64,000 nucleotides of DNA, taken from Rhynchonema sp. JSB1_4. Its lineage: Eukaryota > Nematoda > Chromadorea > Monhysterida > Xyalidae. Below are positions 1 to 64,000 of the stretch, in pieces (position 1 is the stretch's first letter; each line of letters starts with the position of its first letter). A model generated the notes under the pieces. The model worked only from the letters and a program-made list of their open reading frames with translations, searched no databases and was not told the DNA's origin. Where the stretch lies: contig JASAMV010002688.1 of the NCBI GenBank assembly GCA_030248065.1, positions 62,001-126,000 of the forward strand, in the 5' to 3' direction. The translations under genes and the position numbers were made by a program.

Positions 1-144
1 ATCCGTGGACGTCGGGTTGTAACACTAATTCCGACCACCGTGCTAATGTTTCGGCTGCACCTAATAAATTACTTTTTTTTGGTTTGTGTCGATATTAGTA
101 CTGCCACTCGTTCGCCCATTGACAAATCTCGCCTCCATCTGTGA

Positions 145-2377
145 ATGCGTCCACCCAAAGTTGATAATGTTGTTGGACAACTTCAGTTCGCGCGTCGCCA
201 CGGTCCATCGGACGACGGACTACTGCTCGACGAGCACATACAATCGCTGCGTTGGTTCGTGTTGTCGTGCGAAGCGCACGCCGCGCTCGTGTCGTCGCCG
301 ACGAATTCGCTGATCAAACGACATCCGCCGTTCACACCACGCACCTACCGGGCTCAGACCGGGACTGGGCTTGATGTGTCACACAGCACGAACGGGGAGC
401 CGGTGCCAGACTCGCACTCAGCGACAGATGACGATGCGACACTGTTGAATGGTGAACGGGCATGTCCGGTCTCAGACCATGACCCCTCTGGATTGGCCGG
501 TGATGAGCCCGAATGCCACGTGGTGACTCTAATGGAGTCGCCGGTCAAGGAGGAGGAGGTGCAAAATCCGAGCTCAGACATGGACTCAAGCCCCACTCGC
601 GAGTTTTGTCTGCCGTGCACCTACCCGAGTACGAGTGCAGCCGCGACGAACGGTGAGGTGCAAAGACAGAATTGGGCTGAAAGGGTACTCGTTCGAAGGG
701 ACCCGACACTGGCTGAGAGGGATCAGACGCGTAAATGGGTCGCACCGCCGAAACATGTGCTCAAATTGACATTGCAGGTAAACAAACTGGGTTAAATTAA
801 GTTAAACAGGATTGAACCAGCAATCTTTTTAATTTTTTTCACTTTTAGGCGATCACCGATTTCACAATGTTGCGCGACGGTGACCGGGTATTGGTGTGTT
901 TGTCGGGAGGCAAGGACTCGTTGTCGCTCTTGCACACGATGCGACAGGTGCAGAGAATTAGTGCCAGGTGCCAATTGAGTGTTTCGAATTTTTCTCTCTT
1001 CATGCTTGTCTCTTCATTCTAATATTTACTTGTTCTCAGCGCCAACAAGATCAATTTCGAGTTGGGCGCAATCACGGTTGACCCGATGTCCAGTGCCTAC
1101 GACCCGTCGCCGCTAATTGATTACTTGAAGGCACTAAACACCGAATATTTGTATGAACAACAAGGTAAATTCAAAAAAGGAAAAACCATTCACATTTAGA
1201 TAAGTCAGAGAAACACTTAATCAAAATGTGAATTCATATTTTCGATTCGATTCGGTGTCCGTGCGGACAGAGTCGAAATCCATACTTATAGCACGCGCTA
1301 TGCTACAACACATGACATCGCTATACATGCCAGATATGTTTAATTTTCAGACATAGTCGGCCAGGCAGCGTCGCTGGGTGCATCTTGTGCTTCGATTTGT
1401 GCGTTCTGCAGTCGTATGAAAAGGGGACGACTGTACGCAGCTGCGCGCGCATTGCACTGGAACGTGCTCGCATTCGGACAGCATTTGGACGATTTGGCTG
1501 AAAGGTGACTGCTGATGTTTCACTGTATTGGTTGATGATCATTGTGGCTGGCATGTCGGTTGGATAATTTTTTAGCTGCCAGTTTCTTCTTTTGTTTACT
1601 TTCGTGTGGTTTGACTTGACCGGCCCCGACGCAAAACTATTCAATAACATTACTCACCATCCTGTGCTCTTTCAGCTTTCTGATGAACGCGTTCCAAAAC
1701 GGCTCGCTGCGCACGATGAAGGCGCACTATTCGGTCAAGTACGTTTTCAGTATCTGTGTGTTCAATCCTTGTTGAATCAGGGTCATGCTCTGCTTGCTGT
1801 CTCAGGCAAAACGACTTGCGTGTTATCCGCCCGTTCGTCTACGTGCGTGAAAAGGACCTGCGTGTATTTGCCGAATCCAGTCAGCTGCCTGTGATACCGG
1901 AGAATTGTCCGGCCTGTTTTGAGCAGCCAAAGGTACGTGAGCAGAATTATTTTTTGTCAGTGTTTCTTCTTCAGTTTTGTGGTCGAGATGTTCTCGCATT
2001 GCCAATCGATTGAATTCAGATGGACAAAATTATGGTAATTGTTCTCGAACCACACAGCGCTGTCAGTCTAAAACCAAAAGCTTTGTGTTTTGGGCCCGTT
2101 TCGGGTTTGAAAACAAGTGGATGAAGTGAAATGAAAAATTAAATAAAATTTGTTTAAAAATTTAAAGAAATGAAACAAATGAAGTACAGATGAGACTACG
2201 TTGACACAGGAACGTCATCGAATCAAGCAATTGCTCGCCAGTCAAGAACTGCACAATCGAGCTGTGTTCCCGTCCCTGCGTGCTGCACTCAGACCGCTGA
2301 TGGCTGCCGCAAGGGGACAGACTGCTGGCCAGATATTGGCGCCGAGCATTGGTCAACACGATGAGGAGGAAGATTGA
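145..2377 (+). CDS. TtcA-like PP-loop tRNA thiolase (seven exons)
   Basis: Exons 145-777, 849-967, 1040-1164, 1351-1504, 1676-1738, 1806-1932 and 2210-2377 join in phase to 462 residues. The N-terminal ~200 residues are acidic and low-complexity. The catalytic part starts near residue 212 with [20 protein letters not shown], the ATP-binding PP-loop at ~230-235. [10 protein letters not shown] (~305-313) and [10 protein letters not shown] (~397-405) supply the cysteines that bind the Fe-S cluster in Ttc[12 protein letters not shown] is also characteristic of the family. By family knowledge these proteins adenylate a tRNA base and exchange oxygen for sulphur (2-thiocytidine 32 in bacteria). The resemblance is to TtcA rather than the CTU1/NCS6 type. 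The ATG at 145 is the first in frame, but an upstream exon outside the window cannot be excluded. The C-terminus ends in an acidic DEEED. Confidence 0.87.
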
Positions 2378-3481
2378 GGAATCATCAGGATTACCGTTGG
2401 GCTTATCCTACCAAAATTTATCATTCTAGTTGTTATTGTTTTTCTATCCTGAAGCGGGTATGCTTGCTAGGCCCGACTCACTGCATGGCTTGTTACAAAT
2501 TGTTAGATGTATCTGAGAATAAACGAGAGTTCTCTTGTCGTTTTTCTCGGGATTACGATTTGTTCTGCCCGGGCTTGCACCATATGCCGCGTTGTGACAA
2601 TATGCCACCATCGCGTTACCTGAACCATGCATGTGCTCTATTTTATTCGATAACCTTCTGACATCACCTGAATTTGCCTGAATTCACAAGGCGATGTAAA
2701 TGCCGGACGGAGACCGGGACCAAGAGGACGTGTGCCATCATCTTCATCAGCCACACGCACAAGTCTGGTTGGAGATGCAGCACAACGCGACACAAGAGTC
2801 AACGGCGTCGGAGAGAAATGGTGACGTGGATGGATCTGATGCATATCTCATTGCTCAACCAAATAGACGTGAATCTGGTTCGTTGGTTCATCCATTTCGT
2901 TCTTGTGACCCACACCTACCTGGTCAAAATTGTTATTTATTGACCACTTTTCAGAGAAATACAGTATCACGGCATGCCCAATTACTCGCACTGTTGAAAT
3001 TAGTCCCTGGTCAGGAGCTTGTCAAAAAACATCTTGACTGCACGGTGTTTTGTCAGCAGAATACGGCGCATACATGTGCGCTTGTACATATAGTGATCCT
3101 TATTCTTCGCTTTGGTTTTGCTGCCCCGCCTAGTTTTTCGTCTTGTGACTCTGTCGTGAATATTTTATGCTCCGGTTGTCAGATTTCGGGGAATGTCGTT
3201 TTACTTATCAGGCTACATCCGCTAAAAATACACCAGATCAGCCCTGTGGTGTTGTCTCGACACTCGACTAATAAGTTATTCAATGAATAGCAAGCGTGTT
3301 AGTCTAGTCAAGCAAACACCGCCAGCAAAACTGCCGATGTTGTGATTCATAATGTCACAAACGTCAAAGTGTGTGGGACAAAGTTGCTAGCAGGATTAGG
3401 CGAAAGTATTTTCGTAAATGCTTGATCGTAAAAGGCCAATGAAAACTTACGAATGCTATATTTTACACTGTTCTTGCAGAC
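2378..3481. other. Spacer between the TtcA-like and sphingomyelin-synthase-like genes
   Basis: No exon with credible splice sites or family resemblance was found. An open frame at 2700-3290 has no recognisable content. The 3' untranslated part of the upstream gene and the promoter of the next must lie here; an AATAAA at about 2518 could be the polyadenylation signal of the former. Confidence 0.5.
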
Positions 3482-5746
3482 ATGTCAACGGTACAACCAG
3501 TGTACCCATCAGAACCCTGCAAAACCGCATTTTCATTTCTGCTCGCTGCGAGTGCGTTAATTGGCAATATATTCGCATTAGCCATCGTACATGACTACAC
3601 ACCGCGGTACGTGGCTGTTTTGGTGTGTGTTTGGCGCCTTTTGCAAAAGTTGACGATCACTCGGTGACTTGTTTTCAGAGCTCGTGATTTGAACGAACGT
3701 TAGACCTAGACCTATTCACTGAAGATTTGTGAACAACTTGCACATTGTCAGCTCCCCTCCCCCCAGCTATATACACCACTGACGAGCGGTGCTGTGCATC
3801 TGGTCATCGTCAGTGCAAGCGCCCCAGATGACCACGTGACCCCTGAAAGGAACGGACACACCCGCGTTGGTGTTACGCTCGCTTTTGAATGAAACATTGC
3901 TGTTTGTGCGCTTACAGCAACGCGGTGCTGCCCGATCTCGTGTTCTTTCTCATCCCGTACCAACAATGGGCAGTGCGCACGGCCGATGTGTGCATGAACG
4001 TGGTCATCGTAACAACGGTGCTGTTGATGGGTGTGCTGCATCGGTATCGATGGATTGTCGTCCGCAGATGGCTGACCATGTTGTTTCGTTAGTTGCCGTT
4101 GACTGAATTTGGGATGGTTTACTGCTGTAGACGTCGATGGAACGGCGGCCACTGGTTCTTTTTAAGTCCCTGGTACCCAACCCCCCCCCCCACACACAAG
4201 CGCATGTGAGAACAGCAGCATGTCAGGTGCACGAACGCAGGACGAAATCAAACTCAATCGGCCCATCCGGGGCTTGTCCACCTTCAGAAACCCCTTCCCC
4301 AATCACCCCCAAACCCTCCCCCCCCAAAACCAACAAACACCAAAAAAAAAAAAAACAAAAAAAAAAAAAAAAACGCGGACCGATTACTAAGTTTGATTCC
4401 GACCATTCTCAATTGCAGTGCTGTACGGTATTCGTATCCCGTGTCTGACGTTGACCGTCCTTCCCACCTGTGTGCACAACAACAGCATTGCCTGTGCACC
4501 AGCCATGAATCATACGGACTGGTCGGTGGTCGTGTATAGGGTGGTGCACTACTTGATAGGCGACAAGGTGATGTTTCATTGGGATTCTGTGCTTTCGTGC
4601 TAGTCTGACATGACTCTTGTGTTAATTAAGCGATGATGTTAGGAAATGTCTCGCAGGTATGTGATCTTTCAATACAATATGGAGGTTTTGTCTGACCTGG
4701 CCTAATCCATAAAACGCACCAAGCATGTGTCAACTAGCAGTCGCTGGCTTGACCACCAACTGGCGTGCTCACTTAGTGCTCTTTACGGATCAGGCAATGC
4801 TTTCGAAAAAAACCTTTTTTGTCCGTATAAACCCACAGAACTCATCATCCTTTCGACTTGCAGCATTCGGACCAAATGTTGTGCGGCGACATATTCTACT
4901 CTGGTCACACAATTCAGCTGTGTGTCGGCTGTCTAATGCTGTGCCGTTACACACCCATGGGGCTGTATTGGACGGTGTTCCGTGTTTGCGCACGTCTGGT
5001 CACTGCATTGGGCGTCTGCAGTCTGATGATCAGTCATGGACACTATGCCATTGATGTGCTCGTGTCATATGTGCTCGTCACAATGGTGTTCAGGTGCGTC
5101 TGTCAGTTGCATTTTCAGTCAATTGGTCAAGACAAATCAAAATACTGACAAACTTGGGCCTATCAATGCACACGCTGGTTCGATGGCCCTGCCAGCGCAT
5201 GTGCTAACTGCTAACTGGCAATGTGAACATCAAGTGTTTTGTCTTCGCTAAGAGGCTGATATCAAACATAGTGATCTGATCGGACCAGTTTACCCTGGCG
5301 CTTTACAGTCGCATCAGACTGTCTATATAGACGAGTTGATGTCGTCGGACTAGACTGACCGATCACAAAGATGTGATCGGACCACTAGGACCGATCAGAT
5401 TCTATTCTGTCCACTCATCAAGTTTGATCTCAACCACAACGTTCCATCCGCTTCGCATGTTTGCAGTCTGTACCATTCACATTGCGAGACGCCGAACGCG
5501 TGTCGTGAGTGCAGTGCCGCCCGCTCGTGGCTGTTCGCCGTGGTCTATTGGATGGAGCACAACGTGCCGGCCAAGTCGTTCACCAATCAATTGTCGTGGC
5601 CGTTGGCCCGACCGACGTTCATGGTCACGTTGATGAAACGATGCTCGGCTGCTGAAACATTACGTGAAGCGGACAACATTGACGATGGTGGTGGTGGTGG
5701 CTGTTGGGAGTGGTGCACTGGCCGCAAGTCGGAACGCGTCACGTGA
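3482..5746 (+). CDS. Sphingomyelin synthase-family phosphotransferase (five exons)
   Basis: Exons 3482-3606, 3918-4087, 4419-4567, 4864-5093 and 5467-5746 give 317 residues in phase, slightly short for the family. The order of conserved blocks fits sphingomyelin synthases: EPCKTAFSFL with the first membrane helix and VHDYTPR, then LPDLVFFLIP, then LHRYRWIVVRR. Next come the D3 motif CGDIFYSGHT and the D4 motif SHGHYAIDVLVSY, which hold the His-His-Asp catalytic triad. The C-terminal tail contains YWMEHNVPAKSF and a run of glycines. The enzyme is a six-helix Golgi or plasma-membrane protein that moves phosphocholine (SMS1/2) or phosphoethanolamine (SMSr) from a phospholipid to ceramide. I cannot tell these substrates apart here; no SAM domain is visible, so it is more SMS2-like in layout. 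Intron 2 contains homopolymer C and A tracts (4180-4375). Confidence 0.9.
4699..4797. repeat. ~100-bp terminal-inverted-repeat element, copy 1
   Basis: This short element in intron 3 of the sphingomyelin-synthase gene starts GGCCTAATCCATAAAACGCA and ends with CTCTTTACGGATCAGGCAA, an imperfect inverted repeat. Similar ~100-bp units are at 29260-29353 and 58017-58113; all end in ATCAGGCAAT. It has no coding capacity and is probably a miniature non-autonomous transposon. Confidence 0.5.
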
Positions 5747-7296
5747 TAGCGTGGAATTGTCGATTTGTGTCTGTCTGCCGACTACTGGAATTCTTCCTGA
5801 TGAATGGTAATGTATGAAACATCCCCTGTCTGCTTTTTTGTTAACCTTCTGTGTTAAGCCCTATTGCTAGACAAGTCATTGTTATGAGTTGCGCAAGTTT
5901 CACGATTCGGGCAGGCGGTCAGCTATATAAACAACTTAATTTTAAGAAGCGTTATCTCACAATGCACTGCTGTTGTGCGATGATTGTGTATTATCTCATT
6001 CAAGCGTTTGCTGTTTGTTATCTTTCTTTTGTCACCAAGCCAAAGATTTTTGACACCAGCTCCGCGTGCATGATAACTATGATTGTCTCATTTATTGATA
6101 TTTTAGGATCATAATCACTATCAATACCAATTTCGTTGTACATGTAACACTCTGGGCATTGGGCAGCTCATTTTGCTGAATGTGTATCATTGGATTTGTT
6201 CATTACCACTAGTATTGTGATACTGACTTGTTCAATTTCTTGTTTCTTTTAACAGAAGGGTTTCTATTTTTTACACTTGTTATTTTTTCACAGTTTTCAT
6301 CTGAATGGTTCAATTATTCAAACCTGCTGTTTGCGGTGCGCAAATAATAATGGCAACTTGTTTGGAAAAGCCTATATGATAATACATTGACGCCTGACGC
6401 GTGCATAATAGGTATTTGACCGTTTGATCGATCAGTTTTTCAATTAGTTGTTGTTTCGCCTGGGTAATAATTTTTAACCTATGAGGATTTATGTTTTTTT
6501 CATCTTTACTGGTCACACTTCCTGCGGTCGCTAATCTATTTTCGATGTTGTTACGGAACTGGATTTTGATTCCAAATTTTCCTTGATTCTTTATTCCATT
6601 TGTAGTGTGCTGTTCTATATCTGCTGATGTGATCACACTTTAAGACAGTGTTTGACACAATGTGGTATCAATACACCTTTGGGCTATATTTGTTCTGTGT
6701 TGTAATACATGACTACACATGTTCATATAATAAATGCCGTTACAGTTAATTGTGCTTGGTTGTAAAATATGAGAATTCATTGTTCAATTGGTTCATCCTT
6801 TTTGATAAAACTTGTGTTTGCGTGTCGGTATGTTTTCTCAGGGCTGCTTCTTGGAGTTGCGACCACCTGGAGAGAATACGGTGTGCCGTATCTGGATCTC
6901 GCGTGCCGAGCAAACGGTAAAACGCATGATGTGACTGCTATGCACACCCTCGTTTTTGAGCTGGCGAAAAAAGATTGCTATGTATAATTTGTCTCGCGTT
7001 TGCTGTTGTTGATGCTGCGCTTGGTAGTGTGTTCAGGCGCGTAGCTACATAGGTCCGATTTCGGGGATGCCACGGGTGAAAAGTACTTTTTATCTGGTGC
7101 ATATTTAATTTTCGAAACCAATTTCGATCTGGTGCTTGTGCAGTTTTTCACGCTCCGAATGTTGCTGTTTCTTTTATGCATTACGTCCATCGGGCATCTG
7201 TGGAACAGCAAGTTTCATTCCATGGGATGTGCATGTGAAACAACAGGAGCATTAAGGCTCAATTAACTGGGCAAAACAGGATCAAGTTCAAACATT
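5747..7296. other. AT-rich spacer with no recognised gene
   Basis: The first part is presumably the 3' untranslated region of the sphingomyelin-synthase gene. The rest is AT-rich with several T/A runs. Open frames at 5851-6114, 6310-6636 and 6769-6987 show no domain, splice context or family resemblance. I see no RNA gene. Confidence 0.5.
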
Positions 7297-8191
7297 TCAT
7301 AGCTGCAGTGGTTCAGTTTTGATGACTTCAATGGTCGGTCGGCCGATATCTGCCGGTTTCACGACCCTGATTACTGGTTGGTTAGCTGTTTGTTGCTTTG
7401 TACATTTGACCACGATCTTCTGCTGCACGATTGAACGTTTGACATCGCCACCGGGCTGCTTGACAATGGAAGATGTAGGCGGTCTGCGTCGGGCAGATGT
7501 GAACAGGGATCTTATCATCGGATGCCGCGCGTCACGATGTCGTTTGAGTTCAACCGCGTTGGCGAAATGCAAATCGCACGCGTCGCAGCTGCAAACAGAC
7601 GTGCAGGTTGCACATTATAAGCACAAGCAGGATTGAGCAAGGACCTAATCTTCTTGTTGACCACAAATGCTCTTGGAGTCAAATTCATAGACCAAAAACA
7701 AAATGTAGCTGAACACAAAACGCACACATCGTGATAGTTTACTCACTTGTATGATGTCAAGTTTGGATGGTATGTCTTGATGTGCAACTGCACACTGCCC
7801 GCTCGGGTGAATGACCGACCACAGTGTTGGCATGGGTGCCTTTTGGTGGGATAGTGGATGTTCAGATGCATCGCCAGTTGTGATTTGAACTTGAAACATC
7901 TGCCGCATACGTCGCACGCAAAGTCACGCTCGTCCGTGTGCAATGCTTTGTGATGCTTGACCACTTGGAGTTGTTGCTGAAAATGCAACGTGAAATTCAA
8001 GCAGAATATGAGACCAAACAAGTCAACAAAACATTTCGACACAAACAACCCACCTTGAAGCACACGCCACACTCGCCACATTCGAATGGTCGGTCGTCAG
8101 TGTGAACGAACGCCGTGTGTTCCCTCAATTGGCCCTTCAATGTGAATGTGAGGCCACAAAGCTCGCACGTGTGCGGCTTGAGAACATCCAT
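7297..8191 (-). CDS. C2H2 zinc-finger protein, five fingers (three exons)
   Basis: On the minus strand, exons 8191-8054, 7976-7747 and 7588-7297 join in phase to 219 residues. Finger 1 is CELCGLTFTLKGQLREH..H. Finger 2 starts CGECGVCFK and is split by intron 1. Finger 3 is CDVCGRCFKFKSQLAMH..H and finger 4 is CQHCGRSFTRAGSVQLH..H. Finger 5 is CDACDLHFANAVELKRH..H, whose first residue pair straddles intron 2. The linkers H-TDDRPFEC, H-TDERDFAC and H-YPTKRHPC are close to the classic TGEKP linker, so the protein is probably a sequence-specific DNA-binding factor. The C-terminal ~70 residues are basic with VIRVVKPADIGRP and end EPLQL. The ATG at 8191 sits five residues before finger 1; an upstream exon is possible. 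Orthology is not assignable. Confidence 0.85.
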
Positions 8192-8701
8192 TTGCACGAA
8201 TTTTGCGAGAGCTTGTTGTTCGAGAAGTTCGCACTGGTTTTATGAATCACACAGCGCAATACGATCAAATTCGGTGGACTTGGCGGATCAGTCCGCGCAG
8301 TTGAATTGTCTGCGTGCAAGTGCATGAAAAATCCAAAACATCATTTTTCGAGCCCCAAATGAAACGAAATCACATGCAAGCAAAACGTGGAACATTAGAC
8401 CGAGAGCGAAGCCAAACTAAACGAAATCAGGGTTCACCTTTGTCAATCGTGTCGGCTTGGCGCGCTTTTAAAAGGACAAAAATGCGCGAGCGCACTCCCC
8501 GACGCGCGAAATTTCAAAGATTGTTTTCATCAGCTTTGCTTGCTTTGGCTTGTGTTGAGGTCAAGTGGCATTCATGTCATGCTTTGCTTTCCAGAAATCA
8601 AAATAAAACAGCTATTTACCGCCCAGCGTGCGGAAACTACCGAGAAACTGAAAGCGATTGATTGGATCTACTCCACTCGCGTCGCGCACGACAACGACAA
8701 A
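8192..8701. promoter_or_regulatory. Shared divergent promoter region, zinc-finger gene / RAD51
   Basis: About 510 bp separate the two start codons, which point away from each other. Both promoters and 5' untranslated regions, if no upstream exons exist, must fit here. A TTTTAAAAGG stretch at about 8466 is the only TATA-like sequence noticed. The role is inferred from gene orientation, not from a recognised element. Confidence 0.4.
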
Positions 8702-11700
8702 ATGTCGAGCAGCAAGACAAAAATACGCACTCCACCGCCAAAGCAAGAAACAGCATCAAAAGCGGTTGTTGAAGAGGCATCGTCGACTGCTGATGATGTT
8801 GGACACACACCGTTAGGTCGTCTTGAGGTTCGTTGGGCTGCTGGTGCTGGGGGAACTTTTATCAATGTTTAGCGTTGGTCACCACAATTGCAAAAATCCC
8901 GAAATTTCCCACGTCCGGGATTTTTGCAAGCAGCAAACATCCCGGACGCGGACGGGCATGGTCACAATTGCGTCCGGCATTATGTAGGCTGTTCCAAAGT
9001 CCGGGACGCGTGAAATAGCGTTCTAAAAATTTATGATTCGCGTCCCGGAGCAGTGTAGTTCCTGGTCCGGCGCGGCGGTTAGTGTACCTACCCCTTTTTT
9101 CCATGCGGCGGTTAGTGTACCTCCCTGGGGGGGAAGACCCAAATCCAGGGAAAAGTCACTTTTTGAGGTAGAAAATTTGACCTATTTTTGGCCCTTTTTG
9201 GAAAAAATTCTCCATAAAAAGGGTATTTTGGCGAATTTTGACAACATCGACCTTAAAATCACCCATTTTAGGCCTAAAAATGCCCATTTTAGGCCTAAAA
9301 ATGCCTATCTTGGGCAAAAATTGAGGCGGTTAGTGTACCTGGCGCGGCGGTTAGTGTACTAGTGTACCTTCGTCGCGGCGGTTAGTGTACCTTAGGGGGG
9401 GACCCCCCTCCCCCCCAGGAACTACACTGTCCCGGAGGAAGGACCAGCTCAGGAAAAAGCAGTGGTGTAGCTACCCAGGCGGGGCGGCAACCTACTGTAC
9501 CACCCAAAATGCGGGGCGGCAACCTACCTACTGTACCAGCCGAGCTAGGGGGGGGTCGTACCACTTGGGGGGGGTCATCTGGAAACCGAAATTTTTTATG
9601 TCTAAATACTGAAGAAAATGTGGCCTAAAACACTAATTTCGCGCGCAGCGCGCGATTTTTCGCCTATTTGCAGACAAATATGCTAATTTTATGCAATTTT
9701 AAGCCAAAAATGAATGTTTTGGGTGAAAAGTTAGGTGGGGCGGCAACCTACCTACTGTACCAGGGGAGGGGCGGCAACCTACCTACTGTACCAGGCGAGG
9801 GGCGGCAACCTACCTACTGTACCTAGGGGGGTCCCCCCCCCACCCCACCCCCCCCCCCAGCTACACCACTGGGAAAAAGTAATCTTCGTTGAGAAATTTT
9901 GCCCTTTTTCTGTTTGTTTTTGGAAAAAGCCCCTGTAAGAGGGTGTATTTGCGATTCTTGACAGTTTCAACTTGCTAGTTTAGACCTAAAAATACCCATT
10001 TTAGGCCTGAGAAACTCATATCTAGCAGGTTACAATTAAGAAATTAAGTGCGCTGGGGTTGGGGAATTAGGCTTGCTTGCAGTGCTGTGGCTGGGGGGAC
10101 CTCCCCCAGAGGTACAGTATCTCCCCCTCGCCGATACGGTATGTGCCCCCCGCGCTCAGGTACAGTTTCTCCCTCTTTCTGCTGCGGTATCTCCCCCAAT
10201 TTTTCCACAATTTCACCCCAAAAGTACCCTTTTTGGTCCAAAATGGCTTAAAAACGGGTCAAAATCGACCAAAAATGCGAAGCTTCGCGCGATGCACATT
10301 TTAACCCACAAAATTGTATTTTCGCGATCGCGAAAGTCAGTGTAGTGGCAGGCAAATGGTTGCAAGGTACCCTTGGGGGGGGATGGATCCAGATGGTTGC
10401 AAGGTACCCCCCTACCCAGCCTCCGGAAGGTTGCAAGGTACCCCTGAGGTCCGAAAAAAGGGTGTTTTTTGCATGCATTATACTGCAAATTTGGCCGAAA
10501 AATAGGTACTTTTTTGCATTTTGGCCGAAAATTTGCCTAAAATACCTATTATATGGAGGTTTGCGCGCGGAGCGCGCGAATTTTGGGGTTTTGAGGTCGA
10601 AAAACACCCATTTTTGCCTATAAAAACCATAAATTGATGATTGCAAGGTACCCTCCGGGGTGGTTGCAAGGTACCTACCCTTCCCCCCCCATCCCCCCCA
10701 AGGGGTGGTTGCAAGGTACCTACTCCTTAGGGGGGGGAATCCCCCCCATCCCCCCCCAGCCACTACACTGGCGAAAGTAGTGTGGTACAGATTTCTCTCT
10801 AAAATTTTTTCCCTCCACCACCGCCCACCCCCTAAATTGGATTTCCCCCATAGTAGTGGCTGGGGGGGTTGGGGGGTTACCCCCCTCTCAGTACTTACCT
10901 ACCACAAAACCCGAGGGGGGGTTGGGGGGGTTGGTTGAGTACTTACCTCTCACAACTCCAAATCATACCTCTCACAAGCAATTTTATGCCTTTTTAAGGC
11001 AGAAATCGGTGTTTTTCGACCTTATTTTCCCAAAAATCGCGCGCAAACCCACCCATAATACCTATTTTTAGGCCATTTTCGGCGAAAATTTTGAAAAATT
11101 ACTATTTTTACATTTTACCTCAATTTTTGGCCAAAATTGTATCACAAAAACGGTGTTTTTTCGCCTTTTTGGGTGACCAAAATCATACCTCTCACGCTTC
11201 CGGTCCCAACCCCGCATCATACTTACCTCCCACACGTGGGCCTGCCACTACACTGATTTCCCCTCCCCCAAATTCTGGGTACAGTACCCCGGTATCTCGC
11301 CCTCTTTGGCCGCAAAGTGCAGTGTCTCTCTCCGTAGTAGCCAGTAGCCGTGGGTGCGGGCGGGAGCAACAAATTTTTGTCCCTTTTGGAACTACTTACA
11401 CTGTTTTCCTTCGACGAGAGACAGAAGGATTATTGTTCAGCAAGGGTGGGGTCGAAAATCCCGAAAAAAAACCCGAAAAAAAAATCCCGAAAGAAAAATC
11501 CCGAAAAATAAAAATCCCGAAAAAAAAATCCCGAAAAGCAAAAATCCCGAAAAATGAAATTGAGGAAAAATACAAAGCTTAAGGTGCACTAAGGGGTGTT
11601 CATGTAGTTGGAGTCCATAATTTGGGCAATGAATCAGTTGGGGCTCAAGATATTGAAATTCTCGTTCGGTCATGTCTTCCTGGCTGGCAGCCTAAGCCTA

Positions 11701-14700
11701 AGCCTAACCCTGAACGAAGGCCTGGACGTTGCATTTTTGTGGATAGTTCCTTTCCGTGGACAGGTCTTCCTGGCTGGCAGCCTAAGCCTAAGCCTAAGCC
11801 TGAAAGAAACCCTGAGCATGTGTGTTTTTATTGATGTTTCCTTCGTATGAACAGGTCTTCCTGGCTGGCAGCCTAAGCCTAAGCCTAATCCTGAATGCAA
11901 GCCTGAGCACCAACTACATGAATGCCAACTTCTGACAAAAAAATTTGGTCCATTTCTGCACCTTTTTATTTTTCGGGATTTTTTTTTCGGGATTTTTTTT
12001 TCGGGATTTTCGACGGCCACCTTCAGCAAAGCGGCATCACGAGCGGCGATATCAAGAAACTGCAAGAGTCTGGCATCAGCACCGTGGAACAACTGGCGTA
12101 CACGCCGCGCAAGGAGCTGTTGTTGATCAAGGGCATTAGTGATGCGAAGGCCGACAAGTTGAAGGTAGAGCTCCTCTGATTTGGTAGGGTTGCTGCCGCA
12201 CAATTAATCAGGTATCCATCAAGTCCGACCCCAATAATATCAGGCCGAGTCGTACAAGCACGTCAATATGGGTTTCACGACGGCCACCGAATTCCACGTG
12301 AAACAATCGGAGATCATTCGAATCACGACCGGCAGCAGGGAGTTGGACAAACTGCTGCAGGGCGGCATCGAGACCGGCTCGATCACCGAAGTATGTCGTG
12401 ACTGGGATTATTTTTGGACGTCCTGCCATGGAATGGGTTCCGTATCTTTGTGGGCCAGTGAACCTTTTGGACCACAGTACTTCTTGGGCTGTGTGACCTT
12501 TTGGGCCAGGTACTTTTTGGGCCAAGTACGTTTTGGGCCACGTGTTTATTTTTACTCAAATGACAGCCTGAACCAGGATCACGTCCACAGTACCTGTGGC
12601 GAACTGACTTAGCATTGATTATGCGAAAGTTGCACAACAGATGCCACATGCATTTTGGGTTAAGGTTTAGGCGTTCAGATTAAAACATAAGTAATATGTG
12701 GGTACCATTTGAGACAGACATGTCAGAGGGACAGACCCGCGTGTTGCAGTATGCGCCTGTCTGACTGACAAAAGTGCCCATAATAACCGGTACAAACCCT
12801 CTCACAACCTGTCCATCTCAACACTAACATTCTTTTTTGTTGATTACTTCTTATTTAGGTTGCGAGTTACGGAGATGGGATTGTTTCTGTCAACTCTTTA
12901 GGCCCTATTTGTAGCGTTGTTGAAACATTAACGGCTCACAAAACGTTGGAAATAGAAAGCACGTATAATTTATCGATCGCCATCAACACACAAGCATAGA
13001 CGTAGACGGCAGGCTGAGTGATGTTCCATGTATAATTACATAAGGCACGTGGGTAAAAACCATTTGACAGCGCGTGTCACATTTCAACGGTTTTTAGGGT
13101 GCCCACTCTGATCATGGGTGATTTTGGGAGCCGAGACGCCTTTTTTGCAAAAAACAAAACAAAACACCCCCCCCACCCGCGGGAAGGGGGGGAAAGCTTC
13201 TCTAAGAAGTAAAAAAAAAAAAAAAACCCCCTTCCCCCTTTCCCGTTTTTTGGCCCGCCCCCCCCCCCCAGGCGATATTTTTCTCTCTTTTTTTTGTTGT
13301 TTAATTAAAAAAAAAACACAACACGTTTTTTTTAAAAAAAAAAATCCACCCCCCCCTTCCCCCTCAAATATCTTTCTCTCCTTTTCCCCCCACCCACCCA
13401 ACCAACACCCCCCCCACCCACCCCCCCCCCCTCCCCCCCTTCTAAAAATTTTTTTTTCTTTTATTACTCCTAACTTATATATCAATTTTATTTTGTTTTT
13501 TTTTTTTTTTTTCTAACTTCCAATGTCTTAATTTTTGGTCCGGACTCCGAGCGTTCTGGAATCAACAATCTGGTCTCCTACTGGGGCAAGCGATCATGTG
13601 AGTAAAAGTAAACATGTGGCCCAAAAGGCACAACATGCACCGTGGCCCAAAAAGTACATGGCCGAAAAGGTACCTGGCCCAAAAGGTACCTTGGTCCAAA
13701 ATGTAACGTGGCCCAAAACGTTTACCTGGGCCAGAAGGTACATGGCCCAAAAAGTACGCCATGCATATGTGGCCAAAAAAGTTTACCATGTACATGTGGC
13801 CCAAAACGTACCTGGCCCAAAAGGTCACATGGTCCAAAAAGTACTGTGGCCCAAAAGATTCACTGGCCCATAAAGATACGGACCTATGGAATGTACTCCC
13901 GGTGGTGCGGTTGTATACTAATTAGCAGGAGGAAAGACACTGAATTTATTTTGCGCTGATATATGATACTTTTCGGTATTACGTCCTTTTGCAAAGGTGA
14001 CCCCAACCAAATTCATGTGCCACGGTCACCTAAATCTGCGATTTTTTGTGCACCAAAAAAACCCGAAGTTCAGGCACCGAAAGTAGGTCGAAACCAGAAG
14101 AGATCCAGCTTTTAGGAACCACTAAATGTTATATTTGCCAGATTTCATTTTTTTAGGTCGCACGGTATCTAAATTTTGTAAGAAAACAGAAGCGCCTAAC
14201 CGCTGTGGTAATGTTTGCCCGCAAAGCTGGAACGGTCCAGTACCAATATGTTTGACGGATGATAACGACAAAACGCGAGTTCAACAAACCAAGCAAAAAA
14301 GAGGAGGGCGGAGGCGCACAAGAACCACCCCAAAAAAACACAAAACCCCCAAACAAACCCAAAAAAACCCCCCCCCCCCCCCCCCCCCGTTGCAGATCTT
14401 CGGCGAGTTCCGCACGGGCAAGTCGCAGCTGTGCCACACACTGGCGGTCACGTGCCAATTGCCGGTGGACATGGGTGGTGCTGAGGGCAAGTGCTTGTGG
14501 CTCGACACCGAAAATACGTTCAGGGCACAACGATTGATTGACACCGCGGAACGGTGCGTTTGTGTGCTTTGTGCTGAACAAGGTCAACGCTGTTCTGTTC
14601 TGTTTTTATTTCGAATAAGAGCCCAGTGTCACGGGCGCCTGTCTAGGTCAAAAAGGACTTTTGGCACCAAGGCTAATTCAAGGCGAAAACCACTGAAAAC

Positions 14701-16431
14701 GCACAGATTTTAGAATTTCGTTGACATGCTGTAGTTTTTTTTGGGTGGCAGGCACGGCACTTTAATTTAATGAAAAAATAGTGTCTTCACGATAAATCAA
14801 ATGACTTGACCAAATTATCACACAAAGTATTTTCGAAAAACTTGGGACAGGAATTCATGAGAGCACCTTCAGAGAAACAATGGCGCTGAAATTAACTTGT
14901 TAATTGCAGCTTCAAGTTGGCATCGCAAGACGTGCTCGACAACGTGGCCGTAGCGCGATGCTACAACAGCGAACATCAGATGGCTCTGTTGGAAATGGCG
15001 ACGGCCATGATGGCTGAATCACGGTGGGTTTGTAGATGTTTCGACTGTACATTTGTACAAATGCGGTATTGTCTTTGTGGTGACGCGATTAAGAGGACGA
15101 ACATACAGAAGCCGTTGTTCTTCGACCCCCGAATAGTTTTCCACATACTTTTTGACGAACTGTATCGGTTTTTTTAGTTATAATTGTAGGCTTAAGTGCG
15201 GACCGCGGATCAAGAAAGAACCCTTTTTAAACGAAAAACAGTTCTTTAACGTAAGGATGGTACCCAGCCAATCGTAGTTGTCGTTCAACTCCGATTTACT
15301 TGACATGCTTGTCCCCATAAACGGTTGTCCAGACCCACCCAATTCATATTCAGCTACGCGCTGATCGTGGTTGACAGTTCGACAGCGTTGTTTCGCACGG
15401 ACTACAGTGGACGCGGCGAGCTGTCGGCCCGACAAATGTCGTTGGCGAAATTCCTGCGTCGTCTTGCCTTGTTGGCCGATGTGGTTCGTTTATGCTTTTG
15501 CAAGTCGATTCAATGCAGCTTCAGTGTTTGGTGCCGCGCGGTGAATTGCCGTGTTCGAATGGGATCCGAATCCCGGCTTCTTCCAAACCAGATTCCCGTA
15601 AAAATAGGCCCGGGATTGACTTCAGGGTTCACAGGACCGTAAAGTAACCAGAAACTGACCATCAAGAGCTGAAAATATAAACAATTTTCGCGCTTCGCTT
15701 GAGTTCAGTTTTGTTGTTTTGTTGTCAACACAAAGCAACAGTTAATGGGAGCGTTGTGTATGGATTGCAGTACGGTGTGGCAGTGGTGATCACGAATCAA
15801 GTTGTGGCACAAGTCGATGGTCAAGCGTCGATGTTCGCGGCCGATCCGAAGAAACCGATTGGGGGGCACATCATGGCACACGCCAGCACCACACGGTTAG
15901 GGCGTAGTGGCTGATTTAGTTGTTTTCAGTATACTTGCGCGCCGGAAATACCCGAAAAATAGGTTTTTTTTCAAAGCTCGGAAAAAACCGTTTTGTTTTC
16001 TAAGTTCCCAAAAATGTTTTTTCCGCAATGTTTTCAGTGGTCGTGAAATAGTGTCGTCAAAATGACTGAATGAGCTCTGAACAGTTCAAAATGACTACTT
16101 CTAACGTTCCAAGTGCATTTGTAGCTTGTTTCAGGCAATTGTCGGACAAAATTTTGACAGAAATAGGCACCTTCAAATTGGAAAAATGTTGACGTTTTAT
16201 CGAAACTGTATATTTTTGGTAAAAAAATACGCAATTGTTGTTTGGAAGTGCTGCCTGTCACATTATCTTTGCTCGCGGTCATTAATTGCTGCTTGTTTGC
16301 ATTGCAGTCTGTATCTTCGCAAAGGTCGTGGCGAGAATCGAGTGTGCAAGATCTACGACTCTCCGTGTCTGCCCGAGTCCGAAGCCACATTCGCGATCAC
16401 GGAGCACGGAATCAGCGATGCCAATGATTGA
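8702..16431 (+). CDS. RAD51: RAD51 recombinase (eight exons)
   Basis: Exons 8702-8827, 12027-12164, 12244-12390, 14396-14553, 14910-15023, 15354-15483, 15771-15895 and 16308-16431 join in phase to 353 residues (human RAD51 has 339). Exon 1 encodes a short Ser/Thr/Lys-rich tail ending TPLGRLE. It runs straight into [16 protein letters not shown] in exon 2, the helix-hairpin-helix domain. [20 protein letters not shown] follows. Walker A is GEFRTGKS, with Ser where Thr is usual. Walker B is [11 protein letters not shown], followed by [29 protein letters not shown] and the C-terminal [20 protein letters not shown] are also present. RAD51 forms the strand-exchange filament on single-stranded DNA in homologous recombination. 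Introns 1 (3.2 kb) and 3 (2.0 kb) are packed with mobile DNA, while the others are 80-410 bp. The gene looks intact. Confidence 0.95.
9051..9429. mobile_element. hAT-like element A, TSD TCCCGGAG
   Basis: A 379-bp element bounded by CAGTGTAGTTCCTGG and its complement CCAGGAACTACACTG, flanked on both sides by TCCCGGAG (9043-9050 and 9430-9437). Eight-bp duplications and CAGTG tips are diagnostic of the hAT superfamily. Inside each end lie direct copies of GCGGTTAGTGTACCT (about 9069, 9106, 9327, 9345, 9379). The AT-rich middle repeats CCCATTTTAGGCCTAAAAAT. It is non-coding, so it needs a transposase from elsewhere. Confidence 0.88.
9460..9871. mobile_element. hAT-like element B, TSD GGAAAAAG
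   Basis: A 412-bp element with ends CAGTGGTGTAGCT and AGCTACACCACTG, flanked by GGAAAAAG at 9452-9459 and 9872-9879. Its subterminal repeat is GGCGGCAACCTACCTACTG followed by TACC, in two copies near the left end and three near the right, all in the same orientation. The centre has a GCGCGCAGCGCGCG palindrome (about 9639). A long C tract adjoins the right tip, as in the neighbouring elements. It is non-coding. Confidence 0.88.
10338..10770. mobile_element. hAT-like element C, TSD GCGAAAGT
   Basis: A 433-bp element with ends CAGTGTAGTGGC and GCCACTACACTG, flanked by GCGAAAGT at 10330-10337 and 10771-10778. The subterminal repeat is GGTTGCAAGGTACC, three copies at each end in direct orientation. 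The centre contains a GCGCGCGGAGCGCGCG palindrome near 10562. It interrupts an older relative and is non-coding. Confidence 0.88.
10849..11255. mobile_element. hAT-like element D, TSD ATTTCCCC
   Basis: A 407-bp element with left end CATAGTAGTGGC, a slightly decayed form of CAGTGTAGTGGC, and right end GCCACTACACTG. It is flanked by ATTTCCCC at 10841-10848 and 11256-11263. The subterminal repeats are variants of TACTTACCTCTCACA, about three at the left and two at the right. It is non-coding and sits in the same older element as copy C. Confidence 0.85.
11452..12018. repeat. Inverted-repeat element with AAAATCCCG arms and TTAGGC-bearing core
   Basis: The left arm (11452-11556) is a run of AAAATCCCGAAAA-type units. 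The right arm (about 11966-12018) is the reverse complement, TTTTTCGGGATTTT, and the outer tips GTCGAAAATCCCG and CGGGATTTTCGAC match. The core has three ~90-bp direct repeats (starts 11675, 11765, 11856), each opening TCTTCCTGGCTGGCAGCC and running into three or four GCCTAA hexamers, the nematode telomere repeat. Its right tip stops about 10 bp before RAD51 exon 2, close to the branch-site/polypyrimidine region of that intron. No target duplication was identified. Confidence 0.7.
12441..13880. repeat. Fold-back element in RAD51 intron 3
   Basis: Left arm 12441-12575 and right arm 13575-13880 are inverted copies. Both are made of degenerate units of the type GGCCCAAAAGGTACCT, and the outer tips read GTATCTTTGTGGGCCAGTGA and its complement. 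The right arm holds more units than the left. About 1 kb of unrelated sequence, including a homopolymer-rich patch, separates the arms. The layout resembles fold-back transposons. No flanking duplication or coding frame was found. Confidence 0.65.
13160..13515. repeat. Homopolymer-rich low-complexity patch
   Basis: Runs of A, C and T up to ~20 bases dominate this part of RAD51 intron 3. Such sequence is prone to replication slippage and to consensus errors in assembly, so the exact base count should not be trusted. Similar short patches are at 4180-4375 and 14340-14390. Confidence 0.8.
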
Positions 16432-17841
16432 CGTTGTGTCATTCTGTCTGTGTCATTGGTCTTGTACAAATGTTTACGTTTTTTGAAAACCCGTATTTTG
16501 AAATCCTATGGTCAATTTACAAATTTGAAGGTGGGATTCCTGGTCATCGACGGGCGGCCACTTGATTTTCACGGTTTTGGAAGAGAAAAAGATGGTTTGT
16601 TTTTCTAAATGCATGGTTTCGGATTGAAAATTCTTCGAAAAAAGGAAATGATTGAAATTGGAAAACTAAAAATGAAAACTTCGTTTCTCGTGGCCATTTT
16701 ACACGCTTTTGTTGTGGCTTCCTGTCTGAGACAGGACATCTCAAAAAATATAAACTGACCATAGTTATCTTGTCAGCGTTTGTCAATTGCCAAAATGTAG
16801 ATACAACAATAATTGTAAGACCAACTTTGCATTATGTAGTAACAAGCAGAGCGTTCCAAAAAGCCCAAATTGTGATTTGATTTCGAAGCCGCCGGTCGGG
16901 AACGATTTTTTTGTGTTTTGTTTGTTGTGAATCTCCCTTTTTGAATGTGGTTCCAAGAATTTATGCTGATTTTGTTGTTTTTTGGACGTGTAACGCACTA
17001 TGGAATGTTACAAAATAGTTTTCGATCACAGGATTTTTTTACATCGAATGATGCTCAGTTCCGTTTATTTTTGTGGTCATTTCTCTTTTATTGAGGCTCC
17101 CGTTCAGTTGTTGTTTCGTTTTTTCGCGCCGCTTTCTTTTCCAGTTGTTCGTTGTTGTTTGCATTTTCGTTGTTAAAATTTTGTCTTTCCACCATGAATT
17201 TGTCTGGGTGCAGTGATGTTTGTTGGGTGCGTATTATACAACATACCGATTGGACGCTGCAAATGTGCACAAAGGAAATAAAACATGAATTTGTAAGTTG
17301 ATTGTTTCGAATGACAAAGTGGCGAGCTGTTGCGCTTCACGCACATTCGCACATGATGTGGACTCATGTGTGTACCTTTTGTGCTTTGAATTGCCGGACA
17401 GTCGTGTTGTGTCTCTGAGCAAAGTACACCCATTTGAATGACGTTGGATGGCGTCATCATGTGCCTTGCTGTCTCAACATGTTGGTTGTGCTGGGGTCTG
17501 GCTCCGGCAAAACTGCTGCGCCCTGGTGGTCGCATTGTCAAAAATCCAATTCTTCTGACAGTGGTTTTGTTTTTCATTTGAACTGATTCACTTCCGACCA
17601 ATTCAGGTAACAAGCCGAAGTTGTGCCCTCAGAACCAGTGTCCCGAAGAGTGCTTGCTGAGAGGAGGAGGCCGTGCTTCGGTCGTATCCAGCGGCGCTAA
17701 ACAGCGCGTGATTGCTTGCAAAATCCAGCAGGTTCGTGAGTTGCTGTGTGCGTTGTGCTTTGTTTTTTTTACATTTTCTTCACGATTTATCCCGAATCCA
17801 ATAATTTTGCAGCAGTTGACCGTCTCCGTGACCCGAGCGCC
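16432..17841. other. Spacer between RAD51 and the phosphorylase kinase gene, with an orphan exon-like frame
   Basis: Mostly AT-rich sequence without a recognised gene. From 17608, after a good acceptor (AATTCAG), a cysteine-bearing frame (CPQNQCPEEC) runs to a donor at about 17730. It could splice at 17813 into a frame that stops at 17881. That frame differs from the one used by the kinase gene on the same bases. It may be a small separate transcript, a 5' exon of the kinase in an alternative transcript, or chance. Confidence 0.35.
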
Positions 17842-20800
17842 ATGCAATCGCAACGCTATCGTCAGTATTCGGAGGGAATGAGTGTCGATTCAGAGGACGA
17901 ATCCAGTCGGGGTTCGTTGGATTTGTCAGTCCATTATTTGTTTGTCATGCGGGCGTCGCTGCGTCCCAATGCATGAAACTCGGTGTGATTGTCATTTAGG
18001 CCGTTGTTTTTGGCATTGCCCATTTGCACGTGCATTCCAGTCCCTGTCGCTCGCTGCCGATTGCCAGCGTCGATTTGTATTTTTTCTAAAACATGTCTCC
18101 GCCCGCGCCCACTGCGTTCAACCAACGTGTAGGATACGCTGTACCGGCTAAAATGTTTGGAAAAAATATAAATCTAAATAGAATGGACATTGCTGATCTG
18201 CAGCGTCAGGGTCCAATGCCCCGCTGTGAGATTACCGTCATGTGCTCTTTTGGTCATTGTGCGCCCTCAGTATCAATTGTCCTTTTCAGGCGGCAGTTTC
18301 TACATGAGCGCCAGTGATGTGTCCTTGGTGAATCAGGGCGAAAGCAAGGATGAAGTGTGTCTGCGTGACGGACGTGCATTCTACCAGAACTATGAACTCT
18401 ATGAGGTGTTGGGAAGGTCGGTTGTGTTGTCGTACTTTAAATTTGTATTTCACCAGGTGAGGTACACGCGACCTGCAGCTCACGCAAGAAACTCGGCAAT
18501 GGAAAGAAGCCTTTGTCGATTTTTGTGCTGTGATCGACCTTTTCTATCGTAGATCGAGGTCCACAGGTCTGCAGAGTAAATACGAAAACTTGCGGAAAGA
18601 AACCTGGCCGTTGTCCGGAACCTACATTTTGTTTTTATCGCGCTTCGAATGCGCTATGCGACCCCAACACGTCCTGTCCTAACGTCCTAACATGTCCTGT
18701 GATCTGTCCTGATGTCCGTGATCTTTCTCTCTCCTTGGCGCTTTTTGTAGCTTTTATTTGCTGTGGTTTTGTTATAACCAGTGTTGTAACTATTTTCATT
18801 TCCGTAATTGTCCCACCCGGTCTTGTAACTTTGCTTCTATCACTAATTTACGTGCATGGTTTTATGCGTCACTGAGAGCAATAAACAACAAACAACAACC
18901 CCAACACGTTTGTGCCGATGATCTGGCTGTTGTTTGCACAGGGGCATGGCATCGACGGTGCGACGCACGATCGAGAAACGAACGGACAAGAACTTTGCGG
19001 TCAAGATCGTCGACGTCACCACTGAACATCAGAACGCCAAGGACGCCGCGCGACTCAACGAGGAGACCAAGGCCGAAGTGGCCATACTCAGGGAATTGCA
19101 GGGTCATCCGAATATCAGTTGGTTGCATTCAATTATAGGCCAACTTCTAGGGGCAGCGTTGAGAGTCCTCGACCTTGACGAGCGTATCCAAACTCATGAC
19201 AGACGGTGGTATTATCATTTGCTCAGCAGGCTGCCACCACTTGAAGCCAATGGAATCTTTTCCTCTGCCTATCAGTCTCCTTGTACCATTTTTCAGGCTT
19301 AAAAACTAGTTCTAATAGGATGTTGTTCAGGTCCACTGCAGATCTGAGAAATTCACTGACTCGTCGTTTTCAGTTGAGCTGCATGATTACTGCGAGACGC
19401 CGTCGTATCTGTTTCTGGTCTTCGAAATGTGAGTATGCTTTTATTATTTTTGAAGCTCACTGTTCCCCATTTCAGTTGATGGTTGGTGGATCCAAGATGT
19501 GACCAAGCACATTAGTGTCCTGGTGGTGGAACCCGTTAATCATCTTTGTCATTATTCATTACATGAATATGGGGTGCATAATGCCCGGGCCGGCCAAACC
19601 CAATTGATTACGTCTGTCACAGGGCTCCATTGGGCGAACTGTTCGATATGTTGACGCGCGAGGTGACGTTCAGTGAGAAACGCACGAAGCGAATAATGCG
19701 ACAAGTGCTGGAGGGACTCGAGTACATGCACAGCAAGAACATTGTGCATCGCGATATGAAGGTGAGCGGGATATTTGATGTGGATCACACGACACCGAAT
19801 AGAAGCCTGTCCGAATAGATGTCCCCTTTTATTATTTCGAAATGATATCCGGTTTTCGAGATGAACTCGACCTGAAGCCGCCATTGGTGAATAATTATTG
19901 CCGATTTGTTGATTATCTAGTTAGTTGATAGGAAGCAGTTTCAAGCTCGCACGAGGTTACACACGCTTGGAGGACCAGAAGTCGGGCGAAATTGGCGTGG
20001 TGTAAACGATGCTGCTTATTTTTGGCCAACAGTGGGTGATATACTGTATATTTTACAAGATAATCTTGTTTTTCAGCTGGAGAACATACTGTGCATCACG
20101 CAAGACAAAATTGTGCTCACTGATTTTGGGTTCGCGCAGAAACTGCAGCCGAACGAGAGGTTGAGAGGTGCGTTACTGGGGATTTTTTTGAACTGTGAAT
20201 TTGATGAACATGCGGTTGTCATTCAGTGGATGTTCCTGTTCAGAATTGTGTGGCACGCCCGGCTACTTGGCACCCGAAACATTGCGCAGCTCGATGTATG
20301 ACGACACCGCTGGCTATCACTTACCGGTGGATCTCTGGGCATCTGGAGTCATACTGTACACATTGTGAGTGCGAGCATTGGGTCACGTTTGGTTTTATGA
20401 ACAAATTTGTAGAACAGTATTGAAATTGATCCATGTGAATTTTATGTCTTTTAAAGTTTCGCCCCGGCGTGATCTGATTGTTTTCACGGTGTTCGTGTGC
20501 TTCGAATGCAGTGAATGAAGGGCCCCACAATGTTTCACAAACGGAAACGAGTAACACTTTTGTGGTGCACAAGCACAACAGCATCGTTTGCTTCTTTGCA
20601 GACTTGCCGGCTACGCTCCCTTCTATCATCATCAGCAGGTATGTTGCCAGTGACTGTGCTTCCTTAGCACCCGCAACCCGCATTTTGCATTAATATTATC
20701 ATTCGAATGATACACAAACGTTTATGAATGACATGGTAATGAATAATGTGATGTTGCAGATGCGAATGCTGCGTATGATACAAGAGGGACGGTACGAATT

Positions 20801-21855
20801 CAAAAGCGAGCAGTGGGATACGATCAGCAACGACGCTAAAGCATTGGTTGGTGGGAGAGGGGGTGGTAATTTTTTATGGTTGTTTGTTGCTGCTGTGGCA
20901 CGTTCGAATTGCGAAGCTGATCATTGTTCGTTGTCCAGATTCGGCATATGCTGTGTGTTGACCAAGACCAACGTTACACGGTGAAACAAGCGCTCGATCA
21001 CCCCTTTCTCGCACCAGTGGTTGGTTGTTGGATATGTACAGATTTGTCACCTGAAATTAATTGATGCAGTACTCATGTCAACTATGGACCACTTTGTTTT
21101 CAGTCATGCGTGGTGGACGTGTCGAAGAAGATCCACGCAAAACGCCGGTTTCAGGTGTGCTTTGCTTTTGTAAATAAAATATCCCCATTTTTTGTTGGTT
21201 TGGCCCTAATTTAGGTGTCATAACGTCCTTTGACACCTAAACCTCTTGCAGCGCAGCGTTGATTGTGTGCGCTTCCTAATTCGACTGACACGAATGCCCG
21301 ATTACAATCGCGAAATGGATCGCGCTGCGCTCAAGAAACGGCCGTACAGAGATCGACAGGTTTGGCGACGTTTTGTGAGTTCGTGTTACGTGTAAAGTTT
21401 GGGAGATCCAATTTGCACCGGTGATTTCTTGTTTTGCTCGGAAACAAGTCAATCTGGATCAAGTCACTCGCTAAAACTCTTCGACATCACTGTGCAGATT
21501 GTAACATGAAACTTTTAAAAATAGAAAATTTGAAAAAATATGCCCTGGCTACATTTGGGATGCGAATGAGCATGAACAATAGTCCGCGTGTTGCATTTTC
21601 AACCGTAATGTGACCTGATTTCCGTGTCAAGCGAACATGCTGACACGTGTTCCGGTTCCGGTTCAACCATGCTTGACCGGCGTAAACCCAAATGCAATGA
21701 TTGGCGTGCACTTGCAGATCCGTCACGAGTCTGAGGCGACCGTCTTCCTTGTGTTCGGTCACTGGGTGCAGAAGGGTTACAAGGAGTCACGTGACATGTT
21801 GTTCGCGAATCAGCCGCGACCAAAGAGACGCAGACATGATGACACGAGCACGTGA
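17842..21855 (+). CDS. PHKG: Phosphorylase kinase catalytic gamma subunit (13 exons)
   Basis: Exons 17842-17911, 18290-18416, 18942-19117, 19374-19428, 19623-19761, 20077-20167, 20244-20364, 20602-20638, 20760-20846, 20939-21019, 21104-21154, 21252-21359 and 21718-21855 give 426 residues in phase. The start is typical of the gamma subunit: [20 protein letters not shown]. Then come the ATP lysine in [18 protein letters not shown] (catalytic Asp and Asn), [10 protein letters not shown] (DFG), [10 protein letters not shown] and [20 protein letters not shown]. The C-terminal block [20 protein letters not shown] matches the calmodulin-binding tail that anchors PhK gamma in its holoenzyme. The enzyme phosphorylates glycogen phosphorylase in response to calcium and cAMP signalling. 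The first ~30 residues are Ser/Asp-rich and less certain. A hAT-like element sits 29 bp past the stop. Confidence 0.95.
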
Positions 21856-21884
21856 TGCAAATTGGCGGCAATTTGAATCGGGTT

Positions 21885-22408
21885 TAGGGTTAGAGAGATG
21901 TCGGGTGTCGGCTGTCGGGTGTCGGGTGTCGGGTGCCAAAAAAGTGTAGGTGTCGGGTGTCGGGTGTCGGGTACCCCCAGATGTCGGGTGTCGGGTTTTT
22001 TTGGACCCGACACCCGACAGCCGACACCCGACACTTACGGTTCAAAACATCAGTTTTGCTGAGAGAAGAATTTTGGGAGAAAATTTTCTTCGGATCAAAT
22101 GTTTCCGAAGACGCAGAATGTGACATTTTGGTGTTTATTTCGTGTGAAAATACTTGAATTCAGTAACCCGAGCCAAAAATTGCACTAACGATGCAAATGA
22201 GCAAAAATTTGCCTGTTTTTGTTACAAAAACAGGTGTCGGGTGTCGGGTTTTTTTCAAAAACTAGATGTCGGGTGTCGGGTTTTTTTACAACTGTCGGGT
22301 GTCGGGTGTCGGCTTTTTTTCTCAGATGTCGGGTGTCGGGTGTCGGGTTTTTCCAGATGTCGGGTGTCGGCTGTCGGGTGTCGGGTACCCCCCCGACCTC
22401 TAACCCTA
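21885..22408. mobile_element. hAT-like element F with TGTCGGG arrays, TSD ATCGGGTT
   Basis: A 524-bp element with tips TAGGGTTAGAG and CTCTAACCCTA, flanked by the perfect 8-bp duplication ATCGGGTT (21877-21884 and 22409-22416). TAGGG fits the hAT terminal rule (YARNG). Both subterminal zones (21898-22036 and 22230-22386) are dense arrays of the heptamer TGTCGGG. They are mostly in direct orientation, with a short reversed run at 22012-22034. The middle is unique AT-rich sequence without a protein. It lies in the probable 3' untranslated region or just downstream of the phosphorylase kinase gene. Confidence 0.87.
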
Positions 22409-22416
22409 ATCGGGTT

Positions 22417-23746
22417 ACATACAGAGTTGGATGGAGTTCTCGATTATGCGTGCGTGCAATCATTGCATACACAACCAAACAGTGGTCAAAGGGATTTCCC
22501 TGCTTCAACGTTCGATTGTTCATGTATGTTCAAGTTTTATACAGTGAAAAATGCATGTTCAAGTTTTATACAGTGAAAAATGCATGTTCAAGTTTTATAT
22601 AGTGAAATGTTTTGATGAAGTGCACACGAAAGGAGGTGCAAGCAAAAGCAGCACGCGTGATCGAGATCGAGAATTCTGACCGTTGTTGGATGGTTGATGT
22701 TCATACACATACACAAGTTCCTGACTGCTTTGTAACCCAAATCCTTGTTTTTTCGTGGGCACAATAAATAATAGAAGTTGCTGAACCTTCTGATGAAACC
22801 ATTACGGTGCTTCGCTGTGATATGCCATTGCCCTGCTATTTTTGTCTTAATGTGCTGCAATTAGGCTTGAGATCAATCACAAAAGTACCATTTTGAGATT
22901 ATTCGATTGCGGTCGAAAATTGATTTTCAATCTGATCGAACTCTCAAATCTGCTTCAACCGAACTCTTGTTTTCGAACTTCTCAAAGAAATTTCAATTTA
23001 TTTTCCTTCTTTTGATTCAATGGATCTCAGTTTTCGTTCACAAATTCAGACATTACCTTCACTTTTCCTTTCTCTGATTATCACTACCATTGTATAGCAA
23101 GCTGGTACCTCAGATCAATCGCTAACGGGGGACTGCATCCATTTTTGTAACGTTTTTGTGATCAAAAAAGATCGATCAAACTCATTTTTGAGGTTCGATG
23201 CGCTCGAAAATATGACCTTTACTTCGTTCAATTTTTCGATCGCGAGCGCGATCAAAAAAAATTAGTCAGATAATCGATTGAATCGAATATTAATACCAAG
23301 TCTAGCCCGCAGGCCAACCAATGTATTTGTGCAGTTCTTAATTTATTGGTACAAATTGTTTGTAATTCTGATAACTTTTCATGTGTTTATGCCTCTCTTT
23401 CCTCGCTGATTTCTGCGCGTATAAAGTCCACATGGTGAGCCTCAGTTTGGTAGCCAGTCTGTCGTTCGCACAAACTTTTTTCGTGGTGAACGCGGGCCCG
23501 ATTCTGTCACCAAGTTGAGCAGATGCAAACAAAAGTCAATGACACACAAAGCTGGTTTGATTTTGTAATTTGTTTATGCCAATCTATCTATATTTAATTA
23601 ATTTGATTTTGCAATTTATTTATGCCAATCTGTATATATATTTCAATTATGCTGTCCTTTTCGTTTCTGGTTGATGTAATTTCTTCCTTATTTCTCGACG
23701 CCAAACTCGCGCTAAATTACTTTACTCGGTAACAGTTCAGCTGTCA
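22417..23746. other. Intergenic AT-rich sequence
   Basis: No gene recognised. A ~25-bp unit, GTTCAAGTTTTATACAGTGA, is repeated three times in tandem at 22525-22605. An AATAAATAATA stretch at about 22764 could serve polyadenylation of the upstream gene. The remainder, to 23746, shows nothing I can name. Confidence 0.5.
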
Positions 23747-23748
23747 TA

Positions 23749-23951
23749 CAGTTCCGGGTGCAATTCTAGGCTGAAAGTTGAAGTCGCGTGCACGCGACTT
23801 CCTAGTGCTAAAACATAGGGAGCGCACGCCAGCGCACGCGCAAAACTTCGCGTGCACGCGAAGTTACTTCGACTTTTGCCTATACTTTGCACTGTTTCGC
23901 ACGCGCGTGCACGCGACTTCAACTTTCAGCCTAGAATTGCACCCGGTACTG
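23749..23951. mobile_element. Tc1/mariner-type miniature element
   Basis: A 203-bp palindromic element starts CAGTTCCGGGTGCAATTCTA and ends with the near-perfect complement ending GCACCCGGTACTG, flanked by TA on both sides (23747-23748 and 23952-23953). CAGT tips with a TA duplication are the Tc1/mariner signature. The inverted repeats run about 45 bp inward, through GGCTGAAAGTTGAAGTCGCG, and the middle is filled by smaller CGCGTGCACGCG palindromes. It is non-coding and can fold into a long hairpin. Confidence 0.8.
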
Positions 23952-24756
23952 TAATTTGTTTTGTATTTCCCCCACCTTCCTTGTTCGACTAGCTGTTTGT
24001 CTTGTCACGAGCTTTCCCTGTTCCCATGTTGCTATCCCAGTTCTTAGTTCTTAATAACACGCATTGGTCTTATGTATGTATCGCAGCTTATTTGCCTGAA
24101 CCATCGTGAGTTTATTTGCCGTTTACCTAGTCGTCTGTTACTTTGGTTGCAGCACCGATAATGATGCGAAATAAAATATTGAAAGCAGCAGCTGCGTGAC
24201 GGCAGTGTTTTTGGATTTATAGTTTCAGAAGGCTTCTTTCCAATGAAAATATCAATGAAAAAAGGGCGTTGATAAGTTTTCTGTTGACCGATTTTTTCGT
24301 TATAAGCTTTGGTTCAGCAACGTTTCCACTTCGCCGGGGCTCTAACTGAATTTGTTTTTTGTCAGAGGGTCCATTTTCCACCTAGTGTAAAATTGGAGTG
24401 AATAACGGTATCGGACCAAATCACTGCTTTCAGGTCTGGGGTATATACGAACAAATGAATGTCCACCCATTCAAGTGTGTGTGGGGGAGGAACATGAGGC
24501 CCTTGCGAATGTGGGCACTAGGCCTACTAGGCACAAGATGTCTCCAAACAACGCAGCTTGGACCTGCTCTCGCAGCGCAGCGGGTGTCTCATGCACGTGA
24601 AAGTGTTTCCAGCAAGCCGCGTCAGGTGCCGTTTTCCTTCGCAACCAAATCACCGTGTGTCGGCAGATGTTTCAAGATTGGGGACAGCGCTAGAGATTCC
24701 CCTGAATCAGCAAGGTGGCCGATTTGATAACGGTCTTGTATGGGTCCGTCTTGCAA

Positions 24757-25235
24757 GATCAACCACTGTATATGCCCAAATCGGTCCGTTCCTGGCTCAA
24801 TGGAGACATGTACATTGGGCGAAATTATGTGATCATGTGATCGGTCTTCCGAGACCGGACAGATCCCCAAGTTTGATATTTCGCCCCTTACATGACGAAG
24901 CATAGTACCTAACGGACAGTTCAGTTCCACACAGTATGCCAGTAACGTATCATATTCGGTCGCACACAACTGACCAACAATGACATACATCTGACAGGAA
25001 AACTGCTATGGATACAAAAGTAGCCCCTGATTCACGCTTTCTTACCGGTGCTGGGTCCACTTGTTGAGTCGTTTCAAAACGGTGATTCATGATCAAGACA
25101 CGACTGCATGAAACAGCTGAAAAATCGCCTCACAGGTCACAGATTATTTGTTACGTTCTGTACGCGTGTGTTGCAATAGTATTTCTTCGCATTACCATGC
25201 TGCAACTGTAGAAAGTCACCTACTTATATACTTTC
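24757..25235 (+). repeat. ~480-bp dispersed repeat, copy 1
   Basis: This stretch reappears in the same orientation at 30581-31090 with frequent small differences. Shared landmarks are CCCAAATCGGTCCGTTCC, GATCGGTCTTCCGAGACCGG, AACTGCTATGGATACAAAA and GGGTCC-CTTGTTGA. No open frame is conserved between the two copies, so it is a non-coding mobile or satellite-derived unit. Confidence 0.75.
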
Positions 25236-25289
25236 AACTTTTTGTCTGAGAAGAAGTTGCTAATTTTGTCGATGTCAGTCTGCAGACAT

Positions 25290-25445
25290 TGTGAGAGCAC
25301 ACGCGGGAGCGGATTAGCGGGTTAGCGGGCGGGGAACTTCGCTCGCCCGCTAACCCGCAACCCGCTAATTCGCTTTTTAGGTTGTGAGAGCAAAAAGCGG
25401 GCGCATCTCGCCCGCTAATCCGCTAACCCGCGTGCTATGTGAGAC
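25290..25445. repeat. GC-rich palindromic element built of GCGGGTTAGCGG units
   Basis: The sequence folds back on itself: GCGGATTAGCGGGTTAGCGG on one side, CCCGCTAATCCGCTAACCCG on the other, and an internal inverted pair around 25340-25370. The outer parts GAGAGCACACGCGGG and CCCGCGTGCTATGTGAG are also near-complementary. It is non-coding and probably a miniature inverted-repeat element. Confidence 0.65.
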
Positions 25446-25504
25446 CGGCCTAAATGGGGGTCAGTGCCAGTGCCAGTGGACGCTTGTAATGGGTGGAGTT
25501 ATAC

Positions 25505-25895
25505 GTACAATATCAGCTTTGTACAGTCCAGCCACGAACTCATGAGACGACTTATTTTGAAGTTGATCTGAACGGATCCCATAATGTTCCGGTTCCACGT
25601 ATTTTGGAAATGAAAGAAAGAGAAACGCATGTATTTTTTAAAAACACGCTCTCCACCTCGGTGCGTGAATTCCCTTTTGACTCCCAAAACATTTGTGTGT
25701 TGAACGACGTTGCTGTTTGCCAGTTTGCGTAAGCACGCAACAAATTGAGGTCAGCCAGCTGGAACTTGTCATCATGTCTCTCGGCCCAATCTCTTTCTTT
25801 TGTTTGCGAAAACCCGTGTAGCCGGCGCATTTTTGAATCTGGCCAAGCAAGCTTTAAAAGGAGTCGTCTCATGAGCACGTGGCTGGAGTATACGT
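25505..25895. repeat. ~390-bp palindromic element, copy 1
   Basis: Both ends carry complementary sequence: AGTCCAGCCACGAACTCATG near the left end and CATGAGCACGTGGCTGGA near the right. A second copy at 58145-58515 lies in the opposite orientation. It shares internal landmarks such as GAACTTGTCA, CCCAATCTCTTTCTTTTG and ACATTTGTGTGTTGAA. There is no conserved protein frame. The palindrome makes the element look similar in either orientation. Confidence 0.75.
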
Positions 25896-26441
25896 CGATT
25901 CGTTCCATTTTGACGCCGTCTGCTATTTATATAACATCAATCAGTCCACCCATAATCATTAAAGGGTCTCCGCCATATATATTCGACCAAAACCAATCTC
26001 AATGAAACTTGGCACGGTGACTGGATTTGGTCCAAAAAACTCACGGCCAAGCCAAGAGCAAGACCTGAAACCAGGGCATTAATATTAGTAAGTGGTATTC
26101 TCAGGATTACCACTGCAATTTACATTTCGTGTACATTACGTCGTCCTTTTTTGAAATGATAATAAACGTCCATTCAGCGTCCAAAGTCAGAGGCCGCTTG
26201 ATCCGGTCATAATTTTACAATAAATTTTATTTTCTCGATTGCAATTTTCGTTATTGCGATTCATGACAGCAGCGCCAAAACAGGACCAAAACGGTCGTCC
26301 GATTTTCACCGCGTGGCACTTTTTCGAGGCGTGGCACGATTACTGTACCTGCCACGCCAGCCAATTTGCCATTTCTTTCTTCATTTTGTGCCACGTGCTA
26401 CCGTATCCCAGTCGTGGAACTACCGTAACCCATCAGATGGG

Positions 26442-26449
26442 TATATAAG
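26442..26449 (+). promoter_or_regulatory. TATA box of the small secreted-protein gene
   Basis: TATATAAG preceded by GG gives a strong core-promoter match. It lies about 95 bp upstream of the ATG at 26539, which places transcription start near 26470 and leaves a 5' leader of ~65-70 bases. Twice upstream, at about 26308 and 26340, the sequence repeats GTGGCAC, a possible factor site. This is the only convincing TATA promoter noticed in the window. Confidence 0.6.
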
Positions 26450-26538
26450 CGATGGCATTTCCATCAAATCATTCATTTCTTCTTCATTCGCGACATCTAA
26501 AGCTTCGAACTTCGTCAACGTCAGTAGTCGAGTTCATC

Positions 26539-27321
26539 ATGAAAATCATCATCATCTCCGTGATCGTCCTTGCGGCAGCTGCAATCATGTCGTCCAAGGT
26601 GTGTGGTGGTTACGAACTCAAACTCACGGAAAACGCCACCGAAAACGTCACGAACACGTGCAAACCAGCGAACGGCTGGAAGAAAAAATACAGGAAGGTG
26701 AGAACTGGCTTCTTTACGCACTTTAATCCTATTTCATTTGTGGGGATTTAAATCTTCAAACAATCAATCAGGGAATGTAAAGAATAGTTCCACTCTGCAG
26801 CTGGCATCATCGCGGTGACAAGCGCAAAAGGGCTGAAAATGGCGTGGTCAAGGTCGAGGTACTGCCAAGCGGTTGTCATCAGTGGGGTATGTTCTCTTGT
26901 TTCATGCTTTTTTTGTTCTGTTCCTAAATGACGTAACTTAACGGCTTCACAAATATTCAGCTGCGTGTTCTTGAGATGGGAGTCTACCCCTTGACTGGTT
27001 GGGTGCCGCACACTTGTCACCGCTATGTACGAGTGCATGATGGTGTGCACATGATCTCCATGGGATTCGCCCTGTGGGGAGAGTGAGTAACCAGCTTTAT
27101 TGATTATCCATTCTTCTGCAAACCTTGATGTTCAATTTTGCAGTCGTGCTCGCTTCCCAGTGGCTGAGATCGACCAGCAACCGCTGCTGATGCGGATCTT
27201 AGCCAAATGGACGGTCTACCACCGCGCCGCGTGGATGCCGCTCCTGAATCGCTTTGGACGACACGCAAACTGGACGATCCTGCTATTGTACCTGACGACG
27301 CTGTACATTCTGGAAGATTGA
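26539..27321 (+). CDS. Small secreted protein, function unknown (four exons)
   Basis: Exon 1 (26539-26697) encodes a classic signal peptide, MKIIIISVIVLAAAAIM. A segment with two N-glycosylation sites (NAT, NVT) follows. Exon 3 (26961-27082) encodes LRVLEMGVYPLTGWVPHTC, and exon 4 (27144-27321) encodes RARFPVAEIDQQPLLMRIL and ends ILED. Exon 2 is the weak point. A phase-consistent model is 26788-26858/26886, but the most protein-like frame there (WHHRGDKRKRAENGVVKVE) would need a different donor in exon 1 or a frameshift. The total is roughly 185 residues. I recognise no family. A strong TATA box lies upstream, and the codons and composition look like an expressed secreted product. Confidence 0.65.
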
Positions 27322-27816
27322 AAAGAAGAAAATTTTGTACATTTTTGTGACCATTAGCTTCGAAGTTTATTGTGCTAGTTGGCCATGTGAATAGTATTTC
27401 TCTTTCGTTTTTTTAACGTTTCTTGCTGGTTCAGGGCTGCCCATTTTCGTTGCTTTCGCGCTTTTCGAATCTTTGTGTGGTGCAAAAACCTATCACGATT
27501 TTTTTACTTCTTGGAATTTGTTCGACGATAGTGGCATCAGAAACTATCCGTGACATGTAGTTCAAGCCTCGTCTAATCTATCTTCCATGGCATTTTTCAA
27601 CGACATCGTTTCTTGGCCGCTTGCTCATTGTGGATGTGTAATTAAAAATATATTGGATCATTTATGACATAAAGTCGAAAACAGCCCAAAATGTAATCAT
27701 CCATATTTGATCGTGCTGTCGGTTACCGCTTGCCAATCGCAGTCTGTTGCGTTGCGATTTACTTGTGCGCTTCGCGCACGTGCATAATTCTGTCTGATAT
27801 TTCAAACGTGCCGACC
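27322..27816. other. Spacer
   Basis: AT-rich, presumably the 3' end of the secreted-protein gene followed by the promoter region of the aminotransferase-like gene. No feature recognised. Confidence 0.5.
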
Positions 27817-29224
27817 ATGCAAATTCAGGCAAAACACGGCATGGATAGGCAATTCGGTGAGTGTTTCACTGAAACATCACCGGCGGCGTCGAACGGTGGA
27901 CAAAAGTCGCGAACGGCGACCGACGCGAACAAACTTTGTGACTATGTGCGAAGTCAGGTGATCGGTGCTGACACGGTGTTTGCGTCACCATTTGGAAAGA
28001 GGAAAGGTTAGGCCATTGCAATTCGTACCAATGATTTTGTCCCTGAAAAAATAGGGGTTAGCCACATTGTTTCCATTGAAAAAAAGCCCGGCTTTCTCTG
28101 AAAGCATCAGTCACCACATAACAGCATTGAGGCTGCTGCAACAGCTCGTGCTTATTTGGGGCTGTTTATTGCATCTATGACTTATTTTACAAATTACGTA
28201 TATTTTGTGAATGTCTGGGTCGAAATTAAAATTGACGTTAGAATGAAATCTTTCTCCTTGATTTCAGCGTTCTATTGCGACTACACAGCTTCGAGTCGGT
28301 GCGTGAAATGTTGTTTCTTTCAACTTTTCTGAAATAAAAAAATGACAATGCCTATTTATGACAATCGCTGACGCATTTCAGCGCGTTGCACTGTATCGAG
28401 CGATACATTCACAGCGACGTGCTGCCATTCTATGCAAACACACACTCGTCGGCGACAGTGACCGCTGAACAATCAACGTTGTATCTGCACGAAGCTCGGT
28501 TAGTTGAACAGGGCACATTGCAAAATTGGGCCGTTTGCATTGTTATCATGCCCATTTTTCAAACAGTTGAATCAATTACGCGAAGTCGCACCTCGAAGTA
28601 GACCACAATTACTGTGCAAATGAGCCACAGTGACGTTTCTCCGAAAGCCTTATCAACTTCAAAAGCCAAACTGAGTTTTTAAATTTTGTTTAATTATTGT
28701 TGTTTTTTTTAATTGTTTTTTTTAAATTAAAATTTAAATTTTTAAACTTAATTTTTTTATTGAGTCGTATTCTGTGCTTGAGTTGGCGCACTAGTTTCCA
28801 TTAACGTCAAAAAAAGTAGTGAAAGATTGTCAAACCGGTGAAGTGCTGCTTGCATCTGCTGCCTGATCAACAAGGTTTTACGCTGGTCAAACTAATACAC
28901 GTCAACGGTGCCAACAGTCAATTGTGGAAGCGAAGGTTTGTGTTGCGCTGGTCGTTATCGATTGATTGATTGCATTGCAGTTCGACACTGCGCAACGCTG
29001 TGCACGCATCTGAGCACGACGCAGTGTTGTTGGTGGGCAATGGGTGCACATCGGCAGTGCATGTGTTGGTGAATGCTATCAGGAGGATGGACACTCAAAT
29101 TGTGGCGTTCATTGGACCACACGAACACCACTCGAATATGTTGCCATGGAGGGAACTCGCTTTAACGGTTGTCTCATCGGGCTGTGTGTTTGTGCAAAGT
29201 GCATCTGACAGTCAAATACAGTAA
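27817..29224 (+). pseudogene. Class V aminotransferase (cysteine desulfurase-like), 3' half missing
   Basis: Exons 27817-28006, 28268-28298, 28382-28498 and 28981-29224 join in phase to 193 codons before a stop. The conserved run is clear: FASPFGKRKAFYCDYTASSR, then VLPFYANTHSSATVTAEQST, then RNAVHASEHDAVLLVGNG and IGPHEHHSNMLPWREL. This is the N-terminal part of the PLP-dependent fold. The family continues for several hundred residues and carries its Schiff-base lysine further on. Here the reading stops just after LPWREL. The next 1.9 kb are repeats, and a different gene starts at 31146. A donor (ACG|GTTGTC) at 29169 suggests splicing to exons that are no longer present. A truncated gene or an assembly rearrangement is the likely explanation. 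Confidence 0.7.
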
Positions 29225-29259
29225 CTGTTGATAAGAGAGTGAATTTTGTGTCGAGTAGG

Positions 29260-29353
29260 TTGCCTGATCTGTAAAGCGCACGGAGCGCGCAGCCCAGTTC
29301 ATTGTCAACTGCTGGGCTACAAACACCGTTTATTCGCTTTGTCGATCAGGCAA
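29260..29353. repeat. ~100-bp terminal-inverted-repeat element, copy 2
   Basis: Starts TTGCCTGATCTGTAAAGCGC and ends GCTTTGTCGATCAGGCAA, related to the copies at 4699-4797 and 58017-58113. The inner part also pairs (AGCCCAG with CTGGGCT). Confidence 0.55.
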
Positions 29354-29394
29354 TGCGTTGGTAAAAACGCATCTATTGCAGGTCGTATCAATTC

Positions 29395-30575
29395 GTGCAT
29401 TAGGGCCCGCGTGCATTAGGGCCCACGTGCATTAGGGCCCACGTGCATTAGGGCCCACGTGCATTAGGGCCCGCGTGCATTAGGGCCCATGTTTCATTAG
29501 GGCCCATGTTGCATCAGGGCCCAGCGCTCATTAGGGCCCAGCGTGCATTAGGGCCCAGCGTGCATTAGGGCCCACGGGCATTAGGGCCCGCGTGCATTAG
29601 GGCCCGCGTGCATTAGGGCCCACCGTGCATTAGGGCCCACCGTGCATTAGGGCCCACCGTGCATTAGGGCCCACCGTGCATTAAGGCCCACCATGCATTA
29701 GGGCCCAGCGTGAATTAGGGCCCACGGTCCATTAGTCCTTTACACGAGCTAAGTAGTGTGAAACATCACTTACAATGCACAATGCAAGACATTCAAGGAA
29801 CTTTGTGTTTTAGCCTCAGCATGAAACATCGCCGGTAATACAGTTGCTTTACACCCGAAAATATTGCAATGTCTGCACAGATGTTTCTTCCACGCGTGTG
29901 GCTGGAAATATGGCAATGGCCCTAATGCACGGTGGGCCCTAATTCACGCTGGGCCCTAATGCGGTGTTGGTTTGTGAGAGGACTGACATTTCTGCACGAC
30001 ATCACAACCTCCTGGCACCAACCGCTCAATCCGTAACGAACCTACTGTACATGATTTGTTGAATTGATCTGCTGTTTTGATAGCGGGAAAGAACCACCAT
30101 GTTGCAAAGTGTGCATAAATAAGGCTGTCATCATAAATGTGCAGGACATAAACGCGGCCCACACTGTCGAACCCGTTATCTGTCAGTCGCTCTGAAGCGT
30201 CCCGTCCCGTAAGTGATGTTTCACACTACTTAGCTCGTGTAAAGGACTAATGGACCGTGGGCCCTAATTCACGCTGGGCCCTAATGCACGGTGGGCCCTA
30301 ATGCACGGTGGGCCCTAATGCACGGTGGGCCCTAATGCACGGTGGGCCCTAATGCACGCTGGGCCCTAATGCACGCTGGGCCTTAATGAGCGCTGGGCCC
30401 TGATGCAACATGGGCCCTAATGAAACATGGGCCCTAATGCACGTGGGCCCTAATGCACGTGGGCCCTAATGCACGTGGGCCCTAATGCACGCGGGCCCTA
30501 ATGCACGCGGGCCCTAATGTAGCGTGGGCCCTAATGCACGCTGGGCCCTGATGCACGCTGGGCCCTAAAAGCACG
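29395..30575. repeat. Large fold-back element with GTGCATTAGGGCCCAC arrays
   Basis: Left arm 29395-29772 holds about 21 tandem units of GTGCATTAGGGCCCAC and variants. Right arm 30210-30575 is its inverted copy, again about 20 units. The inner edges match through TCCTTTACACGAGCTAAGTA and its complement, ending in TGAAACATCACTTA and TAAGTGATGTTTCA. The 437-bp loop (29773-30209) is unique except for three stray units at 29922-29964. A DNA or RNA copy would form a hairpin of about 370 bp. No coding frame or flanking duplication was seen. Confidence 0.85.
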
Positions 30576-30580
30576 GAACC

Positions 30581-31090
30581 GATCAACCACATACCCAAAT
30601 CGGTCCGTTCCTGCTCTGCGAAACGTACGTTACGTGCATATATAATACATACATTGTGCGAAACTATATGTGATCGGTCTTCCGAGACCGGATGGATCCC
30701 TAAGTTTGATTTCGTCCTTTACATGACGGAGCATGTATTGTATGTATAATACCTAATGGGCAGTTAATTCCACACGGTATGCCAGTGACGTATATTCGCT
30801 CGCACACAGCTGACTGACATTGACACAATTCTGACATGAAGAAAACTGCTATGGATACAAAAACAGCCCCTGATTCACACTTTCTTTGCAGTGCCGGGTC
30901 CCCTTGTTGAATCGTTTCAAAACGCTGATTCATGAACAAGACAGGCGGCATGAAAAAGCTGAAAATTCCCTCACAGATCATTTGTACGTGCTTGTACGCG
31001 TGTGTTGCAACCCTAGCTCTATTTATTCTCGAGTTTTTTATATTATATACCATGCTGCAACTTCTAGAAAGTGACCTATAGTTTTCAGTT
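30581..31090 (+). repeat. ~500-bp dispersed repeat, copy 2
   Basis: Direct-orientation relative of 24757-25235; see landmarks there. It abuts the right end of the fold-back element and ends about 55 bp before the start codon of the next gene, so it may supply that gene's promoter. Confidence 0.75.
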
Positions 31091-31145
31091 TTCAATCGCC
31101 TATTGGAAATTCCGGTGCACCCTGCATCAATAGTACATACACATT

Positions 31146-32486
31146 ATGACGAGAAACGACATGGTCCACAGGCACTATTCAACTAACGATTTGCTGAAAC
31201 ATCAGAAACAGATTTCGGACGCCATTGAAACATCGTCACATGACTGTGCCTCGAAACATGTGTTGTATCTGTGGGTAATGACACTTGTGCAACTGTTTGC
31301 TGCATTCGTGCTCATAGCAGCTGCTATAGTCAGGTTAGAATGTTAGAATTAGTCCAAGAAATTCATTGTTTGTAAATAATCGCAGTTTGACTTCGCGGTT
31401 TGAGCACCGCTGTCACCGCTGTTTGTTTTCTGTGTACAAGAATATTTGGAGAGTATTCAGGAGTCGAACCAGTCAAAATATTCATTGGCGCAGTTCGGAA
31501 ATCATTGTTATTTTTTAATTTTTATAAAAAAATCACAGAGTGCTGCTTCAGATTTGGTGTGCTTAGCTGTGCGCCTTTTAACCCCAAAACATATCAAGAA
31601 AGATACCTGGTTAGTTCTCAACAGCAACCGTTGCGACTTTCAGCCACGCAGAGTTCGCCGTGATACTGGGCGTGTACCAATGTTTCACTGGCTGTTTTGG
31701 CATTCTGGCCACGCTCAAATTCCCGCACGTCAATGGTCCGATGGTTGCGTACTTTGCTTTTCTCAATCTTGGTCCAGTGCTTTCGCTGGTCGCTGCGGTT
31801 TTGCCCGATTCAGGCTGGAAAGTGGTCTTATTGGCGGTGCTCTCAGGTGAGTTCAGTTTCACACTAGGATTAAATTAAACTGTTAAAAAAAGTTAAATTC
31901 TAACCGGACAGGGGCCACCGTTTCGGAGGGAAAAAGGACCCCCAAATCTCCGGATTTTCACTCATACAATTCAGAAGTCAAAAAACCGCGCGCTTCGAGC
32001 GCATTGTTATTATACGTTGTGTTTTGTTTTGGTATAAAAAGCGCGGAATTCTAAACAAGCACAAGATAAAATTGACTTTCCAAAAAGGGAACAATCACTG
32101 GATAAAATTGACTTTTTGGATTTGGCCCCTCCCTTGGCCAAGAGCTGGATCCGCAACTGTACAAGTCAGACCAGGTTTCCTGCGACCACACACTTTTCGT
32201 GTAGCACGATTTGGCAAACTTTTTGAGAACTGCAGATTTACAATTAAAAAATCACCAAAGATCAATCAACTTTAGCATCCCCAATGACACGATTATCCTG
32301 TCGTTTTGCCCTCTAATTTCAGGTTCCCTGCAAATCATCAGTGCTTCGTTGATCGTGTCCCTGTGGGGTGGTTGTGGTGGTCGAGACCAATCGACATGCA
32401 CAAATAGCAGTGTCGCAGACGGGTCCGATGACAGCTCGGTGTCCTACCACGTACGACGTCGTCCAACCGACACTGATTTTATATGA
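31146..32486 (+). CDS. Four-transmembrane protein, family unknown (three exons)
   Basis: Exons 31146-31333, 31644-31846 and 32323-32486 join in phase to 184 residues. The predicted order is: a polar N-terminus with HRHYSTNDLLKHQKQISDAI, TM1 LWVMTLVQLFAAFVLIAAAI, TM2 FAVILGVYQCFTGCFGILAT, TM3 VAYFAFLNLGPVLSLVAAVL and TM4 VVLLAVLSGSLQIISASLIV. A polar tail with TCTNSS, DGSDDSS and YHVRRRPTDTDFI follows. Size and helix count resemble tetraspan proteins, but I see no CCG or claudin signature. Both termini would be cytoplasmic if it is a tetraspan. Three TGAAACAT motifs fall inside its coding exons. Confidence 0.75.
31905..32160 (+). repeat. ~250-300-bp dispersed repeat, copy 1 (intron 2 of the four-TM gene)
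   Basis: Related in the same orientation to 41780-42085. Shared elements are GGGGYCACCRTTTCGG, CCMAAATC, TTCARAAGTCAAAAA and ACAAGCACAA, then a GACTTT/AATTTGG end near GGYCCCTC. It is diverged and non-coding. Confidence 0.55.
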
Positions 32487-33483
32487 GTATTAAAGGGAAC
32501 AAAAGTTCCATCACTGCTTGATTGCTGTTTCAACCAGATGAGAGCGGGCATATAGTACGGTTGTATGTAGCTTTTGTCCAATTGTCCAGATGCGTCACTA
32601 ACAGGAGAACTGTCACGTCATACCATCCACTATCTTACATAACCTCGTAGGGTAATTATTGTGCGCTGCATATTTTTGTATAATTCTGACTTGAACTTGC
32701 CTGAGCAAAATAGCACATGCGTGAGTTCATTCTTTTTTGCAGTTCTCTTTTTACAAAAATCAGGCATGCCATCCACAAATGAACGTTTTTGGACCAAAAC
32801 CAAGCAAATGTTTGTTTGTCACATTGTGCGCTTCACTGCGCTTTTCTGAAACATGTCTTGCCACTGATAAAACAGCGATGAAAAACCTTGTCTGATTCTG
32901 CGGTTTCAGCCAGTACTGTTTTGTGATTGGGTGCATTTGTTGCACGAACTTTGGGCACCGATTATCCTATATGTGCACCTCGCCAACGTCCCCAACCACG
33001 ATTTTTATTTCCACGACCCATTAGTTGACCACCGCTGTTTTATCCGGTCACTATTCACGCCCCGCTGGATTGCATGATAAGCGGCCATGATGTACACCAA
33101 ACAAGAACAACTACAAAGTTGACAATAGCCGCGTGTACCAAGAAGCAGCGGTGCAGAAGCAATGGTTCTAATGAAGTATGCATGGAATTCCCACATTGAC
33201 CGCGCTCACAACAAACTGCACAGTTCGCGCAGCCTCTTTTGATCATTTGTCACATAACAGAGCTTGCGCAAGTGCAGCACGATAGTAAACTTATTGTCTT
33301 GGTACTGCTGCTCGTACAACTGTTCCGTATACCAGCACGGGTTACTTGCTGGTGCAGCATGTAGAGTCTAATTTCAACAGACCATGGTGTCAAAATGAAG
33401 CAGCTGCCAAGTATACCTTACTATGTACTTTTGTAAACCCCGTTTATCACCGATATGTAACCGATGCCATTTGAGTGGAAGTA
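32487..33483. other. Spacer
   Basis: No gene recognised between the four-TM gene and the next single-pass membrane gene; unique sequence with no obvious repeats. Confidence 0.5.
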
Positions 33484-35497
33484 ATGTTCTGCGCGAATAG
33501 TCGGACACTAAACAACATGAACAACAACAACACCGGCGTCGACACGTTGTTGAATGCAAACAACACGAGAGGCAACAACATTTACATGATCTTGATTCTC
33601 GTCATTCTCGTGCTCAATTTGAGCGTGCTCCTGTGTCTGGTCGGTTGGTATTTGAAGTGTCGGCAGTCGACGACACCAGCCAACGCCAGCAGTCACGCAC
33701 GTCCCATCATGATGACACAGCACACACGGAAAAAGCATTCATTGGCCGTACCTGACATGGTTGGTAGACTGTTGACTTGTGTTGCGCTGGCGCGGGCGAT
33801 TCCGAAATGGAAAATTTTCGATTGTTTTTCATCCTCTCCTTCCTTTCATTTTACTTTGTGTGCACTTTGCAGCCGCATCATGTGACAAGCGGCTTCAAAG
33901 TGCACAGCGTTTTATGGAAACGTGATTCATGAAAACCTAGCCACGGTTTTGTTGTTATCATGCCCATCTCGATGCCGAGAAACCAGAGTCTTTGATAAAG
34001 TACCGAAGGCCAGAAACAGGCTTTCCAGAAACAGCGATTGTCTAAATTGAAGTTTGTCCAAGGAAATCTAAGCTTTGTTGTTCAAATACTGAAACGCATT
34101 GCTCACTAGTTTGACCCCCGCCCCATTTGTGTCCGCACCCGGTGTGCCTGTTATCATGCCCATTGCAGTTGGATGACCGCCGTCTGCCGCCATTTCGAGG
34201 TCAGAGTCCGAAACCGTCGGTGAAATCGGTCAATTCCGCCACCTACAACCTCGCGCCGCCTCAACAACAGTCGTCCAGCATGCGATCAGTGGCGTTCGAG
34301 CACAATTATCAGTACAGCACTGACGAGGTGCGGCCCGCCACCGGCCGCATTGTCGTGTCACGCACAATCGACCCAGCCAGCATACAGATAGCAGTGAAAC
34401 GGTAAGCCCTGACCAGTGTAAAAAACATGCGTTTATTATTGCGAAAAAACGTCAAACATGTGTGACCAGTGTACAATGTATGTACGTTCATTATGACGGG
34501 GAAGGGGTGAGCCTGTGTGTCTGTGACCGGTTCAAAAACATGTGCTCATTAGATGCAGAGGGTTTTCTTGATCGAAATTTCGTGAGACAGCTCCAACATC
34601 AAGAGTCACAAAAATATCTAGAACTCAATCTATATCGGTGAAGACAGCGTCCCTTTCATTCATTCAATCCAGCTGGCTGATGTGACAAAACATCCACGCT
34701 TTCGAGCTTACAAGACCGACCAACGAATGACTTCGGAACATTGCAGTCCCACATATTCGCCCTACCGTCGACCTCTATTGGACAGCCTCGGCAATGGCCC
34801 CATCCACAACGATTACACTGCCGGTGGTGGTTTGGTGCATTCACCGTATCCGAGCGCTGGTTTTGGCCAAACCCAGTTCTGCCCACAACCACCACGATCC
34901 ACTCCGCGCATACTGAGTGGCATTCCTGAAACATTACTCACTTCACCAAATCGATCACCATTGCGTCGCCAGATATCCGTCGATCAATATCACCCAGTTG
35001 AGGCAGTGAAACATCACCCATTCGGTTATGCAGGCACCAATCTTCAGGTACATACATACGTATACCCAATTCTGATGTGTTTGATGAGTATGTAAGATTC
35101 GATAAGTATGTAAGGAACGGTATCTGAATGTAGCCGCCCGCCCATATCTGATTTGAAAATTTGAACTTACATTCTTCTCTTTTCCTTTATGTGCTTGCAG
35201 CCTCAACGCGATCGGCAGCGTGTTTCGAGCAACGAATCCGTCTCCGAGCTGTTCGTGTCGACCATCGGTGAGGACCCACAAGCTGCCGCCCTGATTAACA
35301 AGGCGGATCAGGCGATGCCGGGCGCAGACAGGAGGAACAAACTGTCCGTTGTTGTCAGTCCCCAGCTGTCACGTCGTCAGTCCGACATCAGTTCGTACAA
35401 GACTTGCTATGAAACATTAACTAGGTCAGTGGACGATGACAGCCAAGGCACGAGCACGTCGGCTAGTTCGGCTGAATTCATCACCATGGCGTTCTGA
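33484..35497 (+). CDS. Single-pass membrane protein, function unknown (four exons)
   Basis: Exons 33484-33759, 34169-34401, 34648-35047 and 35201-35497 join in phase to 401 residues. The N-terminus is Asn-rich (NNMNNNNTG, NANNTRGNN) with sequons. It is followed by one strong membrane helix, YMILILVILVLNLSVLLCLV, then WYLKCR. The rest is a ~320-residue tail without cysteine pairs, rich in Ser, Pro, Gln and Arg. It contains RRPLLDSLGNGP, PYPSAGFGQTQF, SPNRSPLRRQISVDQYHP and SRRQSDISSYK, which look like phosphorylation sites of basophilic kinases. A type III (signal-anchor) topology with a cytosolic tail is likely. I recognise no family. Three TGAAACAT copies lie in exons 3 and 4, in two frames. 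Confidence 0.75.
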
Positions 35498-36730
35498 CAA
35501 GGATTTTGCTCTTTCTTTTACAATTTTTTGAGTCTGCTCGTTTGTGCGTTTGGTTATCATTGTGTGCATTATGATCGCGATGTTTCTGTAAATTTTTAGC
35601 CGGATATGACCAGTGATTGACACCTGTTGTATTGTGCTATGTTTCTGAGATTGAATGCCGGAAAATCACGGTTTTCCCATCGACGTTCGTACATTTTCTA
35701 TGAGAGTCGCTGTCAACCAACTCTAATCAAAATAACCACAAGGACCAACAGCAACCACAAAATGCAAAACTAAAACTACACGAATCGAACTTCCATCACA
35801 CCGCAAAAACTGGAAGCGGCTAACGTGCCGCAGCGGCGTTACCTGATGCCAGAATGTGAGTAGGCACAGCCGAAATGGCCATGGGGCCACCTGCAGCATG
35901 CATGTTTGTGTGCGGGGACACGCTCATTTGCTGGCTGTTTGCTGGTCACATTTTAATCCCGTCGTGTCGCCTTTCGTTGCACTGTACGCACCGATACCCA
36001 TAAATGACTGCACACACACACGCACAGTACGCTGAACCCGATGTATGTGTACGCGTGTACCATGTACCAAACAGAAAGGCAAACGGGCGGGACGCATCAA
36101 AATTCAAGTGCACGTACCAGCGCCACATCGTGCCGGCAGTCGGCCAAAACATATGGTTCAGAGAGGGAGAGTGAGTAATTTGGGACAAACGGGCCAGGTC
36201 AAGTCGTACAGCCCTTATATGTAACCGGCCATCGACAGGGGCGCTATTAAAGCATCGTATATACAAGAGTCACACACACACGAGGGCGCGCCACAAGTTG
36301 TTGCTTGGCGCTGTTTGTATCGTGTGTGTCCTTTGGCGCGTTAAAAGCGAGCGTTGCACGCGCGCTCGGCCAGCCAAGCCATCGCTTACTACTATAATAC
36401 TACAAATACTCACACACACACACAATGCTTGTGTGCCACCACACGCCCGGAAATACTATTCGAAACTCTACGCACACACATGCGAGGGTTACAGTTGGAG
36501 GTTGATGTTTCACAACCTAACACCAAGCGGAACATATGCTCATGGTGGAACTAAACACGGGTATGAGCCTGCCCCGTGGCATCAGAAGTGTGCGTGAGAG
36601 AGTATGCGCGAGTTTCAGCTTCGGGAACGCATGTGCGCTGGAACTAACCCCGTGCAGCTCTCATGCACGCGGCTCATGCGCCGCGCAGCAAGCCGAATAG
36701 TCAAGCCGGGCGTCAACTAGTGTAGTGCCC

Positions 36731-37573
36731 CTATTCCAGATGTACAATATGCTGGATCGATAGAGCATATACATAAGCACAGGGTGAGAGCCAGGCTAGA
36801 GTACTACTAGTATATATGTAATACCTCGTGTGAGCGTTATGTTTTCTGTCCATAGCCCGAGTGCGTGTGATTGCGTAACGCTGCAAGTTGGTACCGTAAA
36901 TATTATGTATATGCACTGCTGTGTGCCACAGTGACTGTTTTGTGCGTATCGCAACAAAAAACAGCCGGAACGTCGACCACCCAAGAAGTGTATTAGCCCT
37001 TTGATATGTAAACCCTACCAGCCCCGAAACTGCTTGCTTTCTGCCTAGACAATCATCGTATCCGGTGTTGGGTCTTTGTGGTACCGAATTAATAGTGCAT
37101 GTCCGCATTATCCTATTGATGTGCATTTGAGCGCAAAAATGTATAATCCACCAGCGCGCGAACCATTCCGTATTGTGGGCTCGTGCCACGGTGGTATATG
37201 CTTGAAAAAACAGCTCTGACGGAATAATGTCACACCAGCCGGACGGGCCAAGAAGCACCGTTTTCTCGCCAGATCCAATATCATACCAGGTATCGGTATA
37301 CCTAATGCAGACAATGTGGTTTAGGTAGAGTATGCATCTCGACGATTGTAACGTAACCATAACCCACAGTACTTTGAGCAATGTCGTCGCCCAAACCGTG
37401 TCGTGCGTAACACGAGCTGGCCAACACCCGCGTCCACGCACGGAATTTTTTCGGCTCTTACGAGACTGCCGCCGACTGGCCGCTGCGTGTTTGGATGACA
37501 TAATGAAATTTTTCACACGTGATACTGCACGCTGTAAGCCATGACTTACATGGATGTTGTGTCCTTGGCTCAT
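36731..37573 (-). other. Long unexplained open frame, 280 codons
   Basis: It is the longest uninterrupted frame in the window that belongs to no recognised gene. The product is rich in Arg, His, Thr, Ile and Trp, has no signal peptide, repeats or domain I know, and lacks the codon pattern seen in the real exons nearby. It may be a relic, a single-exon orphan, or an accident of a stop-poor stretch. Confidence 0.2.
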
Positions 37574-39481
37574 GTACCTATGCCTACATTACATGTTCCG
37601 GCGTATGCGCGCATGTTTCATATTTTTTCTCTTTTCACTATCCCTCCATATTTTGTTTGGTCACCGCGATATTTAGAATACCCATGGTTCGAATGATATT
37701 GCTTTTGATTTTGTGCATCTAAATGTTTCTGGGATCACATCGGACCATGAGCTTTGTTTGCAAATGCACACAATCCCACGACCACATAGGGTATACCACA
37801 CGAAGACGTGCACGTAAATCTGATTTATCTATTCGACCCCTCCGTAAATCACATTTGCAGCGTGATTTTTTACTATAAACGGCCGTAGCTGTATACATAG
37901 ATGGAGCATTTATTCAATTCGCTGAGCCCATCTTACGATACACGTTGTTCAAGCGAACGAGTAAACAAGACGGCTTCAATGGGCACATACATGATGTCAG
38001 ATTTGCTTTGTAATTCGGCTGTACGCTTCGTGCGGCCAGCCAAACCCACCGCGGCGTACTTGCGCGGCTTTCATTGAGGAGCGGAAGTGGGTGAAATGGT
38101 GGAATAAAAGACTTTTTCTTGAGAACTTGGAATGTACCATGATGCCCAGCCATAGGTGTGCGAGTTAACCAAATCTCGTACCTGCTCTTGATTCTGAAGT
38201 TTCGAATATCACCATTGATAACGCAGCATGTTCGTACGCTCTTTTTGTTTTTTGTTTTCCTCAGCCATTTCTAACCTCGCTCTTTGGTTCGTAATTTATC
38301 CGCACCGTCCGTCAGCAGACTGCGGGAAAGAAGCGTACATGCATACATATACTACTCGAGCTTTTATAACGGCCTCGATATATCGTACTATTTGGCTGAA
38401 GAAAAGCGTTTGTCGTCGTATAGACACAACGCGTATCCCAAATTATTATCTGTCATTGTGTTTGTTTGTTTGATGCTCATTGGTAGTGGGGACTACACAC
38501 TTCCTATTCTGTCTATAACTATGTACTACAGGATGAGGCCCCTTTCTGCACGATTGCTGTTTCATCTTTTTTTCAGTTTTTCTCCTTTGCTGTTTTGTTC
38601 CTGATGCTATGATTTCGGCCAAATGTACACGTTTACCACTATTATGCGACGGTTCAGTCTCGGCCGATTCAGGCCCCGGCTGGAGCCTAAGCCTAGGCCT
38701 GTAAATGGGTCAAATATGCGTGCCTGAATCGGCCGGGCCTGAAAAACTAGGTCTGGAAAGGTCGGGCCTCTGAACTTCTGGGCCTGGAAAGTCGCGGAAT
38801 AGTTTACCACGCCAGCGATGATTCCCTCCATATCCTGTAACCTTTACAGGCACTTGTTGTACAATTCCGAACATGTTCTTTTGTGTCAGCTTTTGTTGCA
38901 ACATTTTGAATATATATGTACATTTTCCGTTTTCCGATCACTGAATGGTGCAATTCGGGCATGTTCAACTTTCGTGTCCTGATGTCGAATGCCCTAGTAC
39001 ATTAGCTCGTAAAGTGCTCCCTGTGCCCAGCCACGATGACGGACGGCTCAAATGTTTTTTGCATTCCGCTTTGCCACACGTCTGTGGGTGTGTAGTGCCA
39101 ATCGACACAGACTTGTGCGTAATCGACTTTGTCACTTTGTCTGTAGATGTCGATATACGGTTGGATAGAAAAAAACACACACGATACTGTGCGTCGGGGC
39201 AAACAGCTTCGTGAACGGTCCAAGTCTGAATGCCACTGGTGATATGAAACATCAGCCAGCCGAGCTGTCTACACCCGTTGCTAGATGTCACACCTAGATT
39301 ACAGTGCGCTCAACTCAAACCCCATTCAGAGCAAGGGTTAGGCGGGCATGTGTAGCTAAGCTACTAGATGCGCTGCACGATTTCCACCCGACCCGACATT
39401 CGAAATATAATGGTGTGTCTCTTTCGGCGCGGTCATGGAATATAACGAAGTTAGTAGTGTCGGTGCTAAAAACGCCACCGC

Positions 39482-39731
<250 letters not shown>

Positions 39732-40827
39732 ATAGTTTGACCGACGAGTGTTTGTGCATGTGCGTATAGTTTGCGTGAATTGAGCATGCCTTTCACGCGT
39801 CCGCAGCACAGCACCAAATGAAAGCGATAACAGCAGTGTCACTTTAGTTCCCCGTGTGTCTGTGTCTCAGCGGCCGCGCCTGCGCATGCAGTTTGCAACA
39901 CAAAACTTTGGGGCGCACTTACCCCGTCGTTCGGCTTTATAGCAGCTATATAGCAGGAGTATACAGTCCCTGACTGTAAATATATTCTCGGTTCTGGCAG
40001 TCGCCTGCATGAAACATCAGCTGGTCTGCTCATTGGTGGATTATCAGCGCGTTCATGTTACACGTATCAGTGGGCGCTTGGTATCTAACACCGAGTTACA
40101 CCGATGGCTGGTATAGGTACGCGGGCCATCCCAAACTCCGCGACGTCCGAAAGTTGACTACTGGCACACCCTTACTGTACCAGTCTGTGGAGTCTTGAAA
40201 CAAGCGGTGTGGCGAGAGCTCAGTTTCGATATACTGTATGTACCGAACACCGATCAAGTTGGCTGCCTGTTTCGTTCGCAGACTAACTTTTCTGCTCTCT
40301 CGACTTCTGTGTCTGCGTCGCGCATACATTATTTGCAAGACCGCACACGCTTCCTTCCGGCGAGTGCCCGAAAACAGTGCGCTTAGCCGTTCCGTTCATA
40401 ATGTTTGCTCCGATGTTTGCTGCAACGCAAAAAAATGCATGATACCTAATAAGATGCGCCGAACTGAGCGTGCGGAAATTCGGGTGCTGAAGTTGTCAGC
40501 TGCTGCATTATTATGGTTTTCGGTACACGCAGTTTGTTGTTAAAATCGCACGGTAAACATTCTTCAGCGGCAAATTCAGTGCTAAAAATTCAGAAGGGGT
40601 ACGGGGAGCACTTGCAATTTTTTGAGTTTGCCCTGTCAGATTCCCTTTGCAACGATCCCCTCTGTTATCTGACCCTCAATCCAAGAAACGCTCTGGCGCT
40701 TTGTATTTATTGTGTATTTATGTTGAGTTACTTTGGCCAGTCGAATTTTCGTCTGCTGTTATCGCCTTTACGTTTGTGCCAAATTTTATTATTCACACTC
40801 ATTAAGTGGACCACGTCGTTCCATTTA

Positions 40828-41077
40828 AAACTCCGGGGGCTCTAAGCGGAAGTTGGTGCATTATTAGTAGAAGGACGCCTTATGACAGTATTTTGATTCT
40901 CTGGATCTTCGTCTAAACGTGATAAAACAGCCGAAAGACAACAGAAAAGTACGATACGTATATATGTATGTGTATTAGTCGTTGGCCAATATTGTTGTTT
41001 AACAATTTTGTCAAGTTGTCTATTGGCTAAAAAATTCGTTGTCCAGAAAATAATATGTTCAATTAGAGCCCCCGGAG
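40828..41077. repeat. ~250-bp terminal-inverted-repeat element
   Basis: Left end AAAACTCCGGGGGCTCTAAG and right end TTAGAGCCCCCGGAGG are inverted copies. A third, diverged copy of the same end (CCGAGGGCTCC..GGCTTTAAGTGG) lies just beyond at about 41112-41150, suggesting two overlapping insertions. It is non-coding. Confidence 0.6.
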
Positions 41078-41779
41078 GCTTTTTTAAGTGGAAAATTGTC
41101 CGATTATAGCATCCGAGGGCTCCATTCGCGACGGGGCTTTAAGTGGAAAACTCCGGCATGCGCATTCTGTTAGCATATATTTCAGCAATGCAAATTTTAT
41201 GCGAAGCGTTCCTTTCTTTCCGTTTCTTTCATGCCAAAGTTTCAAACTGCAGTTTTTCTCATGCAGAAAGTCATTCTTCGAACATTTACCCGAATGCACA
41301 ATAATCGTATAGCCTTCCGCTGGCTTTCACAACTCACCAGAGGCCAATGCAAGCGTTATAGTCCGGATTCTCGGAGGAAAAATTCTGGTTTGTGATCTGA
41401 GCGTGTGTGACTGATTAATCGTTTGGAAGCAATCATGTCGCATGGATCTATGTATATGTATCTAACTCCCTCAACGTCGTTCTGCGGGTCGAAAACTTTG
41501 TTATTGTACGGTATAGTAGATACTTCGCTTTGCTTGCGGATAACCTCAAAGGTCGTCTCGTCGCGTTTTATTTTTCCACGTTACAAGCCGCAAGCGCACG
41601 ACACACCTATCCCGTGTTTGCTCTAATTGAAGCCCCCTCCCAGAGCATGTCTGAAATAAATAGAAATTCAATTTCCAAAGCCAACTCCTCCAGTTGTTCG
41701 GTGTCTTCTTCAACAACACGCTCTAATGCTCATTTTTAATGACCACTAACTGTAATTTTAGTCTGTTTCATAACATTAC

Positions 41780-42085
41780 CCTGAAGGGGGTCACCATTTC
41801 GGAAAGAAGATTGGAAAAGGACCTCTAAATCGCAGGGTCTTCGTTCTGATACACTTCAAAAGTCAAAAATGACGCGTCTGATACACATATTTTCAAGAAA
41901 GTTAGAGTTACCACGTGGTAGAAACCGCGTGCAAAAAGAGCCAAACTTTCTCGCGGGTCATGTTTTGGGTCAAGAAAACGCCAAATTCAAGACAAGCACA
42001 ATCATTAAAAAACGACTTTTAAAATACGGGACAAACAAAGATAAAAAATTTTTTTGAAGCTTTTGAATTTGGTCCCTCTGCCACC
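41780..42085 (+). repeat. ~300-bp dispersed repeat, copy 2
   Basis: Diverged relative of 31905-32160 in the same orientation; ends about 360 bp before the EPAC start codon. Confidence 0.5.
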
Positions 42086-42446
42086 GTGGTTTGTGGCTCT
42101 GAACAAAGTTGTTTCATCAAACACGCGAAGAGAATACAAAACCCCTTCTGGTAAAAGTCTCTGATCTGATTGAGGCCTCCACGAGCATGGCTAGAAGTCC
42201 CGGATTTCTGTCAGAGGAATACGGTAATCTTGGATTTCTTTTCAGAAAACAACAATAAATACATATACCCATGATTTCCCAAGTATCCAAAATGTTACAT
42301 CAGCATCACGAGACCATAGCCACGTGAATCATGATATTACGATCATTGTAGTGCATTGACGACACCAAGGTTGTGCGTGTGTGTGGCTGTGGGGTGGCAC
42401 TTGGGACAGGGATGGCGCCTGATTTTCAAGGCGACATCAGGACTGT

Positions 42447-42708
42447 ATGATGCAGCAACAGCAGTCAGGACAGCAGCAACAGCCACACCCGCAGCAGCAG
42501 CAACAACAACAACAACAGCCCGGCACGTCACAACAACAGCTCCATAGCAACCCACAACAGCACCAACGTAATGTCACATTCCAACTGGACGAACCTGAAC
42601 AACAACAACAGCATGTTCCGCAACAACATCAACAGATGTTTGAACAACAACAGCCACAGACCAGTCAACTTGGGCCTCAAACCGGTCAGCAACAACAACC
42701 TGGATTTC

Positions 42709-42769
<61 letters not shown>

Positions 42770-45700
42770 GCAGCAGCAGCAACAACAACAGTTTCAAGGT
42801 CACCAACAACGATCAGGGCAACAGTTTGACCCTCAACAACAACGGCTACAAACCGGCCAACAACGATTCCAACCCCACTTACAACAGGAACCGCAGAATG
42901 TGCAACAACAGTTTGGCCCGCAACAACAACAACAACTGGGTTTCCAACAACAGCCCGGTCCATCTGGAATGCAGTCTCAGTCCGGGGGTCAATACCCAGG
43001 GCAACAACAGCAGGTTCACTTCCAGCCACAACAACAACCACAACAACAACAACAGCAACAACAACAACAATTAGCGTATCAATATGAACAACAGTTTCCA
43101 TCGACTAGTGCCCAACCCCAGCCGCCCGACGTGCCTGCCATTCTTATCACCAATCACAGCGGGGTCGCACAACAACAGCCAGTCACCGGTCCACCCTTGC
43201 CTCTCACGCGCGCACAACAGGCAGCGTCAGTCACTTTTTCAACTGATTGATTTACTTATATCATTATGTTCTTGCCACTCAATGAAACATCATGTTGCAG
43301 CGAGGAACGCAAACGTGTCAACCGCGAGTACTGCATCGAACGTCTACGGTCGAATCGACATTTTCTCGAATTGCCGCAAGATCTACTGGTCCGACTGGCC
43401 AACGCCGCCGTGCATGAGGACTTGAATTCGGGCATTGTTTGTGAGTGTGACCCCCGGTTTCGTGGACGTGTTGATTTCAGGATTTAAAAAAACACAAATT
43501 AATTTTTTTTCTCAAAATAAACTGTGTTTGAATGCGTTGCAGTGTTCCGTCAGGGCGACCTGGCCAACTGTTGGTACATCCTGCTGCATGGCGTTGTCAG
43601 TCTGTCGCTCGATCAGGCTAGTCAGGTATGCAAGCAAGTTTTTAACTGTTTTTAAACAGTTTCAAAATTCCGCAAACTTCATTTCACCCTGATTTGTCAA
43701 GGACACGCCACGAACGCTGTCCGAAGGTGCTATATTCGGTGAGTCGATCGACATCGTCATCCCACATTGTTGCACGGCGTTGGTCAGGCGCTACACGGAA
43801 CTGCTCAGGATCGAACATCGCACATTCAAGGAAATCTATCAGGTTACATTCGTTTTTTGTAATGCGTCACTGCCAAGCTGGAATACCAGATATGGACCTA
43901 ACTGGGAAGACCGCTTTCTTCCCAGCACTTACTGTATGTAGTTTTGGGTTTGGTCCCGTTGTCTTTTTGACACCTGGACACCTGTGGTGCACCTGGACAT
44001 CGTCAGTTCGAATGTACCTGAAGGCCACGTCACCTATGCATACGGCACTGTTACTTTTGGATCCTCTGTTTTACGTTAGGTAAAGTGGTACATAATGGGT
44101 ACAGTATCGGCGATTTGGACTTGCAGACATAGCATGCATGCTATGAATAAATTATTCAGGATGCCAGTAACCAGGGTGGGTCTCTAACCTTGTTTCTGCG
44201 GAAGTACACCATTCAAGCATTCTATCCACAGCACCTTATTGGATTTCGGGTCCATGGTGGCAGTATTCTTGCAAAAGTGCTCCACAAGACACAGCAGTCT
44301 TTCAGTGTGTTTGAACATGCGTGTAGTATTCAGGAAACTCATTCATAACCGGTCTCGGTCCGTGTCGCATAAGTCAAGGTGTATGCCATTGTATATCCAC
44401 TGAAAGCAAGGTGCATTTTGTAACCCAGTAATTATTACTGCACATGTATACATATGCGTAGTGGGTGCACCAAAGGTTATTTCCCACGCACACTGTTTGA
44501 ATCAATGTCTTTGACTTTCTCTTGGAATCAAATTTCTTCGAGCACATTCATGTGCTGGCATGACACTTAAGTCACCGTTTTTTTGGTCTTGCACTCGCAA
44601 GATATTGGTAGCACAATGGCTATATAAGAATTCATCAAAATCAATCCTGATTTTCACGTTCAGTCACTCTTAACTACTGTGCTATTTGTGATTCTCACAA
44701 AACATTTTCAGCTGAAAATAATCTAGCAGATCATCCACGTTGCCGCAGGTCTGAAACATTCTCTTTACTACGTGTTTTGTGTGCGATCACGCAACGCAGC
44801 GTCATTGCCCCGTCACTGTCCCTCTTTACGATTCAGGAAAAAAAGTTGACCAATTCTTATAAAGTCATTGTGCGACCAATACAAAGCCACAGTCCCCGAA
44901 CCAATTACTCCCGTCCTTTTTTGCAGCAATACTCGCACCAGCTACAGCCGTTGTTGCATTTGCTCAGCGTGGCCGTGCGACATGTCATTAATGGTTGGTT
45001 GCCCTTGATGAATCAGGCAACTTGACACTTCATGTGTAGCTCCCCAAATTGCAGTGCCTTCACACGCCGGCCTGACGCCGCCGCATGATTCGACATCAGG
45101 CCCAGACGCCAGCAGCAGCAGCATCGTCAGAGATCGACCGCTCAGGCCGCGACGCGAAATGGTCCAAGCGGACAACTACGCAACGCTGCAGCATCAGCCA
45201 ATTGCTGGTGTGTTGATCAAATGGGTGACCTTTTTCTGTGATCTTTATGTTGTGCGTTGACGCCACTGCACTGGCGTACCGTCCATGTAGTACCACATAG
45301 CACGCACATGCAGTACTACACCACGGAAAGTACATAGTAATGCCTGATCCGTAATTCATTTTTGTATGCATCAACCTTGCAAATCGGATCAGATCTGCAG
45401 TGTGGTCACGTGACTAATTTCGACAACGTCGTTGTTCGCTGCTTTGCGCTTCGATCACAAATGATGTATAACAGCAGTGACTTTTTTGGTCGACAGACAG
45501 GCGCTGCACCCGGACATCGTCAGTGCGAATGCACCAAATGGTCTCCTTATCTTATAAACATTTGTCAACGGTCGGCATTTTTGTGCGCATCCTACCATCA
45601 GCAGTATAAACAACCTTGGTAATGCGAGCATAAATGCACCTGTGCACCCCATGTTGCATTCCAGTGTCCGACACAGCCGTCTACCCCGATTCGTACGTCG

Positions 45701-48700
45701 ATCAGCCAGCGCAGATGTACGTGATCGACGACCAACTGCCGGGCACTTCACGACAGGAGCCCATTTATGACAACGGCTTCATACCGCAAGCACCCGGGCC
45801 CGAACCGCAACAGTACCCGGTGTTCATGACGTCATCGTTGACCCGACGCCGACCACGACTGATGCCCATCGAACCGGAACCGATCTACGAACAACCACTG
45901 GAGCCGGAACTCGCATATTACGACGACCTCTATGCGGCGGACGACCCGAGATTATTTTATCAGCAGGAACCAATAGCGGTTGGTGATCAAAGTCGAAACA
46001 TTGGGGTGGTATATGCACTTTGTTTGACTTCCGGGTCGGGGGTGGTCGGGGTTGGCGTTGACCATGGCTTGGCAAAAAAACGTTTTTATAAACGACCCCT
46101 ATCCTTGAAATCTCAGACAGCTGTCCATGTGCTTAGTATGATCATACACATAATACGCATGTGCACTGTACACAGCCAGAGTGCATTTGTTGACCGCTGC
46201 TTCACAATCGCGTGTAATGAACAAAACCGTTCTGAGCAAAGTCAAAGCCAAACACTGACCCGATTACTCCAAAACCCGTAATGCCAGCAAAGTGCATACC
46301 GTCCATAATCTTCGTGCCAAGATGCTATCATCGACTTTTACTTTGGGGCACCTGGATAGACAGAGCCACACAGGTGGTACACGCTATACCGAAACTGACC
46401 GTCTGATCGGTCCACATAAATCTGGGCATGTTTGGTTTAGTGCAAGCGTGTGAGCACTACATAATGTTTCAGCAGCCCGATGCCGACTACTACCTTGACC
46501 AACGCTACCTGTACGATCCAACAGACATGTTTGACAGTAACGGTACCCCAATGGCTCACATGTATCACATATCAAATCTGCTTGTTAGTTTGAATGGGGG
46601 GATTTGGGCGGGGATTTATATTGGTGTAAAGGTGGAGTTATACTCGAATGGGGGATTTGGGCGGGGATTTATATTGGTGTAAAGGTGAAGTTGTTCATTA
46701 TACTTGTCCATTTTGGCCTTGTAGACAATGAGGACAAATTTTTGTTTCAATCATATTTTGTGATAACGTCGGATCGCTAATTTCGACCAGCGTAAAAGTT
46801 GTTCCCCTGCACCAAATGAACAACTTTTACGCTGGTCGAAATTAGTGCTCCAACGCTATCACCAAATATGATTGAAACAAAAATTTATCCTCATCAAGCC
46901 CAAAATGGACAAGTATAACTCCAGCTTAATCCTCCGCTATGTCTGGCTGTGAATATGAAATCATAGCACACAATAGTGATTGAGTCTGTGATACATGAAT
47001 AAAAAGAGTGTTTTTAGCAACAAAATTGCACGCTTGTATGTTTTTATAGTTGCAAGTCAGCCACAACTGTTGGACTGGACAAAACAGAAACTTGAACTTT
47101 AAAAAATACCGTTGGGTACCAAACTTGATTAGCATTGATTGTAATCCGCTCGCACGTGCGTGTACCCAAAGTCCGTGCACGTGGTGTGTGTACCTGGTGG
47201 GAACTGCAGCGGTCTCGGCCTGTGAATTGTATCGCGCGAAAGCCAAAAAATGCGATTATTCCAGTCACAAGAGGACATGCTGGCTCACTGTGGTTCGGTG
47301 CTGCGTAGCGTGATGTTGCTCCACTCGCCTCATATAATCAGGGACAGGAAATATCATCTGATTGTCTTTCCGAGGTGCGCGACAGTTTTTTCTGCAAGTT
47401 ATCCCACGTCCTACATGCACAAAACTCACAATGATCAAAATTAGGCTGATCGGTTGAGTCGGACCTGCCTTGCCTTGATCGCGCACGAGCCACTAATTTC
47501 GACCAGCGTAAAAGTTTTTCCGTTTCTGTTGCGCTGGCCGCAATTATAGTTTCATGAGTAAATCTCGAATTATCCTTTTCACAAAAAGTCATGTGGCCGC
47601 AAGATCGGACCGGCAGATCACCAGTGATTTCGCCCGCAGTAATTTCGAATGACTTCTTGGAATTGATCTCGCAAAAACCAGATCAGTCCAATCACCAAGT
47701 TTGATTGAAAGCCACAAATGTCACCCATTCGCTTTCAGATGTATGGTTGGAACAGAAATGATTGATTGGCTGCTGTCCTATCGATGCATCGACAAAAATG
47801 TAAGCACTACATTATCGATTGTTTGCTTTTCTTGTCCATTTTGCAACTTTATTTACACCGTGAAACATCATGTGCCGACAACCTAATTTATGCTGTAGGA
47901 CATCCATTCGCAATCCTACCGTCGCATGGTTGCATTTGGCATCTGGCAGGCGCTGCTTGAGATCGGAGCCATCAACCACGGTGCGAAATGTTTTTTTTCG
48001 TATGAGAACACGAATCAGTGTATTATACCTGGCTGGGTCAGTTATTCTCCTGGTGTCGGCCTGGGCCTAAGACCAACTGTCGGTCAATCTTAGTGGCCAC
48101 GCCAAAGTTTAGCCCAAGACACAGTTGCACTTGACGTGTGGAGTGTATTGACTCGACGATTAGGGCTTACTGTTTAGTAGTCAACGCAATGGTCAATGGT
48201 CAACTCAAGCAGTCCCAAGGGAGCGCGAGAGTTATGTACATAACATGGTATTAGGGCTGAGTTGACGATGACAATGTATGAGTAAGCGAAATGTGTAATC
48301 CTGGATGTTTCAGTGACGCACGAGTACCCGTTCCTGGACAAGTACCTCTTCTATCGCTGGTGCGATGATGAATCGATACCGATTGGTGCACCGCTGCCCT
48401 TATCGACCGCGCATGACCAGTACGCGGCGGAGACGGAATTGGCGGATGCGTTCCAATACCTCAGCACTGTCGGACCGGATGCACTATTCAGAATGATACT
48501 TGTCAAACCGTTGGTTTATTTTTGCATTGGCACAGGGATATAAAATTGAAAATGCTTGCCATGAGTGGGCATAATGAAACATCGTTTTGTGACCTGACTT
48601 TTAGATTTGAAGAATAATTTCGCTCTGTTTTCTCATGCCCTGTGATGAATATCCACTTTATGAATAATCTGACCTGTCTGAGCTCCGAACCGATCATGAG

Positions 48701-51700
48701 CCAAGATCAAAAAGTGGTTTCAACAGCAACACAAAGTGTGACTTTACACAAAAAATAAAATTCAATTCAGACCGTTTGAACGCACGGACGAGGAAGTGGA
48801 GCTTGTATACGAAGAGTTCCTCCACGTACGAGCGCTGTCGCAATTGTCGTGCACCGTTAAGAGAGAGCTGGCTGCCGTCGCTTACTTGGAGGTGGGGAGG
48901 ACGCATCTACATACCATAATCCACATTTCGCGAAATATTGAGTAACAGTTCATAATTGGTCCACTCCGGACTGAGCGTCTGGCCTGGGTCACTTTACTTC
49001 ATGTATTAGGTTTGCTAATTCCGCTGATTTTGACCAGCGTAAAAGCCAGTTCCCAAACAGGTGGGCGTAATCTGGGCGGTGTCACCACTTCAAAAAGCTG
49101 ATCTGATCCGACCCGATTGATACTGGCGATAGACAATATTTCACGTTGAATCCATTTTTTGTTCCCACACAACCATGTACTGTACATGTATTTCGACCGA
49201 CGACATGCTTGTGTCCGTTTTGCAGTCACACGCACACGCGGGCACGGTGTTGTTCCGACAAGGTGACATGGCCAACAGCTGGTTCATTATACTGCGCGGC
49301 TCGGTCAACGTCATCATTCATAATAAGGTGTGTTGAGTGTGGGTGGACCCATTTGGCACATCTTAGGTTAGACGAAATTGGCTGGCCATGTTGTTCGAAT
49401 CTGCTGTAAGAACTGCTTTCCTCGTGTTTTTTGGTCGCGTCGACATTTGGTGCATTCACACTGACGATGTGCAGCCCGTCTGAGGAAGCAGAACGAAACG
49501 GGTCAAACTCACCACTGTTAATTATACCTACATCATCAATGTTCGGGTGTATTGGATAGAAACGCGGGAGGGAAAAAAGCAATTTTGCCAAAATATAATG
49601 CATATCCTACAGAAATGTCGGCCGAAGCCTGAACTCAAATTTAAGTTCATGAGCCGAAGCGTGATGTTCAAAACATGGCGCGTGTTTTTCGTCTCCAAAG
49701 CCTCCTGCTGTTCTATCCTCATCAGTTTGAATTTGACATGCGGGTTCATTACGGTTTCATTATACAGACGCTTTCCTGAAACACATATCTATACAAATGT
49801 TTCTTGCACATAAACACCTGGGCTTCAAGGACTTCTCCCAGAACTTTCAAATGTGTCCGCAGCTGCCTGATTTTCCAGGGAGTCGTCTGTGCGCTGTACG
49901 AAGGCGATGACTTCGGCAAGCTGGCCTTGGCATCAAGTGCGCCTCGTGCGGCCACAATTGTGCTCAGGGAGGATAATGGACACTTTCTCAGGATTGACAA
50001 GCATGATTTCAACAGGTTGGTGTCATTGAGAGTAAATGGCGTCGATCTGAATGTGTTTTTAGATTTTGTTTCAATTTGAGGCCATCTTTTCTTATTTCCT
50101 GTCCATTTCGGAACGAGGCTGCTGCATTGTATATCATTTAGCGTCCCGGTCTGAGTCCGGTCGATGACCAAGCGAAACGAAAAAGAAAGTCATTTTCTTG
50201 TCCATAATAACTTGCAGAGTTCTGCGTGACGTCGACAGCAACACGGTCAGATTGAAGGAACGCGGTCGCGCTGTTTTGGTGCTCGAAAAAGTCTCACTTA
50301 CGAATCGCCTGCGACGCGTCAACGGACCGCCGCCGATTCTGCCACATAATTACAGGTTATACATGACTTATGTATGGGGCGTGAAACATCATCACAGGGA
50401 TTATACATTTGTAAAAGCGCTGGCTACAGAATGAGGGCAGGAACTGGTTTGTGAGTACTGGATGTGGAAGTCTTATTCTATAACTGATTGAGCCCTGGTG
50501 GGTACCTGGTTTACTTGGGTTTCATCAAGTGGTGAAATGAAACCAACCCACCAATCTTGCTTGAGGACAGCAACAATGTCAACGTACGCAACATTTCCTT
50601 TTGCGCCTTGGGTGCACAATTCCTAACTTAAACCAGTGCAGATAGTTTGACTTGAGAACAACTTTGGGCGCTCCTGCATGCACCAAAATTGTGGTTTCGA
50701 TTTCAGGGTTAGGCTAAGATTAGGCTTAGGTCTACATTTATTGCTAGGCGTATACTGAGTACATTCACAGGGGGAAGTCCAGCTTAAGCCTACAAGAAAG
50801 CCTGATAAAATGCAAAATGTGTTTGGAAAGAGGATTATGCTGGAGCGCGAAATTTTGGCTAAACCTGGTTTTCGGTACAGCAAGGTCAACTTGTTGTTCA
50901 GGTACTCGGTGCTGGCAGGTACAGCCGAGAAGATGTTGGAGTATATCCTCGAGACCAGAGTGGACGTTGAGCCTGACGCCCGCTTGCGTGACGCCTTGTT
51001 CGACGACTTCCTGTTGACACACGTGCTATTCATATCCACTAACGTGCTCAGCAATCTGTTAAAACATTACTATCAGAGGGGATGTTCGGTGAGTGTATAT
51101 ACATTACTTGCGTCTGGTTGCTTCTGGTTTTTCATTTTTTACCTATGGTTTATATATAGTACAGGTGACCAGCCTATTTGAGTGTCATTTGCGACATCTG
51201 TCAGCTGTTACATCACTAACATCGACCATCATGAAGCCTGATGTTTCAGGTGAAGGAGCGTCTTGACGTCGGCGTTCAGGTGGACGGATTGATGGACGAA
51301 ATCCAGTTGCTTGCGTCCAAACATCGTGTCGTTCATTTCATGTACAGATGGATTACCATGGTCGGACTCGCGTTCTTCCTCGATCCCGTCGGCGTGTCCT
51401 TTGTTGAGGTCAGGTTTGACCAGCGTGCGTATGACCAGTGTAAGAATTTATTTTATGATATTTGTTTGATAAGTGTGCGGGTGTGGCCTTTGCAAGAGTT
51501 CATCCCAAAACGCACGCTTGACCAAAGTTTGACCAGTGTAAGAGTGCATTTGAAAACATTTGTTTGACCAGTGTAAGAGTTTATTTTATCATAGTTATTT
51601 GACCACTGCAGGAGTTCTATTGTATGGTAGCCGAGGACACGCACAAATGGATTGGGCTGGAGGCACTGGCGAACAATCTGTTGGAAATCGTTCAGATTCG

Positions 51701-54700
51701 CGAAAACGCAATGCAGATCTGCTCCAGGTCGAGGGTGATGGCCTTTAATTATTAAATAATCGCACTGTCGTCTCTATTTTTGAACCGAAGCCAATTCCAT
51801 AACTGCTACGAATATACCGTCCATCGTTCCCCATATATGCAGGTCATCATCCCTGGTTCTCGAACGTGGCACGTACCGCCTTGATGCACCCGCACCCGAA
51901 CCAATCATGCCGTTTGACATCGGTCAGTGACCAATTTCGTTGTTTACACTGCTGTTGTTGAAAAGATATACATAAATCGCGTGTGGTTGCAGCCATAGTC
52001 GACATTCACGGTGGCGATGGCACGTTCGTTCCGATGAAGACCAGACTTGATCGAACAGCCGCGCAGATCCGCGACCAAGTTGGGCAGCGATTCGTGTCGG
52101 GTCGGGCGGTCGAGGACATGTTGTTGGTCGAAGTGAAGTCGAGTGGAGGTTGGTCAGCCGCAACTTTGGGTGAATTCTGCATGGTATGGCATTGACCGCT
52201 TCAGCACTGTGCACGCGGTGCATGCCTACACTTTTGTGTGTGTAGGCGTCAAAGGCGTGCACGTAAAGGCAGACTTCACCTACATATATGTAGAGTTGCA
52301 GCTAGTGCTACATACATGTGCTGGGTTGGGTGATGTTGCACCAATCGCACAAGGAACACGGCGTCTGCCTCTGGAAAGGCGCATGGGCATGACATGTACG
52401 GAGCAAAATTTGGGACCCAAGGCGAAGACCAAGCCCTAGTTTGTGCATACACGTATACACTAATCGGTCACAAACCAACGGCAAAAACGGACACCGGGTA
52501 TAGTGGTTTTGTTTTGTTGGTGTCCGGTCTTACAATACAGAACCGCACCTGCAGCTGTGACCAGTGGTGAGTGGTTGGTGACACCCGGATCGTCCCCGGT
52601 AGAACGCTTTCAAAGGAGCCCCCGTTATTTTGAAAACAGTTGAAATATGACAATGTAAGTAATATGAAACATTTGTTTGCAGAGAAGGTGCTCTATGAGA
52701 ACAATCAGATCAGCGTCGCCACGATGCTCGGCAAGAACTCGAAGCTGTTCGTCTGCTTTCAGGATCAAATCGACAGTCTGGTAAGCACAATAAAACTTTT
52801 TAAAAATGCAAAAAATACTTTCAACTTCAAAAAGAAAGAATGTCAACAATCCGTATTCTGTTCGATAGCGTCGGCTGCCCGAACAATACCAAGTGACCGA
52901 CAACATGCAGAATCCGGCCATTGACATAATGAACGTTATGGACATTGCCTTTGAGCTGTTGCACTTTCATTGGGACCTGTTCGCTGCCACGCACGAGCAC
53001 GAACTGCTCTATTATGTAAGTATATCGTGTGAATTGCTTCGTTTTCGCTTTTTAAATAATTTTCCGCTTTCGGGTTTGCTTTTAATGGCTTGATCAATCC
53101 GAAGCATATACCGTCATCTGTCCAATTAAACATTGCACATCTTAAAAAATGTCACGAAGAGTGCTACATTTTGTATTTCTAATAAAGTTCTGACGAAGTT
53201 TTCCACACAAAAAAATATTAAATCGATATGTCAGGTGTTCGGTCGGTCCAAGTTCAAAGGTCGTCTGCCGGCCAATCTCGATTTGTTGCTGCGTCGATTT
53301 GAGGAGGTGAAATTCTGGGTGACCACCGAGGTGCTGCTCAGCTCGAACGCTCAGCGTCGCGCGCAGATCGTGACGAAATTCATAAAAATCGCTCAACAGT
53401 CAGTTTGATTCATTTTGAAAGCATTGTTTTTACCGCTTGAAACATCTACACGGTTGGTCTACCGTGTGCGCAATCTACCCTCCATGCAGTGAATCGATCG
53501 ATTTTTGTTCACCATATCGCATATTCTCTGTTTGCAGCAGCAATTAGGAGGTTAACGGTGCATTGGGGACGAAAGATTCATTCACCATGGGGGAATCGGA
53601 AGCTTACCAGGCCAGGGCCAAGGCCGGGGCCGGGGCCATGAAAAATAATCTATGTCCGAGACTCTAGCCCCGGCCCCGGCCCTGGCCTACATGGGCGCAC
53701 CGACAGGGCCGGGGCTGGGGCCGGTGCGGAACATTTTTCTGGATAGGCGACGTTACAACTACAGGGTTGTCAATAATCCAACATTGGTTTCGTATATGCA
53801 GCTGTGCGTGTGTGTTCGTGTTGGGTGTGCTGTTGCCTGATGTATCAAGGGCACGGTCATTTTGTGGTTTTTTATTTAGATTATGCATATGTATTTGTTC
53901 AAGCAAATTAATATAAAGCGCTTTATTCTTAAAAATACTGGCTGATGAAAGGTCACCAGATGACATAAATTGTTTGAGCAACCGCAGTAAACGACACGGC
54001 TGCGCGATTTTCGAGTAACCCATGATTCAACCAATCAGCGAAAAGTGCACGTCGTGTATGTACACGGTCAAAAGCGGACTGTATGTGTATAATTGCAGGT
54101 AGAAGTTCAGTGTTTTGTCAACCATATTTCAAACTGCAGCCCGAATTTGCAATTTACAAATTTGTATAATCTAAAGAAAAAACACAAGATAGCCATGCCC
54201 TTGATAAATCAGGCAATAGCGCACCCAACGCGAACACACACGCACAGCTGCATACACGAAACCAATGTTGGATTATTGACAACCCTGTAGTTGTAACGTC
54301 GCCTATCCAGAAAAATGTTTCGCACCGGCCCCGGCCCCGGCCCTGTCGGTGAGCCCATGTAGGCCAGGGCCGGGGCCGGTGCCAGGGCCTCGGACATACT
54401 GTAGATTATTTTTTATGGCCCCGGCCCCGGTCCTGGCCTACATGGGCGGGCCCTTAGGGTAGAAGTTATGAAACAGTTGAGTGGAGAGTTGAGCTGAAAG
54501 TTCGGTGGAATGGACACGGTAGCGGTGTTTTCCATTGAACTTCGGACTCAACTGTTTCGTAAATTCCACGTCTATATGTATGTAGATAGAGTCGATTGTT
54601 AATCAGTCGCTAAGTTTTCCTTTGTAACACAGAAGCAAAGCATATCAAGATCTGTTGACGTTCTTCGCAATTGTGCTCGGCCTCAGCAATGTGGCCGTGG

Positions 54701-55609
54701 GGCGGCTCAATCAGACCTGGGAGGTGGGACTATACATTTGAAGTTGACTTGTTTTTTAATGTTTTTTGTTTTATTTGTTGTTTTCAAACATTACTAAATG
54801 AGTCATAAAATTTGATGAAATAAATTTCAGCGCATCGCCGTGCGCTATCGTCGTTTATTCGCCGAGTATGAAAGTCTGCTGGATCCGGCACGCAACCATC
54901 GCGCCTACAGACTGCTCGTTGACGACATGCAACCGCCTATCGTGCCGTTTGTGCCCCTGCTTGTCAAAGGTACCCTACACATACACAACTCGCTTTGCGA
55001 GATTGCTTGATCACAAACGCTCCGCTATATTTTGCAAAATGTTGGCTTTGAAACTTCAGACCTGAGTTTGATTCACGAGCAGAACAAGACGTACTTTAAT
55101 GGCCTCGTCAACTTTGAGAAAATGGTGTGTATTGATGCTTATTATTTTGTACGTCTACCGTTGCCGTTATACTTCTCACAAACAACCTATTCCTTTCTGT
55201 CTTCAGCACATGATCGCCAAGATACTGCGCGTATTCAGAAGATGCAAAAGCGAAACACTGAGTGAGTGGGGGTTGCATTCCGCACAAAATTATGCTTGAA
55301 CGAAAATACCGTATGGTTTATATTTTGTAACGAAAATAATAATCCAAAAAAATCGGCGAGCAATATATACATATCTAGCCCAAGTAAAATTTCCAGTCCG
55401 CTCTGAGCCGCCATCCCTCGAAGCGCAACAACTGCTGAGGTTCGTGTATGCCGATCGAGTTTATGTTTTTGTTTTCGTAATGTAAACCAAAGACGAAAAA
55501 AGGAAATCATAATAGTGCTCCGGACTAATGCAGGAACTTGCACACGATGGATGATGCACGAACGTTAATGGAATTGTCGCTACAACTAGAACCCGGTCAT
55601 CCGTACTAA
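42447..55609 (+). CDS. EPAC: EPAC, cAMP-activated Rap guanine-nucleotide exchange factor (31 exons)
   Basis: Thirty-one exons join in phase to 1464 residues (mammalian EPAC2 has about 1000). Exons: 42447-43225, 43301-43440, 43543-43625, 43702-43842, 44927-44993, 45055-45207, 45665-45978, 46473-46583, 47265-47374, 47739-47799, 47899-47980, 48314-48509, 48771-48891, 49226-49327, 49879-50015, 50218-50355, 50902-51088, 51250-51408, 51612-51727, 51843-51922, 51993-52148, 52555-52638, 52683-52780, 52869-53015, 53235-53398, 54633-54723, 54831-54969, 55060-55124, 55207-55261, 55397-55439, 55534-55609. Domains: Gln-rich head (1-259), cNMP-binding A (~262-381), disordered linker (~382-596), DEP (~597-745, [25 protein letters not shown]), cNMP-binding B (~746-911, [20 protein letters not shown]), REM (~912-1027), Ras-association (~1093-1172), CDC25 catalytic domain (~1173-1464, [29 protein letters not shown]). 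By family knowledge, cAMP on site B frees the CDC25 domain to load GTP on Rap. Confidence 0.96.
42706..42793 (+). repeat. CAA/CAG run coding for polyglutamine in EPAC exon 1
   Basis: About 29 consecutive Gln codons, mostly CAA with a few CAG near the end, within a 260-residue region that is nearly half Gln. Similar shorter runs are at 42495-42520 and 43030-43070. Slippage would change the Gln number without breaking the frame. Confidence 0.9.
46597..46934. repeat. Long hairpin element with a 51-bp duplicated edge (EPAC intron 8)
   Basis: Arms 46693-46808 and 46817-46930 are near-perfect inverted copies around an ~8-bp loop. They run from TATACTTGTCCATTTTGG through TTTTTGTTTCAATCATATTT to GACCAGCGTAAAAGTTGTTC. 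At the left edge a 51-bp unit, GGGGGATTTGGGCGGGGATT followed by TATATTGGTGTAAAGGTG, is present twice (46597 and 46648). GGAGTTATAC at 46634 pairs with GTATAACTCC at 46912, showing that the original palindrome once extended further and was interrupted. Confidence 0.8.
51418..51612 (+). repeat. Cluster of TTTGACCAGTGTAAGAG units (EPAC intron 18)
   Basis: Four clear units (51418, 51433, 51531, 51566) and two degenerate ones (51519, 51601) fill this 203-bp intron. The last abuts the acceptor. The same motif, as GACCAGCGTAAAAG, occurs singly at 28876 (minus), 34411, 34464, 46785, 46824 (minus), 47501 and 49032. Confidence 0.7.
53616..54465. repeat. Fold-back element with GGCCCCGGCC arms (EPAC intron 25)
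   Basis: Left arm 53616-53855 and right arm 54192-54465 are inverted copies. They share CCCCGGCCCTGGCCTACATG, GGATAGGCGACGTTACAACT, AATAATCCAACATTGG and TGCCTGAT-TATCAAGGGCA or their complements. The 336-bp loop is AT-rich and unique. The arms code for nothing conserved. It accounts for most of the 1.2-kb intron. Confidence 0.85.
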
Positions 55610-57106
55610 GTGAGACGACCAGACCCGCTGATGTTTCACATGCTGCCCCTTCGGCCAAATGCAGGAAATTTTGTACTCGGTGCTATGTAAAGTATATAAT
55701 GCTAGGTAATTGGTCATGTTCAGCTACACAACTAAGTGTAACTTATAGTCTCCGCGTAGATGCTGACCGATCGGCTTTTGTAATTTTTTATTGATTTCAT
55801 ATTTTAGATTATTGTTTTGACGCAAGAAACTGCCAAGCGTTCCGTTATACGCAACACTGCCGAAAATGTTCCAACACCACAAACCTCTAAATATTTATAC
55901 ATATATCTGGTTACTGCCACAACAAATGTCGCTAAACCTGCCAGGCTCCATTTTTTCTGTAATTATGTTTTTGGCAAAGAAAAACCGTCGCCATTTACTT
56001 TAAATGTTACATACTGTATGGTCTACTGTATTATATTACACAACTCGGCTGCCTTGACAACTGTACTTATAAAATGTGATTTATTGTGCGTGAGTTTATT
56101 GTCAATTATTATTGTACCCACTTAATCTTGTGAAGATATCAAAAAACTATATTTCAAAAATTTACACGCACACTGCACGGTTGTGTGTTGTGTCCGAATA
56201 AAAAATGACGTGTAAATGGCGCATTTGGACAATGAAACCAAATTCAGGGGAGCGAAAATTTTCATAATGCCACTGCAAAGCGCAGTTGACGGACGAGTGA
56301 GAATATAGAGCATTATACATTCGAAGGGGCACAATGTCAACAACAATAAACAATTATCAACAACAAGAGTATTACATTGTTCGATTCAGCTGTGAAGGGA
56401 TGCGGTGCAAAGTCGACCCGTGCAAAATCCCACGGTTGCATTGAAAAGAATAAGGAGGTCGCAAGTCAAAAATGCGTAAACGACTCCGTCATCAGTCTGT
56501 CCAGGTACTCTAGGTCAATGCTCAAAATGATAATCTAAATAAATACAATAATCATTTATTTATTTTATCGGATTTCGCTTGCGCACCGCCACTCGAGTCG
56601 ACGGCCACTCGAGGGCAACGTCTCCGTTCCTAACACGTTCACAATCTCTGCATGGTAGAGTGTGCAATTCGATGATAAACTATGTATATATGTACCTGCA
56701 TCAGTTGGTTTTGAGTCGATGCATTCGTTGTATTGTTAAGACCAAACAAAATTGCAGAAACCTTTAAAATTGTGCCCCACGAACAAGTGACGCACCCGGT
56801 TTTTTTTCATCTGACCGCTCGGATCAAGGCAGAGTATTGAATGGCCAGTTTTTTTGTAAAATTGTGCGCTTTTCAATAACCAACAGTTTTGACTTCTATT
56901 CCGATTCTTTATTCCAACAGTGGTGGACGGATATCACTTCGTACCTACAGCGTTTGCCTCAGCTGGTAATTCCATCACATCCATACATTAGTATTTTCAA
57001 TAATCAGATTTTTATGTTGAAGTTTTAGGTTCTTTAAAAACTCGATCGTCGGCGCTTTTGCTTTCAGCTGCGCTGCGCGATTGACTTTTAGTGTCGTCAC
57101 ACCAAA
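55610..57106. other. Spacer after EPAC
   Basis: AT-rich and presumably including the EPAC 3' untranslated region. AATAAA-type signals occur at about 56196 and 56540. No exon chain was found; an open frame at 56837-57028 has no recognisable content. Confidence 0.5.
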
Positions 57107-59289
57107 ATGAACACCATGATTCACGTTTGCATCGGTCTGCTGTTGTTGTTCGGCAGTTGGGTGCACCGCGTACGGGCAAATGCTGTGCTGACGGTTGGTG
57201 CTGGTTGGGTACTGTAGCCATGTGGAGATCAGATGGGCATGATGACAAGTGGGGTTACTGTGGCTATTGTGCTGTAGCAAGGAAAACCGTCTTTACTCAC
57301 TCTGTTCAAGCTGTGGTAAAAGGATCGTTATCGTGGCTGAACTTAGTCAAATACTAGTATGAAGGTACGCACTAGTATACATTGTTCTGGAACTTCTTGT
57401 GAGTGAACCGGAACACAGTGATCTTAATACGGAGAAAGAGCTGCGGGTTTCGTATCAGAAAGCTTGCCGAAAAATCCGAGTCCAACGCAACCCCCGACCA
57501 AACCGCAGTTGAGGCGACTTGTTGGGTGATGTTTCAGCACGACCACCTGACGATGGACGACCTGGCCACATTAGAGGACAGTGAACGACACATGGTCAGG
57601 TACATTAGTGCCCTGCCCTGGTATGTGAACGGACAGTGGCATCAATTGATGGCTCAACGATACTTTAGAACGGTGCGTTTAATGGATTGCTTGTTGGCGT
57701 AACGATTGACTGCTTGTGCGAGTGCGCCATCCGTCAGGGTGTAGTCCAACGACAACTAATTCAGCATTCATGCCCTGTGCGGTGCCTGAATCGTAAAGCG
57801 CGAAACCCAGTGCTTCGCCTCAGACTGGAAGTGATCTGCAGTTTGCATGTCAAGATCGCAGAGTATACCTGTCATACAACCTGCCCATCATTTTCGGTTT
57901 GAGGTGAAGCACTGCTGGGTTTCGCGCTTCACGATTCAGAAAACACACAGGGCGTAAATTATGAATTACGTAGTTGTTGTTGGACTGGTCAGACACAACA
58001 CCCAATGCAGAACTTATGCCTAGTACGTTATTTAATCCGTGAAGCACACACGCATGTGCTGGCCTGGCCATATGTGTGCTGTGGCACACGAAGTGCGCTT
58101 TACGGATCAGGCAATGATGCGGGCACAAACTCTGCATTAGTTGTTATTGAGTATAGTCCAACCACGAGCTCATGAGACGCCTGTTTCAAAGCTTGCTTAG
58201 CCAGATTCAAAAATGCTCCGGTTACACGTGTTTCGAAAACAAAAGAAAGAGATTGGGCCGAGAGAGATGGTGACAAGTTCCAGCTGGCTGACATTAATTT
58301 GTTGCGTGCTTACGCGAACAGCAACGTTATTCAACACACAAATGTTTTGGGAGTCAAAAGGGAATTTATGCACCGAGGTGAAGAGCGTGTTTTTACCAAA
58401 TACGTGCGTTTCTCTTTCTTTCGTTTTCGAAATACGTGGAACCGGAATATTACTGGATCTGCACAAGCCAACTTAAAAAGATCGTCTTATGAGCTCGTAA
58501 TTGGACTATGCACGATGAGAGCTGTTTGTCCATATGCCATAAGGTATAGTGCCCTAGTTGCTTGCAGCAAGCGGAAGAACAAGAAGCAAGCGACGAAGAT
58601 ACCGGCTCAGATCCGGACTTGTCCGGAGACATGGCCACAACTGAAACAGACGCAGAGGCAGCGTCCACAACGGAAAAAAGTGAAACATCAAGCCAACCAG
58701 AGACGGACGCCTATGAAACATCGGCAATGTCAAGCAGCAGTGAGACGTCAGTTGAAGAGACCACGGCGGAATCGGAAACAGACGATGGAACGGAGGAGGA
58801 TAATGCGAATGAGGAGATTCAAGAAAAAGATGGGCAGGGAAAAGAGAAGAAGCCCGACGTTGATTCAAGTGGGTTTCTCATGTCGAGCTCGATTGTTCTT
58901 CTTTTAAATTGGCAGAAGCGTTTGATCATGGCCACCAGTGTGCAGTTGTAAATGTATGGCCATTCTTTGCCATTGTTTTCTTACGAAGAGGTGAAAGTGA
59001 ACCTTTGTGCACAAAACGACCAACAGCTTTGAAGGAAGGTATATGTGACGGAAATTTCGCTCCTCTGCTGAGCTGATAATAATTCCATCAAAGCAACAAG
59101 GAAATAGGCCACAAAACACAAGTGGGAACTACATACATGTAGTTTTTTGATGTTTCACATATTACAGAGTGCGCCGACGTCGTGGACTACAACAGTCACT
59201 GCGAGGTGCTGAAACGTGTGAAAACATGTGACAAACTTTGGATGAAACTCAACTGCGAACGAAGCTGTCTCAATTGTGATGAGGCTTAG
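57107..59289 (+). CDS. Secreted acidic protein with C-terminal ShKT domain (four exons)
   Basis: Exon 57107-57193 encodes a signal peptide (MNTMIHVCIGLLLLFGSWVH, then RVRANAVLT). The second exon ends at 57672 and includes CWVMFQHDHLTMDDLATLED and LPWYVNGQWHQLMAQRYF; its start is uncertain (57439 or 57481). The third, 58568-58869, is a Ser/Thr/Glu-rich stretch (SETSSQPETDAYETSAMSSS and so on) likely to be extended and O-glycosylated. The last, 59168-59289, encodes the six-cysteine pattern C-x9-C-x8-C-x8-C-x3-C-x2-C with WMKLNCERSCLNC, a ShKT domain, and then stops. ShKT modules are widespread in nematode secreted enzymes and surface proteins. No enzymatic domain is attached here. Two TGAAACATC motifs lie in exon 3 and one in exon 2. 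Intron 2 contains two repeats. Confidence 0.75.
58017..58113. repeat. ~100-bp terminal-inverted-repeat element, copy 3
   Basis: Third relative of 4699-4797 and 29260-29353, with right end GCGCTTTACGGATCAGGCAA and left part TTAATCCGTGAAGCACAC. A similar but separate palindrome (TGAATCGTAAAGCGCGAAAC and its complement) lies at 57787-57940. Confidence 0.55.
58145..58515. repeat. ~370-bp palindromic element, copy 2
   Basis: Inverted relative of 25505-25895, lying in intron 2 of the ShKT gene and ending about 50 bp before exon 3. Ends: GTCCAACCACGAGCTCATGA at the left and TCATAAGACGAT-type sequence mirrored at the right. Confidence 0.75.
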
Positions 59290-62200
59290 AGTGATGCGAA
59301 TGACACCAAGAACGCCAAAACATTTCTGTTCAACAATCTCCAACATTTGTCGGTCATTATTTTTCAAAAAGTTGAGGTTACACTTGTAATGCCTCTTGGT
59401 AATGTTTCGAGAGTCTGAAACTGTTCTTGTCACCCACCACGCCTGGACGAGTGCACCCTCACTTTAACATGAGAAAACTAGGCAATGCTCGATAGGCATA
59501 AAGCTGGATATGGTTCCCAACAGTTCGAAACTGATTTGTTGCTGTCCGGCTACACTTCGCAGTTGGAAAACGTCATTATCCCTCAGGCGCAGAATTTAGG
59601 CTCAAGACACTATTGCCACAACATTTCCAGTGAAGCTGTTTTTCAGCTGCAGTGTAGACGTTGCGAAAACACATCTGGTGTATTGTGCAGTCAAAAGCTT
59701 TGCGGTACAATTGCGCAAAAAATTTAAAATAAAACATTTTCCGCATTTGCAACGTATTTTGAACGCTGCTGATAACAATTTGTGGTTCAAATTCAGCTTA
59801 TTGATAAAAAAAACCGGTAACGACATCACTTTATAGCATCGAACAGTTGGGCTTGCCGAGGCGCGTTGCGGATAAAGAGAGACCAGCACACATTTAAGAA
59901 ATTTTCGACCGCAATCACAGTAACGTGCTATGTAATTTTCCATGGTTCTGTACACAGGGTGGATTTCACAAAACAAAAGCAAGCGTACCACGTCAAACTC
60001 AATGTCAAACTCCATGTCACGTTCAACGTCAAGTTCAAGCTCAGTGTCACGTTTCCTGCGCGCAGAAAACACTGTCGGGTACATCATCCTGGATCAGCAC
60101 AAACTGTGCTGTGAAGCAACAGACAACAGCTGTGCAGCACAGCATGAAGCTACAGTGCGTGTGTTGTATAGTTGCAGCGCAACGTTTGTCCGACAATCAG
60201 TGCATCAAGTTGAATTGATGCGTGCGTGTGAACGTGACGTTGGGTTTGGTGATCTGGGTATACGTATGTAGCTTGATGGTGAACTCGTGAAAGTTCGCGT
60301 CATTTCACACGTAACTCTGAGTTTTCACGTCGAACTTTGATATTGAGTTTGACTTTGTTTTGTGAAATTCACCCATTGCAATAAAAGCATGTAATGCAAC
60401 GCGGTGTGTGGAACTCCAGTGCCACTCAGGCCGGCCAAGGAGCTCAAAACGCACATTTTGACCAGTTCATTACAAGACTCGAAAAAACCGTAACATTGTA
60501 CGTGTCACAGTGCGCTTTCGTGGCAGCTCTAGCTATTTTTGTGTTCAGACGCGTCAGACTACATATACTCATAGTCATAACCATTTTCTGGAATGAGTGT
60601 CACACACAGCCACAGGTCTGTCATTACTGTCTGCGACGCTTTCGATAAAATGCGCCATGATACAAAGTTGGTGGTGCGCAACCAGGATGTATAATTTTAA
60701 TGTTACTCAAGTTTCTGACAAAATCAGTAAGTCAGCGGTCATGACAACAACATGAGTCACACATAATGCACATTGTGCAGGTGTGAAAGCGTTCCCCTTG
60801 TTGTGTTCCTTTGTGACAAGCAGGTCACGACGGCAACAAGGGCGAGTTGTAGCACAATTTTCTCACGTAGAACTGGGTGGGCGGCAACATATTACTACTT
60901 TGGACCAATAACAACAACAAACAACATGCTGTTTTCGGTCGATCCACAATTCAGTCAAACAACAGAGTGCTGCTCCTTTATTTGAGACGTTTCCTCGCTT
61001 TGGATTGTATTGCTCAAGATGGCTTTGTTCAGAAGACTCAAGCACGCATTTGGACATGATTATGTTGATGTGATTAGTTCCTTTCGTCGCCACAAACGTC
61101 ATTGCCGGCTGCCAGGTGCACACCCACACAAAGCCGAACTGTCTCTTGCGCATTGAAACATTATGTGCGGGGCGATTTTGGAATGGTTTGTGTGCGTGTG
61201 CGTGAATGAACACAATGGCAGCCAGCAGACCAGAGCAGCAATGTGTCTGTCTGTTGCACAAGCACGCTGCGTGGTTGTTGTTGTAATGCCGAAAAAGTGC
61301 GCAAAAATGCAAATGCACATTCGTTGCGTGTTGTGCTGCATTCATTGATTGCGCGCTGTGCACCTGAAAGCGTCGTCCCGCTTGTGTTGTTATGATTTTT
61401 GATATTGTTGATGAAAACGGCAACAACATTTCATATCTCACATGTAGTTTTACTTTCATTTCAATTGAGAACACATGCGAATTTTTCACACATTTCGGCC
61501 GTGCTCATGTTTTCCAGGATTGATACGAGAAAATTTTCGCACGCGGGCCGGTTTTGTTTGATGTTTTGCGTTGATAGTGTAGTGTTGGAAAAATTCTTGT
61601 CTCTCTGACCACTCACTTGTTGTATTCGTATGGCCTTTTTCGGCCTCAACGAGCTGGTTTGCTTATGCCGTTGGTGATATCAATTGCAAACAATTATTAT
61701 TACTTTCTGCCGCATTCATTGAGTTGCGTCGTTTATTTTTGCTCTCCACCTTAATGCTCTTTCATTGCACAAATGCTCACCATTTCTCCCAGGCGAGACC
61801 TGTTTCGTGTTCAAAGGCGCTCGATTCCGTGAAGCGCATGGATTGTCAATTGAGCACACTGTTCTTCCGTCACATACAGCAGTTGCTATGTCATGTCTTC
61901 ATTTTCAACGACGCCCCATTATTACTATTTTCAGACAAAACAGTTACAAGACAGAACAGCAGCTCAGTCCCGCTGCTTGCAAGTCGCCAGTGATCCCTCT
62001 GCGATCTAGTCACCATCGGCGGTCGAAAGTATGCGATCGTAACCCGTCAACATCGATTTCGCGATCAATCAATACTTCATATATCTGATCATATCCAAAG
62101 TTGCCGATTTCATCAGTGAACCGATAACAGGTGATCTCACGTGCGAGCGTCGCTTGCGACTGCAAACACATCATCCCGTCGTTCGTCAGAATCTGTGATA

Positions 62201-64000
62201 AGCGCCTAAAGGGTGGCCGGTACAGTGCGATTGCAAGAAACTGTTGAAAGCAACTTTTGACACACACTCGGATATCTCCGAGCGAGAGACGGCATGGAGA
62301 TGGATCCCTTCAATCAGCAGTCAGCTTCGTCATCACACAAACACATTCCTGCAGATATGGTTGGTTCGAGTTGCGGGTGGCTGAAGTCTATGGAAACTGA
62401 ATGTCATTGGGGCTGATGGTACAAATGTCGCGGCTGTTCTCCAGCTAGCTAGCAATCTGTGCATCGTTTGGCAGTTATAAGAACTCCGACATATTATGGT
62501 ATTCATATGAGCACCGAAACTTCCCAAAAAGACCAGTTAAGAACGTGAAAACCAGTGCAATCACATAGACCTTACATCCAATAAAACTTTTTTTTGTACT
62601 GGGCACGTGGAGCAAAAGCTCAGACCAAGCCAGGCTCCCTGGCTAGTCTAGACTAGACGATGTATTGATTTCGCTTGAGATGTCGGTGTCCACAGATTTC
62701 AACAACTAGACTGGGCCTCCTCAGATTCGAGCGTAGTGACAATGGCAAATTGAAGACGCCTTAAGGAGTGTGTCCTACGTCGCCAACCCCCTGTTTTGTT
62801 GGCTCTTCTGTGAACAACCAATGTGTACAATTGATCCAACACAGATCATAGAACCTATCCATCAGAATTACAGCTGTAATAATTTTGTGCTTGTTATGTT
62901 GAATGCTCAGACTGCTGCATGCAAGCAAACCAGAAGTTGAATCGTTTGGAATGAGTTACCAGGTATCATGGCCGCTCTATAGCATTGTGCCATGGTTGGT
63001 AGTGTCCGGCAGGCAGCCGACCGTGGTTTGCGTAACATGCCGTGGTCGTTTTCAACTGGTCACCATACATTTCATTGCGTCTACTTTCGGTGAGCCATGC
63101 GGCAATGGCAGTGTCGCAAAAAACGCATCGATATCGATGACCACCACCGTCCATTATAGTCTTCGTAACTCTGCATCAGGCTTGTATATTCATATCGTCA
63201 ACTCAGACCGTACTGTAATGTCGTCAACTTCGATGGTCGCGGTGTTTGTGCGCTGCGCATATTTTGTCGCTAGTCGTGTATTTCTGTCGCTCATCTGGGG
63301 CTGTAATATTGTCGTGGCTTCAAATGCACGCAAATCTTGTGCATTACGGCCTGTACGCACATTATGGCCTGAATTGACGACCAAAGTTGACGACTTCAGT
63401 TGACGACTAAACTATTAGCCGCAGTGTGTGTTTGTCAGCTGCGTGGCTTGTTCACTGTGTGCTGAGCTTGTTGCCTGCTTTGACTTCGAACAGGAGTTTC
63501 CCTGCGTCTGTAACCAGCCCCCCAGGAAAAAAAGAAACGCGCCTTAAAAATGCATGAGGCAACGAAATTAGAAATTTACTAATATAATGTTGGTGTTTCT
63601 GCATTCAGGACACTTGTCAAAGCATGCATACGTGCAGGGTAACATATTCGTGTTTTGCCGGCTTTCGTTGATTTATCTTTGTCCAAATTGCTGTTCTCAA
63701 AAAACGTCTGCAGGTAGACATGCCAATGCATGATTTAAAAAATGCGAGACAGGTGCTGGATATGCTGTGTTTCATGCCCCAGTTTTTCTCAATGACATCA
63801 GATGAGTTCAAGATCAAATCAGCAGGTTAGAAATCGTACACCGGCGCCTTGTAAGAGCAACGCAAAAACGTCTCTCGCTTTCGTTTCATTGAACTTTCGT
63901 TATCTAAAGGGATGGTCGTCTTTGCATGTATTTTGCATGATACGCACACTGGTTGAGAAATAACAAAACAAGACCTCAACGATCTGAAATGACGATAACC
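59290..64000. other. Right-hand region without recognised genes
   Basis: I could not build any exon chain here. Long frames at 60863-61489 (minus), 61765-62088 (plus), 62010-62267 (minus) and 62903-63403 (plus) have no domain or splice context that I can support. An inverted-repeat element occupies 59957-60373. The sequence is otherwise unique and of ordinary composition. Confidence 0.45.
59957..60373. repeat. ~417-bp terminal-inverted-repeat element
   Basis: Left end GGGTGGATTTCACAAAACAA and right end TTGTTTTGTGAAATTCACCC are inverted copies, followed inward by CGTCAAACTCAATGTC and its mirror near 60340. Inside the left part a loose tandem of AACGTCAAGTTCAAGCTC-type units runs from 59987 to 60055. 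No target duplication or transposase was found. Confidence 0.65.

Follow-up and report, generated by a model that had tools for sequence, protein, structure and literature searches.

According to PMC6436959, the promoter motif of nematode piRNA genes derives from the SNAPc motif of snRNA genes, sits at a distance of 42 nt from the 21U start and has a low-melting tract after it; that piRNA promoters originated in those of snRNA genes is a proposal based on a restricted range of species. In C. elegans, USTC coats the piRNA clusters and Ruby motifs, according to the account in PMC6317315. The present analysis concerns a short word, TGAAACAT, and its extensions TGAAACATC and TGAAACATCA, scattered through a 64,000-nucleotide stretch of the Rhynchonema sp. 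JSB1_4 genome (the window). The overall reading, to which we give about an even chance, is that the word is half of an snRNA promoter element occurring in three settings, and that the bulk of its copies are selected half-sites serving as landing places for a SNAPc-like complex.

Abundance, context and sharpness of the word

Exact counting finds 42 copies of TGAAACAT in the window (27 on the plus strand, 15 on the minus strand; Table 1); the next base is C in 27, and TGAAACATC accordingly occurs 27 times (17 plus, 10 minus). The earlier note, with about 41 copies and 26 followed by C, was close to these figures; it missed the one at 7892 and placed several minus-strand copies one or two bases off. 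An equal-base model expects about 2 copies of TGAAACAT per window, and the excess had been put at about 20-fold. Counting against a Markov background, which the note had proposed, leaves the excess standing but changes its size: over an order-2 Markov model, a realistic background, the 8-mer is only about 5-fold enriched (TGAAACAT, 121 observed vs 23 expected), and the 10-mer about 32-fold (TGAAACATCA, 56 vs 1.7), with TGAAACATC at 71 vs 5.0. These figures come from a non-random, tandem-repeat-masked sample of 264 kb, comprising the window and 20 stretches from four contigs.

In the whole genome (203.9 Mb in 5,747 unplaced contigs), TGAAACATC occurs 46,647 times vs 1,330 for the reversed word, and TGAAACATCA 37,556 times vs 345, a 109-fold difference and a density of about one per 5.4 kb. 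The counts are even between the two strands, and the copies are only mildly clustered, their spacing having a coefficient of variation of 1.29. Compositional bias, for which the fall of the 8-mer excess under the Markov model might speak, is rejected by the Markov counts of the sample and the genome-wide comparison with reversed words, and its probability is close to nil.

Table 1. Exact copies of the word in the window, with strand and basis of each call
Feature	Position	Strand	Basis
TGAAACATCA copy	1515..1522	-	exact match
TGAAACAT copy, T next	3890..3897	+	exact match
TGAAACATCA copy	4571..4578	-	exact match
TGAAACAT copy, T next	5653..5660	+	exact match
TGAAACATC copy	5815..5822	+	exact match
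TGAAACATC copy, within minus-strand C2H2 zinc-finger exon; absent from earlier list	7892..7899	+	exact match, Pfam
TGAAACAT copy, T next	12921..12928	+	exact match
TGAAACAT copy, T next	20530..20537	-	exact match
TGAAACATC copy	24667..24674	-	exact match
TGAAACATCA copy; motif retained in its single further match in the genome (97%, on this contig)	27870..27877	+	
TGAAACAT copy within GGGCCCTAATGCACG-type tandem repeat	29489..29496	-	exact match, by eye
TGAAACATCA copy, one arm of inverted repeat	29759..29766	+	exact match, by eye
TGAAACATC copy	29822..29829	+	exact match
TGAAACATCA copy, opposite arm of inverted repeat	30216..30223	-	exact match, by eye
TGAAACAT copy within mirrored tandem repeat	30421..30428	+	exact match, by eye
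TGAAACATCA copy	31195..31202	+	exact match
TGAAACATC copy	31226..31233	+	exact match
TGAAACAT copy, T next	31680..31687	-	exact match
TGAAACAT copy, G next	32847..32854	+	exact match
TGAAACAT copy, T next	34927..34934	+	exact match
TGAAACATCA copy	35007..35014	+	exact match
TGAAACAT copy, T next	35410..35417	+	exact match
TGAAACATCA copy	36505..36512	-	exact match
TGAAACAT copy, G next	37613..37620	-	exact match
TGAAACATCA copy	39245..39252	+	exact match
TGAAACATCA copy	40010..40017	+	exact match
TGAAACATCA copy	43283..43290	+	exact match
TGAAACAT copy, T next	44752..44759	+	exact match
TGAAACAT copy, T next	46464..46471	-	exact match
TGAAACATCA copy, no repeat match over copy	47861..47868	+	exact match, repeat query
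TGAAACATC copy, no repeat match over copy	48305..48312	-	exact match, repeat query
TGAAACATC copy, no repeat match over copy	48575..48582	+	exact match, repeat query
TGAAACATCA copy, no repeat match over copy	50382..50389	+	exact match, repeat query
TGAAACATCA copy, no repeat match over copy	51241..51248	-	exact match, repeat query
TGAAACAT copy, T next	52665..52672	+	exact match
TGAAACATC copy	53438..53445	+	exact match
TGAAACATCA copy	55631..55638	-	exact match
TGAAACATCA copy	57529..57536	-	exact match
TGAAACATCA copy	58681..58688	+	exact match
TGAAACATC copy	58714..58721	+	exact match
TGAAACATCA copy	59150..59157	-	exact match
TGAAACAT copy, T next	61154..61161	+	exact match

The copies sit in largely unrelated surroundings. 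When 220 copies are grouped by their flanks (overlapping loci entering twice), 171 clusters result, of which 144 contain one copy each, and a single dispersed repeat as the source is rejected because the flanks differ, in agreement with the earlier statement that the copies are not one repeat family. In the fully scored 3.9 kb query at 47600-51500, all five copies lie outside every repeat match. Part of the copies nevertheless ride in transposons: the one at C12:9176 lies in a high-copy repeat with 1,265 candidates, of which the 39 others that were scored match at 98-99%. By eye, the copies at 29489 and 30421 and those at 29759 and 30216 are pairs within one inverted repeat. The word could be a self-spreading sequence whose copies arose through transposons or biased copying, in the manner of bacterial DNA-uptake words. 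Its presence within some young high-copy repeats fits such an origin, but the number of flank clusters and the five repeat-free copies do not, and two other high-copy repeats lack the word in their window copies; we consider it very improbable, and know of no biased-uptake mechanism in animals.

The consensus is sharp. In unique context, 47 exact copies stand against 17 for all 18 one-letter variants of the core combined, and the raw count of these variants (21 observed vs about 22 expected under the Markov model) is background, which argues for selection, although drive would likewise give a sharp word. In a comparison of 52 paralogous pairs, the flanks are 87% identical and the first eight positions of the word unchanged at 409 of 416 sites; since the pairs are non-independent (mostly of a single family) and certain rows (from L048 onward) were chosen for carrying the word, this is supporting evidence only. 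We infer from this sharpness that the half-sites are maintained by selection.

Some copies lie in coding sequence. Among 131 motif-bearing frames of at least 75 aa, 10 chosen for their coding look were put to Pfam. Two copies fall under a domain match, a C2H2 finger (window 7892) and a Laminin G domain (L023:1396), and a third (L022:5631) lies between two EGF domains of the same frame. Two frames (L018 and L027) have a domain elsewhere than over the copy, and five of the 10 are without a domain. Two more motif-bearing frames of the window, 34622-35095 and 58176-58907, gave no hit.

A probable snRNA promoter half-element

On the opposite strand the word reads GCTGATGTTTCAC and TGAAACATCA becomes TGATGTTTCA, which contains the GTTTC core of the Ruby motif. 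At U1, TGTTTCA begins 41-42 nt upstream, in the same orientation, in 7 of 10 Rfam matches, and five of these seven upstream stretches continue to a second half, GAAYGACTA. Two U1 loci, L121 and L124, carry TGATGTTTCA exactly; L124 is one of the seven, without the second half. At U2, the exact word stands at -44 in one of eight genes, with near-matches at the same place in two; it is absent from the other five, of which four carry TGATGTGACA and one TGACGTGACA. TGTTTCA is present in 11 of the 18 snRNA upstream stretches and is the 7-mer found in most of them.

Judged from sequence and position, TGATGTTTCA forms that half of the snRNA promoter element which lies farther from the transcription start; SNAPc presumably binds this element, and the word is a relative of the GTTTC (Ruby) motif in nematode piRNA promoters. 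This defines the first setting, in which the half-element stands about 42 nt before the gene at U1 and, in degenerate form, at part of U2, mostly accompanied by GAAYGACTA.

Complete elements and lone half-sites

Genome-wide, complete elements (at most three mismatches) number 315 vs 9 for the control. The sample taken from them comprises 51 independent sites with 0-2 mismatches; sites with three mismatches form the majority of the 315. Downstream sequence is unrelated among the 51, and Rfam gives no match at E<=0.1 in the roughly 80 nt covered past the expected start. Mean A content is 0.46 at +67..+106 vs 0.26-0.27 in the bulk and controls, and GC is 0.29-0.37 at +70..+109 (a measure of composition, not of melting); T reaches 0.37-0.47 over +43..+47, a range chosen after viewing the columns, with no single fixed T. 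The A-rich, low-GC tract resembles the pausing signal of nematode piRNA loci. Furthermore, exons of a PIWI-clade Argonaute can be read in contig C1663, and its named homologues among the 120 matches listed are Piwi, Ago3, aubergine or piwi-domain proteins. The second setting is formed by some 300 complete elements. Those sampled (0-2 mismatches) have their A-rich, low-GC tract some 25-65 nt beyond the expected start, and many may be piRNA-precursor genes serving the encoded PIWI protein.

The third setting consists of lone half-sites, about 37,000 in number, which in the sample have neither a second half nor start signals. Exact half-site 10-mers outnumber complete elements (at most three mismatches) by about 120 to 1. 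Among the 171 flank clusters, the second half occurs at the PSE offset within one mismatch in none and within two in one; at +36..+48 there is no clear excess of T (a test weak on its own, CI -31% to 29%), and YRNT is near background (highest 0.111 at +39, mean 0.074). The estimated fraction of copies with the A-rich tract is -3% (95% CI -14% to 6%; 119 copies). With that tract in at most about 6% and no second half, the majority of copies do not resemble promoters with a fixed start. A piRNA start at fixed spacing from each copy was rejected, none appearing in sets of 68 and 121 copies (not independent) or in the 171 clusters. The small-RNA promoter suggested earlier fits what the word is, the distal half of the U1 element with TGTTTCA in common with Ruby, but does not fit most of the bulk, in which the second half and the tract are lacking.

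Alternatively, each half-site could be a Ruby-only (type I-like) piRNA promoter with a 21U gene of its own, the dispersed arrangement of Pristionchus-like genomes. The word is identical to that of the snRNA element, a PIWI protein is encoded, the scatter is genome-wide and includes genes, and genic dispersed piRNA loci are known in other nematodes, as PMC6436959 describes; the near-background T and YRNT values and the share of A-rich tracts speak against this, and it is possible but doubtful. Quite unlikely, in our estimate, is a site for an unrelated DNA-binding protein (architectural, insulator, chromosome pairing, kinetochore) whose snRNA likeness is superficial. The bulk logo does extend weakly to about 17 bp, chiefly on the GCTG side, the contexts are many, start-site signals are absent, and five of seven U1 stretches have T at the position that is G in 57% and A in 34% of the bulk. 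However, the complete elements have GCTGATGTTTCAC in common with the bulk, including the GCTG side outside the search word and the C after TGTTTCA, and eight of the 18 snRNA upstream stretches place TGTTTCA at -41 to -44.

Under the preferred reading, half-sites would most probably be landing sites for a SNAPc-like complex. They may be a dispersed counterpart of USTC on C. elegans piRNA clusters and serve some purpose besides the initiation of RNA at a fixed place, which is the weakest step of the argument. The DNA-level role that the earlier note had proposed is supported by the independent contexts, the sharp consensus and the copies in coding exons. A more specific version, which we advance only tentatively and hold to be unlikely, makes half of the snRNA element a genome-wide address code: some 37,000 selected SNAPc half-sites, genic and intergenic, would recruit the small-RNA transcription machinery without initiation, for example marking or licensing native DNA for PIWI surveillance.

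Comparison with known nematode systems

If one half-element is common to the snRNA promoters of this PIWI-bearing, probable nematode genome, to hundreds of complete elements (perhaps short-RNA genes) and to apparently selected lone half-sites numbering tens of thousands, the genome would represent an intermediate or alternative state, and this would point to a genome-wide task of SNAPc that goes beyond starting transcription. Among the matches listed, titles and abstract openings contained no report of such half-site scatter, and the papers listed for the bare 9-mers were unrelated. By its RAD51 the genome is probably that of a nematode. No exact copy of the canonical nematode SL1 22-mer was found, so that one of the typical clade III-V nematodes seems less likely.

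Like the SNAPc-bound PSE of snRNA genes, the word has the same place, orientation and core at seven of ten U1 matches. Unlike the PSE, bulk copies lack the second half, show a preference for G or A over T in front of ATGTTTCA, and are flat in flank composition. With the C. elegans Ruby motif (CTGTTTCA, type I piRNA genes) the 7-mer TGTTTCA is held in common, PIWI is present here as well, and the U1 spacing is close to the 42 nt that PMC6436959 gives for piRNA genes. In C. elegans, PMC6317315 describes loci that form clusters on chromosome IV and start at YRNT, whereas the word here is genome-wide and its bulk has no clear start-site signal. The SNAPc-piRNA motif of Plectus sambesii and P. murrayi, as PMC6436959 presents it, is likewise bipartite and common to snRNA genes, with unrelated downstream sequence and, in P. 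sambesii, a low-melting tract that begins late, as does the tract here. Homology of the full element with Plectus is unproven because GTTTC lies there in the 3' half, with an extra motif 5' of it, and here in the start-distal 5' half (PMC6436959). In Plectus, according to the same account, the two halves nearly always occur together, whereas lone half-sites predominate here.

Abundance, sharpness and dispersion of the word

By exact count, the window holds 42 copies of the 8-mer TGAAACAT and 27 of TGAAACATC, its extension by C; the list in the earlier note was correct overall but missed the copy at 7892 and placed some others 1-2 bases off. Genome-wide (203.9 Mb assembly), the counts are 23,220 + 23,427 for TGAAACATC versus 690 + 640 for the reversed word, and 18,727 + 18,829 for the 10-mer form TGAAACATCA versus 173 + 172 for its reverse. 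The excess also holds against an order-2 Markov model, with 56 copies of TGAAACATCA versus 1.7 expected in a 264 kb sample with tandem repeats masked, where it ranks second in excess among all 10-mers, behind a C/G homopolymer. This sample comprises the window and 20 stretches of contigs C1630, C17, C7 and C18, picked by convenience and hence non-random; the DNA read in total amounts to ∼0.36 Mb of 204 Mb, overlaps included. Word density differs several-fold among contigs, C7 and C1630 standing against C17 (TGAAACAT: 27 per 30 kb of C7 versus 13 per 70 kb of C17).

The word is sharply defined. A search of 252 kb of unmasked letters gave 47 unique-context copies of the exact 10-mer (raw count with flanks, 55), as against a total of 17, also in unique context, for all 18 single-letter variants at six core positions; the raw counts of these variants sum to 21, versus ∼22 expected. 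Variant excess is found mainly at C9T and A3C and is weak at positions 8 and 10. Because the core variants show no excess, although neutral decay of copies would leave one, we infer that most copies are under purifying selection or stem from very recent or ongoing spread, the latter being disfavored since the flanks are independent.

Flank clustering of 220 full-flank copies, some drawn from overlapping loci, gave 171 clusters, 144 of them singletons, which rules out a single repeat as the source of the word; composition was likewise ruled out. The earlier claim that the copies do not form one repeat family is further borne out by a 3.9 kb query in which none of five word copies had another genomic match (all 18 candidates scored, very common words skipped). 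Two further queries were saturated by the foldback element and the short repeat tabulated below, with 40 of 2,876 and 40 of 1,211 candidates scored, and gave nothing firm on their word copies. One sampled copy lies inside a young high-copy family. At 13160-13520, the window carries C, A and T runs resembling low-quality assembly.

Features located in the window
Feature	Position	Details
RAD51 exons with introns	14398-16431	plus strand
Inverted repeat	29390-30570	arms a GGGCCCTAATGCACG-like tandem repeat, read by eye; TGAAACAT at 29489, 29759, 29822, 30216, 30421
High-copy short repeat	38651-38806	1,211 candidates at first look; window copy without the word
Foldback element	53609-54457	ends ∼280 bp; at least 39 other places at 89-95% identity among the scored candidates; window copy without the word

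Coding exons, RAD51 and Argonaute genes

Pfam was run on 10 coding-looking frames out of 131 bearing the motif, and word positions were derived from frame and domain coordinates. The earlier placement of copies within coding exons is supported for two copies, one beneath a zinc finger match and the other beneath a Laminin G match, and for a third that has an EGF domain of its own frame on either side; in two frames the domain lies away from the word, and the remaining five of the 10 are domain-free.

The three best matches of the manually joined RAD51 exons are nematode (Syphacia, Enterobius, Plectus, 78-79%). As a protist protein and that of the choanoflagellate Salpingoeca also stand among the first seven matches, at 79%, this sequence affinity to nematodes is suggestive rather than final. 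PF02171 gave 54 exon matches across 17 contigs. Exons from C3198, C802, C2817, C4344, C2124, C3630, C3982 and C2030 are AGO-like by eye, and further matches lie on C971, C4966, C4479 and C5352. The C1663 exons read as PIWI clade, and the named proteins among the matches listed for the joined exons are Piwi-type; C3368 and C4595 share the C1663 pattern of matched positions.

Promoters of snRNA genes

Ten U1 matches (nine above cut-off) and nine U2 matches (eight above) were located, and 200 bp upstream were read for 10 U1 and eight U2 genes. TGTTTCA starts at -42 or -41 in seven of the 10 U1 genes, followed by GAAYGACTA in five, by GAATGACAT in one and by no second half in one (L124); the tenth U1, below cut-off, has GATGTTTTTG instead. 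The U1 consensus is [T/G]ATGTTTCACGCGYGAAYGACTaCCC. Its position and published nematode SNAPc motifs point to SNAPc as the putative binder. Two more U1 copies, L119 (C5667:3423-3637) and L123 (C1907:7722-7936), lack the word at the usual place and carry a complete element ∼276 bp too far upstream (C5667:3735-3756 and C1907:7603-7624, respectively); these two promoters seem to be split by an insert of that length. Among the U2 genes, an exact copy at -44 is present in one and a near-match at that place in two; the other five read TGATGTGACA (four genes) or TGACGTGACA (one gene). Further TGTTTCA copies lie upstream in U2 L114 and in L119 and L123 (-139, -176). All eight U2 genes (L108-L115) share a second conserved block at about -127 to -85, beginning TCTAACGT (TCTAACAT in L112).

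Complete elements and apparent lone half-sites

Allowing up to three mismatches, ATGTTTCACGCGYGAAYGACTA has 315 matches, U1 genes included, and its reverse nine; among the matches listed (100 of 315), 13 have no, 28 one and 59 two mismatches. Sixty listed sites were fetched, and removal of nine with similar downstream sequence left 51, in which GCTG is favored ahead of the element and GGC behind. Relative to the initial T of TGTTTCA (position 0; U1 start at +41/+42), T reaches 0.37-0.47 at +43 to +47, a feature spotted post hoc; mean A is 0.46 at +67 to +106 and GC 0.29-0.37 at +70 to +109. An Rfam scan of these sites (L149 replacing L142) gave no match. A of at least 0.45 at +67 to +106 characterizes 62% of the 60 complete sites, compared with 4% in the bulk and 5% at control positions.

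The bulk, ∼37,000 dispersed 10-mer copies, shares the GCTGATGTTTCAC logo of the complete elements, with weaker edges and flat composition. The second half occurs within one mismatch in none of the 171 clusters and within two in one, and no clear T or YRNT start signal was seen in them. For a promoter-like A-rich tract, the estimated share of bulk copies is -3% (95% CI -14% to 6%; 119 copies, repeats kept in); the T signal alone bounds it loosely (-31% to 29%). Most copies thus appear to be lone half-sites. That every half-site is itself a piRNA promoter appears less likely. By analogy with the USTC complex, which coats piRNA clusters and Ruby motifs in C. elegans (PMC6317315), lone half-sites might instead be dispersed points at which a SNAPc-like complex docks, the weakest step of the account.

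PMC6436959 reports a low-melting tract at nematode piRNA loci; compared with other species, that of Plectus sambesii lies ∼10 nt further on. As the A-rich, low-GC tract downstream of the sampled complete sites resembles it, we read many of the 315 complete elements as putative piRNA-type units.
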